In this document: positions 1 through 59,268 of the stretch, one piece after another | Position numbering within the stretch: the first letter of the stretch is position 1 | Layout: every line of letters begins with the position of its first letter | From: Anaerococcus obesiensis ph10 | GTDB taxonomy: Bacteria > Bacillota > Clostridia > Tissierellales > Peptoniphilaceae | Length of the DNA: 59,268 nucleotides | Reading direction: 5' to 3' | Assembly: GCF_000311745.1 (NCBI RefSeq) | Contig: NZ_HE978532.1 | Coordinates: 256,930 to 316,197 of the forward strand | Program-made: the position numbers and the translations under genes | Notes under the pieces: model-generated | What the model was told of the DNA's origin: nothing | Seen by the model: only the letters and a program-made list of their open reading frames with translations | The model's database searches: none

Positions 1-226
1 TTACATTTTCAACAATCTTACCTTGTTCTTTCATATCATCTATCATATAGTCAAAGTCATCACTTAGTAGACCTGTTGTGTCATTGTTCATATATAAAAC
101 ATAAACTTCTTCAAGTGCTTTTTCGTCATTGATACCTTTTTCTATGCTCACAAGTGCTTTTATAAAATCCTTGTAGTTATCATTCATCATTTCTTCTAAG
201 TTTTCTCTAATATCTTTGTATTCCAT
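1..226 (-). CDS. Hypothetical ICE protein, C-terminus outside window
   Basis: An open frame starts with ATG at 226 behind a strong GGAGGAAATT ribosome binding site and is still open at base 1, giving at least 75 residues beginning MEYKDIRENLEEMMNDNYK. It is acidic and predicted helical with no recognisable catalytic motif. It lies directly downstream of the giant methylase-helicase gene, where Tn1549-type elements carry small proteins of unknown role. Function not recognised; the reading frame itself is well supported by its ribosome binding site. Confidence 0.7.
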   Translation of the reverse strand, partial: MEYKDIRENLEEMMNDNYKDFIKALVSIEKGINDEKALEEVYVLYMNNDTTGLLSDDFDYMIDDMKEQGKIVENV

Positions 227-241
227 AATTTCCTCCTTGTA

Positions 242-268
242 TTAAATAAGGAGAGCTTTTAGCCCTCC
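242..268 (-). terminator. Weak hairpin after the methylase-helicase gene
   Basis: On the minus strand GGAGGGCT and AGCTCTCC can pair around a three-base loop just after the stop codon at 270. It is followed by only a short T-rich stretch, so termination is likely partial and read-through into the gene at 226 is possible. Confidence 0.4.
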
Positions 269-269
269 T

Positions 270-3200
270 CTATCGTTCTTGTCCTTTTTTACTTTTTTCT
301 TGATTTCTATCTTTTTCTTCTTCTGATTTTAATTTTGATATTTGTCCCAATATTGATGGTTTCTCTTCTCTTGCGTGAAGATTATCCTCTACATCATAAG
401 TTGATTCAAAGTAATCACTATCTTTAAAATCATTGTCATACCTATCTGGTATTCCATCATTGTCAAGATCTTTTGCTAGTGGATCATAGAAGTTTCCATC
501 ATCATCTATTTCTAGTCCTAGTGCTTGTTTTAAATCTTCTTCATCTACTGATACCAGATCATCAAAACTTGACATCTTTATGGCTTCAGTCATATCTTTA
601 AGAGCTTGTGAATTGGATATATCTTCTTCTACAAAAGATTCTGTTCTAATAGCTACATTATCTACATACTGAGTCCATGTTTTTTCTTCCAAATTTACCT
701 CATATTGAATAGAGTGCTTCCCATCAGGTGTTTCTGTATAAGCAAGTCCTATATGGCTTAAATCAGGGTATAGTTTGTCAAAGTCTTCATAACTATTAGA
801 TTCTGAAAACTCGTAGTTAGAATAATCGACTATCGCCCTCTTTAAATTTTCTAATAATGGTGATTGGTTTTCTAATTCTTCGACTTCTCCCATATCTAAA
901 AGTTTATTAATCTCAGCTAGTCTTAGTATCTTATCCCTTAACTCATCTGCTCTTTCAAATGGTTTTGTCAATTCTACTTTGGCATTTTCTAAAGATTCTT
1001 TATAGTTTTGAAGATTTTGATTTAATCTTTCAAGTCTTGCAGGCATTTTTTCAATGGCATTATCAAGCCTTGTTATATTACCATCAGTAGAGTTTGAAAA
1101 CTCTCCGAAGTATTCGGCTTTTCCTAAAAGTTTAAAGGTATGAGTATTAGTCATAAAGTTATATGAAACTTGTAAGTCTAAATTTCTATATTTACCAATA
1201 ACCTTGCTATCATTTATCTTTACCTTTTTTATTTCTTCTAATAGCTTCTCTCCAGCTTCTTTCTTATCTAAAATTTTATTTGTCCCAAGACTGATTGAAG
1301 TGAATTTACTATCTCCTTCTCCTAATTTCTCAACACTTGCAATATCTTCTTTAACTGCTTGTATTTCCATTTCAGTTTTTAAAATACTTTGAGGATAAAT
1401 TTTATTTACCTTATCTTCAAGCTTATATTTATTAGACTTGTAGTTTGATTCCAACATTTTTAGTTTTGTAACTTCGTTATCTAAATCCATCTTTTCTTTA
1501 ATTAAAGGATTACCAGTAGCTAAAGCCTTAATTTCTGAATAAGATAGACTTGCCTCATCAACATCTTCAGCAACACGCACAGGTGTCTTGCTTGTCATTA
1601 TTTGTGATATGAATTTCTGCTTATTCTCTATTGTCTGCCACAAATAAGAATCAAAGGTATTCTCTGTGACATATCTAAAGATATTTACCTTATCATTATC
1701 ATTACCTTGACGAACAATTCTACCACTTCTTTGCTCTAGGTCAGACGGTCTCCATGGGACGTCTAAATCGTGTAAGGCTATTAATTTGTTTTGTACATTT
1801 GTACCTGCTCCCATTTTTTGAGTAGAGCCTAATAATACTCTTACTTCTCCTCTCCTTACTTTGGAGAATAATTCGTCTTTTTGTTTGTCTGTATCTGCTT
1901 CGTGGATAAAGGCTATTTCATCTTTTGGTATTCCCATATTCACTAGCTTATTTCTAATATCATCATAGATATTAAATTCTCCATCTCCTTTTGGTGTGGA
2001 CATATCCGAAAATACTAATTGAGTCGATGAATTTTCTTTTGTCTTATCCCAGATCGAAAAGATATTTTTAACGCATACATTAACCTTTGAATTAGGATCA
2101 TCGGGAAGTAGTGGATTTATTAATCTTTGGTCAAGAGCAAGTTTTTTACCATCATTTGTAATCTTTAACATATTATCTTCTGTTGGCTCGACCTGGTTAT
2201 TTCTAACTGCGTCAGCTCTTTCTGAAATAGCTTCTAATATTTCTTTTTGTTCCTCAGTAGGTTTCGTTTTAATAACTTCAAAATTTGCTTCTGGCACTGG
2301 CAAATTTAACATATCTGAAGTCTTTATATCTGCTACTTCTTTAAACATAGACATCAACTCTGGCAAGTTATAAAACTTTGAAAATCTTGTCTTTTGCCTA
2401 TATCCTGTGCCTTCTGGAGATAATTCAAAGGTGTTTTCTGTTTCTCCAAAAGTAGAAGCCCAAGCGTCAAAATGTTCTAATCCCCTTGCCTTTAAATCAT
2501 CATACTGAAGGTATCTTTGCATGGTATAAAGCTCTGTCATTGAATTTGATATTGGTGTACCAGTAGCAAATACAACGCCCTTTCCATCTGTCATTTCATC
2601 CATATACCTACATTTCATATACATATCCGAAGACTTAAAGGCTTCACTTTGACCGATACCCGCAACATTTCTCATCTTGGTATGCAAGAATAAGTTTTTG
2701 TAATTATGAGCTTCGTCTATAAATAACTTATCTACTCCTAGTTCTTCAAAGGTTATTACATCGTCTTTTTTAAAGTCATCATTTAATTTTTCAAGTCTTA
2801 CCAAGAGTTTCTTCTTTGTCTTTTCCAGTTGTTTTACTGTGAAATTTTCTCCTCTATTTCTTTTGTTCTCATCAATAAAGGAAACTATATCATCTATTTG
2901 GTCTTGTATATGCCTTACCTGGTATTCCTTGGACATTGGTATTTTTTCAAATTGAGAGTGTCCTATGATGACTGCATCATATTCTCCTGTTGCAATCCTA
3001 CCAATAAATCTTTTCCTATTTTTTGGTTGAAAGTCTTTTTTATCTGCCACCATAATATTTGCTGACGGATATAATTGCATAAACTCTCTCCCGATTTGAG
3101 TGATTAGATGGTTAGGAACTACAAATAATGATTTACTTGCAAGTCCTAACTTTTTAGATTCCATAGCAGAAGCTACCATTTCAAAAGTTTTTCCTGCTCC

Positions 3201-6200
3201 TACTACATGGGCAAGTAGTGTATTTCCACCATAAAGAGTCCTTGCAATGGCATTTTTCTGATGTTCTCGAAGTCTGATTTCAGTATTCATTCCATCAAAA
3301 GTTAAGTTAGAACCATCAAATTCTCTATTCCTAATTGAATTGAATTTTTCATTGTAAATTTTTTCTAGCCTATATCTTCTATCAGGATCTTCAAATATCC
3401 AATTCTTAAATTCTTCTTTAATCAGCTCTTGCTTTTGACTTGCAAGCATAGTTTCTTTTTTGTTTAATACAGAAGTCTTAGAACCATCATCATTTATTAC
3501 TTGGTCAAATACCTTTGTATCTTTTAGATTAAGAGCATTTTCAATTAGCTTATAGGCATTCACTCTACTTGTACCATAAGTCATGTTAGCAAGGTCATTA
3601 GTCGAGTCAACACTTTTACCTTCAATATTCCATTCACTTGTATGTGGCGAAAACCTAACATTTATATTCCACCTATCATAACCTGGCGTTTTTAAAAGAT
3701 TAAAAGTAAAGTCTTCTATATCTTTTTGAGGTATCCAAGTTGCTCCTAACCTTACATTTATATCAGAAGCAGTGAGTTCTTCAGGCATAACTTCTTGTAA
3801 TTTTTCTCTTTGATATTTGAGCTTGCCTAACTCGTTTAATAATGTATCTTTCTTTTCAGAAGGTGCTAAATCTATTACATTTTCAATTTCTCCTATATAT
3901 GAATTGAGATAACCAATCTTTTCTCTAATATTGCCACTTAGATACTCATCAGCCGATACATATGAAAAGTGAAAGGGATCGTCATTATTAAAGTTTTCAA
4001 AGGGCATTCTGTTATTTATTAGGTCTGTGTCCTTAATATCTAAAAAAATCTCGCCCTCAAGCTCACCAATTAAAGTATCCCTATCTTTATTAGTGATAGA
4101 TTCCATATATTCAAAATCTACATATCCTTTTTGTGAAACTGATAAAACTAAAGCTTCAAGAGAAGTATCTACATGGTCTACTACCTTTGCCTTTGTTATT
4201 GTTCTTTTTGAGAATATATCACTCTTAGCTTTGAAATTATCCTCATCATCAAGTATTTCTATTGATGAAACCAAAGAAAAGTTTGAGTCTTCCTTTAAGG
4301 CTCTAGTGTTTGATAAGGAGTTAATAAAGCCATGTTTCTTTGAAAAGTTATCATAGACCTCATTTAACTTTGCTTGTGACTCTTCTATTTCTTCGTCTGA
4401 AAAATCGTCCTTTTGCTTTTCTATTACATCTTTTAAAGCATTCATTACATCAAGATAATCTTTTATCTTTTCTTTATTTTTATCTGATATATTCTGCTTA
4501 ATTAATACTGAGTTTTCTCTTAGGTAGACTTCTTCATCAATGATGGTATAGGAAAAATTCTTAACATCATCTGTTGCTGGAAGACTTAATTCTTCATCTT
4601 CCAATAGCTCGACTTCTTCATATTTTGAGTTTGAAGATATTTCCTTACTTGCAAGATCCATTAAATCTTTTAGATTTTCGTCTTCTTTTTCATCACAAGT
4701 AATAGTATTTCCAAATCTTCCAGATATTTCTTTCATATCCCCTAATACCATCTGAGGATTATCTACAAAGTATTTATTGTAGGTCAAACCTTTATTATCA
4801 GTTGCTAGATGAATCCAATCGTCATCTCTTTCTATAACTGAATCTCTCTTTTTTAAGAAAATAATATCTGAAGTAACTTCTGTGCCAGCAAGTCCTTTAA
4901 ATGTTGTATTAGGAAGCCTCATAGCTCCTAAAAACTCACATCTTGCATTAATATATTTTCTAACGGATTCATCTTTTTTATCCATAGTTCCAGATGAGGT
5001 TATAAAGGCAATAATTCCTCCATTCCTTACCTTATCTATTGACTTTGCAAAAAAATAATCGTGAATCAGAAAATTATTTCTGTTATATTCACGATCGTTA
5101 ACTTTAAAATCTCCAAAGGGAACATTTCCTATTACCAAGTCAAAGAAATTATTTGAGAAGTTTGTTTCTTCAAAGCCTTTAATTTGAATATTAGCTTCAG
5201 GATAAAGTTCTCTTGCTATTCTTCCGCTTAGACTATCTTTTTCTACTCCATAGACTTTAGAGCCTTGTATTTCACTTGGCATATTACCAATGAAGTTACC
5301 AACTCCTGCAGCTGGTTCAAGAATATTTCCAGTCTTAAAACCCATATCTGTTAGAGTCTTATATATTCCATCCATTACCTCTCTAGGTGTATAAAACGAT
5401 GTTAAGGTAGACTCTTTAGCATTTAAATACTCTTCATTTGTTAGATTTTCTTTTAAAATGTTTCTTGCTTCAAGCCATTGCCCTCCCTTTTCTTCATCGA
5501 AGACATCGGCAAGACCTCCCCAACCCAGATAATCAGCCAGATATGCTTGTTCATACTCTCTTGGACTCCTATTTTCATTTTCAAGTCTTTTTAGCATTTT
5601 AATAGCTTTGATATTTTTATCTAGTCTTTCTGATGGTGTAAGGTATTCTGAGTAGATATGATTTTTCAAGTCATAATTTCTAGCAAAACTTAGTCTTTCC
5701 TTATTAGGTTCATAGCCTAGATTCTTTAAATCTTCTTTACCCCTCAATAAGTTTTCGGCTGCTTCTCTTGGAACATTGTATCTATCCATCATTTGGTCAA
5801 TTTCAAGATTGTGGTTATCTATAAAGCTTTCTTGCTCTACTTGTCTTTCAATTTGTTTTTCATGCTCAGATAATTTGTATATCTCATAATTTCCACTATC
5901 TAAAAGGTCATCAATCTTTCTACTTTCTTCAAATGTTTCACCCTTATATAAAGGATATTCTTCCCCATTAATTTCTACTTTAGTTCCAGTTTCAATCAAG
6001 TTAATTCCATCAAAGATCTTCTCATCTTCTAAAATAAATTCTTTTCCAACTTTTACTGCTAGTTTTTCTGATGTTTGACTTAGATTTTCAAAGATTTCTT
6101 CAAGGTATGAATCGTTTCTATATGGAATTACTTCCGAACCCCTAATCATACCTCCCATGTATTCCATATTATCTCTAATGGTTACAGTTTTAAGTCCTCC

Positions 6201-7913
6201 ACTTAGTTCATCAAAATCTGTAATTGTAAAGTCCTTATCTTTATATCTAACCTGATCGCCTATCTTAAATTTAGGCTCTATCTTTTCCTTAATTTCTTCT
6301 TGTAGAAATTTTTCCTCACTTAGGGCAACTTGTTCTTCTAAATATGAAAATTCACGCTCATTTACTTCTTCACCATCACCAAGATCAATCCTATAGTGTT
6401 CGACAACTTCGCCGTCTACATAGTGGTCAAAATAGAATTTGAAATATCCGATATAATCATCTGTCATTTCTCCAAATTCATTTTCTCCAAGAGTTTGATT
6501 ATGGTCTTTAACATCTATATCTTTTTGTCTTAGGACATTTATTAATTCTTTGGTTACTATCTGTCCACTATAATCAGGAACTAATTCGTGGTTTTCATTA
6601 AATTCTACAATCCAATAATCTTTTCTATCTTCAGTGTTTTTGCCATCAAAAAAAGAAGCTTCATCAGCTTCCTTTTCTTGGCTTATTTCATTTTCTAAGC
6701 TTCCACGTATTCCTTGATTGCCATTCTCTTCACTGTTGCCATCAAGTTGTTCATCTGTCCTTGGTATTGCTCTGGATTCTCTCTCATCATCTTCTCTGTC
6801 AATCCTTGTGCTTTCATCATCTTGACTTTCTCTCTCTTGATAAAGTCCACTGCCTGATTCTGAATTTCCTTCAGGTGGTTCAAAAGTGTTTTCTCCTCGT
6901 ACATTTTCTGAAGTTTCTTCCAGTTCTCCATGTCCTCGCTCCCTACTAGGTAAGACAGTCTTAGAACTGCGTATGTTGGATTCGGAAATCTCTCCATAAA
7001 TTCCAGATCCTTCTCCATCATGTCCAAGGTTTTCTCTTCGATCTTCATCGCTATTTCCTCTGTCGCTTCCATCTGTGAAAACTCGTCCATCTCTACTTCT
7101 TGACCTATCATCTCGTCTATATAAATCATCTTGACCTCCTCTATCTTCATTTATATTTTCTATATCTCTATTATAGTCGGCACCGGCCCTTTCTGTCAGC
7201 AGCCTAGCACGATCCATTTCCTTAGATTTTTCTATTGTGCTATCTATAATATCTTCGCTAACCCTTGATATTACAAGACCTATCTGTTCTAAAGAAATTG
7301 TATTTATCCTAGAAAAATTATTTTTTAAATTTTCCATATCCATAGGATAGACTGTATTAAACCTATTAGCTACCGCATAGGATATTGAGTCTCTAATAAA
7401 TTTTTCAAAGCTAAGTCTATCCTCTATATCTATCCTCAAATCAGCAAGAGCCAATTTAATGTATTCATCTCCATAAATTCGACTTAAAGAAAATATATTT
7501 TCATTAAGTGAATCACTAGATTCAAATGAAAAATCTCTTATTATTTCTTTTAAAGCCTCGTTATGGTTTTCGTGGTCAAACTGCCATAAGCTAACCTCAT
7601 TAATATTCCTATTCATTGATGTGGTCTGACTAATATCAAAAATGTATGAAACTTTTTTGTTTATATCACTTCCAACTAAAATTGGAATACCCTTTTGCCC
7701 CCTCATAACAACTCTACCAAAATATTTCTTCCACATATCAAAGGTCGCACAAGCTCTAGCTTCAGGTTCCTTGTTATATATACTTAACTGGCTTGAAAAA
7801 TCATATTTCTGATTATTGCCTATAACTTTTAATAGCTTTAAATATTCTTTTTCATCTTGTAACACTTCATACTTTATAGCTTCTTGTATATTCTTAAAAT
7901 CATTTACTTGCAT
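270..7913 (-). CDS. Giant DNA methylase / SNF2-type helicase of Tn1549-like ICEs
   Basis: A 2547-residue protein. The N-terminus (about residues 25-80) resembles the ArdC-type domain found at the start of these ICE proteins. Residues about 170-420 are a low-complexity R/D/E/S/G linker. An N6-adenine methylase-like domain follows, with motif [10 protein letters not shown] near 869 and the motif IV variant GNVPFGDF near 932. A superfamily 2 helicase domain comes next: Walker A HVVGAGKT near 1571, DEAH in FIDEAHNYK near 1733, ATGTPISNS, and motif [12 protein letters not shown] near 2064. Coiled-coil segments follow, and the tail carries a calcium-loop-like [19 protein letters not shown]. The start at 7913 has a GGAGGTAGAG site and overlaps the end of the upstream methyltransferase gene by 14 bases. 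The family is conserved in Tn1549-type ICEs and is thought to act on element DNA during maintenance or transfer; its exact role is not established. The linker is overprinted by a TnpV-like frame at 6695-7150. Confidence 0.9.
6695..7150 (-). CDS. tnpV: TnpV-like protein in an alternate frame inside the methylase-helicase gene
   Basis: A 151-codon frame, shifted by one base from the giant gene on the same strand, encodes a protein that looks genuine. The last 60 residues contain [30 protein letters not shown] and a short acidic end, matching the TnpV pattern (YLxxIxxQAxxM, GVTEELK, AMNNIRNRAxEIV) of Tn4451-type elements in order and spacing. The preceding segment [12 protein letters not shown] fits the tyrosine/leucine-rich middle of TnpV. 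The other frame here is a low-complexity arginine, glutamate and serine linker, as expected when a second frame is the constrained one. The real start codon is uncertain, since several internal ATGs exist and no strong ribosome binding site was identified. TnpV function is unknown. The alternative is a chance open frame, which the ordered motif match argues against. Confidence 0.6.
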
Positions 7914-8865
7914 TCTCTACCTCCATTCTATAAATTTCTTTTATAATAGCCATTAAAACATCAACCACAATAGAATTGCCGGCCTGCTTATATAGTTTAC
8001 TTGAAGTACAATTTTTTCTTCTTGGATGCACTTCTTCTAATTTATCCATATCACTATCATCAAAACCCATGAGTCTTAAACATTCTCTTTCTGTTAAATA
8101 CCTATATTTACCATTTCCAATATCTATTATTCCTGAATTAGGAACTCTCATCTGTTTTGTAGAAATAGTATAAGAAAAATCTTTAATCACTTTGAGTCGC
8201 CCTCTAAAACTATTATCTATGCCTTTATTTAAAGATTTCAGCATATAAGGTTGGGTCATTGTATAAAGTTCACTTACATCCTTTTCTAAAAAATCACTTA
8301 GTGGTCTTGTTTCTTTCCTCTCCAATTTATTAAAAGAAAAGTTATTTGCTCCAAGACATGAAACAACAAATATCCTCTCCCTTTTTTGAGGTATCCCAAA
8401 GTCCATTGCATTTAAGATTTCATACTTGCTTTCATATCCAAGGTCTTCTAGATCCTTTAGATAAATAAAAAAGGAGTCCCTCATATTTCTATCAAGGACT
8501 CCCTTTACATTTTCCCAAATTATCCATTTAGGTTTTTCTTTCATTTCTTTAATTATTCTAATGGTTTCAAATAGTAGGCTTGATCTAGTTCCTGAATTCT
8601 TTACTCCTCCTTGCTTTTTTCCTATTCTTGAAAAGTCTTGGCAAGGACTTCCATGCATAATTAAGTCTATCTTTTCATTAGGACCTTTATATCCTACTAC
8701 TGATTTTGGCTTATAATCTTCTCCATAAAGTGCGTTGTATGATTTAACACAAGCCTTATCTATTTCTACATAATCAACAACTTCATAAGGTATCTTTAAA
8801 TTAACAAAAGCCTTTCTAATAGCACCTATGCCACCGAAAAGCTCTAGTATTTTTACCTTATTCAT
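7900..8865 (-). CDS. C5-cytosine DNA methyltransferase
   Basis: A 321-residue protein with all core Dcm-type motifs: motif [14 protein letters not shown] near residue 8, catalytic motif [11 protein letters not shown] near 75 (Cys nucleophile), ENVKG near 116 (motif VI), QKRERIF (motif VIII), [14 protein letters not shown] (motif IX) and [12 protein letters not shown] (motif X). It transfers a methyl group from S-adenosylmethionine to cytosine. The length is near the minimum for the family, so the target recognition region between motifs VIII and IX is compact. The gene overlaps topB by 8 bases upstream and the methylase-helicase by 14 bases downstream, indicating one translationally coupled operon. 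No partner restriction enzyme is adjacent, so it is best read as an orphan methylase that may protect the element from host restriction on transfer. Confidence 0.93.
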
Positions 8866-10579
8866 TTAGATTATTCTTGTACCTATCTACAAGCTCCCTT
8901 ATACTATCTTCTATTTCTCTTAAAAAGTCTTCTTTATCAACTTCGCCAGAGCTAATATTTGCAAGTTTCATTTCCCATTCAGATGTTGTTTCTGCCGACT
9001 TAAACTTATCCTCTACAATTGATACAAGCCTATTGCCTTTTTCTGTTACAAGTAAATTTTTCTTATCTCTTCTTATAAGGTCCTTATGGATAAGATTTTC
9101 AATAATTCCTGCTCTTGTAGCTGGTGTTCCTAAGCCTTTTCTCTCTACTTCTATATCTTTATCCAAGGATTCTACTCCTGCATTCTCCATAGCCTTTAAA
9201 AGTGTATTTTCATTATAATGACTTGGAGCTTTGGTAAATTTCTCCGATATATTTTTAGAAGTTAGCTTAATTTTATCTCCAGTCTTTACATCTGGTAATT
9301 CATTTTCTTGTCTTTCCTTTCCATAAGCCTTTAGGTACTTTGTATAACCTTCATCGATTATAGTCTTGCCACTTGCATTGAAGTTAAACTTGTCATATTC
9401 ATATCTGATTTTTCTACTAGATTCCTTTAAGTTATCCGAGCATGAAGCAAGTAATTTATCCTTAATTAGATTATAGATTTTGCTTTCTTTATCAGATAAA
9501 TCTTTGGATTTTCCAATGCCTGATATAGTAGGAATAATTGCATAGTGGTCTGTAACTTTAGATGAATTAAAAATAGACTTGAAATTTGATTCATTGATTT
9601 TAAAATCTTTTTCAAGTCCTTCTAATAATTCTTTCATAGTATTAACCATGTCATCGGTTAAATATCTACTATCTGTTCTTGGATATGTGATTAGCTTCTT
9701 TTCATATAAAGCTTGTGCCAGATTTAAAGTGTCATTTGCTGAATATCCAAAATATTTATTTGCTTCTCTTTGTAAGGTAGTGAGATCATAAGGCTTATCT
9801 GGTTTTATAATTATTTCTTTATCTTCTACCTCTGTAATAACTATTTCATCTTCTAGCAAGTTTAAAAGTTGCTCTGCAACTTCAATTCTATCAATCCTAT
9901 CTGATACAAGCTTCAATCCTCCATAAGATAGGTCAACTGTATAATATTTTTGCTTCTTAAATAGGTTTATTTCACTATCCCTTTTAGCTATCAAATATAG
10001 AGTTGGTGTTTGTACTCTACCAACTGAATATGTTTCCTTGTAAATGCAAGAATAAAGCCTACTTAAATTCATTCCTACCAGCCAATCAGCAATTGCTCTT
10101 GCACTTGCTGATCTATATAAGTCTTCAAAGTTTTCCCCGTCTTTAAGATTTCTAAAGCCATCTTTAATAGCTTTGTTTTCCATTGAAGATATCCAAAGTC
10201 TTTGAATCTTCTTCTTACATTTAGCTTGATTATATACAAGCCTGAAGATAAGTTCTCCTTCTCTTCCAGCATCACAAGCATTTATAACTGTGTCGATGTT
10301 CTTATCGTTTAAAAGTTTTTTCAAAACTCCATATTGTTTTTTAGTGTTTTTAGATACTTCATAAATATATTCCTCTGGGATTATAGGAAGAGTGTCTATT
10401 GTCCATTTCTTCCATTTTTCGTCTATCTTATCTGGACTTGCCATTTGAATTAAATGACCTACACACCAAGAAACAATGTATCCATTCCCCTCATAATATC
10501 CGTTTTTTCTTGTTCTTGCTCCAATTACTTTTGCAATTGTAACTGCTACACTTGGCTTTTCTGCTATTACTAATTTCAT
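8858..10579 (-). CDS. topB: DNA topoisomerase III, ICE type
   Basis: A 573-residue type IA topoisomerase. The TOPRIM domain begins at residue 1 with KLVIAEKPSVA, and the acidic pair is in NACDAGREGELIF near 100. The active-site tyrosine lies in LITYPRTDSRYL near 300. A C-terminal GLGTPATRAGII motif is present. It lacks the C-terminal zinc-finger extensions of long chromosomal TopB proteins, as is usual for conjugative element copies. It likely relaxes or decatenates element DNA during transfer or replication. The start has a GGAGGTATGA site. A rho-independent hairpin sits immediately upstream in its leader, so expression may depend on termination read-through or on its own promoter. Confidence 0.93.
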   Translation of the reverse strand: MKLVIAEKPSVAVTIAKVIGARTRKNGYYEGNGYIVSWCVGHLIQMASPDKIDEKWKKWTIDTLPIIPEEYIYEVSKNTKKQYGVLKKLLNDKNIDTVINACDAGREGELIFRLVYNQAKCKKKIQRLWISSMENKAIKDGFRNLKDGENFEDLYRSASARAIADWLVGMNLSRLYSCIYKETYSVGRVQTPTLYLIAKRDSEINLFKKQKYYTVDLSYGGLKLVSDRIDRIEVAEQLLNLLEDEIVITEVEDKEIIIKPDKPYDLTTLQREANKYFGYSANDTLNLAQALYEKKLITYPRTDSRYLTDDMVNTMKELLEGLEKDFKINESNFKSIFNSSKVTDHYAIIPTISGIGKSKDLSDKESKIYNLIKDKLLASCSDNLKESSRKIRYEYDKFNFNASGKTIIDEGYTKYLKAYGKERQENELPDVKTGDKIKLTSKNISEKFTKAPSHYNENTLLKAMENAGVESLDKDIEVERKGLGTPATRAGIIENLIHKDLIRRDKKNLLVTEKGNRLVSIVEDKFKSAETTSEWEMKLANISSGEVDKEDFLREIEDSIRELVDRYKNNLNE

Positions 10580-10594
10580 TCATACCTCCATAAA

Positions 10595-10626
10595 TAAAAA
10601 AAGAGCGAAAGATTTCTCTCTCGCTC
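10595..10626 (-). terminator. Rho-independent terminator in the topB leader
   Basis: On the minus strand GAGCGAGAGA and TCTTTCGCTC pair (one mismatch) around a four-base loop and are followed by seven T residues. It lies 16 bases before the topB ATG and downstream of abiEii, so it either ends the abiE transcript or acts as an attenuator for topB. Confidence 0.8.
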
Positions 10627-10633
10627 AAAGTTT

Positions 10634-10665
10634 TTCTCCCGAATAATATATTATTTTCGGGAGAA
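10634..10665. promoter_or_regulatory. Palindrome matching the abiE operator, downstream of abiEii
   Basis: TTCTCCCGAA at 10634-10643 and its exact complement TTCGGGAGAA at 10656-10665 enclose a 12-base AT-rich spacer. The same arms form the operator-like palindrome upstream of abiEi at 12271-12304. It probably is a second AbiEi binding site, placed between the toxin gene and topB; it could also simply be a copy left by insertion of the cassette. Confidence 0.55.
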
Positions 10666-10671
10666 TTCTAT

Positions 10672-11655
10672 TTACTTATTAATTTCTTTTTCTAGTTCTT
10701 GAAGAACTTTTATAATCTCTTCAAAGTTTGGATATTCTCCATATATCATTTCTGACATAGCCTTATAATCTTTTTCTATTTCAGAAAATCGGTAGTCTCT
10801 TGGGACTAATTTTAATCTACCATTTAATGCATCTTCATACTTTGCCCACTTCCTAGGATAAAATTTCATTTTAAATTCAGTCACTTTCTTTAATAACTCC
10901 TTGTCATCTAAGGCTTTGTTCTTAAAATCTGAATTTGCTATTTTATATAGGTCATAAAAGTGTCTTGCATACCTATGTGGCATAGGAGAAGATTCTGGTC
11001 TATTTGCTTCGTGGTGTAAAATAGTTGCCTTTTCCCAAAAAGTTCTCTCTGGTGATACTGTTCTTATATTAGTTTTTTCTTTAAATACATTTGGATATGC
11101 TTCACTGATTATTGGTGAAATTTTAACTCCAATTGCAGGTGTCCATGCTGCAAGACTTCCTATTTCGAGTCTTATATTTTGTGTCAAATAATTAGATTCA
11201 AAGATTTTAGGATATTTACATAGAATTGTTTGTGGATCAAGAGTATCAATCATAAATTCAAAGTCCATGTCCTTGAAATCTTGTTCTAAGACTTTTAATA
11301 ATTCATCTCTTAAAAAGATTTCAGTCTTTTCATTGACTTCTTTGTTGAATTTATCCTGTTTAGTATTTGATCTTTCTAACCAAGGTTCTTTTTCTTCGTA
11401 ACCTAATACTCGCCAATCTAAGATTAGATCTATATCTTCAGAAAATCTTTCTATAAGTCCAAAGCATTTTGAAAGTGATGTTCCTCCTTTAAAGGTAAAA
11501 TATTCCCTCCATTTGTTTTCATTAAATAGATAATCTAAGATAAAAGTAACCCAATAGTCCTTTTCAATAACTGCCTCAGATATATTTCTCTTTCTGGCTG
11601 TATTTACCATTAAAACTCTTAAGTCTTCTTTGTTTTCTATATAAAACTTATTCAT
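10672..11655 (-). CDS. abiEii: AbiEii/AbiGii-type nucleotidyltransferase toxin
   Basis: The diagnostic nucleotidyltransferase signature is present near residues 55-75: FKGGTSLSKCFG followed by RFSEDIDL. With the start at 11655 the protein has 327 residues, within the family range. This start is preferred over an upstream in-frame ATG at 11667 because GAGGG lies six bases before it and the gene then overlaps the antitoxin stop by 8 bases, typical for this pair. AbiEii is the toxin of a type IV toxin-antitoxin module known from abortive phage defence and from stabilising mobile elements. Here it stands within the ICE transfer region, between topB and the CD1107-like gene, so both element maintenance and phage exclusion are plausible. 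Confidence 0.9.
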   Translation of the reverse strand: MNKFYIENKEDLRVLMVNTARKRNISEAVIEKDYWVTFILDYLFNENKWREYFTFKGGTSLSKCFGLIERFSEDIDLILDWRVLGYEEKEPWLERSNTKQDKFNKEVNEKTEIFLRDELLKVLEQDFKDMDFEFMIDTLDPQTILCKYPKIFESNYLTQNIRLEIGSLAAWTPAIGVKISPIISEAYPNVFKEKTNIRTVSPERTFWEKATILHHEANRPESSPMPHRYARHFYDLYKIANSDFKNKALDDKELLKKVTEFKMKFYPRKWAKYEDALNGRLKLVPRDYRFSEIEKDYKAMSEMIYGEYPNFEEIIKVLQELEKEINK

Positions 11656-12259
11656 TTTTGCCCTCACAAATTTCCCTTATTACTTCATATATCCATGCAG
11701 GAACTGATTTTGATTCGTTCATTAAGTCTGTTCTTTCTTTTTCACTTAAGTTTTCTCTTATCTTTTGTATAACTTCGTCAGTTATATTTTCTTTGCCCAA
11801 AGATTTAATTGCTTGAATCACAGTCGCTGTCTTCAAAGACATATTGGCAATTTCTCCTGGATTTACTTTTTTAAATTCTAAAACCGTATCCCCAATTTTA
11901 TATTCCTTATATCTGCCACTAGATATATATTTATAGTGAGTTGGTACTTGTGTTGAAAGTCCTAATAAGTTTAAGGCTGTGCTATTATATGGTGCAATAT
12001 TCCAATTGTATTTTCTTGCTATGGCAAGTGCTAATTCGTGAATTGATACTGCTTCGTACTCTCCAATTAATTCACTATATATTGGATTATAATAGAATCC
12101 ATTAATTACTCTTTTTATTTTATTTTCACTAACTAGTTGATTTAAAGTTCTACGAACAGTTTCATTTCCTGCTATATCTAAGAAATCATTGTTTATAAAA
12201 ACTTTTCTGTTATCAAAATCATTAATTCTATTTTTTATTTGATCTAAATAGGAATTCAT
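11648..12259 (-). CDS. abiEi: AbiEi-type antitoxin and autoregulator
   Basis: A 203-residue protein with an N-terminal winged-helix region (residues about 5-60, containing NETVRRTLNQLV) followed by the AbiEi_1-like body with NIAPYNSTALNLLGLSTQ and a C-terminal antitoxin domain. The start at 12259 is chosen because AGGTGG precedes it; an upstream start at 12292 would run through the operator. It is the cognate antitoxin of the adjacent AbiEii. AbiEi proteins bind inverted repeats in their own promoter, and a perfect 14-bp inverted repeat overlaps the predicted promoter here. Confidence 0.9.
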   Translation of the reverse strand: MNSYLDQIKNRINDFDNRKVFINNDFLDIAGNETVRRTLNQLVSENKIKRVINGFYYNPIYSELIGEYEAVSIHELALAIARKYNWNIAPYNSTALNLLGLSTQVPTHYKYISSGRYKEYKIGDTVLEFKKVNPGEIANMSLKTATVIQAIKSLGKENITDEVIQKIRENLSEKERTDLMNESKSVPAWIYEVIREICEGKNE

Positions 12260-12270
12260 TTTGCACCACC

Positions 12271-12311
12271 TTTCTCCCGAATATTGTATCATATTCGGGA
12301 GAAATAATCAA
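12271..12311 (-). promoter_or_regulatory. abiE promoter with overlapping palindromic operator
   Basis: On the minus strand TTGATT (plus 12306-12311) and TACAAT (plus 12283-12288) are spaced by exactly 17 bases. A perfect inverted repeat, TTTCTCCCGAATAT at 12271-12284 and ATATTCGGGAGAAA at 12291-12304, covers the spacer and the -10 box. Bound repressor would block polymerase, which fits AbiEi autoregulation. Confidence 0.75.
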
Positions 12312-12333
12312 TTTAGATTAAATTTTCATATCC

Positions 12334-13199
12334 TTATAATAGTTCATCGTCATCATCATCATCTAGTGATTCTTCATTACTTTCTTCATTGTCAGATTCA
12401 TCTTCTGACTCACTAATATAATCCTCATCATCTTCTTCAAAGTCTTCCAACATTTTATCTTCCTTAGCTTTGACTACTTTAAAATAATATCCTGCTCCTA
12501 CAACTCCTCCAATTACAAGTGCAACAATTAGAAATGAACCTATCCCGCTTTTCTTTTCTTCTTTTACTGGAACAGTCTTAGGTTCTTCTTTTTTACTTCT
12601 TCTTTCTTAGGCTCTTCAACCTTTATAGTATTTTTATCTTCTGATTCTATCATATTAAGTAGGTCTTGTTCTCCTACTTCTGTCAATAGCCTTACATTAT
12701 CTTGGTTTGATGAGTGATCCACTATTAAGTGCATAGTTTTTCCACTTTTAGTTTGAAATGTTAAAAATTGTCTTACATCTACTGGATTTTCTTTATCTTT
12801 TTCTGTATCTCCACTTGGTGTAATATCTTTTCCATTCTTATCTACATTTTCAATTACTGAACCTCTTGCCTTATTTTCCCCAGTCGCAAGATTATTTACT
12901 GCCTTTGTATTACCACCTTTTACAAGTGGTGTTTTCTTAGGAGGATTATTTGAATGCTTATTTGCTTCACTTGTATTTCCTGGTATTCTTGGAACATCTT
13001 GATAAGGAATCTCTTCTTTTGATGGTGTAAAAACATCATCTTTCAACATTTTTTCAAATTCTTCTTTTTGTGGTTCATAGATTGATTCGTTTTGACTTTC
13101 TATTTGCCCTTCATTTGTCATTGCAAATGTAGTTGCTGGTACTGTAAATGTAAAAAGGAGTAACGCTATGGCTACTCCTCGTTTAATGCTCATATTCAT
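12334..13199 (-). CDS. CD1107-type ICE membrane protein split by a -1 frame change
   Basis: The zero frame (13199 to the stop at 12564) has a signal peptide (SIKRGVAIALLLFTFTVPAT), a Pro/Lys/Glu-rich extracellular segment and a DUF4366-like core, then ends at an unrelated KKKNLRLFQ. The -1 frame from 12588 stays open for 84 codons to the stop at 12334-12336. It encodes the expected remainder of the family: a membrane helix SGIGSFLIVALVIGGVVGAG followed by YYFKVVKAKEDK and a very acidic tail. The joined product would be about 288 residues. The frames meet at an A AAA AAG heptamer in the zero frame. The protein would be anchored at the cell surface by its C-terminal helix. Whether this is programmed frameshifting, a mutation or a sequencing error in an A-run cannot be decided here. 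Confidence 0.75.
12588..12594 (-). other. A AAA AAG heptamer at the frame junction of the CD1107-type gene
   Basis: The minus-strand codons GTA AAA AAG place the heptamer A AAA AAG in the zero frame, the same heptamer used for -1 frameshifting in E. coli dnaX. Slipping back one base leads directly into the frame encoding the missing membrane helix. No strong downstream hairpin or upstream Shine-Dalgarno-like stimulator was found. Confidence 0.4.
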
Positions 13200-13213
13200 T
13201 TTTCTATCCTTTC

Positions 13214-14797
13214 TTATTTTACATTTTTAAATACATAGACTGCTTTTCTAGCATTGTCCCATTCTATTGTTTGGTTTTTACCATCTTTAATATCTCCATG
13301 ACTTGCTCCAAAAGCTTTAGCAATATTTGAAATTGAAGCATGAATTCTTCCATTTATAATCACTGGCTTAACATCTGAATTGTAGACCTTTCCATCTGAA
13401 TCTTTCATAACACCAGTATCAATATTTAGTCTTAATGTCTTTTTAGCTAGGATATTATTCTCTTTATTGGAGAAAATAGCTTCACGAGTAGAGTTGTCAT
13501 ACTCAACATTAAAACCTAGAGTATAGGCAATATATCTTACTGGAATCATAGTTCTTCCTTGGTCTACATAAGTCTTCACATCCATATAGACTGTTGTCTT
13601 ACCATCTTTGTTGATAATGTTATAAAAGTTTTTATCTACTTGAAAAACTGCAAATTCTTTTTCATCTTTAACTTGTTTTTTATCTCGTCTTTCTTCTTGC
13701 TTTTTCATCTTGTTAAGATCAAATTGATTTAGAATGTTCTTGTCATCAGCTTTCAAAAGTTCGTCCCACTTCTTATCTTGAGATTTCTTATCTTCTTTCT
13801 TCTCTTTGTTTTCTTTTTGGAGTTTTAGAAGTTCATCTAATTTCTTAGATAAGTCTTGGTTTAGATTTTTGTCTTTTTCATCTTTAGATTGTTTTTCAAG
13901 TTCTTCTTTCGATTTTTTATTTACTTCCTCGATTAACTTCTTTGCTTCTTCGATTTTCTTATCTAATTCTTCTTTTAGCTTTTTAATTTCTTCTTCAGAA
14001 GCTTTTTGTTTTTCTTCTAGTTCTTTAATCTTCTCTTCTAATTCTTTTTTTGTATTTTCAGAAGATTCTTTTAAACTATCAATAGCCTTTTGAAGCTCTT
14101 CAATTTTCTTACAGCATTCTGACTTAGAATTTTCTGTCTCTTTCTTTTTAGACTCGAGGTCTTTTATCTTAGCATCTTTTTCATCAAGAGTTTTTTCTAA
14201 GTCCTTAATTTTATTATCTTTATCCTCAATTACTTTAGTCTTCTTTGCAAGCTCCCCTTCTAAAGACTCAAGCTTTTCTTGCATTTCTTTGGTTTTATTT
14301 TCGTTTTTATCGGTCTTTTCTTTCTCAGCTTCTAACTCCCATTTTGTAGATGAATAATCCTCTTTTAGTTTTGCATTTTCATCTTGCAATCTTTTTAATT
14401 CATCTTTAAGCTGAGTAATTTCTGCTATTAGTTCATCATTATTAGAATTTTTAAGATCCTCAATTTCTTTATTCAATTGAGCAATCTTATTATCTTTATC
14501 TCTAATCTCTTCTTCTAACTTAGATTTTTCTTGTTTTAAGTTCTCTCCATTATCTTTGCAAGATTCTAACTTTTTCTTTAATTCATCTATCTTTGATTGG
14601 TCTTCTTGTTTCTTATCATTTAAGTCTTTGATCTGATTTTCTAAATCATTAATATTACTTATAGAACTTTCTATCACTTTTTTACTACCATCTGTATCAT
14701 CAGCTTTAGCTAGTACATTAGTAGTTGAAGTTGATGTTAAAACTAATAAAAGAGCCATAAAAAAGGCTCTTAGTTTGTTCGTATTAAATTTCTTCAT
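13214..14797 (-). CDS. Secreted coiled-coil protein with copper amine oxidase N-like domain
   Basis: A 527-residue protein. It has an N-terminal signal peptide (about residues 1-32, hydrophobic FFMALLLVLTSTSTT ending near VLAKA). A very long Glu/Lys-rich heptad coiled coil follows (about 40-345). The C-terminal domain (about 385-525) contains QGRTMIPVRYIAYTLGF, NVEYDNSTREAIF and IHASISNIAKAFGA, the pattern of the copper amine oxidase N-like domain that is common in surface proteins of Firmicutes. No sortase motif is seen. It may bridge donor and recipient envelopes or bind cell wall, but that is inference. It overlaps the upstream DUF4315 gene by 14 bases, so it belongs to the transfer operon. 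Confidence 0.8.
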   Translation of the reverse strand: MKKFNTNKLRAFFMALLLVLTSTSTTNVLAKADDTDGSKKVIESSISNINDLENQIKDLNDKKQEDQSKIDELKKKLESCKDNGENLKQEKSKLEEEIRDKDNKIAQLNKEIEDLKNSNNDELIAEITQLKDELKRLQDENAKLKEDYSSTKWELEAEKEKTDKNENKTKEMQEKLESLEGELAKKTKVIEDKDNKIKDLEKTLDEKDAKIKDLESKKKETENSKSECCKKIEELQKAIDSLKESSENTKKELEEKIKELEEKQKASEEEIKKLKEELDKKIEEAKKLIEEVNKKSKEELEKQSKDEKDKNLNQDLSKKLDELLKLQKENKEKKEDKKSQDKKWDELLKADDKNILNQFDLNKMKKQEERRDKKQVKDEKEFAVFQVDKNFYNIINKDGKTTVYMDVKTYVDQGRTMIPVRYIAYTLGFNVEYDNSTREAIFSNKENNILAKKTLRLNIDTGVMKDSDGKVYNSDVKPVIINGRIHASISNIAKAFGASHGDIKDGKNQTIEWDNARKAVYVFKNVK

Positions 14798-15023
14798 TAT
14801 GAATGTTCTCCTTTTCTTTTAATTTTTCTTCTCTTTTTCTATCATTGATTTTCTCCATTAATTCTTCCAAGCTAATATTGTTCCTCCTAAGAGTTACAAT
14901 TATTTCTTCATTTTCAACTTGTATTTCTTCATCGCAAATTTCCTTGTATTTTGCATTTAAATCTTTTAATTTCTCTTCTATTTTTTTCTTTTTGTTCCTA
15001 ATACTTATAAGTTTTCTGTTCAC
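14784..15023 (-). CDS. DUF4315 family protein
   Basis: A 79-residue protein starting at GTG 15023, chosen because GGGAG lies seven bases upstream; a longer frame would overlap the hydrolase gene without a ribosome binding site. Its content, a charged coiled coil (IRNKKKKIEEKLKDLNAKYK) followed by ENEEIIVTLRRNNISLEELME, fits DUF4315, a small family found between the NlpC hydrolase and CD1107-type genes of Tn1549-like ICEs. Function unknown. It lies between the hydrolase and the coiled-coil surface protein and overlaps the latter. Confidence 0.75.
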   Translation of the reverse strand: MNRKLISIRNKKKKIEEKLKDLNAKYKEICDEEIQVENEEIIVTLRRNNISLEELMEKINDRKREEKLKEKENIHNEEI

Positions 15024-15037
15024 ATAATATCTCCCTT

Positions 15038-17617
15038 CTATCTTGGTCTTCCAAAACCATAAAAGTGTGATTTCCAATATTTTGAATTTATTGATGTGTA
15101 TTGAATTGGATCTCCTGCGTGAATCATCATTCCGTTACCTGCGTATATTCCTACATGAGATATTGGAGTTCCACTGTTATATGTTGAGTGGAAAAATATA
15201 ATATCTCCAGGTTGAGCTTCACTTGGACTTACTGGATTACAATAGTCTTTGTATATTCTCCATGCAGTTGTTCTTGGCATTCTTTTTACACCAGACTTTG
15301 TAAATGACCAACATACAAATCCTGAGCAGTCAAAGTTAGATGGTCCACTTGCTCCAAACACATATCTTTTGCCTATATGTTTTTCTGCTTCATTAAATAA
15401 GGCTTTGGCAGTAGCTGAATCAAAAGCAAGACCAGGATTTCCAAAGTTTGGATTATCTACTATTTCTCCTAAGTCCCCACTACCTGATCCAAAAACATCT
15501 CCCATATTTCCTTTAGCTTCAAGAAGAGCTTCATAATGAACTACATTGTCTGGATAATCTTTAAATATTTCCCTAACAACTTCATCCATTTCTTTTTTCT
15601 TTAAAGTTACAATTAACTTTTTATATTCGTACTCTTCTTTTTCATAGCTAGTATAAGGATTGCCACGACTATCATATCTAGTTCTTGCTACTGTTCTTGT
15701 TCTAATCTCAATTTCTTCTTTAAAATCAAGCTTATACATCTTATCGAAAAGTTCTTTTAAAATTCCTTTTACTTCAGATGCTGATTTTACTTCTCCACAT
15801 CTTGAAGTTATATAGGATAAAAGTTCATGGGTATTATGACCAATTTTTCCTTCTTTGTTTATGATATATTCGTCATATCCAGGATGACTTGTTTTTACAC
15901 TTTCGATTTGTGATTGTAGGTCATATTCCATTGATGAAAATTCTTGATTAACTTCACTTAGAACTGTGTCTTGTGATAGGTATGTTGTTGTCATTACTGA
16001 GTTTACTGAATTGCTTAGTCCACTCATACCAACACTTCCACCACCAACCATGATTGATAGCATAAGACCTAGTCCTATTACTAAAAATAGAATTATCTTA
16101 CTTTTTCTTACTATTAGTTCTTTAGAAGCCTTACCTAAACTTAAAATAGCTTTTTTAACCCTATCTACAAGTCTTGTTTCGTGCTTTTTAGCTATCATGC
16201 TTTTCATTTGTTTTCTTTGGTAAAACTTCTTAAATCTATTTTTCTTTATATAGGAGTCTGACTTTTTTAAATCTTCCAATCCACTTTTAAACTCCAACTT
16301 GCTTTTTCTCTTTCTTATTTTCTTATCAAGTTTAGATAGCTTTTTTAAGGACTTTTTCTTTTTATCTAGCTTATACTTCCTTATTCCATGCTGGAGTTTA
16401 GAGCTTACATTAGCGACTTTTTCTCCAGATTCTACACCAGTATTATCAGATCCTGAACTTAGATAATCTCTCACTAACTCTGATGACTTAGCTCCAGATA
16501 ATAAAACCCCAGAAGATAGGCTTCCTTTAGTTTTATTCTTTAAGATATTATCCTTTAGCTTACTTTTAGACTTTTCAAGCTCTCCAATCTTTTTATCTGA
16601 GATAAAATCTTTAACATCTTGTGATTTCTTAGAATCTTTCGGTGTAGCTTTCTTAGATTCATTTTTTAAGTTATCAATTTTCTTTCGAGTGAATTTATCA
16701 CTTTCATAATTTTTTCTCTTGTAGTAAGTCTTCTTTTTATTAACTTTCTTTTGTTCTGAAGTTTTAAGGCTTGTTTCTTTTTCATCTTTTATAAATTCTT
16801 GATTATTGTCTTTAAACTCAGGATTATCAAAAGTCTTATCTGTATCAACTCCGCTTAGCTTATTTTCTTTATCTATTTCATTAGAAATTTTTTCCTTATC
16901 CCTAAACTTCTTTTCTTGATAAAGCTTCTGCTTTTGCTTTTTATCGATACTAGTATTACTCTCGTTATTGCTTACTTCATCTTTAACAAGCTTATCTTTT
17001 CTATATACTCTCTTGCTTTTCTTTGCTTCGATAGGTTTATCTTCGCTTGTGTAGATTCGCTTAGACTCTTTCTCGTTGATTTTGTCTTGGAATTTATCCT
17101 TACTATGGATAAGTTTATCCTCATAATTTTTAAGAACTTGTCTTTTACTTGATGGCTTCTTATTGCTTATTACTTCAGAGTTAGCTGGAATATCATCTGT
17201 TGTTAATTTATTAGAATTAATATTTCTACTGTTTTCACTACCAAAATTCACCTTTTTGAAGTCTACATCTAACTCTTCATCAAGTTTAAAGCTTTCATCT
17301 GTCCTTATTTCAAGATTAGTTTGTTTTGTTTCTCCAGCCTTATCCTTATTATTTAAAACTTCTTTTCTGATTCTTTCCTTGTTTTTAGCCTTCTGAAAAT
17401 CTTTTAGTTTATCTTGTTTTTGATCTTTAGCTAATATATTCTCATGGATAAGTTTAGATTCTTTTTCTGAAATTTTATCTCCGAACCTATCCTTAGTCTT
17501 AATAATCTTATTGGTATAATCATCTGAATGAACAAGTTTACTATCTATATTCTTTTCAGGAGCGTCCCTATTTCGGATAATTTTCTTTTGAAAATCTTTT
17601 TTTAGTTTTTTATCCAT
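15038..17617 (-). CDS. Transfer-associated cell-wall hydrolase, NlpC/P60 domain (CD1108-like)
   Basis: An 859-residue protein in three parts. Residues 1 to about 480 are Lys-rich and cytoplasmic, with repeated segments such as DRFGDKISEKESKLIH and DKFQDKINEKESKRIY. A membrane helix lies near 505-525 (ILFLVIGLGLMLSIMVGGG). The extracellular part ends in an NlpC/P60 endopeptidase domain from about 744, with catalytic Cys in NFDCSGFV near 764 and His in ISHVGIYAG near 820. It cuts peptide bonds in peptidoglycan and so opens the wall for the conjugation channel. The unusually long repetitive N-terminus probably docks to other transfer proteins. The gene sits just after virB4 in the operon. The start has an AGGTG site. 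Confidence 0.9.
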   Translation of the reverse strand: MDKKLKKDFQKKIIRNRDAPEKNIDSKLVHSDDYTNKIIKTKDRFGDKISEKESKLIHENILAKDQKQDKLKDFQKAKNKERIRKEVLNNKDKAGETKQTNLEIRTDESFKLDEELDVDFKKVNFGSENSRNINSNKLTTDDIPANSEVISNKKPSSKRQVLKNYEDKLIHSKDKFQDKINEKESKRIYTSEDKPIEAKKSKRVYRKDKLVKDEVSNNESNTSIDKKQKQKLYQEKKFRDKEKISNEIDKENKLSGVDTDKTFDNPEFKDNNQEFIKDEKETSLKTSEQKKVNKKKTYYKRKNYESDKFTRKKIDNLKNESKKATPKDSKKSQDVKDFISDKKIGELEKSKSKLKDNILKNKTKGSLSSGVLLSGAKSSELVRDYLSSGSDNTGVESGEKVANVSSKLQHGIRKYKLDKKKKSLKKLSKLDKKIRKRKSKLEFKSGLEDLKKSDSYIKKNRFKKFYQRKQMKSMIAKKHETRLVDRVKKAILSLGKASKELIVRKSKIILFLVIGLGLMLSIMVGGGSVGMSGLSNSVNSVMTTTYLSQDTVLSEVNQEFSSMEYDLQSQIESVKTSHPGYDEYIINKEGKIGHNTHELLSYITSRCGEVKSASEVKGILKELFDKMYKLDFKEEIEIRTRTVARTRYDSRGNPYTSYEKEEYEYKKLIVTLKKKEMDEVVREIFKDYPDNVVHYEALLEAKGNMGDVFGSGSGDLGEIVDNPNFGNPGLAFDSATAKALFNEAEKHIGKRYVFGASGPSNFDCSGFVCWSFTKSGVKRMPRTTAWRIYKDYCNPVSPSEAQPGDIIFFHSTYNSGTPISHVGIYAGNGMMIHAGDPIQYTSINSKYWKSHFYGFGRPR

Positions 17618-17624
17618 ATCACAC

Positions 17625-20048
17625 CTACTTAGCTTCTTCTGGTTTTGTTGTCATCAGCTTATATAGCATGGTGTCTTTAGGGAATTTATCTATAAAGGGA
17701 ACAATGGTATTTCCAAAGAATAATAGTCCCTCACCTGCGTTTGAATTAGTAATATAGTTTAACTGATAAGGCGATATTTTTAATTTCTTAGCAAGAATAT
17801 CCCTATCTCCAGATGCTTGATTTAACATTAGAACAAAGTCTGTATTATCAAAGATATTTTCAATTTCCTGACTTGTTAAAAGGTCTTTTACGTTTTGAGT
17901 TATACCTGTTGGAATACCGCCCCATTTTCTAAATCTTTTCCAGATTTCTACTGAATATGAAGCAGTTTGTGGGTCTTTTAATAAAAGATGGAACTCATCT
18001 ATATAGTATCTAGTAGACTTGCTTCCTCTGTTTAGGGAAACCTTGTTCCAAACTTGGTCTTGAATTACAAGCATACCTATTTTTTTAAGTTGTGTTCCTA
18101 GCTCTTTTATATCAAAGCAAAGCAGTTGCCTATTTAGGTCAACATTTGACCTATTATTAAATACATTAAGACTTCCCTTAACATAAATTTCCATTTCTGT
18201 TGCGAGTTTTCTACCAACTCCCTCTTCTTGGGATAGGAGCATATCGTATAAATCTCCTAATATTGGCATATTTTCTGGTTTTGGGTCTTCAAAATATTTT
18301 TGGTATATCTTTGGTAAGCACCTATCTATAACAGATTTTTCTGCAGCAGTAAGACCAGATCCTCCTACCACGAGTTCAAGCATAGACATTATGAAGTTTG
18401 CCTTATCCTTTAAAGGTGCGTCCCCATCTCCATAGTTCATATTAATATCTAGTGGATTTAGATAGTCCTTTGACTTTGCTGAAACTTTAATAACTTCTCC
18501 ATTAAATTGTTTTACAAGGTTTGAATACTCGCCTTCAGGATCACAAATAATTACATCATCATCTGTGACAAGAATTGCATTTGCCATCTCTCTCTTTGCT
18601 GAGAAAGATTTACCAGAACCTGGTGTACCTAATATTAATCCGTTAGGGTTCTTTAGTTTCTTCCTATCTGCCATTATCAAGTTTTGACTAAGGGCATTTA
18701 ATCCATAGTACAAAGAATTTGCCGAATCAATAAATAGCTCTTCTGTTGTAAAAGGCATAAAAACTGCCGTTGATGATGAGGTTAAAAATCTTTTTATCTC
18801 GACTTGATTAACTCCTAAAGGTAAGGCAGAAACAAGTCCTTGTTCTTGTTGGTGAGATAATCTTTTTACCTGACAATTATGTCTATTTGCAATTGATGAT
18901 ATTTGAGCAATGGTGTTTTCTAATTTTTGATTAGTCCTAGCAAAATTCATCATTACTATGGTAACTACAAAGAGCCTTTCATCTCTATTTTGTAAGTCAG
19001 ATAACATGGACTTAACATCAGCCCCAAAAGTATTTATATCTGATGGAATAATATCCATATCATATCCAGCACGAACTGCTTTCTTTTGTTCTTCAATTTT
19101 CATTCTGTCTAGGTCTGTGTTCTTTCTCTTAATAAGTTTTATAGCTTCTGCTTGTTCAACTACATCTATATGAAAAGCTACATAAATATTGTCATCAATA
19201 TCTAAAAACTCAGATAACATTCTGTCTGATAACTCGCTTGCTAGTATTTGAAAATGACTTACTGCTCCAATGAATTTGCCAAATTTAAAATTATTTGCTG
19301 GTGCAAAATTAAAGATATTGGGAGTTATATGTGATTTTGTAGACTCTTTTTTCTTCAAATCTTTATATGAAAAATCAAAGTTTTTGTCTGGATTTAACAT
19401 ATCGTGAACAAGTCTTAGTATTTCTTCGCCATCAAGGCTCTCAGCTCTTACTCCCATAGATTTAAAGTTGGATAAAATATCTACTTCAAGTCTATTTAGC
19501 TTTGCCCTTGCTTGCTCTAGGTTATCGGCTTCTGTGGTGAAGGTTATATACTTCATCTTTTTAAGTCCGTTATTGCCCTTTGCAAGTTGAAGCTTTAACA
19601 TCTCCCTAAACTCTTTTCTTACATCGTCATAGAAGTCTCCCTTATCAGCAATTTTAATTGCATCTTGTAGGTCTTTATTTCTTCCTAATTGATTTACATA
19701 CGAAAGTTCAATGTGGACACTTGGATCAAAAGAATTTAAAAAGTTGGCAAATTGGTTAAAGATTAAATCTCTATCTTCTTCCAATGCCAACTGGTAATTT
19801 ATATCTTGAAATGAAATTGTCTTTGAATAATTTTTTTCATCTAACTGGCAAATGCCCTCTGGTAACATTCTTATATAGGGAATTGTATCCTCAACAGTAA
19901 ATCTCTTTTTCTCTTTATTTAAAATTACACTTAGAAGACTATTTGTTGGATCTTTCTTTGTTTTTAGCTTTCTTACTTCCTTTCGGTCTTTTTTTAATTG
20001 TTTTTCCCTTAGATTTAAGTCGCTGATTTGCTTTTTTCTTTGCTTCAA
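17625..20048 (-). CDS. virB4: VirB4/TraE-type conjugation ATPase
   Basis: An 807-residue type IV secretion ATPase. Walker A GTPGSGKSFSAKREM is near residue 476 and Walker B with RYYIDEFHLLL near 683. The N-terminal half has the family pattern MLPEGICQLDEKNYSKT. It energises assembly or substrate transport at the inner face of the membrane. Translation likely starts at TTG 20048, inside the end of the prgI gene, because a GGAGG site lies six bases upstream; the overlap with prgI is 110 bases. Length and motif spacing are normal for Tn1549-type elements. Confidence 0.93.
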   Translation of the reverse strand: MKQRKKQISDLNLREKQLKKDRKEVRKLKTKKDPTNSLLSVILNKEKKRFTVEDTIPYIRMLPEGICQLDEKNYSKTISFQDINYQLALEEDRDLIFNQFANFLNSFDPSVHIELSYVNQLGRNKDLQDAIKIADKGDFYDDVRKEFREMLKLQLAKGNNGLKKMKYITFTTEADNLEQARAKLNRLEVDILSNFKSMGVRAESLDGEEILRLVHDMLNPDKNFDFSYKDLKKKESTKSHITPNIFNFAPANNFKFGKFIGAVSHFQILASELSDRMLSEFLDIDDNIYVAFHIDVVEQAEAIKLIKRKNTDLDRMKIEEQKKAVRAGYDMDIIPSDINTFGADVKSMLSDLQNRDERLFVVTIVMMNFARTNQKLENTIAQISSIANRHNCQVKRLSHQQEQGLVSALPLGVNQVEIKRFLTSSSTAVFMPFTTEELFIDSANSLYYGLNALSQNLIMADRKKLKNPNGLILGTPGSGKSFSAKREMANAILVTDDDVIICDPEGEYSNLVKQFNGEVIKVSAKSKDYLNPLDINMNYGDGDAPLKDKANFIMSMLELVVGGSGLTAAEKSVIDRCLPKIYQKYFEDPKPENMPILGDLYDMLLSQEEGVGRKLATEMEIYVKGSLNVFNNRSNVDLNRQLLCFDIKELGTQLKKIGMLVIQDQVWNKVSLNRGSKSTRYYIDEFHLLLKDPQTASYSVEIWKRFRKWGGIPTGITQNVKDLLTSQEIENIFDNTDFVLMLNQASGDRDILAKKLKISPYQLNYITNSNAGEGLLFFGNTIVPFIDKFPKDTMLYKLMTTKPEEAK

Positions 20049-20349
20049 GGTATGCCTCCTTTCTTATTCTCTTAGTTGGTTGATAAAACTTATGAAGATA
20101 GAAAAATCTAAAATATTTTTCAAAAGTTAAAGTGTCTTTTTCATATAAGGTTATAAAAAAGATTGGTAGGGTTACTATTAGCATTACAATAATTGAAACA
20201 TCATTAGGTAGATATTTCTTCATAAATAAATAGATTGGTATGCCAATTAGTCCTGCCACAGAAAAACCTATAAGTTGTCTTTTAGTTAAGTTAAAGGCAA
20301 CCTTTGTTTTAATCTTGTCCAAATCTTTTGGTATTGGTACATACGCCAT
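19939..20349 (-). CDS. prgI: PrgI family (VirB3-like) conjugation membrane protein
   Basis: A 136-residue protein beginning MAYVPIPKDLDKIKTKV, a typical PrgI start. Two adjacent membrane helices follow (about residues 25-45 and 50-70), then a basic cytoplasmic tail. PrgI corresponds to VirB3 and is almost always next to VirB4, as here. The last third of the gene overlaps the start of virB4. A GAGGGAG site precedes the ATG. Confidence 0.9.
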   Translation of the reverse strand: MAYVPIPKDLDKIKTKVAFNLTKRQLIGFSVAGLIGIPIYLFMKKYLPNDVSIIVMLIVTLPIFFITLYEKDTLTFEKYFRFFYLHKFYQPTKRIRKEAYLEAKKKANQRLKSKGKTIKKRPKGSKKAKNKERSNK

Positions 20350-20350
20350 T

Positions 20351-20641
20351 TTAATCTCCCTCTACTTCTTCTTTAGAAAGTTCAAGTATATGGTCATAAT
20401 TAGATGTTGTTTCCTCTTCTAGGTAGTTAATTCTTTCTTCTAATTCTTCTTGTTTTTCTTCATTTCTGTCATTGTATTCTCCTTGATACATAACAAATTC
20501 ATTGTGACATCTTCCGAGTCTATTTATTCTCCTCTTTAAGTTTCTAATCTCTTCATTTCTTTTCTTCTCTTTTAAGATTTCATAAGTTCCTCCCAATAAA
20601 ATTCCAAGTCCCAATAAAGCACAATTTTTCTTTTTTAACAT
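20351..20641 (-). CDS. Small hypothetical transfer-operon protein
   Basis: A 96-residue protein with a short hydrophobic N-terminus (CALLGLGILLGGTY) and a charged helical remainder. It fits a single-pass or lipoprotein-like small component, with a cysteine at residue 7 but no clear lipobox. It lies between the VirB6-like and prgI genes with a one-base gap to prgI and a GGAGG site upstream. No family recognised; the context points to the transfer channel. Confidence 0.7.
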   Translation of the reverse strand: MLKKKNCALLGLGILLGGTYEILKEKKRNEEIRNLKRRINRLGRCHNEFVMYQGEYNDRNEEKQEELEERINYLEEETTSNYDHILELSKEEVEGD

Positions 20642-20650
20642 TTATTCCTC

Positions 20651-21514
20651 CTAGTGCGTATTCATAATACTTTTTGCAACTGTTCCACTCTTAAACATCA
20701 TAAGTCCAAGTAGTAGAGCATATCCTAATATACTAAACAAGCTTGCGTGAATATCTGTAATCTGTACCGTTCTTATTAAAACGGTGTAGATACCTAAACA
20801 TATCATCAAAAACAAACCTTGTAGTCCCAAGGCAAAAAGTCCCTTGATATAATTTGTTCCAATCTGACCCCATTCTTTATTTCCCATAGTCGCAAATGGT
20901 ATGGATGATACTGATGAGTAGACATATATTTCAAACATACGCCCATATACTATTAAGGTAATAGTTAAAGATATACATTGAATTGCAATCCTTACAAGGC
21001 TTGTTTCAACTAATATCATTAAAAGCTCACCTATTTCTTTTTCTTTTAATGTATCAACCATTGCAACTATCTGATCTCCTGAAACAGTGGCAGAAGTAGT
21101 AATTACCCCTGCCGCTTTGTTTACAAGATTTTGTGCCACATCAAAGACTGCCATTGAAAATTCAAAGGCATGGCTTGCAAGGTAGACTGCTATAAACATC
21201 TTTATAATGTATTTGAAAAACTCAAAAGTATCTGTATCGTGCATATTATTCTTTTGCATAACCATATTTATGAGTTCAATACATAAAACTGCTGTTATGA
21301 TAAGACCTGCTATTGGAACAATCACATTATCATTAATGTTTTTTATGAAGTTGTATACTTCTCCATTCCAACCCATTGGTGTCTTCCCAACATCAGTTGC
21401 AATAACTCCTACCTTGTCATTTATATCTAAGAACATGGACTCAAGATTTGCTTTGATACCTCCGAGTAGCATATCCTTAAAAAATTCAGTTAGCTTGTCA
21501 AAGATACCAAACAT
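20651..21514 (-). CDS. VirB6/TrbL-like conjugation membrane protein (CD1112 type)
   Basis: A 287-residue protein with several membrane segments: IVPIAGLIITAVLCIELINM near 65, MFIAVYLASHAFEFSMAVF near 115, IAIQCISLTITLIVY near 185, GLFALGLQGLFLMICLGIY near 235 and a last one near 270. The central MGWNGEVYNFIKNIN element is typical of the VirB6/TrbL-like proteins of Tn1549-type ICEs. It forms part of the channel in the cytoplasmic membrane. Its start (21514) follows the maff2 3' remnant, so the maff2 insertion of E1 has separated it from the upstream half of the transfer operon. Confidence 0.88.
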   Translation of the reverse strand: MFGIFDKLTEFFKDMLLGGIKANLESMFLDINDKVGVIATDVGKTPMGWNGEVYNFIKNINDNVIVPIAGLIITAVLCIELINMVMQKNNMHDTDTFEFFKYIIKMFIAVYLASHAFEFSMAVFDVAQNLVNKAAGVITTSATVSGDQIVAMVDTLKEKEIGELLMILVETSLVRIAIQCISLTITLIVYGRMFEIYVYSSVSSIPFATMGNKEWGQIGTNYIKGLFALGLQGLFLMICLGIYTVLIRTVQITDIHASLFSILGYALLLGLMMFKSGTVAKSIMNTH

Positions 21515-21524
21515 AGACTTTCTC

Positions 21525-21608
21525 CTAATTTAAAACATTTGCAAGTAGTGGAATTAATTTAATACCGATTAGTACAATTCCTCCACCAGCCATAAGCTGC
21601 TTTATGCC
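21525..21608 (-). pseudogene. 3' part of disrupted maff2 gene
   Basis: The minus strand reads GIKQLMAGGGIVLIGIKLIP and then a short hydrophobic end before TAG at 21525. This is the C-terminus of the Maff2 family, a small membrane protein of these ICEs. Its 5' part lies at 40118-40276, on the other side of E1. Joined, they give a normal protein of about 71 residues. Confidence 0.85.
21589..21608. repeat. E1 left junction (attachment site) in maff2
   Basis: GCCATAAGCTGCTTTATGCC here matches GCCATAAATTGCTTAATACC at 40125-40144 at 16 of 20 positions, with the first seven bases identical. The two copies sit exactly where the maff2 gene is interrupted, so they mark the ends of E1. Confidence 0.7.
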
Positions 21609-21611
21609 TAA

Positions 21612-23258
21612 TTAGAGATTGTAAAATACTTGTAGCGTGTCTGTATTTCCTATGAAATTGTAGTAAATATCAATTGTTTGGGTGATTTCTCCATTCACTA
21701 CTTCTTTTTCGTGAACATAGATTTTTGAGATGAGTTCGTTTAAGGTTTCTTTGTCCAGCTTCTTTATATCCCTATGTTTTTTTATGAGTTCAATCCATTT
21801 TTTAACATTAATATCTTCAAGATCTTCTTTGACAATCAATTTTTGATTATCTTTTATTCTTTGATTTAGATAATCTTGTTCGTTTTGTGATTTTTCAAGA
21901 ATTTTTTGGAAGTTACTTTCACTTATCTTATTGTCTAGCCAGTCATCATATAATCTTTCAATCTTTTTAGTTAAGTCTTCTACTCTTATTTGATCTTCGT
22001 AAATCTTATCCATAATAAATTTTTGTTCTTCTTCATTATCAATTTCTCGTGATTTTTCAAGTGCTTTTATGATTTCTTTTTCATCTTTTAATGCTATTTC
22101 TGCATTTTTTCTAATATCTTTAAGCACTATCTCATAAAGAGTATCGTAATAAATTCTATGTTGACTACATAATGACTTTCCGTATCTTCTATAAGTGTTA
22201 CAAGTGAGTAACTTTTCTCTTTTCTTTGATTTGTTTCTTCCAAGATTTAAAGATTTTCCACAATCGGGGCATTTTACAATGCCTGCAAATATACTTTCTT
22301 CTCCATTTTTAAATGGTCTTCTCCTGCTCTTTAATTTTTCATTTGCTATATTATAAATATCTTCAGAAATAATTGGTTCGTGTGTATTTTCTACTATTAT
22401 CCATTCCTCTTTAGGTTTATCGGATAACCAACCTACTTTGAATTTATAATTAACTTTTTGACTAGCAATATGACCAATATAAACTGGGTTTTCAATAATT
22501 TCTTTTAGGGTTGTGCAGTCCCACCAATACTCTCCACCATCTACGGTCATTTCTAACTTAGTTTTTTTATTTCTAAGTCCTTTTTTTCTATTCCACCAAG
22601 TAGGTGTAGGTATTTTTTCTTCAAAAAGCCTTCTTCTAATTGCTTGTACTCCATAACCACTAAAAGCAAGATCAAAAATTTTTTCAACAATCCATGAAGT
22701 TTCATCATCGATTACTAATTTATGTGGATCATCATTGTCTTTCCTATATCCTATTGGAGCAAGACAACCAATAAATTTTCCTTGCCTTGCCCTTGTCATA
22801 TAGGCAGATTTCATCTTTTTAGAAACATCTCTTGAATAAAACTCGTTTAAAACATTTTTAAAAGGAACTATTTCGTTGTTTTCTTGAAAGGTATCTACTC
22901 CATCATTTAAAGCTATATATCTGACATTGTTCTTTGGGAAGAAATTTTCTGTATAGTATCCAGTCTGCAAATAGTTTCTTCCAAGTCTTGATAAGTCCTT
23001 AGTGATGACTATATCCACTTTCTTATTTTCAATATCTCTAATTAGTCTTTGAAATGAAGGTCTATTTGTATTTAATCCAGTATATCCATCATCTATATAT
23101 ACATCGTAAATACTCCAACCTCTTGATTTCACATAGTTTTCTAAAAGCTCCCTTTGGTTTTGTATGCTGGCACTCTCTCCTTTCTGCTCATCATCTTTAG
23201 ATAGTCTGCAATAAATTGCAGCTTTGAATGAAAAGTGATTTGAATTTGTTTGTATCAT
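21612..23258 (-). CDS. Large serine recombinase of E1
   Basis: A 548-residue recombinase. The resolvase domain starts at about residue 13 with AAIYCRLSKDD (catalytic Ser near 20) and contains DIVITKDLSRLGRNYLQ. The recombinase domain (about 175-290) includes GYGVQAIRRRLFEEKIP. A zinc ribbon with CPDCGKSLNLG and TCNTYRRYGKSLC follows, then a coiled coil. It excises and integrates E1. The gene ends only about 15 bases from the left end of the element, the usual place for such integrases. Its ATG is three bases after the preceding small gene, with a GGAGGAATAGG site. Confidence 0.93.
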   Translation of the reverse strand: MIQTNSNHFSFKAAIYCRLSKDDEQKGESASIQNQRELLENYVKSRGWSIYDVYIDDGYTGLNTNRPSFQRLIRDIENKKVDIVITKDLSRLGRNYLQTGYYTENFFPKNNVRYIALNDGVDTFQENNEIVPFKNVLNEFYSRDVSKKMKSAYMTRARQGKFIGCLAPIGYRKDNDDPHKLVIDDETSWIVEKIFDLAFSGYGVQAIRRRLFEEKIPTPTWWNRKKGLRNKKTKLEMTVDGGEYWWDCTTLKEIIENPVYIGHIASQKVNYKFKVGWLSDKPKEEWIIVENTHEPIISEDIYNIANEKLKSRRRPFKNGEESIFAGIVKCPDCGKSLNLGRNKSKKREKLLTCNTYRRYGKSLCSQHRIYYDTLYEIVLKDIRKNAEIALKDEKEIIKALEKSREIDNEEEQKFIMDKIYEDQIRVEDLTKKIERLYDDWLDNKISESNFQKILEKSQNEQDYLNQRIKDNQKLIVKEDLEDINVKKWIELIKKHRDIKKLDKETLNELISKIYVHEKEVVNGEITQTIDIYYNFIGNTDTLQVFYNL

Positions 23259-23261
23259 TTC

Positions 23262-23486
23262 CTATTCCTCCTTATTTGAGTTTTCGGAAATAACACAACT
23301 TTCTCTAAAACTATTTTTATTATAGCACTCTTTTTTATTACTATCAATATTATATTTGTTATACTCAATTTCATTAGTCTTATTTAATTTGCTTGATTTT
23401 TTTATTAATCTTAGAAAAGCGTCTGTGTCTGTTCTTCTATTATCATAATTTCTTTTTACAATATATTTTGTTTGTCTTTTTGTCAT
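23262..23486 (-). CDS. Small basic protein upstream of the E1 recombinase
   Basis: A 74-residue protein beginning MTKRQTKYIVKRNYDNRRT, rich in Lys, Asn and Arg. It is directly upstream of and coupled to the recombinase gene and downstream of a terminator hairpin. No family recognised. The position suggests a recombination accessory or regulatory protein, but the sequence alone does not show it. Confidence 0.6.
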   Translation of the reverse strand: MTKRQTKYIVKRNYDNRRTDTDAFLRLIKKSSKLNKTNEIEYNKYNIDSNKKECYNKNSFRESCVISENSNKEE

Positions 23487-23506
23487 AGCTTATCCTTTCA
23501 TACAAT

Positions 23507-23544
23507 AAAAAAAAGGCGATTAGATTTTTAATTTTCTAATCGCC
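23507..23544 (-). terminator. Rho-independent terminator before the recombinase operon
   Basis: On the minus strand GGCGATTAGA and TCTAATCGCC form a perfect 10-bp stem followed by eight T residues, just upstream of the ATG at 23486. It separates the replication gene from the recombinase operon. Confidence 0.85.
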
Positions 23545-23644
23545 TTTTAAGTGTCATATTTACATTTTTATTATCTCTGGCATACTTTGATACCTTTTTA
23601 GACTTAAAGTCTTTAATAGTGGCTTTCCACCTCTTTTTATCTAT
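23528..23644 (-). other. Short open frame running into the terminator stem
   Basis: Right after the replication gene, a frame of 38 codons reads KKRWKATIKDFKSKKVSKYA, then continues to LKRRLEN and stops inside the terminator hairpin. The E2 copy (stop near 42140) keeps most of it, with KDFKYEKVSKYARDNKN. No standard start codon is present near its beginning, so it may be the remnant of a gene or a leader peptide. Confidence 0.3.
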
Positions 23645-24342
23645 AGAGATTCTCCTACATCATAGTTCATTTTTTTATTTAAACTTTTCTGTGTTAGTTT
23701 TTCTTTATCTTCTTCATACCATTTTAAGATTGTCGCATAGTGGTTTTGATAGGTCTTTCCACTGCTTTTCATGTATCTTGATAGTTTATTTATCATTATG
23801 TCTGTGTGTGAATTTAGTTTTTCTTTAAGATTTTTATATTCTTCTTTGCTTAACCTTACATTTTTGAATTCTCCATAAAAAATGGGGGTGGAATGTTCTT
23901 CTCTCCCCTTATCTATACTAACCTTATCTAATCTACCCTTATCTATACTGGGTTGACCACTTGACAACCTTTGGTCAACCAAATGACAACCAACTTTTTC
24001 TTCTGAAATATATGCTCCATTTTCCGTTTGATAAAGCTGTTGTTTCTGCTCTATATACATTGTTGGCTTATATCTGTCTTTTCTAATATAGTTATTTATC
24101 TTCCAATGAGTAATGACGATAATTCCCTGATCAAAGACTATTACAAAGCCTTTGGCAATAAGTATTTTTAGGTCATCTTCATTAGCTCCGATAATTTTGA
24201 TTATTTTCTTAGGATTATTTACAAAACCATCATCATCTGCTCGCATTGATAGATGAAAATACAGACATTGACTACTTAGTGGCATATCCAAAAATAAGTC
24301 GCTATCTACTATCTTTAGTGAAAACATTCTTTTATCTGCCAT
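23641..24342 (-). CDS. Winged-helix replication initiator / replisome-organiser-like protein of E1
   Basis: A 233-residue protein. The N-terminal domain (about 1-90) has MFSLKIVDSDLFLDMP, CLYFHLSMRADDDGFV and DDLKILIAKGFVIVF, the pattern of winged-helix replisome organisers of phages and mobile elements. The central linker encodes repeated SIDKGR-type residues because it contains DNA iterons. The C-terminal part (about 160-225) is a DnaD-like helical region with YATILKWYEEDKEKL. It probably starts replication of the excised element and loads the helicase; this is inferred from the family. A near-identical copy lies in E2 at 42245-42958. Confidence 0.75.
   Translation of the reverse strand: MADKRMFSLKIVDSDLFLDMPLSSQCLYFHLSMRADDDGFVNNPKKIIKIIGANEDDLKILIAKGFVIVFDQGIIVITHWKINNYIRKDRYKPTMYIEQKQQLYQTENGAYISEEKVGCHLVDQRLSSGQPSIDKGRLDKVSIDKGREEHSTPIFYGEFKNVRLSKEEYKNLKEKLNSHTDIMINKLSRYMKSSGKTYQNHYATILKWYEEDKEKLTQKSLNKKMNYDVGESL
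23905..23992. repeat. Iteron-like repeats inside the E1 replication gene
   Basis: On the minus strand TATAGATAAGGG, TAGATTAGATAAGG and TAGTATAGATAAGGGG follow each other at roughly 16-base spacing. Next to them GGTTGACC (23951-23958) and GGTCAACC (23973-23980) form an inverted repeat, and TTGACAACC and ATGACAACC repeat nearby. Such clusters inside initiator genes often are replication origins. Confidence 0.5.
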
Positions 24343-24364
24343 GCTCTCCTACCTTTCTTTAAAT

Positions 24365-24397
24365 AAAAAAAGACGATAGTTTTTACTTCTACCGTCT
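24365..24397 (-). terminator. Terminator upstream of the E1 replication gene
   Basis: Minus strand GACGGTAG and CTATCGTC pair (one G-T pair), followed by seven T residues, about 25 bases before the ATG at 24342. Confidence 0.75.
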
Positions 24398-24424
24398 TGC
24401 GTACATTTATTATGTTTTTAAAAT

Positions 24425-25495
24425 TTATTTTAGTTCGTTTTCAATTTCTTCTATGGTTGGTAATGCTCCCTTTAAACTTTCAGGAATTAAGTTTTGTAGT
24501 TGATATTCTGAAATTCCAATAGGCTCTCTTGAGCTTTCAGAAGCATATTTTGCCAATACATTATCCTTTGTCTTACAGATTAAAAGACCTATTGTTTGAT
24601 TATCTCTATCTCCCTTTAATATATGGTTTACAGATGTTACATAGGTTCCAAGTTGTCCTATATCCGCAGGTTTAAATGCGGAAATTTTAACCTCCACAAC
24701 TACATAGCAATGTAGCTTAATGTTGTAGAATAACATATCAATAAATTCTTCTGAATTTCCAACTACAAGTCTATATTCTCTGCCCACGAACGAAAAACCT
24801 GTCCCTAGCTCCAATAAGAATTTTTGAATATTATCCATCAAAGCGTCTTTCAATTCTTTTTCATCATAATTTTGCCTTATAGCTATAAAGTCAAAATTAT
24901 ACGGATCTCTTGTCATTTCATTAGCTAAATCACTTTGTGTAGCAGGCAAATTATTTGTGAAATTTGTTATTGCTTTTCCTTGTCTCTCAAACAGATCTGT
25001 ATCCAAGAAATTTAAAAGCACAGCTCTACTCCAGCTATTTTCTAATGTTTTAGATATAAAGAAAAATGCTTTATTCAAATTTCCCTCACATCTATCCATA
25101 ATATATCTTTGATGTCCCCATGGGATACTAAAAATCATATTAAAATCTCCACCGACTTTAGATATTTGTAAATCGTCCACAAGCTGTGGACGATTTAATG
25201 GCGAATACATTTCATAAAATTTTTTCATATATTTTAAATTAGTAACAGAAAATCCTTTGACATTTGGAATTTCATTTTTTAAATCCGAACTTAATTTTTT
25301 ATAGAATCCGCTACCCCATCTGCTTTCTGCCTTTAAGCTAATAATTTCTTCTCCTAAACTATAATAAAACTTTAGCATTTCAGAATTAACCGAAACTGCT
25401 GCTTTAAGTTGCCTGCTTGTATATGATTTTTTTATTTTCTCAAGCATTTTTATATATTCACTATCTCCTACAATAGCTAAATCTTTTTTATCCAT
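24425..25495 (-). CDS. YhcG/DUF1016-type PD-(D/E)XK nuclease, first copy
   Basis: A 357-residue protein from ATG 25495, chosen because GGAG lies eight bases upstream. The N-terminal DUF1016 domain has KAAVSVNSEMLKFYYSLGEEI, SGFYKKLSSDLKNEIPNVKGFS and YMKKFYEMY. The C-terminal nuclease domain (about 215-330) has the core GTGFSFVGREYRLVVGNSEEF, IDMLFYN and VVVEVKISAFKPADIGQLGTY, giving the D and ExK residues of the fold. Such proteins are frequent in restriction loci and mobile elements; a role in DNA repair or defence is proposed but not proven. It occupies the same slot as the unrelated ORF6N gene in E2. Confidence 0.85.
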   Translation of the reverse strand: MDKKDLAIVGDSEYIKMLEKIKKSYTSRQLKAAVSVNSEMLKFYYSLGEEIISLKAESRWGSGFYKKLSSDLKNEIPNVKGFSVTNLKYMKKFYEMYSPLNRPQLVDDLQISKVGGDFNMIFSIPWGHQRYIMDRCEGNLNKAFFFISKTLENSWSRAVLLNFLDTDLFERQGKAITNFTNNLPATQSDLANEMTRDPYNFDFIAIRQNYDEKELKDALMDNIQKFLLELGTGFSFVGREYRLVVGNSEEFIDMLFYNIKLHCYVVVEVKISAFKPADIGQLGTYVTSVNHILKGDRDNQTIGLLICKTKDNVLAKYASESSREPIGISEYQLQNLIPESLKGALPTIEEIENELK

Positions 25496-25650
25496 TCTCA
25501 TCACTCCAATCTGATTCTTTATTTTATTCTATTTCTTACACCAATGGTGGGAGTTTTAATATTTTTATCATAATCAGCTTACGGTAAACAAGCTCATTTT
25601 ATCATTACACATTTAGTTTAATTAATGTGATTATACCAAAAATGTTAAAT

Positions 25651-25704
25651 CTTTTCTATCTCTCCCTCTCTCTTTATCTATCTCTATATCTTTCTCTATC
25701 TCTT
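25651..25704. repeat. TCTATC/TCTC simple repeat tract, E1 copy
   Basis: A pyrimidine tract of TATC and TCTC units on the plus strand. The E2 counterpart at 44181-44243 is longer by one CT and one six-base unit, so the tract varies in length. Confidence 0.75.
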
Positions 25705-25725
25705 GTCGGACATGGGTTGGACTCA

Positions 25726-25809
25726 TTAAGGACAATGTCCTCTATTTATTTTGTCTGTGAAAAATTCTTCTTTTAATTTTATCCAATAATATCTCTTGTT
25801 TATTGCCAT
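25726..25809 (-). pseudogene. Truncated replisome-organiser gene, E1 copy
   Basis: From ATG 25809, with a GGAGG site, the frame reads MAINKRYYWIKLKEEFFTDK, the typical first residues of phage-type replisome organisers. It then stops after INRGHCP. The following simple repeat tract is what remains of the distal part. A matching truncation occurs in E2. Confidence 0.65.
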
Positions 25810-25827
25810 TCTAATCCTCCTTGCAAT

Positions 25828-25858
25828 AAAAAAAGAAGTAGATTTTTTTCTCTACTTC
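25828..25858 (-). terminator. Terminator between YhcG gene 2 and the truncated gene
   Basis: Minus strand GAAGTAGA and TCTACTTC form a perfect 8-bp stem followed by seven T residues. Confidence 0.8.
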
Positions 25859-25875
25859 TCCTTATAATTTATATT

Positions 25876-26907
25876 TTATTTTTCCTTGTATTTTTTAATG
25901 ACCTTTTCTACTTGTTCTTCAAGCTCTTCCCTGTCTGGTATATACAAAGTATATTTTGAAGCGAATATTTTATTTGATAAATTTCCTAAGGCATATTCTG
26001 CCTGTACTCCGTCCTTATCAGTACATAAGATTATTCCTATTGGTTCATTGTCCATCTCATCATTGACTTCTGCTTTATAATAATTGAGATACATATTGAT
26101 TTGCCCAACTGCTTCCGGCATTAGCTTACTTGTTTTTAGTTCAATTAAGACATAAGACCTTAATATTTTATTGTAAAATACCATGTCCACATAATAGTGG
26201 GTGTTGCCGAGCGTTACTCGTTGCTGACTACCTACATACATAAAACCCTTGCCAAGTTCTAGCAAGAATTTTTCAATATGGTCTATGAGTGCCTTTTCTA
26301 AATCACTTTCCATCATTGGTTTTTCTTCTGGCAAGCCTAAAAATTCAAACACATAAGGGTCTTTTACAAGATCTGCTGCCTTATTTATTTCATTGCCCTT
26401 TAAGGCTAGGTCTAAGACTTTTTCTTTGTTTTCTTCTCCTGATGATAAGAGCAATCTTTCAAAAAGTGAAGTTTTAATTTGTCTTTTAAGTTCTCTCACT
26501 GACCAATTTGCATTTATACTTTCTTTTTCATAGAAGCTTCGCTTTTTCTCATCGCTGATAGATAAAAGCTCACAATAATGGGACCAGGTCAATTTAACAG
26601 ACACTGTCTGTTGAATTTCATACTCTTGAAAAAATCTCCTCATAAATTGCAAGTTTGATACTGAAAATCCTCGCCCATATTCTTTAGTTAACCTCTTTGA
26701 TAAATCTTTAAGAAGCTCTTTGCCATACTCTGCTCGTTCTGAATGACCTTGCTCATCTTCTACGATAATACGTCCAATCTCCCAGTAAGTTTGAACTAAA
26801 ATATTATTGACTTCTCTTGCTACTTCATTTCTTGCCTTATCCATCAATGTTTTTATGCTATTAAAAACATCATCATGAACTCTATCTATGTTATTTTTCT
26901 TATTCAT
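25876..26907 (-). CDS. YhcG/DUF1016-type PD-(D/E)XK nuclease, second copy
   Basis: A 343-residue protein. The DUF1016 N-terminal region includes TYWEIGRIIVEDEQGHSERA, LSKRLTKEYGRGFSVSNL and FMRRFFQEY. The nuclease core (about 210-310) has GKGFMYVGSQQRVTLGNTHYY, VDMVFYN and YVLIELKTSKLMPEAVGQINMY. It is clearly diverged from the first copy and has its own promoter at 26940-26968 and a terminator after it, so it behaves as a separate one-gene unit. The corresponding place in E2 lacks it: there the truncated gene is followed directly by the DNA found beyond this unit. Confidence 0.88.
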   Translation of the reverse strand: MNKKNNIDRVHDDVFNSIKTLMDKARNEVAREVNNILVQTYWEIGRIIVEDEQGHSERAEYGKELLKDLSKRLTKEYGRGFSVSNLQFMRRFFQEYEIQQTVSVKLTWSHYCELLSISDEKKRSFYEKESINANWSVRELKRQIKTSLFERLLLSSGEENKEKVLDLALKGNEINKAADLVKDPYVFEFLGLPEEKPMMESDLEKALIDHIEKFLLELGKGFMYVGSQQRVTLGNTHYYVDMVFYNKILRSYVLIELKTSKLMPEAVGQINMYLNYYKAEVNDEMDNEPIGIILCTDKDGVQAEYALGNLSNKIFASKYTLYIPDREELEEQVEKVIKKYKEK

Positions 26908-26939
26908 ACAAGCACCTCTTTGACCTCTTAATTGCTTTA

Positions 26940-26968
26940 ATTATATCATAAATATTGTGTTTATTCAA
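26940..26968 (-). promoter_or_regulatory. Promoter of the second YhcG gene
   Basis: Minus strand TTGAAT (plus 26963-26968), a 17-base spacer and TATAAT (plus 26940-26945), ending about 30 bases before the ATG at 26907. The spacer end AATATTTATG and downstream AATTAAA also occur in the promoter of the XRE regulator at 40036-40064. Confidence 0.75.
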
Positions 26969-27109
26969 TTTTATATCCTATCCGCCTTAATATTTCCCAG
27001 ATTTTCGATAATCGAAATTCTTGATTTCCGATTTTCGGAATTCTGGACTTCTGCTTTTCGGAAGTCTTGTTATTATGGTTATTTAAGGGTGTAACTTTTC
27101 GTTACTACC

Positions 27110-27637
27110 TTAGATTTCTCTGGTCATATCTTTTTTGCTTGGTTTTACTTTTTCTTTTACTTTTCTTTTTACTTTCTCTTTTGTCTTATCCTTGTCCTTG
27201 GATAGGTCTTTGTATTTCTTTATTTGTTTTAGAATGCTTTCTTTTTCTTTTTTATTTTCTTTGGCTATGACTTGCTTAAAGGCATATTCCATTACTTTTA
27301 TATCTTTGGCTTGGAAGAATACTTCATAATTTTTGCTTTCTTTATTTTTCATTACTGAAAAGCTTACTCCAAGTTTGTTTAGTTCTTTTTTTAAGTCTTT
27401 GAGGTCGCTTTGATCTATGCTTATGTTTTCTAGTTGTCCTTTTTTATATAGGTCTTTTAGTTTCATTTCATCGCCCATAAGACTTTTGATGTTTCCATTT
27501 GCTTTTTCTAAAGTTTCATTCATCTTTTTTCTTATTTCTTTTTCAAGATTGATTGTTTCTTTTGCTGCCTTTATTGTGTATGTTATTATGGTTTGTGCTG
27601 CTTGACCTACTTCTTTACTTATTTCTTCGTTTATCAT
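27110..27637 (-). CDS. PcfB-like (DUF3801) mobilization protein, E1 copy
   Basis: A 175-residue protein starting MINEEISKEVGQAAQTIITY, with the PcfB/DUF3801 pattern: an N-terminal helical part, SLMGDEMKLKDL, then DLKKELNKLGVSFSVMKNKE and YEVFFQAKDIKVMEYAFKQV, and a very basic Lys-rich tail. PcfB of pCF10 is an accessory transfer factor that acts with the relaxase and coupling protein. It stands downstream of the relaxase, as expected. The E2 copy at 44475-45002 differs at only a few residues. Confidence 0.8.
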   Translation of the reverse strand: MINEEISKEVGQAAQTIITYTIKAAKETINLEKEIRKKMNETLEKANGNIKSLMGDEMKLKDLYKKGQLENISIDQSDLKDLKKELNKLGVSFSVMKNKESKNYEVFFQAKDIKVMEYAFKQVIAKENKKEKESILKQIKKYKDLSKDKDKTKEKVKRKVKEKVKPSKKDMTREI

Positions 27638-27659
27638 GCTTTATCTCCTTTGTTTGAAT

Positions 27660-27701
27660 TAAAAAAAGGGAAGTATAGGCTTTAATTTTTCTATACTTCC
27701 C
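27660..27701 (-). terminator. Terminator in the leader of the E1 pcfB-like gene
   Basis: Minus strand GGGAAGTATA and TATACTTCCC form a perfect 10-bp stem followed by seven T residues, 20-odd bases before the ATG at 27637. The same structure is kept in E2. Confidence 0.85.
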
Positions 27702-27820
27702 TTGAATTGTTTTTATTTGGTTGTTCTTAGTGGTGGAATGCTTTATTTTGATGTTTTTATAGCTTACTTAGGTGTTTGTACCTTTTGTTGTTTTTCTGCT
27801 CTTATTTTGCTTTTCCACCT

Positions 27821-27994
27821 TTAGTAGTTTATGTGTGTTCTTTTGTCTGATAGATAGTTTTTCATGTTGGAATATATAATCTGTATTTCTTCATTGTTCA
27901 TCGCTTTTATTTCTTCTGTGCTTTTATATGTTTTGTATGTTCCATCTTTATCTGCTTTTATGAGTTCATCTATTAGCTCTTGCCTTTTATTCAT
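27821..27994 (-). CDS. Small protein between relaxase and pcfB-like gene, E1 copy
   Basis: A 57-residue frame from ATG 27994 with a GGAGG site, beginning MNKRQELIDELIKADKDGTY and ending KNYLSDKRTHINY. It is charged and predicted helical. An essentially identical protein is encoded at 45186-45359 in E2. No family recognised; the conserved position next to the relaxase suggests a mobilization accessory role. Confidence 0.7.
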   Translation of the reverse strand: MNKRQELIDELIKADKDGTYKTYKSTEEIKAMNNEEIQIIYSNMKNYLSDKRTHINY

Positions 27995-28067
27995 CTCTAT
28001 TACCTCCTAGATCTGACTTTATTTTCTTGGTCATATTATAGCTTGGATAAGATATTTTTACCAGGTC

Positions 28068-29702
28068 TTATCTCTCTTGATTTTTGTAATAGTCTTTAGT
28101 CATTTGTCTTTTTTTATTAAACTTATCACTATCTTGCTTATACTCTTTTATCTTTTCTATGATACTTTCTTTTTCTCCTCTCTTAATCGCCTTGTCAATT
28201 TCTATTGATAGGTCAATACTATATTCTCTATTTACTACTTCTACTGCATATTTGATATGATTTATTTCCTTGTATCTTTCCCTTATCTTTTCTGACTCTG
28301 TATTTAATTTACTGATTTCATCTTCTAAGTTTTTAATTTCTCCTAACCATTCTTTTTCTCTTAAATTTTTCTTTCCACTGATTTTTTCAATTAAGTTTCT
28401 TGCCCTTATATGTTGGTCTATTTCCTTTTGATTATTCTTGTAGAAGCTTTCTTTGAATATTTTCTTGCTTTCATAGTCTTGGTAGGTTGCTTTTGTTTTT
28501 CTTACAGTCTTTGCATAGGCTAAACATTTGTTAAGGTCTTCTATCTTTTGACTGTTTTCTTTTATGGTCTTATATATTTCAGAGTTTTTACTTCTTAGAG
28601 TATTTATATGCCCTTGTAGGTCTGATATGGTTTTTATTTTGTTTTCTCTTAGATAATTTATTCCACTTGCATATCTTTTTAGATCATATATTGCTTTGTT
28701 TCTTTTCCCATAAAATGATAATCCAGCTCTATTATTTTCTTGCATTTCTTGATAGAAGCTTAAATATTCATAGAGGTTAAAGAGTCCTGATTCATTTTCT
28801 ATTTGCTTTTTGCTTTGGTTTTTATATTCCTTGTATGATTCTTTTAGCTTATCTTTGAATTCTGCTAACCATGATGTTATTTTCTTTATTTCATCGCCTA
28901 TGTTTTTTAATAGTTCATTCTGTTTTTTTATTTCACGATTTATATCTCCTTTTTCTGTTCTTATTCCTTTTCTTTCCATTGCACTAGCACTTGCTCCTAG
29001 ATGTATTGTTGGTATTTGTTTTATGCCTTGTCTTTTAAAACTCCTATGGTCTACTCTTTTTTCTATCTTGTTTTTTGCTAGATATTCATTGCAAAGGTCT
29101 GAAAAATTTTCTCTCCATTTTTCTACATTGCCCTTATCGTTCCAGGTTGTTAGTTCTACTTTTCTTGTCTTAGGTTTTCCATTTTTGTTTAATACTTTTT
29201 CTCCTTTTTCATCTAGGATATATTCTTTTTTTGACTTTGCTAAGAACTCTCCTTTTTCGTTTATGGGTCGCATTATGGTCATTATATGACAATGGATATT
29301 TCCATTTTTATCTTGACTCTCACCATGAATTGCATAATCTACTATCATTCCTTGGGATGTTAGATTTTCTTTTATAAATCTTTCGACTAGGTTTTTATTT
29401 TCACTTAAAGTTAATTCTTTTGGTAGTCCTATTATGAATTGTCTTGCTAGTTGTGCATTAGAATTTTTTTCTGCCATTTCTACTTTATTCCATAAGGTCG
29501 ACCTATCATTAAATTCTTTTGGTATATGATCAGGCAATATTATATTTTTTACTAATACTTTTTCTTTTCTTGTATAGTCATGGGTTACTCCGTCCCATTC
29601 ATTTTTTATTTTTTCTCCACTTATATATGCTGCACTTGCTACTGCACTTTTGCCTTTTCCTCTTGATATTATGTTTACTGAAAAATGAAAACTGTCTGCC
29701 AT
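28068..29702 (-). CDS. MobA/MobL (MobQ-class) relaxase of E1
   Basis: A 544-residue relaxase from ATG 29702, preceded by AAGGAAG. The N-terminal nickase domain has HFSVNIISRGKGKSAVASAA followed by a Tyr, and the metal-binding histidines are in GNIHCHIMTIMRP near 145. The C-terminal half is a long coiled coil. It would nick oriT, stay bound to the 5' end through tyrosine, and be exported with the strand by a helper ICE. The last 45 residues are nearly identical to the E2 relaxase while the rest is diverged. The oriT lies directly upstream. Confidence 0.92.
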   Translation of the reverse strand: MADSFHFSVNIISRGKGKSAVASAAYISGEKIKNEWDGVTHDYTRKEKVLVKNIILPDHIPKEFNDRSTLWNKVEMAEKNSNAQLARQFIIGLPKELTLSENKNLVERFIKENLTSQGMIVDYAIHGESQDKNGNIHCHIMTIMRPINEKGEFLAKSKKEYILDEKGEKVLNKNGKPKTRKVELTTWNDKGNVEKWRENFSDLCNEYLAKNKIEKRVDHRSFKRQGIKQIPTIHLGASASAMERKGIRTEKGDINREIKKQNELLKNIGDEIKKITSWLAEFKDKLKESYKEYKNQSKKQIENESGLFNLYEYLSFYQEMQENNRAGLSFYGKRNKAIYDLKRYASGINYLRENKIKTISDLQGHINTLRSKNSEIYKTIKENSQKIEDLNKCLAYAKTVRKTKATYQDYESKKIFKESFYKNNQKEIDQHIRARNLIEKISGKKNLREKEWLGEIKNLEDEISKLNTESEKIRERYKEINHIKYAVEVVNREYSIDLSIEIDKAIKRGEKESIIEKIKEYKQDSDKFNKKRQMTKDYYKNQER

Positions 29703-29804
29703 TTTTATCACTTCCTTTCTTTCTTTGTTGTTTTAGGTGGAGGCTTAATAGATTTTTATATCCTCTTTGTGAATGAGCGTTTTGAAATGATAGAATAGAA
29801 AAAT

Positions 29805-29842
29805 CCGACTACTGAATTAATTTTGTTGTTTCAGTATGTCGG
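29805..29842. repeat. Imperfect inverted repeat near oriT of E1
   Basis: CCGACTACTGAA and TTCAGTATGTCGG pair with one bulge, upstream of the relaxase gene in the transfer origin region. Confidence 0.5.
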
Positions 29843-29866
29843 CTTAATTGTTACTTTCATTTCAAA

Positions 29867-29920
29867 TTTTAAAAGTCAAGGGCGAGCGTTAGCGAGTTTA
29901 TTTACCCTTGACTTTTAAAA
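29867..29920. repeat. Perfect 16-bp inverted repeat near oriT of E1
   Basis: TTTTAAAAGTCAAGGG (29867-29882) and its exact complement at 29905-29920 enclose a 22-base loop. It lies between the relaxase start and oriT. It could be a bidirectional terminator, part of oriT, or a single-strand replication origin. No similar long palindrome is next to the E2 oriT. Confidence 0.7.
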
Positions 29921-29962
29921 AGCGAATGGTTGTTGGTCGCTTCAGGGTTTGGTTCCGCAGGA

Positions 29963-29997
29963 CGCAAGCACCCTTTTGGGTGTATAATTGCGCCCTT
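29963..29997 (+). other. Candidate oriT of E1
   Basis: GCACCC and GGGTGT form an inverted repeat and are followed by ATAATTGCGCCCTT, which matches the nic region of the IncQ/MobQ group (TAAxTGCGCCCT). The same core is found in E2 at 47155-47190, on the opposite strand. It lies between the relaxase and DUF3847 genes, as expected. Confidence 0.8.
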
Positions 29998-30033
29998 AGA
30001 AAATCTAAGGGATATTTAATTATTATATTTTCC

Positions 30034-30324
30034 CTAATTTTCTCTCATTATTTTTAGTGTTTCTTTGAATTCTTTTGTCTTTGTTGCTTCTTCTAGTAGG
30101 ATTTTTATTTCTTCATCTGTTAGTTCCTCTGCATTTTCTATAAGGCTTTCTAAGATTGCTCCTCTTGTTATGAGCCTATGAGTTCTTTCTTTTCTTTTTT
30201 TCACTATGTCTTGTTTTAATATCTTTTTTTCTTGATTTTTTAGTTGCCTTAATCTTTCTTCTGTATCATCAATTTTATCTTTTATTTCTTTTGATTCTTG
30301 TCTTATTTGTTCTAATTTTTTCAT
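30034..30324 (-). CDS. DUF3847 family mobilization-region protein, E1 copy
   Basis: A 96-residue protein with an N-terminal coiled coil (about 1-45) and the family core KERTHRLITRGAILESLI, followed by an acidic helical end. DUF3847 proteins accompany MobA/MobL relaxases and oriT, in a place similar to MobC accessory proteins. The core is conserved in the E2 homologue at 47252-47581, while the rest differs. Confidence 0.8.
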   Translation of the reverse strand: MKKLEQIRQESKEIKDKIDDTEERLRQLKNQEKKILKQDIVKKRKERTHRLITRGAILESLIENAEELTDEEIKILLEEATKTKEFKETLKIMREN

Positions 30325-30344
30325 ATAAATCTCCTTTCTTGTAT

Positions 30345-30380
30345 TAAAAAAGACGACTAGTTTTTACTTTTCTAATCGTC
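30345..30380. terminator. Terminator between transport cassette and DUF3847 gene
   Basis: GACGACTAG and CTAATCGTC pair with one mismatch. T-tracts on both sides make it potentially bidirectional. Confidence 0.7.
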
Positions 30381-30677
30381 TTTTTTCTAAATGTTATACA
30401 TTTCTATATTACATTTTAGTTTTACGTTTTCTATATATCTTTCCATGTAATCCCAATCTGGAATGTTATAACTTTTTGTTTATCTTTTTTATCATATTTT
30501 CCCACAAAGATAAAAGATGTAGGCTATTAGTAGATAAATTCTTCTGCCATTTTTATTTATATTATTAGAGCTCCACTCAATTTTAAAGCCCATTTCAGTG
30601 ATTTTTTTCAAGCCTCTTGTAAATTATCAACCCTACATGATATGTGACTCAATTTTAGCATTTATTTTATCTCCTTA
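30381..30677. other. Intergenic region downstream of the E1 transport operon
   Basis: About 300 AT-rich bases with no supported gene. The longest frames are under 20 codons. No promoter or further terminator could be assigned with confidence. Confidence 0.5.
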
Positions 30678-32423
30678 TTATATTTTCCAATTTTCTACTT
30701 TACCCCTGATTCTCATAAAACTTCTATAGAGTCCCCCTTCTTCTATTAAATCTTTATGTTTTCCTCTTTGAACAATTTTCCCATTATCTAATACAAGTAT
30801 TTGGTCTGCTTCCTCTATTGTTACAATTCTATGGGCAATAATAATTACAGTTTTTCCTTTACTTAAATTAGATATGGCTCTTTGTATTAAATATTCATTT
30901 TCTGGATCTATGCTAGATGTCGCTTCATCTAATATGATTATAGGAGCATCTTTTAGCATAGCCCTAGATATAGATATTCTCTGTTTTTCTCCTCCTGATA
31001 AGGCTTCACCACCTTCACCAACAATTGTCTTATATCCATTTGGTAATTTCATAATAAAGTCATGGCACTGAGCTTTTTTTGCTGCATTAATTACTTCTTC
31101 TTTACTAGCACTAGGCTTTCCAAATTTTATATTATTTTCGATTGTATCATTAAATAGATATACTTTTTGAAATACTGTGCTTATATTAGAAAGTAGACTG
31201 GATAAGGTTAAGTCCCTTATATCTACATCTCCAATTTTTATACTACCTTCCTTTACATCATAAAAACGTGAAATAAGATTACATATTGTCGTTTTACCTG
31301 AACCTGATGGGCCGACTATAGCTGTTATTGTTTTTTCTGGAATTTCAAAGGAAACATCTTTTATAATAGGCGTCTTATCGTATGAAAAACTTACTCTATC
31401 AAAGATAATATTATGATTTTTTAATGGCAAATCTTTTCCTTTTTCATCTAAAAAGTCTACACTCTCCATTTTGTCCAAATTATCCAATGTTTTATCCAAA
31501 ATCTCTAACACATGGGTTGCCGAGTTTACATTTTCTACAGAAGCAAACATAATAAAGGAAAATATAAACACAGCAATCATAATAGGCATTTCTATTTGAG
31601 CCTTTATAGTCATAATTCCAGCAAATATAACAATTAAAATTGATGCTAGTTTCAACGAAAATAGATGTAAGCAGTTGAAGGGTGTGTACTGACTTTCAAT
31701 TTTAATATTAGTCTGTTTGCTACTTAAAATAGCCTCATTAAAATTCTTAAGACTAGCATCATCTTTATTAAAAGCCCTAATTGTTGGAAGTCCCATTACA
31801 AGCTCCATTGTGGCTTCCACCAAATTATTTTGAGCTTTATGGTAAGGACTAGAGTTTTTTTCAGAAAACCTGCCAAGCAGGGCTAGGAATATATATGAAG
31901 TCAATACCCCCGAAACAGCTATTATCGCTAATTTCCAAGACAAAAAGGAGATACTAAGTATCATGACAGCTGCCATTATATAGCCATTAATCACAATATC
32001 TATCATTTTCATGGCATAATTTTCAAAAAAAGATAATTCCGTAGTCACAGCACTAGTAAGTTCTCCTGGGTTGTTTTCTTGAAAAAATCCAAGTGCTACT
32101 CTTTTTAGTATATCACCGATTTGAATTCTTTGGTCAGCGGTTACTTCATAGCCTATACTTTCTTGATTTACAGCCTTAAGGTAGGAGGTGGCATATCTAC
32201 CCAGAACAAATATAATCATTAATATTGTAACTATAAGTATTTCTTTCTTCCCATAATTACCTTTATCAAAATAGTTCTTAAGAATGAGGTTGAATACGTA
32301 TACCGATAACATAATAGGCATAGAAATAAAAACAGAATTTAAAAATGAATAGACAAAACCTTTTCTCATTCTTTTTTTATATTTTTTGGCCCATTTTAAA
32401 ATTCTACCTGTAGTTTTAAACAT
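30678..32423 (-). CDS. ABC half-transporter (membrane plus ATPase), YbtQ-like, E1
   Basis: A 581-residue fused half-transporter. About six membrane helices occupy residues 20-310. The ATPase domain has Walker A GPSGSGKTTICN near 374, signature LSGGEKQRISISR near 476, and Walker B with IIILDEATSSIDPENE. It overlaps the upstream partner gene by 8 bases, so the two form a heterodimer. The fold is that of exporters, but paired proteins of this type next to ECF components (YbtP/YbtQ or IrtA/IrtB class) are used for siderophore import. The direction of transport cannot be read from the sequence. Confidence 0.85.
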   Translation of the reverse strand: MFKTTGRILKWAKKYKKRMRKGFVYSFLNSVFISMPIMLSVYVFNLILKNYFDKGNYGKKEILIVTILMIIFVLGRYATSYLKAVNQESIGYEVTADQRIQIGDILKRVALGFFQENNPGELTSAVTTELSFFENYAMKMIDIVINGYIMAAVMILSISFLSWKLAIIAVSGVLTSYIFLALLGRFSEKNSSPYHKAQNNLVEATMELVMGLPTIRAFNKDDASLKNFNEAILSSKQTNIKIESQYTPFNCLHLFSLKLASILIVIFAGIMTIKAQIEMPIMIAVFIFSFIMFASVENVNSATHVLEILDKTLDNLDKMESVDFLDEKGKDLPLKNHNIIFDRVSFSYDKTPIIKDVSFEIPEKTITAIVGPSGSGKTTICNLISRFYDVKEGSIKIGDVDIRDLTLSSLLSNISTVFQKVYLFNDTIENNIKFGKPSASKEEVINAAKKAQCHDFIMKLPNGYKTIVGEGGEALSGGEKQRISISRAMLKDAPIIILDEATSSIDPENEYLIQRAISNLSKGKTVIIIAHRIVTIEEADQILVLDNGKIVQRGKHKDLIEEGGLYRSFMRIRGKVENWKI

Positions 32424-34194
32424 AGCTCTCTCCTCCTGTATTAAAAACAGTAGACTTTGTTTTTGCCCCTATATGGGATAACCACATATCTTTATATAGG
32501 CTAGATCGTTTAAGAAGTTCGTCATGACTTCCTACGTCTAATATTTTCTTGTTGTTTAACAAAACTATTTTATTTGCATCTTTTACAGTAGACAATCGAT
32601 GAGCTACTACTATCAATGTTTTGTTTTTTGTTAAAAGTTTAATTGCTTCTTGTATTTTTTCTTCATTGTCTGGATCTATAAATGCTGTAGCTTCATCAAG
32701 TAGGATTATAGGTGAATCCTTTAACATCATTCGAGCTATAGAAAGTCTTTGCCTTTGTCCTCCCGATAGTTTACTTCCAAGGCTTCCTACATTTGAATTG
32801 TATCCATCTTCAAGTTCCATAATAAAATCATGACAAGCGCAGATTTTTGACACCTCTATTACTTCTTCATCACTTGCATTAGAATTTCCCATTCGTATGT
32901 TTTCCATGATGCTTTCGTTAAATAAGAAGTTATCTTGAGATACATAGCCAAGCAAATCATTAAGCTGTTTCAAAGGTATATTTTTGATATTTTTCCCACC
33001 TATTGTTATTTCGCCTTTATCTATATCCCAATATCTTAAAATAAGTTTAACAATAGTGGATTTTCCTGATCCAGATGGTCCAACAATGGCTGTAAAAGAA
33101 TTTGCAGCTATATCTAAGTTTATGTTATCTAAGACTGTATTTTCATCATCATAAGAAAAAGATACATCTTTAAATTTTATGTTCATTGTATCTACATCAA
33201 CTTCTCTATCAGTGGAAATAAGGTTGGGTATTTGTAAAATTTCATTTATATCCTTTATTGCATATTCTATACTTTTTAACAGATTTACATAGTTTGTAAA
33301 CTGTGTAAGAGGACTAACTATCCCTAGGGAAAGCATTAAGCATATGCAAAAGTCAGCTGGAGTTAAAGATCCTTTTAAATATAAAATCATTCCTACTGGT
33401 AAGGTCCCTAGAAATGTTGATGGTAACACAGAGCTTGCAAAATTCATAATATTCCATGTTGATTTAAACCAATTTAAAGTATGTTCCTTATATCCATTTA
33501 CAGCGTCCTTATATTTCTGGTAGGATTGGCTATCCTGATTAAAGGTTTTTATTACTTCAATACCACTAATGTATTCTACAATCGTAGAATTCATGTATTT
33601 ATTTGACTTCATCTGAGCCTCATAAAGTTCATTAAAGTTTCCCATGAGTTTTTTATATGCAATTAGAGCCAATGGAACCGTAAGAAGCATCGCCAGTGTC
33701 ATTTCCCAGCTTATGAATAACATGAAGATTGCAATAGCCACTGATAAAAATAAAGCAGATATACATTCTGGTATGATATGGGCGAGAGGCAGTTCAATTG
33801 TTTCAACCCTATCTACAATAATCGACTTATACTCTCCTATTGTCTTTTTTGACGCATTTCCCATAGAAATATTAAGTAATTTTTCACCTAATCTTTCTCG
33901 AATACTTCTTAAAATTGTATAAGCAGATATATGTGATAATGATGTTGATATTCCATGGCAAATATACCTTACTGCATAGGATATGATTGCAATAGCTCCA
34001 TAATATACGACACATTCTATATTTGCCTTCTGCTCCATAAATGCTACAATTAGCCTATATACCGCCCAATAAGGTATGATACTAGAAAACACACCAATAA
34101 TTGCCATAATTACTGACAAAATTAACTTATCTTTGCAATTCGATGCAAATTCAAAAATTGTTTTTATCCAATTATTATTCAACAGAACCACCAT
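32416..34194 (-). CDS. ABC half-transporter (membrane plus ATPase), YbtP-like, E1
   Basis: A 592-residue fused half-transporter with membrane helices in residues 20-310, Walker A GPSGSGKSTIVK near 371, signature KLSGGQRQRLSIAR near 476 and LLDEATAFIDPDNEE. Partner of the following gene. The start is uncertain: TTG at 34182 has a better ribosome binding site (GGTGG) than the ATG at 34194. It is the fourth gene of the E1 uptake operon, 113 bases after the ECF ATPase gene. Confidence 0.85.
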   Translation of the reverse strand: MVVLLNNNWIKTIFEFASNCKDKLILSVIMAIIGVFSSIIPYWAVYRLIVAFMEQKANIECVVYYGAIAIISYAVRYICHGISTSLSHISAYTILRSIRERLGEKLLNISMGNASKKTIGEYKSIIVDRVETIELPLAHIIPECISALFLSVAIAIFMLFISWEMTLAMLLTVPLALIAYKKLMGNFNELYEAQMKSNKYMNSTIVEYISGIEVIKTFNQDSQSYQKYKDAVNGYKEHTLNWFKSTWNIMNFASSVLPSTFLGTLPVGMILYLKGSLTPADFCICLMLSLGIVSPLTQFTNYVNLLKSIEYAIKDINEILQIPNLISTDREVDVDTMNIKFKDVSFSYDDENTVLDNINLDIAANSFTAIVGPSGSGKSTIVKLILRYWDIDKGEITIGGKNIKNIPLKQLNDLLGYVSQDNFLFNESIMENIRMGNSNASDEEVIEVSKICACHDFIMELEDGYNSNVGSLGSKLSGGQRQRLSIARMMLKDSPIILLDEATAFIDPDNEEKIQEAIKLLTKNKTLIVVAHRLSTVKDANKIVLLNNKKILDVGSHDELLKRSSLYKDMWLSHIGAKTKSTVFNTGGESYV

Positions 34195-34307
34195 CCTATT
34201 CTATTTATTAATACTTCTATATTGTTTCACCATGTCACTGGTCCTACTTTATTTTTAATATATTTTAATATATTATAAATAATATTAAATTATACTTTTA
34301 TAGCCTT

Positions 34308-35771
34308 TTATATTTGATTATCACAAAAATAATCCTTTAATTTTTCATTTCCCTTATTGTTTAAAAAATAAGAATCCTTAATTTCTCCATCTTCCAGATG
34401 TATAACATAATCACAAGTTTCTAAAATCAGCTCATAATCATGAGTTACAATAATTTTAGTTACATCGTCTGAAAGTTCCTTTACAAAATTTGAAAACTCA
34501 AGCATATTGTCCCTATCAAGTCCTGAAGTAGGCTCATCAAAGATTAAAATTTCCCTTTTAGAGACTAATGCTGTAATTATAGCAAGTCTTTGTTTTTCTC
34601 CTCCTGATAAAGTCATAGGATGGGAATCAAATTTACTCTTTAAATTAAATTTATCCAATATTTCATTTATCTTACTATCATCAATTTTATCAGTTGAAAT
34701 TCGTATCTCCTCATTTACGCTTTCCGTAAATAGTTGATGATTAACGTCTTGCATTACTAAAAATGACTTTTTAAGCATTTCTTTATTTGTATGTGTTTTC
34801 CCATCAATCACAGTTTTTCCATTAAACTTTCTTTCTAAACCGCATAGACACCTTGAAAAAGTGGTTTTTCCTGAGCCATTATTGCCAATTATTGCAATTG
34901 TATGATTTTTTGGAATTACACATTTTTTTATATTTAGAATTTGTTTATCTTTATAATGAGAAAAAAAATAGTTTTCTATGCTTATAAAATTTTTCCCAAC
35001 TGCAATTTTATTTTTGTTTTCTTTACACATTGTAATATTTCTTGTTCTTAATCCTAATGCCCCATAATCAGATTCATCAATATTATTAAAGGAAATAGCT
35101 GAATAAGTTTTTTTAACCTCTCCATTTTCTAAAAAAATTACTTCATCTATCAAATCCATCAAATAATAAATTCTATGCTCGGCTATAATTATTGTTTTAT
35201 TTTGTTTTTTCCAATATTTGATAATTTCACTTAGTTTTTTTATAGCACATTTATCTAGATTAGACGAAGGCTCATCCATTACAATAATATCTGGATTGCT
35301 TACTGCTAGTGAAGCACATGCTATTAACTGTTTTTCTCCTCCTGATAAATTAAATATATCTTTATCTAATAGGTGGTCTATTTTGAGTTTGGCAATTACA
35401 TTTTCTAAATTTTTACATATTGTTTTTTTATCAACTCCTTGATTTTCTAAGTTAAATACTAATTCACTAGTTGTATCTATATTGTAAAACTGGCTTCTGG
35501 GATTTTGAAATACAGTACCTACTTTTTTTGATAATTCATACATAGGAATATTCTCAATATTTTCGCCATATATTTTACATTCCCCATGAAGATCGCCTTT
35601 ATAAAAAATAGGAATTAAGCGATTTATAGTTCTTATAATTGAAGTTTTCCCGCAACCACTTTTTCCGCACAAAAGGTAAACTTTTCCTTTTTCAAAATCT
35701 AAATTGATATTTTTGATAGCATCTACTTTATCATTTTGGTATTTGAAACTTACATCATCTAACTTAATCAT
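34308..35771 (-). CDS. ECF transporter ATPase with two nucleotide-binding domains, E1
   Basis: A 487-residue protein made of two ABC ATPase domains in tandem. Domain 1: GKSGCGKTSII near 37 and LSGGEKQLIACA near 142. Domain 2: IGNNGSGKTTFSR near 299 and LSGGEKQRLAII near 398. This EcfA-EcfA' fusion powers an energy-coupling factor importer. Its start overlaps the EcfT gene stop (ATGA), showing translational coupling. The substrate depends on the S component encoded upstream. Confidence 0.92.
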   Translation of the reverse strand: MIKLDDVSFKYQNDKVDAIKNINLDFEKGKVYLLCGKSGCGKTSIIRTINRLIPIFYKGDLHGECKIYGENIENIPMYELSKKVGTVFQNPRSQFYNIDTTSELVFNLENQGVDKKTICKNLENVIAKLKIDHLLDKDIFNLSGGEKQLIACASLAVSNPDIIVMDEPSSNLDKCAIKKLSEIIKYWKKQNKTIIIAEHRIYYLMDLIDEVIFLENGEVKKTYSAISFNNIDESDYGALGLRTRNITMCKENKNKIAVGKNFISIENYFFSHYKDKQILNIKKCVIPKNHTIAIIGNNGSGKTTFSRCLCGLERKFNGKTVIDGKTHTNKEMLKKSFLVMQDVNHQLFTESVNEEIRISTDKIDDSKINEILDKFNLKSKFDSHPMTLSGGEKQRLAIITALVSKREILIFDEPTSGLDRDNMLEFSNFVKELSDDVTKIIVTHDYELILETCDYVIHLEDGEIKDSYFLNNKGNEKLKDYFCDNQI

Positions 35772-36481
35772 AGCTTCACCTTATCAAAGAAATAAATAGC
35801 CCAACATAATATACAGGAAGTTATAAAGACGACATCTAAAAACTTAATCTTTATATCAAAATAATTAGTTCTTTTTATTGGATTATCAATTCCACGAGTC
35901 AATGAAGCTGCTATTAACTCATCACCTATTGTAATAGTTGATACTATAAATGGAATAATTCTATACTCAAACATTTTTACTGGACCATTTTTCCATGAAA
36001 TAGCTCTCATAATCATCGCATCTTGGATATAAGAATATTCTTCTTTCATTGTTGGGAACATACGTAATAGCACAGAAAGTGGTATAATTAAAATTTTAGG
36101 AGTTTTTAATTTCTCCATGGCTAAAATAAATTCACTGACCTTTGTTGTAACAAATAAATAATATGCCATTATAAAACCTGGTAACATATGCGTAAATATT
36201 CCTACCATAGCACCTAATATGAAATTTAATGTTCCTTTAATATTATTACTTAAATTTACATCTATAAAAAATAGCAGACCATATAAAAAAAGTAACTTTA
36301 CAAAAAGTGTTACCTTACCATCAATAAATAGCAAGACTATGGGGGTCAGTGACAAAAATATTCTCACATAGAACATATTGCCCTGAGTCCCTCCACTAAC
36401 TAAAATGGTACTAATAGTAAGCACCAATAAAATTTTTGTCCTTGGATCTAATTGAAATATTTTTTTTTGATTGATATTCAT
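35768..36481 (-). CDS. EcfT membrane component, E1
   Basis: A 237-residue protein with the EcfT pattern: KIFQLDPRTKILLVLTIST at the N-terminus, several membrane helices, and the coupling helices PLSVLLRMFPTMKEEYSYI and AASLTRGIDNP, which contact the ATPases. It joins the S component to the ATPase pair. Confidence 0.9.
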   Translation of the reverse strand: MNINQKKIFQLDPRTKILLVLTISTILVSGGTQGNMFYVRIFLSLTPIVLLFIDGKVTLFVKLLFLYGLLFFIDVNLSNNIKGTLNFILGAMVGIFTHMLPGFIMAYYLFVTTKVSEFILAMEKLKTPKILIIPLSVLLRMFPTMKEEYSYIQDAMIMRAISWKNGPVKMFEYRIIPFIVSTITIGDELIAASLTRGIDNPIKRTNYFDIKIKFLDVVFITSCILCWAIYFFDKVKL

Positions 36482-36485
36482 AATT

Positions 36486-37067
36486 TTATTTTATTCCAAT
36501 TCTCATGAAATGTTTCTTAAATATGCGCACACCTAATTTTGCTCCGATGAGTCCTGAAATGAAAGTAATAATAATTATAACTGGTAATGTCCATGTTGGG
36601 GTTAGAGACATTAAAGTATCTACATAATCTTTTCCATAAGTTTCTAATTGAGAAGCAAAAAAATTTGTTCTATCTATATACATTCTTAAGCTAAACCCTA
36701 CACTCCATAAGGAAAAAATTGCATAGCCCAATATTGTTCTTTTTAAATCTTTATATCCTCCTGATTTCATAACTAAATCAGCCAATAGACCAAAAACAAT
36801 CCCCAATAAAAGTACAATTACCCCACTCCCCATAAAGGAAAATACTAATCCTGATAAAACTCCCATTAATGATACCATTCCAAATTTATCTACTTTTGAA
36901 ATATATAAGATACATGGTATTGCGCCAAATATAGCCATTACTCCTCCTAAGAAAGGAATCATGATTGGTAAATATCCCAACATCATAGACGCAAATATTA
37001 CTACTAAATATAAAGCAGTAAATATTCCAACTGTCATTAAATCTTTAACTTGTAATTTTTTATTCAT
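36486..37067 (-). CDS. MptD-family ECF substrate-binding (S) component, E1
   Basis: A 193-residue protein with about five or six membrane helices, starting KLQVKDLMTVGIFTALYLVV, as in MptD-type S components. Its end GAKLGVRIFKKHFMRIGIK is matched by ATKILKKHFEKAGVI in the E2 counterpart. It determines the substrate, which is unknown; in related loci these S components occur with siderophore-type ABC pairs. It is the first intact gene of the operon. The E2 counterpart is broken by a stop codon. Confidence 0.85.
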   Translation of the reverse strand: MNKKLQVKDLMTVGIFTALYLVVIFASMMLGYLPIMIPFLGGVMAIFGAIPCILYISKVDKFGMVSLMGVLSGLVFSFMGSGVIVLLLGIVFGLLADLVMKSGGYKDLKRTILGYAIFSLWSVGFSLRMYIDRTNFFASQLETYGKDYVDTLMSLTPTWTLPVIIIITFISGLIGAKLGVRIFKKHFMRIGIK

Positions 37068-37096
37068 TTTTTTTCAATCCTTTCACAATAATAAAT

Positions 37097-37444
37097 TTAA
37101 CCCGATTTTTCAGAATGGTTTAAATCAAAGAGCTTATAGCATGCTTTCTCTAAACCATCAATTCTTCTTTCCCTCAAATTTGTTTCAATCGTATATCCCA
37201 ATACATGTGAAAATATCGTTGAAACAAAATAAAATATCGCTCCACTTCTTAATGCAAAGACTGATTTTAATGCTATGCACTCTGCACCAGATAAATCTGC
37301 ACGGATAATTAAGTTGTCTAAAAATCTGTAGATTAAATAATATCCATATACTGTAAGTACCGCAGATATAACAGAAAAAACTATGGAGAAAACCCCAAGA
37401 TATTTTATCCTCTACATAAGCAAATAGTTTTTATAAATCTTCAT
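37097..37444 (-). pseudogene. Decayed 5' fragment of an ABC transporter gene
   Basis: From ATG 37444 with a GGGGAG site, the frame meets TAG at codon 11 and then reads on in the same frame for about 100 residues to TAA 37097. It includes a membrane helix LGVFSIVFSVISAVLTVYGY and GYTIETNLRERRIDGLEKAC, which resembles the N-terminal membrane part of fused ABC half-transporters. The rest of the gene is absent. It now forms the leader of the E1 uptake operon. Confidence 0.6.
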
Positions 37445-37465
37445 AATCATCTCCCCTTTCTTTAA

Positions 37466-37596
37466 TATCCCTTTTAGATATAAGTTCGCTTAGTTGATAA
37501 TAAATATCATTGCGTTTTTATTATACATCAGTTATAATTACTTATACAATAGTTTTGAATTAATAAGACTAAATGGAATATTGTCTAAAAGGGATA
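37466..37596. promoter_or_regulatory. Divergent control region with perfect 13-bp inverted repeat
   Basis: TATCCCTTTTAGA (37466-37478) and TCTAAAAGGGATA (37584-37596) are exact complements. One lies just before the leftward transport operon and the other just before araC. They are probable binding sites of the AraC-type regulator for joint control of both directions. Confidence 0.7.
37510..37538 (+). promoter_or_regulatory. Predicted araC-type gene promoter
   Basis: TTGCGT (37510-37515), a 17-base spacer and TATAAT (37533-37538), about 65 bases before the ATG at 37605. Confidence 0.6.
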
Positions 37597-37604
37597 GGTG
37601 TGTT

Positions 37605-38597
37605 ATGACTTATTATGATTTTGTAAAAGAATATATGAAAGTAGATGAATGTAAAAATAATAAGAAATACTCAAGTGCAGGGCATACATTTTGTTGGAGT
37701 AGAGAAGATTTAACTTATGCAGAAGGGCTTTATTGGTTCTATGAAGGCGATGGTTTTATTATTGGTATACATGATTTTTATATCAGTGAAGAAGTAGTTC
37801 AAAACAATACTTATAGTATGTCGGACTATGTTTCTATATACACTAGCTACATAGTAAGTGCAAACGGTGAAAAATTTAATCCTTATCAAACACTTACTGC
37901 AAACTCCTTATGTACTTTTGATTTTGATAATATAAAAGACGACTTTATGTTTTTATTACACGAAAATTCGAATTATCTTTCTGTTTCTATAGGCTTTAAA
38001 AAAGAGCTTTTGGAAAACCACCTATCAGCCATTAATATTGATCCGGAATCATTTTATAGGGCTTTACTTCAAACTAATCAAATAATACTTACAAAGTCTT
38101 TAGAAAAAGTGGCAATGGAAATATTAAATTGTAAGATGGATGCTCCAGCCGCTGATTTTTTCTTTAAAGCCAAAGCAAATGAATGGGTAAGTATAGTAAT
38201 AGATACCTACTTAAATAGGAAAAAATATAAAATTGAGTCTGATGATAATAAAGCACTCGAAGATGTAGCCAGATTTTTAGACGATCATTTCGCCATGAAT
38301 GTAAATCAAGAAACCCTTGAAAAAATATCTACAATGAGCGGGACTAAATTAAAAAATCTATTCAAAGAAAAATATGGTCAAAGCATTACAGAATATACTC
38401 AAAGAAAAAGAATGAACGTGGCTGAGACTCTTCTCTTAAATACCGAACTTCCTATAAAAGAAATAGCTCAATCTGTTGGATACACATCCCATAGCAAATT
38501 TTCCATTTATTACAAAAGATACAAGGGAAAACTTCCTAGTGAAGTTCGTAATTTGACTTGCGACCACCACAATTTAAATTGTGATTGCAGTGATTAA
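37605..38597 (+). CDS. AraC-family regulator of the E1 transport cassette
   Basis: A 330-residue protein starting MTYYDFVKEYMKVDECKNN at 37605; an upstream in-frame extension would run through the operator and has no ribosome binding site. The C-terminal 100 residues carry the AraC double helix-turn-helix: NQETLEKISTMSGTKLKNLF and PIKEIAQSVGYTSHSKFSIY, ending YKGKLPSEVRN. It is one of the few plus-strand genes and is divergent from the uptake operon. AraC regulators of this shape activate siderophore uptake genes in response to the loaded siderophore (YbtA type); that parallel is inference. Confidence 0.9.
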   Translation: MTYYDFVKEYMKVDECKNNKKYSSAGHTFCWSREDLTYAEGLYWFYEGDGFIIGIHDFYISEEVVQNNTYSMSDYVSIYTSYIVSANGEKFNPYQTLTANSLCTFDFDNIKDDFMFLLHENSNYLSVSIGFKKELLENHLSAINIDPESFYRALLQTNQIILTKSLEKVAMEILNCKMDAPAADFFFKAKANEWVSIVIDTYLNRKKYKIESDDNKALEDVARFLDDHFAMNVNQETLEKISTMSGTKLKNLFKEKYGQSITEYTQRKRMNVAETLLLNTELPIKEIAQSVGYTSHSKFSIYYKRYKGKLPSEVRNLTCDHHNLNCDCSD

Positions 38598-38857
38598 ACT
38601 AATTTTTTTATACGCCTTTATCTTATATGAATTTGCATGTATAGATATTTGTATAGGAATGGTTCTTGTCTTGTTTTTAAGATATGCTCACATTCATTAG
38701 ATTGAAGTTTCTTTCGTTTATATTTCACTCTAACCCATCTTCATACAACTGTTCATGGCTTCTATCTATTTCTGATAATTGGTTCTTTTTAAGCTACAGC
38801 CCCTTAAAATAAATAGCCAAGAAGTTGAATTGAACATTACAAGTTATGAATTTTTAG
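38598..38857. other. Intergenic region after araC
   Basis: About 260 bases without a supported gene. No clear terminator hairpin with T-tract was found for araC. Short frames exist but have no ribosome binding site. Confidence 0.4.
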
Positions 38858-39355
38858 TTAAACCAAAACGGTCAGTAAATATGCCAAAATTAGGCTCACG
38901 AAAAAGAAGATTATAATTTTTGCAATCTGACTTTTCGCATTAAATCCAAAATTATCATACCCCTTAGCACCAACCGTCTCTGGGTAAACTTTAGTCGGCA
39001 ATTTTAACTTGGTAAGCATGAGATAATCAAAAAAGATAATATCAAAAAGCTTATATCCTTCAAATAGTATTAAAAATCTAACAAAGGCTTGCTGAAAAGT
39101 TAAACTAAATTTTACTGTATCAACAATTGCCCAGACTAGGACGGCTGCAATGGTTAGCAATCCAAGTATCATGATAAGTCCGCCGATTATATTGACCCAA
39201 ATCGGTTTATCTGGCAACTTACTCATCATAACTTTGATATCATCAGGTGCGCCGAAATGCTTCGAGCCAAATTTTGGTATAATAAGTATAAAATTCATCA
39301 TCATAATTGATGCTGTTAAGCAGATGATTGTTAACATACCAAGTGTTTTCATCAA
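38858..39355 (-). CDS. Four-helix membrane protein, unknown
   Basis: A 165-residue protein with hydrophobic segments near residues 5-28, 52-80, 90-110 and 143-163. A strong AGGAGGTG site fits either TTG 39355 or ATG 39352 as start. Its size and placement near an XRE regulator resemble DUF2975-type membrane proteins, but no certain match was recognised. It has its own upstream region of over 400 bases. Confidence 0.6.
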   Translation of the reverse strand: MMKTLGMLTIICLTASIMMMNFILIIPKFGSKHFGAPDDIKVMMSKLPDKPIWVNIIGGLIMILGLLTIAAVLVWAIVDTVKFSLTFQQAFVRFLILFEGYKLFDIIFFDYLMLTKLKLPTKVYPETVGAKGYDNFGFNAKSQIAKIIIFFFVSLILAYLLTVLV

Positions 39356-39781
39356 TTTAGTTCACCTCCTCTCTTGAAGTATAAACCATTTCGTAAATGG
39401 GAGCAATTTTTCTTAGTTGTGTCAACTAAATTCGTATAAATTTTCTTGCTAGTATTAGTGCTATACTTTTTTACAATTTATATAGTTGTTTAAAATCTAT
39501 AATCACAGATGTCTTCTTGTCAATGTAATTATACACATACAGGTCATGTATTAGGAAGTTTTGTAAATTCTCAAATAAATTACTCACAAAACTTTGGATT
39601 CCAATCTAAAAGATATTTACAAAATCATTGACAAGATATAAAAACACCCTATATAAAGATTACAATTCTAAAATTGTAAGTAAGCTATCACAAATTATAC
39701 ATTATTTCAATAAAATTTTAGAAACCTTTATTAAGATTTTCTTTGATCCCTTGTAAATCAAGTGTAAAGAACTATAAGAAT
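39356..39781. other. AT-rich intergenic region in E1
   Basis: No gene seen. A sigma-70-like promoter on the plus strand may exist: TTGACA (39628-39633) and TATATA (39650-39655) with a 16-base spacer, but no gene follows it in that direction, so it may be fortuitous or drive a small RNA. Confidence 0.35.
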
Positions 39782-40000
39782 TTAAATCTCTTTTTCAAAT
39801 TCATCTTCAAAACTAATAATATCATTAGGAGTGCAAGATAGAGCCTTACATATTCTTTCTAAATTCTTAAATGTAATTGGTTTATCTTTGCCCATTTGTG
39901 CCATAACATTTGTTGTAAGTCCTGCCATAGCTATTACATCTGTTTTCTTTAATCCTTTTTTTGCTAATTGTATCCATAATGGTTTATAGTTAAGTGCCAT
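39782..40000 (-). CDS. XRE/Cro-type helix-turn-helix regulator
   Basis: A 72-residue protein with the compact Cro-type fold: LAKKGLKKTDVIAMAGLTTN, QMGKDKPITFKNLERICKAL and CTPNDIISF. It is probably a repressor controlling E1 functions. It has its own promoter at 40036-40064 and lies next to the right end of E1. Confidence 0.88.
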   Translation of the reverse strand: MALNYKPLWIQLAKKGLKKTDVIAMAGLTTNVMAQMGKDKPITFKNLERICKALSCTPNDIISFEDEFEKEI

Positions 40001-40035
40001 AATATCCCTCTTTTTCTCTCTATTAGATTTATTTA

Positions 40036-40064
40036 ATTATAGCATAAATATTGATTTCATTCAA
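40036..40064 (-). promoter_or_regulatory. Promoter of the XRE regulator
   Basis: Minus strand TTGAAT (plus 40059-40064), 17-base spacer, TATAAT (plus 40036-40041) with an extended TG upstream. Its CAATATTTATG-N-TATAATTAAA stretch is shared with the promoter of the second YhcG gene. Confidence 0.75.
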
Positions 40065-40117
40065 TCTTACATTGATTTAGTGATTTGTTTTAGAGAATTT
40101 GTTGTGTTATTCCGTCC

Positions 40118-40276
40118 TTATTTTGCCATAAATTGCTTAATACCTTGAGATTTAGCACCAGGGTTATCATTACCATAACCTTCCATTAAGTTAATAACTC
40201 CCCATGCACCTAAACCTGCACCAATTGCAGTTACAAGTGTCTTTAAAACTCCAACTCCAGCTGTAAAAAATTCCAT
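40118..40276 (-). pseudogene. 5' part of disrupted maff2 gene
   Basis: From ATG 40276 with a GAGGAGG site the frame encodes MEFFTAGVGVLKTLVTAIGA and YGNDNPGAKSQGIKQFMA, the typical Maff2 start, then runs into E1 and stops at 40118. The missing C-terminus is at 21525-21608. Maff2 is a small hydrophobic protein next to the VirB6-like gene in these ICEs, so its disruption may affect transfer. Confidence 0.88.
40125..40144. repeat. E1 right junction (attachment site) in maff2
   Basis: Imperfect copy (16 of 20 bases) of the left junction at 21589-21608, at the point where maff2 coding sequence breaks off. Confidence 0.7.
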
Positions 40277-40277
40277 A

Positions 40278-40589
40278 TTATTCCTCCTCGTTTTCTTTCT
40301 TATTTTCTATTTTATTTAGTGATTTAACTATAAAATTCTTGTAGACCTTATCTCCTTTTTTATTTTCTTTGAAATATCCAAAGACATGGATTAGATCTCC
40401 TTTTTCAAATTCTTTTACAATTTCTACCTTTTCTCCATATACTGAGCAATTTGTATATTCTTTGCCCTTGCCATAATTTTTTACAAGAGCAAAATTTGCT
40501 ACTTGAACACTTTCTCCATCTTTTTCAAATTCTGAAAATTCAGCTTCCTTAACTAAATTTGCATTAATATTTATCATTTCTCTATCCAT
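40278..40589 (-). CDS. Single-strand DNA-binding-like protein of the ICE
   Basis: A 103-residue protein with an OB-fold pattern: ESVQVANFALVKNYGKGKEY, CSVYGEKVEIVKEFEKGDLI and HVFGYFKENKKGDKVY, then a charged end with no typical acidic SSB tail motif beyond EEE. It likely protects transferred or replicating single strands. It is one base upstream of maff2 on the minus strand and follows a leader with a short open frame and a hairpin. Confidence 0.75.
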   Translation of the reverse strand: MDREMININANLVKEAEFSEFEKDGESVQVANFALVKNYGKGKEYTNCSVYGEKVEIVKEFEKGDLIHVFGYFKENKKGDKVYKNFIVKSLNKIENKKENEEE

Positions 40590-40621
40590 TAATTTCTTCT
40601 CCTTAATCTATAAATTTCAAT

Positions 40622-40706
40622 TAAAAAAGCGACTGAAAAGTTAATTCCAACCGCTAAATGCCTTATATATTAAATTGTTTTAAGTGGGACTTCTTATCCT
40701 TATCAT
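40622..40706 (-). promoter_or_regulatory. Leader of the SSB-like gene with short frame and hairpin
   Basis: GGAGG precedes an eight-codon frame MIRIRSPT (ATG 40706, stop 40680). It is followed by an imperfect hairpin, AGCGGTTGGAA with TTTTCAGTCGCT, and a T-tract before the ssb-like gene. This is the layout of a leader-peptide attenuator. Confidence 0.4.
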
Positions 40707-40729
40707 TTTAACCTCCTAATTTTGAGTAT

Positions 40730-40764
40730 AAAAAAAGACGATAGAGTTTTTAATTTCTATCGCC
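40730..40764 (-). terminator. Terminator after the 91-residue ICE gene
   Basis: Minus strand GGCGATAGA and TCTATCGTC (one G-T pair) followed by seven T residues, 17 bases after the stop at 40781. Confidence 0.8.
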
Positions 40765-40780
40765 TATTAATACCTTCTTT

Positions 40781-41056
40781 CTAATCTTCTAAAATCGATA
40801 CTTCAAGATCTATCGCTTTAAATTTAACATTTATTCCTACTTCTTCTTTTACTGTTTTTTCAAATAGATCAGCTATATCATATGGGGACATATCATATAT
40901 ATCTTCATACCATTCATTGTTTTCATCGTACATTGTCTCACATATTGCTTCAATATAATTTTTCTTATCCCTTGTGAGTTCCGTATCACTTTCTAGAATA
41001 AACTGCTCACCATTTATATTTAATATAATTAAAGATGATTTTCTATTTTCACACAT
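40781..41056 (-). CDS. Hypothetical ICE protein between virD4 and ssb
   Basis: A 91-residue acidic protein with a GGAG site before ATG 41056, beginning MCENRKSSLIILNINGEQFI and containing two aspartate-rich stretches. No family recognised. It is in the transfer operon between virD4 and the SSB-like gene. Confidence 0.65.
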   Translation of the reverse strand: MCENRKSSLIILNINGEQFILESDTELTRDKKNYIEAICETMYDENNEWYEDIYDMSPYDIADLFEKTVKEEVGINVKFKAIDLEVSILED

Positions 41057-41074
41057 TTTACTTTCTCCATAAAC

Positions 41075-41878
41075 TCAAATGTTTAACCTATTTATTTTAT
41101 AACTTGATTTTAACTTTACCTTATCTCTATTTGTTAGATACTCTTCCACATCAAACAAGTTCTTCTTATCATAATCTTCTAACAACTTGTAATTCTTATG
41201 CTTTGTAATATCAAATTTATCAGACAAGAAAGGTCTTACTCCTCTCAGCTGGTATATACACTTTCCACCATCCATTACAGTTATTTCATCTTGGCTCATA
41301 AGTTCCTTTCCAGTCTTTTGGTAATTTAGACCAAAAGATTTTTGATTTGATCTTGTTTCTGATGTGTTATATAGGTCTATGGTTTCTTTTCCTAAGGTTT
41401 CTGATAATTCTTTTACTGTTGTTTTTTCTTTTCCTCCTAAAAAGAGTGTGGAGTCACAGTTACCAACTATTGTATCTGCATGGTCTTTGTAAATTGCTTT
41501 TAATTGAGATTGTGCTTGCAGTATTATGCTTGCTGATATTTCTCTTGAACGAATTGTTGCTATTAATTTTTCAAATTTAGGAATTAAGCCAATATTTGCA
41601 AACTCATCAAGTAGACACCTAACATGAACTGGAAGTCTTCCACCATACACATCATCTGCCTTATCACATAGTAAATTAAATAATTGGGAATACATTATTG
41701 AGACTACAAAGTTAAAAGTATCATCAGTATCTGATATTATTACAAATAAAGCAGTTTTTCTATCTCCAATTTTATCGAGTTCTAATTCATCTTCGCTCAT
41801 TAGTTCTCTAAGCTCTCTTATATCAAAAGGTGCAAGTCTTGCTCCACAAGATATTAGAATTGACTTGGCAGTTTTTCC
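41075..41878 (-). pseudogene. virD4: C-terminal part of disrupted virD4 coupling protein gene
   Basis: The frame from the E2 junction (41878) reads GKTAKSILISCGARLAPFDI and then continues through RELMSEDELEL to the stop at 41075. It holds Walker B in HVRCLLDEFANIGLIPK and the conserved SASIILQAQSQLKAIYKDHA and CDSTLFLGGKEKTT of VirD4/TraG. VirD4 feeds the relaxase-DNA complex into the channel. The preceding part lies at 57889-58332. An ATG at 41800 could start a 241-residue fragment, but without Walker A it could not work as an ATPase. Confidence 0.88.
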
Positions 41879-41901
41879 TGTAACAACTTGTCAAGGACTT
41901 T

Positions 41902-42087
41902 CTAATCATTTTTATGAGGTTTTTTATCTTTTTCTCGCTCCATTTCTCTAAGCATTATCCTTTTCAATTTATCTTGCATAGTTTCAGTCGCATTTTCATT
42001 AAAGTGAACAACAACCTCATAAGTTGCTTTACCAATTTTCTTTATAGTTTTTATCCCTGTATTCTGTTCATTTTTATTTTCGTGCAT
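41902..42087 (-). CDS. tnpW: TnpW-like small protein of E2
   Basis: A 61-residue protein with KTIKKIGKATYEVVVHFNEN and a downstream DKLKRIMLREME, the pattern of TnpW from Tn4451-type elements. It lies 23 bases from the left end of E2 and has a GGAGGG site. Its function is unknown; TnpW genes typically mark one end of such elements. A diverged copy opens E3 at 58368-58532. Confidence 0.75.
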   Translation of the reverse strand: MHENKNEQNTGIKTIKKIGKATYEVVVHFNENATETMQDKLKRIMLREMEREKDKKPHKND

Positions 42088-42112
42088 ATATTTTCCCTCC
42101 TGTTTGTTTCAA

Positions 42113-42148
42113 TAAAAAAGACGATTAGATTTTTAATTTTCTAATCGC
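42113..42148 (-). terminator. Terminator in the tnpW leader of E2
   Basis: Minus strand GCGATTAGA and TCTAATCGTC pair, followed by six T residues, upstream of ATG 42087. Homologous to the E1 structure at 23507-23544. Confidence 0.8.
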
Positions 42149-42244
42149 TTTTTAAGTGTCATATTTACATTTTTATTATCTCTGGCATACTTTGATACCT
42201 TTTCATACTTAAAGTCTTTAATAATGCCTTTCCACCTCTTTTAC

Positions 42245-42958
42245 CTATAAAGATTCGCCTACGTCATAGTTCATTTTTTTATTTAAACCTTTCTGTGTTA
42301 GTTTTTCTTTATCTTCTTCATACCAATTAAGGATTGTTACATAATGGTCTTTATAGTATTTCCCAGAGCTTTTAATATATCTTGATAGCTTTTCAATCAT
42401 TGTATCTGTATGACTTTGCAGCTTATCATTTAACTTATGATATTCTTCTTCAGTTAATCGAACATTTTGATATTTTCCGTAAAAAGAAACTGGGGCTGCT
42501 TGGTTTTCTTTTTCTCCTCTCCCCTTATCTATACTAACCTTATCTAATCTACCCTTATCTATACTGGGTTGACCACTTGACAACCTTTGGTTAACCAGAT
42601 GACAACCAACTTTTTCTTCTGAAATATATGCTCCATTTTCCGTCTGATAAATCTGCTGTTTCTGCTCTATATACATTGTTGGCTTATATCTGTCTTTTCT
42701 AATAAAGTTATTTATCTTCCAATGAGTAATGACGATAATTCCCTGATCAAAGACTATCACAAAGCCTTTGGCAATAAGTATTTTTAGGTCATCTTCATTT
42801 GCTCCGATTATTTTGATGATTTTCTTAGGATTATTTACAAAACCATCATCATCTGCCCTCATTGATAAATGAAAATATAGGCATTGACTACTTAGTGGCA
42901 TATCCAAAAATAAGTCGCTATCCACTATCTTTAGTGAAAACATTCTTTTATCTGCCAT
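42245..42958 (-). CDS. Winged-helix replication initiator / replisome-organiser-like protein of E2
   Basis: A 237-residue protein almost identical to the E1 copy over residues 1-150 (one or two substitutions such as INNFIRK). It differs more in the region after the iterons, where QAAPVSFYGKYQNVRLTEEE replaces the E1 sequence. It ends in the same WYEEDKEKLTQK helix. Same predicted role in replication of the excised element. Two near-identical initiators and origins within one ICE raise the question of incompatibility. Confidence 0.75.
   Translation of the reverse strand: MADKRMFSLKIVDSDLFLDMPLSSQCLYFHLSMRADDDGFVNNPKKIIKIIGANEDDLKILIAKGFVIVFDQGIIVITHWKINNFIRKDRYKPTMYIEQKQQIYQTENGAYISEEKVGCHLVNQRLSSGQPSIDKGRLDKVSIDKGRGEKENQAAPVSFYGKYQNVRLTEEEYHKLNDKLQSHTDTMIEKLSRYIKSSGKYYKDHYVTILNWYEEDKEKLTQKGLNKKMNYDVGESL
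42521..42610. repeat. Iteron-like repeats inside the E2 replication gene
   Basis: The same repeat array as in E1 at 23905-23992. The right arm of the inverted repeat is changed to GGTTAACC, so the pairing is weaker here. Confidence 0.5.
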
Positions 42959-42979
42959 ACTCTCCTACCTTTCTTCAAA

Positions 42980-43012
42980 TAAAAAAAGACGATAGTTTTT
43001 ACTTCTACCGCC
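42980..43012 (-). terminator. Terminator upstream of the E2 replication gene
   Basis: Minus strand GGCGGTAG and CTATCGTC pair with G-T pairs, followed by seven T residues. Homologous to 24365-24397. Confidence 0.7.
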
Positions 43013-43046
43013 TTACGTAAATTATTTTGATTTTTATTTTTGTATA

Positions 43047-44042
43047 TTAAATTTTTAAGTCTTTATTATTTAACATCTTACTAAACATATCATGGTACAT
43101 ATCTTTAGAAGATTCTTCTATCTTGGTAATACTTGATATTTTATTTCCCGCATCCTTTGACGAAGCTCCGCAAAGATAAAAGGCTTCATTTTCTGTTCCA
43201 AAGTCTATTGCTATATATCTATCGTGATATTTTTTACCTGCTATCTTCAGTTTCAGGTCTATATTAGGATAGTCTTTTCTAAAATCATCTAAGATGTTTT
43301 TTGTAAGCATATCCTTGTTCTTAACATTATCACTAAAGACTATGATTTGAGTCTTATCTCTTGCAGCTCTTAAAAGTTCCAATGTTTTAAGTCCTATATA
43401 GTTATCTATAACATAAATGCTTTTCTTTGCTGATTTATATATTTTTGTATAGGCAACATCAGCTTCTATCTTATCTCCATTCATCAAGAGGAAATGTTTA
43501 TATGTTTCCGGGTCTATAAAATTATCCATTACCTTTTTCAAATCTTCTTTAGTAGCTAATGTGTTAATCTTACTATCTATCCTTGCGATATCATTTGTGT
43601 TTTGATTTGTTTGAATTGCTATTTGTACTAATTCTTTTGAACCGATAAAATCTTGGTTTTCAATGATGAAGTCTTTCATCTGCTTAAACATTCGTATTAA
43701 AGCCTTGCTCTGTTTAACGGCAAGTTCTCCCCTTAATACAGTCATAAGCATATAAATACCCTGCTCTGTAAAAGCATAAGGTAGTTTTCTACGACCGCCC
43801 CAACTTGATGTCGATTTTTTCGATATCAAGTTTTCAAACTCTGATTTCGTCAACTGAAACATAAAATCATCATCAAATTTCTCCGAATTATTTTTTACTT
43901 GTTCGTTAAATCTTGTCGTTGTATACCCATAGATTTCAGCCAACTCAAAATCAAGCATAATCCTTTGATTTCGTATATAGTAAATCTTACTTTTAATTGT
44001 AGTTTCATCTATAACTACAATTTCCTTATTTTTCTCTGCCAC
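43047..44042 (-). CDS. ORF6N-domain protein with PLD-like C-terminus
   Basis: A 331-residue protein from GTG 44042, placed behind a GGAGGTG site. The N-terminal ORF6N DNA-binding domain has YYIRNQRIMLDFELAEIYGY, RFNEQVKNN and LPYAFTEQGIYMLMTVLRG. The C-terminal part (about 190-330) has SIYVIDNYIGLKTLELLRAA and KKYHDRYIAIDFGTENEAFY, resembling a phospholipase D-type fold with one HxD-like motif. ORF6N proteins are common on phages and mobile elements and are linked to regulation or defence. It replaces the first YhcG nuclease of E1. Confidence 0.85.
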   Translation of the reverse strand: MAEKNKEIVVIDETTIKSKIYYIRNQRIMLDFELAEIYGYTTTRFNEQVKNNSEKFDDDFMFQLTKSEFENLISKKSTSSWGGRRKLPYAFTEQGIYMLMTVLRGELAVKQSKALIRMFKQMKDFIIENQDFIGSKELVQIAIQTNQNTNDIARIDSKINTLATKEDLKKVMDNFIDPETYKHFLLMNGDKIEADVAYTKIYKSAKKSIYVIDNYIGLKTLELLRAARDKTQIIVFSDNVKNKDMLTKNILDDFRKDYPNIDLKLKIAGKKYHDRYIAIDFGTENEAFYLCGASSKDAGNKISSITKIEESSKDMYHDMFSKMLNNKDLKI

Positions 44043-44180
44043 AAAATTCACCTCCTATATATTTTTGGGGCTACAAGTTGTAGCCATTTTCTCTTTATTT
44101 CATTTAGCTTACAGATCTTAAGCCAATTATCCATAATATTTTCAAAGCCTAATTTCTATAATTATACCAAAAATATTAAA

Positions 44181-44243
44181 TCTTTTCTATCTCTCCCTCT
44201 CTCTCTTTATCTATCTCTATATCTTTCTCTATCTCTATCTCTT
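44181..44243. repeat. TCTATC/TCTC simple repeat tract, E2 copy
   Basis: Counterpart of 25651-25704, longer by CT and by one TATCTC unit. It sits in the decayed distal part of the truncated replication gene. Confidence 0.75.
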
Positions 44244-44264
44244 ATCGGAAATGTGTTGGACTCA

Positions 44265-44348
44265 TTAAGGACAATGTCCTCTGTTTATTTTATCTGTAAA
44301 AAATTCCTCTTTTAGTTTTATCCAATAATATCTTTTGTTTGTTGCCAT
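44265..44348 (-). pseudogene. Truncated replisome-organiser gene, E2 copy
   Basis: From ATG 44348 the frame reads MATNKRYYWIKLKEEFFTDK and ends INRGHCP, the same truncated product as in E1. Both carry the same deletion joint, so it predates the split of the two elements. Confidence 0.65.
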
Positions 44349-44474
44349 ATCTGCTCCTTTCTTGATTTTCGATAATCGAAATTCTTGATTTCCGATTTTC
44401 TTAAATTCTGGACTTCTGCTTTTCGAAAGTCTTGTTATTATAGGTATTTAAGGGTGTAACTTTTCGTTACTCCC

Positions 44475-45002
44475 TTAGATTTCTCTGGTCATATCTTTTT
44501 TGCTTGGTTTTACTTTTTCTTTAACTTTTCTTTTTACTTTCTCTTTTGTCTTATCCTTGTTCTTGGATAAGTCTTTGTATTTCTTTATTTGTTTTAGGAT
44601 ACTTTCTTTTTCTTTTTTATTTTCTTTGGCTATGACTTGTTTAAAGGCATATTCCATTACTTTTATGTCTTTGGCTTGGAAAAATACTTCATAGTTGTTT
44701 GTTTCTTTGTTTTTCATTACTGAGAAACTTACTCCAAGTTTCTTTAGTTCTTTTTTTAAGTCTTTGAGGTCGCTTTGATCTATGCTTATATTTTCTAGTT
44801 GTCCTTTTTTGTAGAGGTCTTTTATTTTTATTTCATCGCCCATAAGACTTTTGAGGTTTCCGTTTGCTTTTTCTAAAGTTTCATTCATCTTTTTTCTTAT
44901 TTCTTTTTCAAGATTGATTGTTTCTTTTGCTGCCTTTATTGTGTATGTTATTATGGTTTGTGCTGCTTGACCTACTTCTTTACTTATTTCTTCGTTTATC
45001 AT
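44475..45002 (-). CDS. PcfB-like (DUF3801) mobilization protein, E2 copy
   Basis: A 175-residue protein nearly identical to the E1 copy (differences such as GNLKSLMGDEIKIKDL). Same terminator-containing leader and same position downstream of the relaxase. It would help deliver the relaxosome to a coupling protein; the local coupling protein gene is split by this very element. Confidence 0.8.
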   Translation of the reverse strand: MINEEISKEVGQAAQTIITYTIKAAKETINLEKEIRKKMNETLEKANGNLKSLMGDEIKIKDLYKKGQLENISIDQSDLKDLKKELKKLGVSFSVMKNKETNNYEVFFQAKDIKVMEYAFKQVIAKENKKEKESILKQIKKYKDLSKNKDKTKEKVKRKVKEKVKPSKKDMTREI

Positions 45003-45023
45003 GTTTTATCTCCTTTGTTTAAA

Positions 45024-45066
45024 TTAAAAAAAGGGAAGTATAGGCTTTAATTTTTCTATACTTCCC
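45024..45066 (-). terminator. Terminator in the leader of the E2 pcfB-like gene
   Basis: Perfect stem GGGAAGTATA with TATACTTCCC and a run of seven T residues; copy of 27660-27701. Confidence 0.85.
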
Positions 45067-45185
45067 TTGAATTGTTTTTATTTTATTGTTCTTGGTGGTG
45101 GAATACTTATTTTTGATGTTTTTATATCTTTCTTAGATATTTGTACCTTTTATACTTTTAAATAGCTTACAATGCCTTTCCACCT

Positions 45186-45359
45186 TTAGTAGTTTATGTG
45201 TGTTCTTTTGTCTGATAGATAGTTTTTCATGTTGGAATATATAATCTGTATTTCTTCATTGTTCATTGCTTTTATTTCTTCTGTGCTTTTATATGTTTTG
45301 TATGTTCCATCTTGATCTGCTTTTATGAGTTCATCTATTAGCTCTTGCCTTTTATTCAT
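45186..45359 (-). CDS. Small protein between relaxase and pcfB-like gene, E2 copy
   Basis: A 57-residue frame from ATG 45359 with a GGAGG site, nearly identical to the E1 protein at 27821-27994 (one difference, ADQDGTY). Conservation of frame and start supports it as a real gene. Function unknown. Confidence 0.7.
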   Translation of the reverse strand: MNKRQELIDELIKADQDGTYKTYKSTEEIKAMNNEEIQIIYSNMKNYLSDKRTHINY

Positions 45360-45432
45360 CTCTATTACCTCCTAGATTTACCTTTATTTTCTTGGTCATA
45401 TTATAGCTTGGATAAGATATTTTTACCAGGTC

Positions 45433-47073
45433 TTATCTTTCTTGATTTTTGTAATAGTCTTTAGTCATTTGTCTTTTTTTATTAAAACTATCACTGTCTT
45501 GCTTATACTCTTTTATCTTTTCTATGATACTTTCTTTTTCTCCTCTCTTAATCGCCTTGTCAATCTCAATACTTAGGTCTATGCCATAATCGTCATTGAC
45601 TGTCTTGACTGCATACTTGATATGGTTGATACTTTCGTACTCTTCTTTGATTGATTGTGATTGTCTGTTGAGTTTCGATATTTCATCTTCAAGGCTTTGG
45701 ATTTCTTTTTTCCAGTCTTTAGACTTAATCGCCGATGAGCCTGTTATCTTTTCAAGAATTACCCTTGCTCTTTTATATTTATCTATCTCATCTTTATGGG
45801 AATTGTAAAAGCTGTCTTTGAATAGGGATTTACTGTTCCATTCCTCAAAGACTTTTTTGTTATCCTTGATGATGTCCGCATAGGCAAAGCATTTATTTAA
45901 GTTTTCTATTCTTGTGGTTTTCGCCTTAATGTCTTGACTAATCTTCTTATTTTGGGATTGTAATGTGCTTATCTTTTCTTGTAGGTCGGCTATGGTTTTA
46001 AGATTGTTGCCTTTCAGATATATTCTTGCTTTGGAAAATCGTCTTAGGTCTGCACCTATCTTTTTGTTGCTTGCATAGGGATTTAACTTTCTTGCTTTTT
46101 CTCCCTGTAAGTCATAATAAATACTGATGTACTCATAGAGATTAAAGAGTTCCGCCTTGTTCTCATATTCTTCTTTTTTCTCCTGTTTGTATTCATCATA
46201 TTTTACTTGCAGACTTCCAAGTAACGAGCCTATCCAAGACGTAAGTTTGGATAGCTCCTCTTTTAATTTTCTAAATTCTAAATTCAAGGCGATGATTTTT
46301 CTGTTTTGGTTTCCTCTCTCTGTCTGTATGCCTTTTTTCTCCATCTGATAACTGCTTGTGCCTAAATGAATTTGCGGGAGTTCTCCTCTTCCTTGTTCTT
46401 TAAAGGTGCGTGGATCTATCCTTTTATTTATGTTGTTTCTTGCCAAGTATTCGTTTGCTTTCTTTGAAAAGTTTTCTCTCCACTCTTTTGCTTTGTCAGG
46501 TTCGTTCCAATCGTTCAGATTTACTTTTCTTGATTTATAGTTTCCGCTTTTCAGTTTTATCTTTTCTCCGTTTTCATCAAGGATATATTCTTTTCTGCAT
46601 TTCGGTTTCCAATTCCCTTTTTCGTCTATTTCTCTAAGGGTAAGTAAGATATGGGCGTGTGGTTGTTCTTCATAATCGCTTGCCATAGGATTATGAATAT
46701 TACAGTCTGCTATCATACCTTTAGAAGTAAAGTTTTCTTCTATAAATTCGCTGATTAACTTTATTCTGTCCTGTTCATTTAATTCTCTTGGAAGTGTAAA
46801 GAGCAGATTTCTTGCAAGTTGTGAATTTTTACTTTTCTCTATTTTTTCAACACTATTCCATAGGTATTCTCTGTTTGAAAACTCTTTCGGGATATGTTCC
46901 GGCAGAAATATTTTTGAGAATACAAGGTCTTCTTTTTTAGAATAGTCATGTGTTTTTCCATAGTATTCATCTTGTAATTTATCTCTTGCATTGTATGCAG
47001 CTTTTGCAATCACGCTATGCCCTTTTGACCTTGCCACAATATCTACATGGGTATGCAAACTTTTGATTTCCAT
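45433..47073 (-). CDS. MobA/MobL (MobQ-class) relaxase of E2
   Basis: A 546-residue relaxase. The nickase domain has HVDIVARSKGHSVIAKAAY with the candidate catalytic Tyr, and histidines in EEQPHAHILLTLR. A coiled-coil C-terminal half follows. It is clearly diverged from the E1 relaxase except for the last 45 or so residues, which are nearly identical, with the switch near codon 500 (DNA about 45559). The oriT is directly upstream but in the opposite orientation to that of E1. Confidence 0.92.
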   Translation of the reverse strand: MEIKSLHTHVDIVARSKGHSVIAKAAYNARDKLQDEYYGKTHDYSKKEDLVFSKIFLPEHIPKEFSNREYLWNSVEKIEKSKNSQLARNLLFTLPRELNEQDRIKLISEFIEENFTSKGMIADCNIHNPMASDYEEQPHAHILLTLREIDEKGNWKPKCRKEYILDENGEKIKLKSGNYKSRKVNLNDWNEPDKAKEWRENFSKKANEYLARNNINKRIDPRTFKEQGRGELPQIHLGTSSYQMEKKGIQTERGNQNRKIIALNLEFRKLKEELSKLTSWIGSLLGSLQVKYDEYKQEKKEEYENKAELFNLYEYISIYYDLQGEKARKLNPYASNKKIGADLRRFSKARIYLKGNNLKTIADLQEKISTLQSQNKKISQDIKAKTTRIENLNKCFAYADIIKDNKKVFEEWNSKSLFKDSFYNSHKDEIDKYKRARVILEKITGSSAIKSKDWKKEIQSLEDEISKLNRQSQSIKEEYESINHIKYAVKTVNDDYGIDLSIEIDKAIKRGEKESIIEKIKEYKQDSDSFNKKRQMTKDYYKNQER

Positions 47074-47154
47074 TGTCTTTTCCTCCTTTATCTGTTTTCA
47101 ATTTTGGGATTTTACTATCCTAATGTTCAGGTCGTATCTTCGCTCCCTTTTTCA

Positions 47155-47190
47155 AAGGGCGCAATTATACACCCTAAAGGGTGCTTTGCG
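47155..47190 (-). other. Candidate oriT of E2
   Basis: On the minus strand GCACCC and GGGTGT form an inverted repeat followed by ATAATTGCGCCCTT, identical in its nic region to the E1 oriT and similar to the IncQ nic consensus. It lies between the relaxase and DUF3847 genes. Confidence 0.8.
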
Positions 47191-47251
47191 TTCTGCGAAG
47201 CTTTTTGCCCTTGCAGGGAGCTTCTGAAAAAACTAAGGTCTTTTATTTTAT

Positions 47252-47581
47252 CTACTCTATGTCTGTTTCATCTTCCATATCTTTCCCATTTATCATTTCT
47301 TCATAGGCTTGTCTGTATTCTTCTGTGTGAGTAGAGATATTTAACAGTTTTTCTATCTCCTCATTGGTAAATATTAGAGGATTTTTAATGACCCTTTCTA
47401 CTATCAATCCCCTTTGTATGAGCCTGTGATTTCTTCTTTTTCGTTCCTTTTCATTTGCCAGTTTTTCTAATTTTTTGCCTTGATTTTGTAATTGTTTCAG
47501 CTTTACATCGCACTTTTCTCTTTCTTCCTGAAGTTCAGAAATTTGTTCCTGTACTTCCTGTAATGTTTTTTCTTTCTTCAT
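47252..47581 (-). CDS. DUF3847 family mobilization-region protein, E2 copy
   Basis: A 109-residue protein from ATG 47581 with a GGAGG site; a longer frame would read through a hairpin. It has a coiled coil (about 1-45) and the core RKRRNHRLIQRGLIVERVI, as in DUF3847, with an acidic C-terminus. It probably assists relaxase action at oriT, based on its position. Confidence 0.8.
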   Translation of the reverse strand: MKKEKTLQEVQEQISELQEEREKCDVKLKQLQNQGKKLEKLANEKERKRRNHRLIQRGLIVERVIKNPLIFTNEEIEKLLNISTHTEEYRQAYEEMINGKDMEDETDIE

Positions 47582-47611
47582 TTTTAATTCCTCCGTTTTG
47601 GTATCTGCTTG

Positions 47612-47656
47612 TTTCCATAAAGAAAGGTTAAGCACCTTTTTTGACACTTAACCTTT
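47612..47656 (-). terminator. Hairpin between sigma-like gene and DUF3847 gene
   Basis: AAAGGTTAAG and CTTAACCTTT form a perfect 10-bp stem around a 14-base loop. The T-tract after it is short, so termination is likely weak. Confidence 0.55.
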
Positions 47657-47664
47657 CCAAGTTT

Positions 47665-48081
47665 TTAGATTTTATCTTCTAAAATCTTTCTCAGTTTTTC
47701 TAAAATCCTATCCCTCCTCCCACTGATTGCTTGATGTGTAACTTTCTCTCTTCTGCTGATTGACCTTAGACTTTCTTCTTTGTAGAAGATGGCTTCCATT
47801 AGTTCTCGTTCTTCTTTTGTAAGAGTATTTAATGCTTTATGAAGTTCTTCAATTCGCATTTTTACTTCTACAATTTTTTCTAAGTCTATCTTTTCATCTA
47901 TGATGTTATCTACAAAGTGTCCATCATGATCCAGTGCCGAAAATGGTATTACATTATGCTTCCAATCTTTTCTTTGGAGATACTTTTCATGCTCTGTTAT
48001 CTTCCAATAGGCTTTGTAGACTTCTTCACTTACAGGTACGGCTTTGCCTTTTACATAAAGGTAATATTCTTTCTTTGCCAC
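47665..48081 (-). CDS. Sigma-70-like (region 4) regulator of E2
   Basis: A 138-residue protein from GTG 48081 with GGAGG eight bases upstream. The C-terminal 60 residues form a region 4 helix-turn-helix: LNTLTKEERELMEAIFYKEE and SLRSISRREKVTHQAISGRR. The N-terminus YYLYVKGKAVPVSEEVYKAY is typical of small sigma-like proteins of Tn916/Tn1549-type elements. It likely activates mobilization or cargo promoters of E2. No counterpart is seen in E1. Confidence 0.85.
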   Translation of the reverse strand: MAKKEYYLYVKGKAVPVSEEVYKAYWKITEHEKYLQRKDWKHNVIPFSALDHDGHFVDNIIDEKIDLEKIVEVKMRIEELHKALNTLTKEERELMEAIFYKEESLRSISRREKVTHQAISGRRDRILEKLRKILEDKI

Positions 48082-48125
48082 TTAGTCATCCTCCTTTTTA
48101 AGTTCTCTGTTTTGGTTTTGAGAAT

Positions 48126-48166
48126 AAAAAAGGAGGACTTCTACACTTTGGCGTAAAAAGTCCTCT
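48126..48166 (-). terminator. Terminator upstream of the sigma-like gene
   Basis: Minus strand GAGGACTT and AAGTCCTC pair and are followed by a T-rich run, in the leader of the gene at 48081. Confidence 0.75.
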
Positions 48167-48251
48167 CGGCTTAAAAACTAATGTTTTATATAATTTTCTA
48201 TTTGGTCGTTTCTGGTAAAGTATTATTGCTATGTGTAAGCAATTCCAAGAA

Positions 48252-48313
48252 TAAAAAAGGATAATTATATCGTTCTGTGAAAACCGAAACTATAAGTTTT
48301 GACATAATTATCC
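48252..48313 (-). terminator. Terminator after the E2 transport cassette
   Basis: Minus strand GGATAATTAT and ATAATTATCC form a perfect 10-bp stem with a long loop and a run of six T residues, just after the S-component gene end. Confidence 0.7.
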
Positions 48314-48346
48314 CTCCATTATTTTCCCTCCTAAGTAAATTTATTA

Positions 48347-48931
48347 TTAAATCACTCCTGCTTTTTCAAAATGCTTTTTGAGTATCTTTGTTGCAACGAA
48401 TGCTCCTATGCAAGCAAGAACAAATGTTATCAAGGCAAAGCCTACTGCCCATGAAACTTTGAAATAAGATAATGCTTCATTTATTTGTGCTTCACTCATT
48501 TTCCATTTTGATGCTCTTTCCACAAAAGAAGCTGTTCCGAATAAAATCACAGGAATTACTGTCCCTAAAAAATCCGCTAATGCAAATATCCCCTATCCAA
48601 TAATCATTCGTCCCTTGCTCTCATAATTTCCTATAATCAAATCACATATAATTCCACCGATTACAGCAAAGACTGCATGAGGCAAATGTCCTCCTGACAA
48701 TGCAATTAAACCAAGAAGCGTTCCTGATATTGTAAATACGCCCTTCTTTTTAACTTTCAAAGCCATAAGGATATAAACGGTAGCAGCTACCATAAAGCTA
48801 ACTCCTGAAGCAATAAATCCTCCAATCACTGTTGTTGCCATAGCAAATGCAACCGCCATGTATATGACAATTCCAATTGCATTAAAGATTCCGATTGTAA
48901 TAAAATCACGACCATTTAATTTGTTTTTCAT
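48347..48931 (-). pseudogene. MptD-family ECF S component of E2, interrupted by TAG
   Basis: One continuous frame encodes LNGRDFITIGIFNAIGIVIY at the start and TKILKKHFEKAGVI at the end, matching the E1 S component. An in-frame TAG at 48593-48595 (after GRMIIG and before GIFALADFLG) cuts it into 112 residues plus the last third. No base is lost or gained. Unless the stop is read through or is a sequencing error, the E2 importer lacks a complete S component and might borrow that of E1. Confidence 0.8.
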
Positions 48932-48941
48932 AAAAGTCCTC

Positions 48942-49646
48942 CTAATAAATTTTCTGTATTACTATCACAAGAGCAATCATCAAAGCTCCTAATAGTCCAA
49001 TCAACAAATCCGTTGTTCTAAACCTCAATTTTGTTAATGTAACCCTGTTCTCATCACTATCAAGTCCTCTAATGAGTGCTGAAGCTGACAGTTCATCTGA
49101 AATCTTAATCATTCTCATTAAAAGCGGAACAAGCGTATATTCAATATATTTAATTGGATGTAGCAAGGGAAAAAATCTACTTGTTACGATTCCTCGAATC
49201 TTCATATTCTCTTTTAATGCCTTGAGTTCTATTTTTATAGTTGGTACAAACCTAAGCAAAACACTAAAAGGTATACCAATGCTTCTTGGTACTTTCATTC
49301 TATTTAATGCTTCAAGCATTTCACTTACACTTGTAGTCTTTGTTATATATCCACCAAACATAGCAATTAAGGTCATCCTTGATGCAAAGTAAATAAACAT
49401 ATATATTGCAAATACGATACTTGCTTCACAAAACTTTCCAAGCCATAACTCTATGCAGTATAAAATCACAAAAAACAAAATAAAGCGTAATGCTCTTTTC
49501 CACATACTGCTGTATACATACAGAAAAAAGGCAAAGAGAATCAGTCCGAAAAGTAGAATTGTATCGCTTATAAAAAAGCTCGTAAATCCAACAATTGGAA
49601 GTAGAGTAAGTTTTATTCTCGGATCGACTGTTTTTCTATCCATCAA
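48942..49646 (-). CDS. EcfT membrane component, E2
   Basis: A 234-residue protein with DRKTVDPRIKLTLLPIVGF at the start, membrane helices, and the coupling helices PFSVLLRFVPTIKIELKAL and ASALIRGLDSDENR. It probably starts at TTG 49646, eight bases after GGAGG, directly after the ATPase gene stop. It scaffolds the ECF importer together with the ATPase encoded upstream. Confidence 0.9.
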   Translation of the reverse strand: MMDRKTVDPRIKLTLLPIVGFTSFFISDTILLFGLILFAFFLYVYSSMWKRALRFILFFVILYCIELWLGKFCEASIVFAIYMFIYFASRMTLIAMFGGYITKTTSVSEMLEALNRMKVPRSIGIPFSVLLRFVPTIKIELKALKENMKIRGIVTSRFFPLLHPIKYIEYTLVPLLMRMIKISDELSASALIRGLDSDENRVTLTKLRFRTTDLLIGLLGALMIALVIVIQKIY

Positions 49647-49647
49647 G

Positions 49648-51153
49648 TTATCTACCTCCTCTCATCTTGTCCAATATGAGAATTTTATTACTTTCACTCA
49701 TATTCAAAACACTTTCTATTTTTCCATCTCCCATTACCCAGAGCTTACTCACTGTGTTCGCTAAAAACTCAAAATCATGACTTATCACCAAAACTGTTGT
49801 TCCATTTTTTAATTGTTCTTCAATTAATTTTGCCACTGAAAGCATTGAGTCTTTATCACAACCTGATGTTGGTTCATCATAGATAAAAACTTTTGCCTGT
49901 TTCATCATTCCACAAGCTATTGTGAGTCTTTGTTTTTCTCCTCTTGATAAAGCAAACGGATGCTTATCAATGTATTTATCTAAGCCAAGTACATTCAAAA
50001 TAGACTTTGCCTTTTGAGTATTTTCTTTTTTATCTTTACTTGAAATACCAAGCAGCATTTCATCAAGTACACTTTCCGAAAACAACTGATAGTCTGAATC
50101 TTGAAAGACAAAATATGACATATCCATTAAATCTTTATGATTAAGCGAATTATCTTTCCCCGTCCATATCTTCCCCTCTTTTATCTTCTCAAGTCCTGAA
50201 ATCACTCTTGCAAAGGTAGTTTTTCCGGTACCATTTAAGCCGATAAGACCAATGGCTATTCCGCACTCCATATTGAAATCAAGATGATTTAAGATGTATT
50301 GATTTTGCTTATTTCCAACCTTAGTTGCACTTGGGTAACAAAATTTCAAGCCTTTCCCACTGATACTTTCATCATTTAATTGATATAAATCTTTCTTCTC
50401 ACTTATCCTGTATTCTTTTAATTCAAGAGTTCTTAGTCCATTATCATCCCAAAACTTCCCTTCAAGATGGATAACTTCTTCCCGACTCAAGTCCTGTGCA
50501 ATCTCTCCATCTTTAACCAAAAGAAAACGGTCAAATAAAGATTTTACATAGTACAAACGATGTTCAATTAGAACAACAGTTGTTCCCTTTTTCTTTAATT
50601 TTTCCAAAATTAAAAATAGGTCAAATGTTGCTTTCATATCCAAATTTGCTGAAGGCTCATCTAAAATTAAAACTTTCGGATTCATTGCATAGATGCTTGC
50701 AATAGCTATCTTTTGTTTCTGCCCGCTTGATAATTCAAAAACAGATTTTCCTTTCAGTTCCTCAATATCCAGCTCTGCATATACTTCTTCTACTCTCTGT
50801 TTGATTTCATATCTTGATTTGCAGATAGTTTGAAGCCCAAAAGCTATTTCTTCATCTGTCGTTGTCGTGAAAAATTGACTTCTTGGATCTTGAAATACAG
50901 TACCTACAATACGCCCTATTTCATGAAGCGATAATTTGCTTATATCTTTTCCGGACGCAAAGGCTTCCCCTTTCATTTTGCCTTTGTAATAATGTGGAAT
51001 AAGACCATTCATCACACTTCCAAGAGTACTTTTACCACTTCCACTTTTCCCTGAAATTAAAACAAATTCACCTTTTCTAATTTCAAGATTGACATTTTTT
51101 AAAGCAGTTCGTCCATCTTCCCATTCATAATAAACATTTTTTAGCAAAATCAT
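49648..51153 (-). CDS. ECF transporter ATPase with two nucleotide-binding domains, E2
   Basis: A 501-residue tandem ATPase. Domain 1 has ISGKSGSGKSTLG and a slightly altered signature LSSGQKQKIAIA. Domain 2 has IGLNGTGKTTFARV and LSRGEKQRLTIA, so both signatures deviate from LSGGQ. It is a diverged homologue of the E1 protein and powers the EcfT/S-component importer. A GAGG site precedes the ATG, and the gene starts two bases after the ABC gene stop. Confidence 0.92.
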   Translation of the reverse strand: MILLKNVYYEWEDGRTALKNVNLEIRKGEFVLISGKSGSGKSTLGSVMNGLIPHYYKGKMKGEAFASGKDISKLSLHEIGRIVGTVFQDPRSQFFTTTTDEEIAFGLQTICKSRYEIKQRVEEVYAELDIEELKGKSVFELSSGQKQKIAIASIYAMNPKVLILDEPSANLDMKATFDLFLILEKLKKKGTTVVLIEHRLYYVKSLFDRFLLVKDGEIAQDLSREEVIHLEGKFWDDNGLRTLELKEYRISEKKDLYQLNDESISGKGLKFCYPSATKVGNKQNQYILNHLDFNMECGIAIGLIGLNGTGKTTFARVISGLEKIKEGKIWTGKDNSLNHKDLMDMSYFVFQDSDYQLFSESVLDEMLLGISSKDKKENTQKAKSILNVLGLDKYIDKHPFALSRGEKQRLTIACGMMKQAKVFIYDEPTSGCDKDSMLSVAKLIEEQLKNGTTVLVISHDFEFLANTVSKLWVMGDGKIESVLNMSESNKILILDKMRGGR

Positions 51154-51155
51154 GG

Positions 51156-52865
51156 TTATACCTCATACTGAGCTTTCCATAATTTTGTGTAGTAACCATT
51201 TTTTGCAAGAAGTTCACCATGCTTTCCTTTTTCAAGTAAATTTCCTTTTTGAAATACGAGAATTTGGTCAGCTTTTTGAATTGTTTTTAAATGATGAGCC
51301 ACTACAAGTACAGTTCTATTCTTTGCAAGTTCTGTAATAGCATCCTGTATCAAAGATTCATTTACAGGATCAACATTACTTGTCATTTCATCAAGAATTA
51401 AAATCGGTGCATCTTTTAGAAAAGCTCTTGCAATAGATATTCTTTGTCTTTGTCCACCTGATAAAATTCCTCCATTTTCGCCAATATCAGTTTCATAACC
51501 TTTTGGTAAACTCATAATGAAATCATGTATTCTTGCTTTCTTTGCAGCTTCAATGATTTCCTCTTTTGTAGCTCCTTTTTTACCTACTCTGATATTTTCT
51601 TCAATCGTGTTATCAAACAATTGAACATTCTGCATGACAATGCTAATACGGTCTAAAAGCTCATCATAAGGAATATCCCTTATATCAATTCCTCCGAGTG
51701 TAATTTTTCCTTTATGCACATCATAAAATCTTAGAAGTAAGTTGGTTATAGTGGTCTTTCCACTACCTGATTCTCCAACTAAGGCTGTCATTGTTTTTTC
51801 AGCAATAGAAAAGCTCAATTTTTCCATTTTAAATTCATCTTTTTCATAGGAAAATCCAATGTTATCAAAAGCTATATCATTATCTTTCGGAACAATTCCA
51901 TTCACTTTATCCGGGATTACATCTGCATATAAAATTCTTGAAAGTCTTTCGTAACTATCTACCGCCGAAACATAGTTCATATAGTGTTGTTCCATAGAAG
52001 CGAACGGCTTATAAAACTCTTTTGAAATTACCGCAAAGATAATAAAATTAAGCACATCGAGATTTCCCTTTATAACAAGTATTGCTCCTGCAATTAAAAG
52101 AACTAAATATCCAATATCCAGTAAAAAACCAAATATAGATAACTGTTTTGCCTTGAATCTTGAAGCTGCTTTACTTGTTTCTCCGAACTTTTTCGTTTTG
52201 TTCATAAGCTCATTATCTAAGCTCTTATTGTTTGAAAAACTCTTTAGTACAGGTATTCCTCTAACATATTCAACAAATAAGCTAACCATATCAAGAAGTG
52301 CTGAGTTGTTCTGATTTTCTATTTTTTCAGATTGCTTAATTGTCAGATATAGAAAGATAAGTGCAATCGGAACAGATACAGCCATAATAATAGCAAGTTT
52401 GAAATCAATACTTGCAAGACCAACAAATACGACTGCACCTATCAAAAAATCACCAAACATTCTTGACCACATGTGTCCTACAACAAGGGACATATTATCA
52501 ACATCTTTGTGTAAAATTGTATTGATCTCGCCCAGTCTTTCGTTGGTATAAAATCCTAAGCTGAATTTTTTTAATTTGATAATCATGCGTTCTCTGATTT
52601 GCTGAACAATATCAAAACCTGCACTATGCTTTTTCATATCTGCAACCATATTACAAATACCTTTGAACACTACAAGTAATCCAATCGCAATAAAATATTT
52701 ATATAGACTTGCTAAGCTCGTTCCATCGAATATTTGGAACAGTATAGAAAATACGATCACAATCATAGCTATGGAGCTTAGTCCATAAAGGGCAAAGAAT
52801 ACACTCGATATAATCAAATCTCTCTTGCCAGTTTTTGTAAGTAGTTTTAACATTTCTCTAAACAT
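51156..52865 (-). CDS. ABC half-transporter, YbtQ-like, E2
   Basis: A 569-residue fused half-transporter with membrane helices in residues 15-290, Walker A GESGSGKTTITN, signature LSGGQRQRISIAR and ILDEMTSNVDPVNE, in which the usual alanine after E is Met. It overlaps the preceding half-transporter by 8 bases, so the two form a heterodimer. Homologous in type to the E1 pair but clearly diverged. Confidence 0.87.
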   Translation of the reverse strand: MFREMLKLLTKTGKRDLIISSVFFALYGLSSIAMIVIVFSILFQIFDGTSLASLYKYFIAIGLLVVFKGICNMVADMKKHSAGFDIVQQIRERMIIKLKKFSLGFYTNERLGEINTILHKDVDNMSLVVGHMWSRMFGDFLIGAVVFVGLASIDFKLAIIMAVSVPIALIFLYLTIKQSEKIENQNNSALLDMVSLFVEYVRGIPVLKSFSNNKSLDNELMNKTKKFGETSKAASRFKAKQLSIFGFLLDIGYLVLLIAGAILVIKGNLDVLNFIIFAVISKEFYKPFASMEQHYMNYVSAVDSYERLSRILYADVIPDKVNGIVPKDNDIAFDNIGFSYEKDEFKMEKLSFSIAEKTMTALVGESGSGKTTITNLLLRFYDVHKGKITLGGIDIRDIPYDELLDRISIVMQNVQLFDNTIEENIRVGKKGATKEEIIEAAKKARIHDFIMSLPKGYETDIGENGGILSGGQRQRISIARAFLKDAPILILDEMTSNVDPVNESLIQDAITELAKNRTVLVVAHHLKTIQKADQILVFQKGNLLEKGKHGELLAKNGYYTKLWKAQYEV

Positions 52866-54597
52866 TTTCTGTTACCACCTCTTTCAAATTCCATCTATCT
52901 ACCTTGTTCTGTGCTTCAACCATATCCTTATAAAAATCACATCTTTTCATCAGCTCTTCATGGCTTCCTGCATCAAGAACAACACCCTTATCCATAACAA
53001 TAATTTGGTCTGAATCTCTAATCGTATTTAGATGATGAGCAATTGTAATGATGGTTTTATCCTTGCTTAAATCGTCAATTGCTTCGCCGATAAGTCTTTC
53101 ATTTTCACTATCAACAGCCGCCATTGCTTCATCTAATATTAAAATCGGTGCATTTTTCAGTATCATTCTTGCTATAGAGATTCTTTGTTTTTCTCCACCG
53201 GATAACTTAACTCCCATTTCACCTACTCGTGTTTCATATCCATTTGGCAATGCTGAAATAAAATCATGGCATCTTGCTTTTTTAGCAGCTTCTATGACTT
53301 CTTCTTTTGTTGCATTTAGTTTTCCAATTGCTATATTTTCAAAAATACTTAAGTCAAAAAGGATAACTTCTTGTTGCACACTACCAATCAGCATTGAGAT
53401 ATTTTCTTGACTATATTCTTTTATATCTTTTCCATTTATCAGTATTTGTCCTTCATCTGCATCCCAAAATCCCATAAGCAAATTAGATACCGTACTCTTT
53501 CCACAACCGCTTGCTCCTACAAAGGCGTTCAAACTATTTTTCTTAAAATTCAAATTGATATTTTTAAGCTCAAAGCTATCTTTTCCGTATGCAAAATTCA
53601 CATCTTTAAATTCTATGTTTCCAAATTCTAAACCTTGTTCTGTCTTTTTGTTTGGAAGTGGAACTGTTAATACTTTCCCTATCGCCTTTAACGCTTCCTT
53701 AAACACAATAGAAAAATGTTGCAATGTAGCTGTCTTACTTATAGAAGCAGTAAAAGCAGACGATAAAATAATGGCAAGGATAAAATTAGGCGTTGTAATA
53801 TTTCCATGATAAAGAAATATGCTTCCCAAAATCATGACAATAACCACTCCAATTTCCATAAATATGTCAATGAGTCCCATTGGAATTGTAACCATCCCCA
53901 TGCTCTTTTTAACCCAGTAAATATATTCTCTTGCCGTTTTTAATGTTCTTTCACTAATTTCCTCTTCTTTAGCAAAAGCCTTAATCACAGAAATATTTTT
54001 TACATATTCCATTAGCTCTTCTCTCATTCTGTTTTCATGATTGAAGTAAATCGCAAAGTTTTTATCCATTGTTTTCTGTGAAAGAACTTTTACCAAATAC
54101 ATGAGTGGAACTCCGGCAATCATCCCAAGAGCAAGACGCCAATCCACAAAAATCATAGCTACAAAAATAATGGTAGGCAGAAGTGTAACTGCCATTATTT
54201 CAGGAAGACCATGGGCAAGGTATACTTCCACTTGCTCTACATCATGTTGAACAATGTTGGTAAGCTCTCCTGTATTATGTTCTTTAAAGAATCCCAAACT
54301 TAGTTTTTTCAGATGACCGATAATATCTAACCTAAGTTCTGTTAATTTTTCGTATGCTTTCTCATGGGCAACCTTTGTTGCAAAATAATAAAACACTCCT
54401 TTTAATACAAACGATATAAAGATTCCCAAGAATATATACTTTAAATTACCTTCGTTAATATTGTTTGTGATTAAAGAACTAATCAAATATACAAGTAAGA
54501 TTTGTGGTATCAAATCAAATACTATTTTTAAAGCAAGAAGTGAATTGGATAAACTATTTTTCCCAATCACTTTTTTCCTTAATTCTTTTTCCGGCAT
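52858..54597 (-). CDS. ABC half-transporter, YbtP-like, E2
   Basis: A 579-residue fused half-transporter from ATG 54597, seven bases after GGAGAG. Membrane helices occupy residues 20-310. Walker A is GASGCGKSTVSN, the signature KLSGGEKQRISIAR, and Walker B is followed by ILDEAMAAVDSENE. First transporter gene of the E2 operon, behind an operator palindrome at 54624-54647 shared with the tetR promoter. Confidence 0.87.
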   Translation of the reverse strand: MPEKELRKKVIGKNSLSNSLLALKIVFDLIPQILLVYLISSLITNNINEGNLKYIFLGIFISFVLKGVFYYFATKVAHEKAYEKLTELRLDIIGHLKKLSLGFFKEHNTGELTNIVQHDVEQVEVYLAHGLPEIMAVTLLPTIIFVAMIFVDWRLALGMIAGVPLMYLVKVLSQKTMDKNFAIYFNHENRMREELMEYVKNISVIKAFAKEEEISERTLKTAREYIYWVKKSMGMVTIPMGLIDIFMEIGVVIVMILGSIFLYHGNITTPNFILAIILSSAFTASISKTATLQHFSIVFKEALKAIGKVLTVPLPNKKTEQGLEFGNIEFKDVNFAYGKDSFELKNINLNFKKNSLNAFVGASGCGKSTVSNLLMGFWDADEGQILINGKDIKEYSQENISMLIGSVQQEVILFDLSIFENIAIGKLNATKEEVIEAAKKARCHDFISALPNGYETRVGEMGVKLSGGEKQRISIARMILKNAPILILDEAMAAVDSENERLIGEAIDDLSKDKTIITIAHHLNTIRDSDQIIVMDKGVVLDAGSHEELMKRCDFYKDMVEAQNKVDRWNLKEVVTENV

Positions 54598-54623
54598 GAA
54601 CAACTCTCCTTTCAAAATTGAAT

Positions 54624-54647
54624 AATATTGAATTTTAATTCAGTATT
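54624..54647. promoter_or_regulatory. TetR-type operator before the E2 ABC genes
   Basis: AATATTGAATT and AATTCAGTATT form a palindrome with one mismatch around two central bases. The same half-sites occur upstream of tetR at 55900-55941. Confidence 0.65.
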
Positions 54648-54737
54648 AAGGTTTAAAGTAAGACTTTGCTGATTACGCAAAGTCTATTTTATCCGATCAC
54701 TATATTTTTTTAAATTACTGTATCAGCAAATCAAAAA

Positions 54738-55256
54738 TTATAGCACAATCTTTTTCCATTTTCTAATCTTAGTTCTAAACGTTCCAAAAGGGGCAACCGT
54801 ATTAACATGAATAAACTTATAAACTTCCCATGTCGCTGTTTTAGTAGCTTCATCAGCCCATTTTCTCATATGCGGTTGAAATAATTCTTCTTCACTTAGT
54901 GTATCAATCATTGTATAGATAGATATAATATTTTCTTTCAATCGTTTCTTTAATTCTTCTATCGATAAATGAGCATAAGTATCGGTAAACCACTGATATA
55001 ATTCTCCAAGTTGATTCCATTTAAACATATCCGACGGTGTCTTTACTTCAAAACCGTTTTTCTCATCTTTTTCCCATTTCAAAACTAATGTTGTCCATCC
55101 GAGTTGATAAGCAAGATTTTCTGCTGGTGTTCTGTCAACTTCAGGGACTCTCTTATCTTTGAGAGATTCAGGAATAATATCAAATTCAGAAATATACTTT
55201 TCAAAACTTTTATTTATCTCAGATTTCAGTTCTTCTTTATCTTTATATATCTTCAA
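54738..55256 (-). CDS. ClbS/DfsB-family (DUF1706) protein
   Basis: A 172-residue protein, probably starting at TTG 55256, seven bases after GGAGG. The family pattern is clear: KEELKSEINKSFEKYISEFD, PAENLAYQLGWTTLVLKWEK, a FKWNQLGELYQWF segment and WEVYKFIHVNTVAPFGTFRT near the end. ClbS protects colibactin producers by opening the reactive cyclopropane; other family members have unknown substrates. Here it lies between TetR and an ABC pair, so a detoxifying or protective role linked to the transported compound is plausible but unproven. Confidence 0.85.
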   Translation of the reverse strand: MKIYKDKEELKSEINKSFEKYISEFDIIPESLKDKRVPEVDRTPAENLAYQLGWTTLVLKWEKDEKNGFEVKTPSDMFKWNQLGELYQWFTDTYAHLSIEELKKRLKENIISIYTMIDTLSEEELFQPHMRKWADEATKTATWEVYKFIHVNTVAPFGTFRTKIRKWKKIVL

Positions 55257-55306
55257 AATATCTCCTCCAAAAATTTAAATTTATCGCATTTAAATATCAA
55301 ATCAAC

Positions 55307-55879
55307 TTACAATGATTCCACTCCCTTGTAATAACACTTTGCAATAAGTTTTAGCATATCTTTTGCCCACTTTTCACTTTGATAATGCCTTGCTATTTCA
55401 AGAAGTCCCTCTGTAAAGTTACTGGCTAAAATATGGGCAAGCATTGGATCATATTCCTGTTTCGATTGTCTTTTTAAACTTACTTCAATATGAACCTGCA
55501 TTTGCGATATGAGTTTTTGTTTTGCTTCTGTATGCTTTGTACCTGAGCTTTTATCCATTAAAATAATTAACTTCTTACGATCTTTTAAAAGTTCATGAAT
55601 ATAATTTTCTCCAACTTCATCAAACCTTTCAGAAGCAGAACCTTTTTCCAAAGATTCTTCCTCATTAAAAGCTGACTCGAAGTTTATATAAACAGAACTT
55701 ACTACTGCATCAAACAAAACTGCCTTATTTTTGAAATAGGTATAAATTAGTGCCACAGGAATATCTGCTTCTTTTGCAATTTCTGTTAATTTGGCACCTC
55801 TATAATCCTTTTTATAAAATACTTTTTCTGCTGCTTCGAGTATTCTATTTCTAACTTCTTCTTTTAATACTTGTGCCAT
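55307..55879 (-). CDS. TetR/AcrR-family regulator
   Basis: A 190-residue protein. The N-terminal helix-turn-helix (about 8-55) has ILEAAEKVFYKKDYRGAKLT, IAKEADIPVALIYTYFKNKA and VLFDAV. The C-terminal ligand domain is generic. A GAGGTG site precedes ATG 55879. It is the first gene of the cassette, and matching half-sites occur before it and before the ABC genes, so it probably represses both. Confidence 0.92.
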   Translation of the reverse strand: MAQVLKEEVRNRILEAAEKVFYKKDYRGAKLTEIAKEADIPVALIYTYFKNKAVLFDAVVSSVYINFESAFNEEESLEKGSASERFDEVGENYIHELLKDRKKLIILMDKSSGTKHTEAKQKLISQMQVHIEVSLKRQSKQEYDPMLAHILASNFTEGLLEIARHYQSEKWAKDMLKLIAKCYYKGVESL

Positions 55880-55899
55880 AGCACACCTCTTTCTATTCC

Positions 55900-55941
55900 A
55901 ATACTGAATCTACATTTAATAATAAATTAAAATTCAATATT
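55900..55941. promoter_or_regulatory. TetR-type half-sites upstream of tetR
   Basis: AATACTGAAT (55900-55909) and ATTCAATATT (55932-55941) are the same half-sites as in the palindrome at 54624-54647, here separated by 22 bases. Confidence 0.55.
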
Positions 55942-55954
55942 TGTCAAGATAGAT

Positions 55955-57816
<1,862 letters not shown>

Positions 57817-57821
57817 TCAAT

Positions 57822-57882
57822 AAAAAAAGAATTAAGAAGTACATATTTCACTAAAATAGTGATTAAGTGTTCTCCTTAATTC
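57822..57882 (-). terminator. Terminator at the right end of E2
   Basis: Minus strand GAATTAAG and CTTAATTC form an 8-bp stem with a long loop and seven T residues, between the virD4 junction and the recombinase gene. It would shield the recombinase from virD4 transcription. Confidence 0.7.
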
Positions 57883-57888
57883 TATTAC

Positions 57889-58332
57889 TCCTGCTGCCAG
57901 CTTATATTTCTTATATTGCTTAACTGCAAAATGAGTAGGATCTTTCTTTTCAAGAGCTTCAAAGAGCCTATCAATTGGGTTCATATAGGTTTCGTCATCT
58001 TCTCTTACTTCACTAGCGTCAATCATATCCAAAAGTGTCTTAAAGTTCTTTTCTTCTTCTGGTGCTTCATAATATATATAACCGATAAGGGCAGTGTAAT
58101 ATAGCTTTTCAGCTTTTACCCAGAAATCTTCTCCTGCCTTTTCTCCATCTCCCTTAGTATTTGCAATTATAGTTTGAACAAGCTTTAAAATATCTTTTTC
58201 ACTTCTCAAATATGCAAAGGGATTGTATTTCATAGACTTTTTGAAGTTTATTGTGTTTAAAATCTTTATGTCATACCCATTTTCATAAAGCATTTTTCCA
58301 CACTCTAACACAAGCGTGCCTTTTGGAAAGAT
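57889..58332 (-). pseudogene. virD4: Middle part of disrupted virD4 coupling protein gene
   Basis: From the E3 junction the frame reads PKGTLVLECGKMLYENGYDI, then KYNPFAYLRSEKDILKLVQT and GEDFWVKAEKLYYTALIGYI, and ends at the E2 junction with KQYKKYKLAAG. This is the central VirD4/TraG segment following the Walker A region. The C-terminus continues at 41878. The N-terminal part with Walker A must lie beyond E3, to the right of the window. Confidence 0.85.
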
Positions 58333-58367
58333 TTGTCAAGGACATAAACAAAATTTCTTTGACAAAT

Positions 58368-58532
58368 TTATATCTTCTCTGTTTCTCTCTTGATTAGCTT
58401 TAGTATTTTATCCTTGTATGTTTCCCCTGTACCTTGCTTAAAATGTAGGTTTACAGTATATTTTGTCTTTCCAATATCCATGATCAACTGTTTATGTGGT
58501 GGTACTTGTATTTTTCTTTTTTCTTCTTCCAT
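58368..58532 (-). CDS. tnpW: TnpW-like small protein of E3
   Basis: A 54-residue frame from ATG 58532 with AGGAGG five bases upstream, containing DIGKTKYTVNLHFKQGTGE and KDKILKLIKRE, the TnpW pattern. It is diverged from the E2 copy. It stands at the element end next to the virD4 junction. Confidence 0.75.
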   Translation of the reverse strand: MEEEKRKIQVPPHKQLIMDIGKTKYTVNLHFKQGTGETYKDKILKLIKRETEKI

Positions 58533-58559
58533 GTATCCTCCTTTCCATTTTTAGGCAAA

Positions 58560-58590
58560 TAAAAAACAGTAAACCTTTTTTGATTTACTG
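58560..58590 (-). terminator. Terminator in the tnpW leader of E3
   Basis: Minus strand CAGTAAATC and GGTTTACTG pair (imperfectly at the loop side), followed by six T residues. Confidence 0.65.
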
Positions 58591-58640
58591 CCTTCGTGTT
58601 AGCTTTTATTGACTTGTTAGTTTAGCAAGCTAAAAATATC

Positions 58641-58934
58641 CTACCTGCAATACTCTTTTATCTTATCTGCATATTCAGTCGAAAGATTCTTTGAATAAAT
58701 TTTTTCATTTTTTGAATTTCTGACTTCTTTCCAAAGAATAGAGGCTACTTTTAATTTGTTCGAATATTTGCAACTATTTTTGTCTGCACAGAAATCCTTT
58801 AAAAATTGGTTCCATTGACAAACTGAATTATCATACTTCGCATAATTTGATTTTCCATAATAAACTTTTAGCATATCTTGAATTGTAAAACTCAAATCAT
58901 TTTCTCTTTTTACTTTTCTCCAAGCAGTAGCCAT
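58641..58934 (-). CDS. Unrecognised protein, possibly a 3' fragment
   Basis: A 97-residue frame from ATG 58934 (MATAWRKVKRENDLSFTIQD) with no good ribosome binding site. The same frame continues upstream as SPFKFTAD and further to a stop near 59032, so this may be the remnant of a longer gene. It contains SVCQWNQFLKDFCADKNSC with several cysteines. No family recognised. Confidence 0.45.
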   Translation of the reverse strand: MATAWRKVKRENDLSFTIQDMLKVYYGKSNYAKYDNSVCQWNQFLKDFCADKNSCKYSNKLKVASILWKEVRNSKNEKIYSKNLSTEYADKIKEYCR

Positions 58935-58959
58935 ATCAGCAGTAAATTTAAATGGCGAA

Positions 58960-59114
58960 ACATCTGTTAAAATTGAGAAATACTCTCTGAAATGTGTGTT
59001 AAAGGAGAACCCGCATTCAAGTAATGGTAATAGTTTCTACTTGTTTCTTTTCATTTTTTATTGATGACTTTTTAATCAAACCAACCTTAATATCATATTC
59101 CTGTTCGTCAAGTC
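58960..59114. other. Region upstream of the E3 unknown gene
   Basis: No complete gene or clear promoter seen. The upstream extension of the gene at 58641-58934 ends here at an in-frame stop. Confidence 0.3.
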
Positions 59115-59268
59115 ATGTCGTTCCTCTCTTCCACATATCTCCATGTGAAATTTCAGGATCGCTATGAAATTCGTCGACAACTACGCTATTTAGGAACTTT
59201 CACCCCAGTATTGGAACTTGCCCGTTATACAAAAAATTTTGATACTAATAATTTAGTTAATATCAAAA
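59115..59268 (+). CDS. Possible start of an unknown plus-strand gene at the window edge
   Basis: ATG 59115 opens a frame that stays open to the edge: MSFLSSTYLHVKFQDRYEIR followed by QLRYLGTFTPVLELARY. No strong ribosome binding site precedes it. The stretch looks less AT-rich than its surroundings and may come from another source. Not recognised. Confidence 0.25.
   Translation, partial: MSFLSSTYLHVKFQDRYEIRRQLRYLGTFTPVLELARYTKNFDTNNLVNIK

What the first reader, a model, noticed from the sequence alone, without database searches (positions are those of the whole stretch)
1..59268. One ICE carrying three nested mobilizable elements, two of them in the same virD4 gene
The maff2 gene is split between 40118-40276 and 21525-21608. 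The virD4 gene is split into 41075-41878, 57889-58332 and a missing N-terminal part. Removing E1, E2 and E3 restores a compact Tn1549-type transfer operon. E1 and E2 lack channel genes and would need a helper ICE, yet their insertions destroy virD4 and maff2 of this one. The stack may therefore immobilise its host ICE while still able to leave with another helper.
Basis: partly seen in the sequence, partly recalled or inferred. Interest (0 to 1): 0.75.

Follow-up and report, generated by a model that had tools for sequence, protein, structure and literature searches.

The report
Three mobile elements docked in ICE
A large bacterial mobile element has two of its DNA-transfer genes cut into pieces by three smaller mobile elements, each sitting at the exact spot that its own integrase family occupies in other species; the smaller ones likely come and go, so the stack is likely a reversible parking arrangement, of a kind already described, rather than a dead end.

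Summary
maff2 and virD4 are whole in close relatives (virD4 site 333 is empty in 13 of 24 scorable near-type ICEs, the window's included) and are interrupted here by three separate serine-integrase IMEs: E1 (18.5 kb, maff2), E2 (16 kb) and E3 (8.2 kb, both in virD4). The missing virD4 N-terminus lies 7.2 kb past the window end; E3 carries an Lsa-family ABC-F resistance gene. Of 48 junctions examined, 44 have an integrase beside them and all 44 are of the clade that belongs to that site; a fourth clade uses a third virD4 site. Other species have triple stacks, one with three IMEs in one virD4. Occupancy changes at least 9 (maff2) and 8 (virD4-333) times on the backbone tree, and scorable pieces show no stops and dN/dS 0.02-0.10: docking looks recent or reversible. 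The genome also holds an uninterrupted ICE of this kind, a candidate helper. ICEs with one to three IMEs in maff2, traG/virD4 or snf2 are published (Tn6103; streptococcal IMEs): a new member of a known kind.

The parts
17625..20048 (-). VirB4 ATPase gene of the host ICE
   Evidence: PF19044; 99% identical over 807 aa to L010
19939..20349 (-). PrgI-family channel gene
   Evidence: PF12666
20651..21514 (-). VirB6/TrbL-like channel gene
   Evidence: PF19478; 98% to L010
21528..21608 (-). maff2, 3' piece (residues 45-71)
   Evidence: 96% to intact Maff2 of L010; PF12750 on the intact protein
21606..40124 (-). E1: integrative mobilizable element in maff2
   Evidence: homology to L010 breaks at both ends, shared AAGCA; same insertion point in other genomes
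21612..23258 (-). E1 large serine integrase (int1)
   Evidence: PF00239, PF07508, PF13408, PF14287
28068..29711 (-). E1 MobA/MobL relaxase
   Evidence: PF03389 E 4e-85
24425..26907 (-). E1: two DUF1016/YhcG nuclease genes (24425-25504, 25876-26907)
   Evidence: PF06250, PF17761
30678..37067 (-). E1 cargo: two ABC exporter genes and an ECF-type transporter set
   Evidence: PF00664/PF00005, PF02361, PF09605
40124..40276 (-). maff2, 5' piece (residues 1-51)
   Evidence: 98% to L010 Maff2
40278..40589 (-). Ssb-like ICE gene between maff2 and virD4 (name is by look; no family match)
   Evidence: 98% to L010:7996-8307; no Pfam match here, no NCBIfam match for the L010 copy
40781..41056 (-). 91-aa ICE gene between maff2 and virD4
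   Evidence: counterpart at L010:7530-7805 in the same order
41075..41884 (-). virD4, C-terminal piece (residues about 336-603)
   Evidence: PF12696, PF02534; 97% to L010
41885..57888 (-). E2: integrative mobilizable element in virD4, core at residues 336-337 (site label D333)
   Evidence: shared CAGGA against L010; same upstream junction in 19 further ICE stretches (16 genomes), same downstream junction in 15
41902..42087 (-). E2 tnpW-like small gene next to the end
   Evidence: PF14202
45433..47073 (-). E2 MobA/MobL relaxase
   Evidence: PF03389; 51% to that of E1
48593..54615 (-). E2 cargo: ECF-type transporter set and two ABC exporter genes
   Evidence: PF09605, PF02361, PF00005; NCBIfam listing
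56092..57792 (-). E2 large serine integrase (int2)
   Evidence: PF00239, PF07508, PF13408, PF14287
57889..58326 (-). virD4, middle piece (residues 192-337)
   Evidence: 99% to L010
58331..59268 (-). E3: element in virD4, core at residues 193-194 (site label D192); continues 7.2 kb past the window (integrase, MobA/MobL relaxase, Lsa-family ABC-F gene there)
58368..58532 (-). E3 tnpW-like small gene next to the end
   Evidence: PF14202

Best explanation
One Tn1549-type conjugative element (ICE) has its maff2 and virD4 genes interrupted by three separate mobilizable elements, each lodged at the fixed site of its own serine-integrase family, and these elements likely use the ICE's conserved transfer-gene codons as a reversible dock. 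Shown by sequence: E1 sits in maff2 at codons 47-48, E2 in virD4 at 336-337, E3 in virD4 at 193-194 (labels M45, D333, D192 below); wherever an integrase was found beside a junction its clade matched the site; the same sites are empty in many near-type ICEs and filled in others, alone, in pairs or in threes. Inferred: the integrase crosses over within the short shared core, so that leaving is as precise as arriving; while docked, the ICE has no whole VirD4 and is predicted not to transfer by its own channel; the IMEs, which carry relaxases but no channel, would be moved by another ICE of the same kind, such as the uninterrupted one on contig C1 of the same genome, or by the host ICE after excision. 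Docking in a transfer gene spares the bacterial cell, and conserved codons offer a site in most related ICEs that the IME meets.
For: Piece-by-piece match to an uninterrupted relative with shared cores; same insertion points with near-identical element ends across genomes; 44 of 48 junctions have an integrase within 400 bases and 44 of those 44 are of the clade of that site: int1-maff2 15, int2-D333 18, int3-D192 7, int4-D115 4 (two of the int1 rows are only 49% identical; the window's own three are among the 44). Near-type ICEs (33 of the 80 fetched loci plus the window), filled/empty/not scorable: maff2 11/21/2, D333 11/13/10, D192 1/22/11, D115 2/21/11 (one cell corrected). Fewest changes of state on the backbone tree: 9 for maff2 (32 rows), 8 for D333 (24 rows). 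int1 99% identical in L051 and L053 although their VirB4 is only 79% identical: the IME moves apart from the ICE. Integrases and relaxases open in all three elements. Interrupted virD4 pieces: 0 rows with stops in 11, 10 and 9 rows scored; dN/dS 0.071, 0.017, 0.104 against 0.048, 0.021, 0.083 uninterrupted. Uninterrupted ICE with relaxase and serine integrase on C1.
Against: No excision, circular form or transfer was observed; nothing here can show it. dN/dS among pieces mostly records time before insertion, and rows without an ungapped match were dropped, so it cannot separate reversible from merely recent. A helper in the same cell is not general: of 20 genomes behind filled loci, 7 have a full-length VirD4 match (590 residues or more) elsewhere (one of G001's two has a stop), 1 has it in the docked ICE itself (G020), 12 have none. 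The own genome holds a decayed virD4 C-terminal remnant on C1 with stops, whose upstream edge resembles the E2 end, and G014 lacks the virD4 C-terminus, the Ssb-like gene and the maff2 5' piece between an E2-like and an E1-like end: some docked ICEs do decay. In S. suis an intact-looking IME in snf2 did not excise under the conditions tested, though its ICE transferred (PMC7168690, passages).
Confidence: 0.7

Rival explanations
1. One reading: the stack permanently immobilises the host ICE; the IMEs leave only with another helper and the ICE is on its way to decay.
For: virD4 is in three pieces and maff2 in two; a decayed virD4 remnant with stops and an E2-like edge exists in the same genome; G014 has lost the genes between two docked elements; Tn6103, with three such inserts, excised but its transfer was not detected (PMC3158075, passages).
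Against: VirB4 is about as constrained in ICEs with a filled site as in others (dN/dS 0.026-0.030 against 0.022-0.023); state changes at least 8-9 times on the tree; ICESp2905 with two IMEs transferred, in part without one of them (PMC5704250 section 3.5).
Confidence: 0.25
2. Trans-complementation: the host ICE stays mobile while docked because the co-resident C1 ICE supplies VirD4 and Maff2.
For: C1 ICE has uninterrupted VirD4 (83% identical) and Maff2 (87%).
Against: No test of cross-recognition; VirD4 residues 9-112 are only 54% identical between the two types (row ownC1); 12 of 20 genomes behind filled loci show no full-length VirD4 match, so it cannot be general.
Confidence: 0.1
3. Assembly artefact: near-identical elements made the assembler join unrelated ICE pieces.
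For: E1 and E2 share 300-base blocks 95-97% identical; misjoins cannot be ruled out in two other genomes.
Against: Both insertion points of each element recur in independent assemblies; the virD4 and maff2 pieces here are all of one ICE lineage, 95-100% to L010 per segment; the C1 ICE of the genome has its sites empty.
Confidence: 0.03

Closest known systems
Tn6103 of Clostridioides difficile R20291 with Tn6104, Tn6105 and Tn6106 (PMC3158075)
   Same: A CTn5-like conjugative element with three inserted, probably mobilizable elements, two in one gene (ORF 1743), one in ORF 1776; large serine recombinases; Tn6104 has a mobA/mobL gene and an ABC transporter; the review PMC5704250 puts Tn6104 in traG/VirD4.
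   Different: Different host group, ICE and cargo; here the third insert is in maff2, and residue-level sites were not compared with Tn6104-6106 (not tested).
Streptococcal IMEs IME_Sco1050_traG_site1/site2, IME_ScoC232_maff2_site1, IMESp2907 (PMC5357655, PMC5704250)
   Same: Serine-integrase IMEs site-specific for traG (two sites), maff2 (two sites) or snf2 of Tn5252-superfamily ICEs, one to three per ICE.
   Different: Here three virD4 sites are seen across relatives, each with its own integrase clade; whether two of them equal the streptococcal traG sites was not tested; the snf2-like gene of this ICE is one open frame.
IMEs in Tn1549-related ICEs of Streptococcus suis (PMC7168690)
   Same: Same ICE type; inserts in a membrane-protein gene, an SNF2-like gene and the coupling-protein gene.
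   Different: No triple stack is mentioned in the passages I read.
IME_Rho_tet (PMC12904643)
   Same: IME often found in MAFF2-encoding genes (116 of 256 recreated sites) and absent from a near-identical ICE.
   Different: Carries tet(W)/tet(32); not compared by sequence here.

Membership tests
Integrative and mobilizable element (E1, E2, E3) | own integrase | tested here: met
   large serine recombinase, open frame, in each
Integrative and mobilizable element (E1, E2, E3) | own relaxase | tested here: met
   MobA/MobL PF03389 in each
Integrative and mobilizable element (E1, E2, E3) | no mating-channel genes | tested here: met
   no VirB4, VirB6 or VirD4 match inside E1-E3 of the window; other channel proteins were sought only through the Pfam scans of the larger frames; a withheld part of E3 was not seen
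Integrative and mobilizable element (E1, E2, E3) | defined ends, empty site in relatives | tested here: met
Integrative and mobilizable element (E1, E2, E3) | excision and mobilisation by a helper | not testable with these tools
   needs cells or reads
Tn1549-type ICE (host) | Tn916-like tyrosine integrase | tested here: met
   L089:8610-9845, PF00589 and PF02920
Tn1549-type ICE (host) | MobP relaxase | tested here: met
   L149:396-1736, PF03432; below the cut-off of the NCBIfam TraI/MobA(P) model, 42.5 against 250 bits
Tn1549-type ICE (host) | VirD4, Maff2, VirB6, PrgI, VirB4, NlpC/P60 transfer set in this order | tested here: met
   (VirD4 and Maff2 in pieces)
Tn1549-type ICE (host) | direct sequence comparison with Tn1549 | not tested
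   Tn1549 itself was not fetched; the type name is recalled and as used in PMC7168690
Tn4451/Tn6104-like mobilizable transposon | TnpX-like large serine recombinase, TnpW, 2-bp core | tested here: inconclusive
   TnpW in E2 and E3; rows G015 and G005b narrow the E2 core to GG, but empty copies of those two were not seen; TnpX was not compared

The most novel reading that the evidence does not exclude
The docking sites are exchange points: because co-resident ICEs carry the same IME at the same codon, recombination through the IME or its attachment sites swaps the transfer-gene segments between sites, so that IMEs cut virD4-maff2 into interchangeable cassettes and drive the mosaic evolution of ICEs. 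Changes of ICE lineage fell at 5 of 31 filled sites, 1 of 191 empty sites and 0 of 355 control boundaries; in Urinicoccus two ICEs appear to have swapped just the virD4 middle segment.
Probability: 0.3. Interest if true: 0.7.

Novelty: new member of a known kind. Interest (0 to 1): 0.45.

Why it matters
It gives a well-sampled natural system for a question that the literature leaves open: whether IMEs inside ICE transfer genes are harmless hitchhikers that leave when conjugation starts, or pirates that kill the ICE. One ICE type, with VirB4 about 99% identical in many anaerobe genera, exists with every site empty and with up to three filled, by four integrase clades with fixed sites; E3 carries a resistance gene. 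It also shows three docking sites in virD4 and stacks of three IMEs as a recurrent state.

Tried and rejected
Assembly artefact: judged unlikely for the window (recurrent insertion points). 'Nested in each other': rejected, the elements are side by side. Amino-acid identity thresholds as a test of lineage switches were not usable, because segments differ in conservation; redone on nucleotides. That result is suggestive only: the 5 switches come from 3 ICE copies in 2 genomes, boundaries within one ICE are not independent, and in both genomes two ICE copies share exact matches of 1073 and 1235 bases, so misjoins are not excluded. The one switch at an empty site is L046, at D333. L049 (92-97% before D333, 71-85% after) looks like a further case but fell between thresholds and was not counted. 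Rfam on the window: 0 matches; tRNA scan: 0. The automatic table called D115 of L073 empty; the map shows it filled and I corrected it by hand; other cells of that table were not all checked by eye. 'Empty' at the maff2 site includes loci with a group II intron a few residues upstream. Rows dropped: sites beyond the fetched flank were not scored; 15 of the 80 loci were extended with longer stretches, chosen because a site was filled, so counts of multiple filling are not a random sample; L083 (G020) was left unscored at the virD4 sites although one search shows a full-length VirD4 upstream of its int1. In one search rows without an ungapped match over the segment were dropped (virD4 340-600: 0 of 11 filled, 1 of 13 empty; 200-330: 1 and 0; 10-110: 2 and 0; VirB4 by maff2 state 3 of 11 and 2 of 21, by D333 state 4 of 11 and 1 of 13). 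Organism: not named by any tool; by kinship of the ICE probably an anaerobe near Peptoniphilus/Anaerococcus (inference).
Full report
What is there. The window is G000:C2:256930-316197 of a 2.04-Mb genome in 5 contigs. On the minus strand it holds the transfer set of a Tn1549-type ICE; going up the coordinates: NlpC/P60 protein, VirB4, PrgI, VirB6, maff2, an Ssb-like gene, a 91-aa gene, virD4. In the uninterrupted relative L010 (Anaerosphaera aminiphila DSM 21120) virD4 to virB4 takes 6.7 kb, with a 603-aa VirD4 and a 71-aa Maff2 (PF02534 and PF12750). Here the same genes are spread over 49.4 kb: Maff2 residues 1-51 and 45-71, and VirD4 residues 2-194, 192-337 and 333-603 (the small overlaps are chance similarity of the element ends). 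The VirD4 N-terminus lies past the window end (ORF L007:7209-7787). The finding is confirmed and completed.

The three elements. E1 is 18.5 kb, E2 16.0 kb, E3 8.2 kb. Each has an open large serine integrase and a MobA/MobL relaxase and no VirB4, VirB6 or VirD4 match. int2 and int3 are 45% identical, int1 32-34% to both; the relaxases are 37-51% identical. E2 and E3 end in the same GTCCTTGACAA next to a TnpW-like gene. Cargo: E1 and E2 each carry an ECF-type transporter set with two ABC exporters, E1 also two DUF1016/YhcG nucleases; E3 carries an ABC-F protein of the Lsa family (NF000167, 804 bits against a cut-off of 750), a drug-resistance family. Compared with L010, the two ends of each element share CAGGA (E2), AAAGG (E3) and AAGCA (E1; after two differing bases TTATGGC is shared too).

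Sites and integrases. Comparing the pieces apart on these loci and on longer stretches shows four sites, each with its own integrase clade. Labels follow the start of the downstream match: M45 in maff2 (int1; core at codons 47-48), D333 (int2; 336-337), D192 (int3; 193-194) and D115 (int4, not in this ICE; 118-119) in virD4. Of 48 junctions examined, 44 have an integrase within 400 bases, at a nearly constant distance in each clade (7, 96-97, 54-55 and 60-61 bases; 127-128 for two int1 relatives of 49% identity), and none is of the wrong clade. The 4 without are two contig ends (L021, G007) and two broken integrases (L029, G005a). Insertion points agree to the base and the element ends are near-identical, with scattered differences. 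The targets are conserved codons: GIK/QLMAGG in Maff2, DPKG/T and AAG/KTAKS in VirD4.

How often. In 34 near-type ICEs (33 of the 80 loci, VirB4 at least 90% identical, plus the window) the sites are filled/empty/not scorable: M45 11/21/2, D333 11/13/10, D192 1/22/11, D115 2/21/11. In the 47 others: 5/38/4, 5/29/13, 1/31/15, 3/27/17. With all four sites scorable, 3 of 23 near-type ICEs have three filled: the window, Peptoniphilus grossensis ph5 and Anaerococcus vaginalis PH9, the last two at D115, D333 and M45; of 30 others, 1 (Peptoniphilus asaccharolyticus). A contig of Urinicoccus massiliensis FC2 has three IMEs in one virD4 (D115, D192, D333). So the triple stack is recurrent, though the longer stretches were fetched for filled loci and the rates are not a random sample.

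How it likely works. The M45 and D333 states need at least 9 (32 rows) and 8 (24 rows) changes on a tree of the VirB6-VirB4 DNA (quick method, 12 of 31 inner branches open), against 11 filled rows each; the window's sister row, L009, has all four IME sites empty, though a group II intron is in its maff2. int1 is 99% identical in L051 and L053, whose VirB4 is only 79% identical to the near type: the elements move between ICE lineages. Pieces of interrupted virD4 carry no stops (0 of 11, 10 and 9 rows scored) and have dN/dS of 0.071, 0.017 and 0.104, against 0.048, 0.021 and 0.083 in uninterrupted copies. I infer docking that is recent or reversible; dN/dS alone cannot tell which, since it mostly records earlier history. 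The IMEs need a channel: contig C1 of the same genome has an uninterrupted set, VirD4 83%, Maff2 87%, VirB6 83%, VirB4 79% identical, with a PF03432 relaxase, a serine recombinase and a methyltransferase gene (PF05958) that looks like rumA: a candidate helper. This is not general: of the 20 genomes behind filled loci, 7 have a full-length VirD4 match elsewhere (G001, G003, G006, G009, G010, G014, G017), G020 has it in the docked ICE itself, and 12 have none.

Against reversibility. The genome also has a decayed virD4 C-terminus on C1 (residues 334-601, stops inside), whose upstream edge resembles the E2 end by eye (the pattern with up to 3 mismatches did not match). In G014 the genes between an E2-like 5' part (97-99.8% identical) and an E1-like 3' end (78%) are missing, as if two docked elements had fused. 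E1 and E2 of the window share blocks 77-89% identical, with 300-base stretches at 95-97%, so the same could happen here.

Literature. Seen as passages or sections: Tn6103 with Tn6104-6106 (PMC3158075: two in ORF 1743, one in ORF 1776; circular Tn6103 and Tn6104 seen, transfer of Tn6103 not detected); IMEs in traG, maff2 and snf2 of Tn5252-superfamily ICEs, one to three per ICE, with the proposal that induction of conjugation triggers excision (PMC5704250 section 3.5; PMC5357655 section 'IMEs within ICEs'); Tn1549-type hosts in S. suis, and one hosted IME not excising while its Tn5252-type ICE transferred (PMC7168690); IME_Rho_tet in MAFF2 genes (PMC12904643); Tn1806 nested in an ICE's snf2, with excision and transfer of some nested copies (PMC12942858, abstract and outline). 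I saw no mention of a third virD4 site in the listings and passages; that is not a full reading.

Lineage switches. Scoring twelve segments by nucleotide identity to L010, a change of lineage fell at 5 of 31 filled sites, 1 of 191 empty sites (L046) and 0 of 355 control boundaries. The five come from L022 (both ends of the D333-M45 segment), Urinicoccus ICE a (D192) and ICE b (D192 and D333). Misassembly is not excluded (exact shared stretches of 1073 and 1235 bases). I keep this as the novel case, not as a result.

Verdict. Anatomy confirmed; interpretation partly supported; a new, well-documented member of a known kind.

Noticed in passing
L007:3970-5448 (E3, past the window end): Lsa-family ABC-F ribosomal protection gene next to the integrase of E3, above the NCBIfam cut-off.
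   Followed up: partly
L009:5745-8423, L012:5740-8423, L013:5741-8423: A group II intron sits in maff2 at about residue 39, a few codons from the E1 site, in relatives (Rfam RF02004 and RF00029); L081, L085, L043 and L074 show a similar gap (not run against Rfam).
   Followed up: partly
L114-L115 (G014, Peptoniphilus asaccharolyticus): E2-like 5' part and E1-like 3' end with the virD4 C-terminus, Ssb-like gene and maff2 5' piece missing between them: looks like a fusion of two docked IMEs with an integrase at each end.
   Followed up: partly
L116-L117 (G012, Urinicoccus massiliensis FC2, contig start): Three IMEs in one virD4 gene, at sites D115, D192 and D333.
   Followed up: partly
L093:9444-11203 (own contig C1): Decayed ICE remnant: virD4 residues 334-601 with stops, beginning at the E2 site and preceded by an edge that resembles the E2 end.
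   Followed up: partly
L089:7609-9845 and L007:11477-13143: The host ICE lies between a thiM-like gene and thiW/thiH-like genes, with a Tn916-like tyrosine integrase at the thiM end; roughly 100 kb in all, ends not mapped.
   Followed up: partly
window 10672-12292: AbiEii-type nucleotidyltransferase toxin gene with a DUF6088 partner on the ICE, a likely toxin-antitoxin or phage-defence pair.
   Followed up: no
L006:12966-13718: By eye, a second, partial copy of the ICE relaxase gene, about 12 kb from the full copy.
   Followed up: no
L014 and L060, about 6.8-8.4 kb: Integrases about 43% identical to int2 stand near the maff2-virB6 region but at no site scored here; perhaps another maff2 site.
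   Followed up: no
window 30678-37067, 48593-54615 and L089:11200-17372: ECF-transporter plus paired ABC-exporter cassettes on two IMEs, and by look of the frames a third on the ICE (no family search); in E2 the Trep_Strep gene covers only part of its profile and may be split.
   Followed up: no
G016, G017, G018 stretches (L112, L110, L109, L124, L125): Short VirD4-like fragments (40-47 residues, 88-91% identical) lie inside or beside docked elements in other genomes.
   Followed up: no
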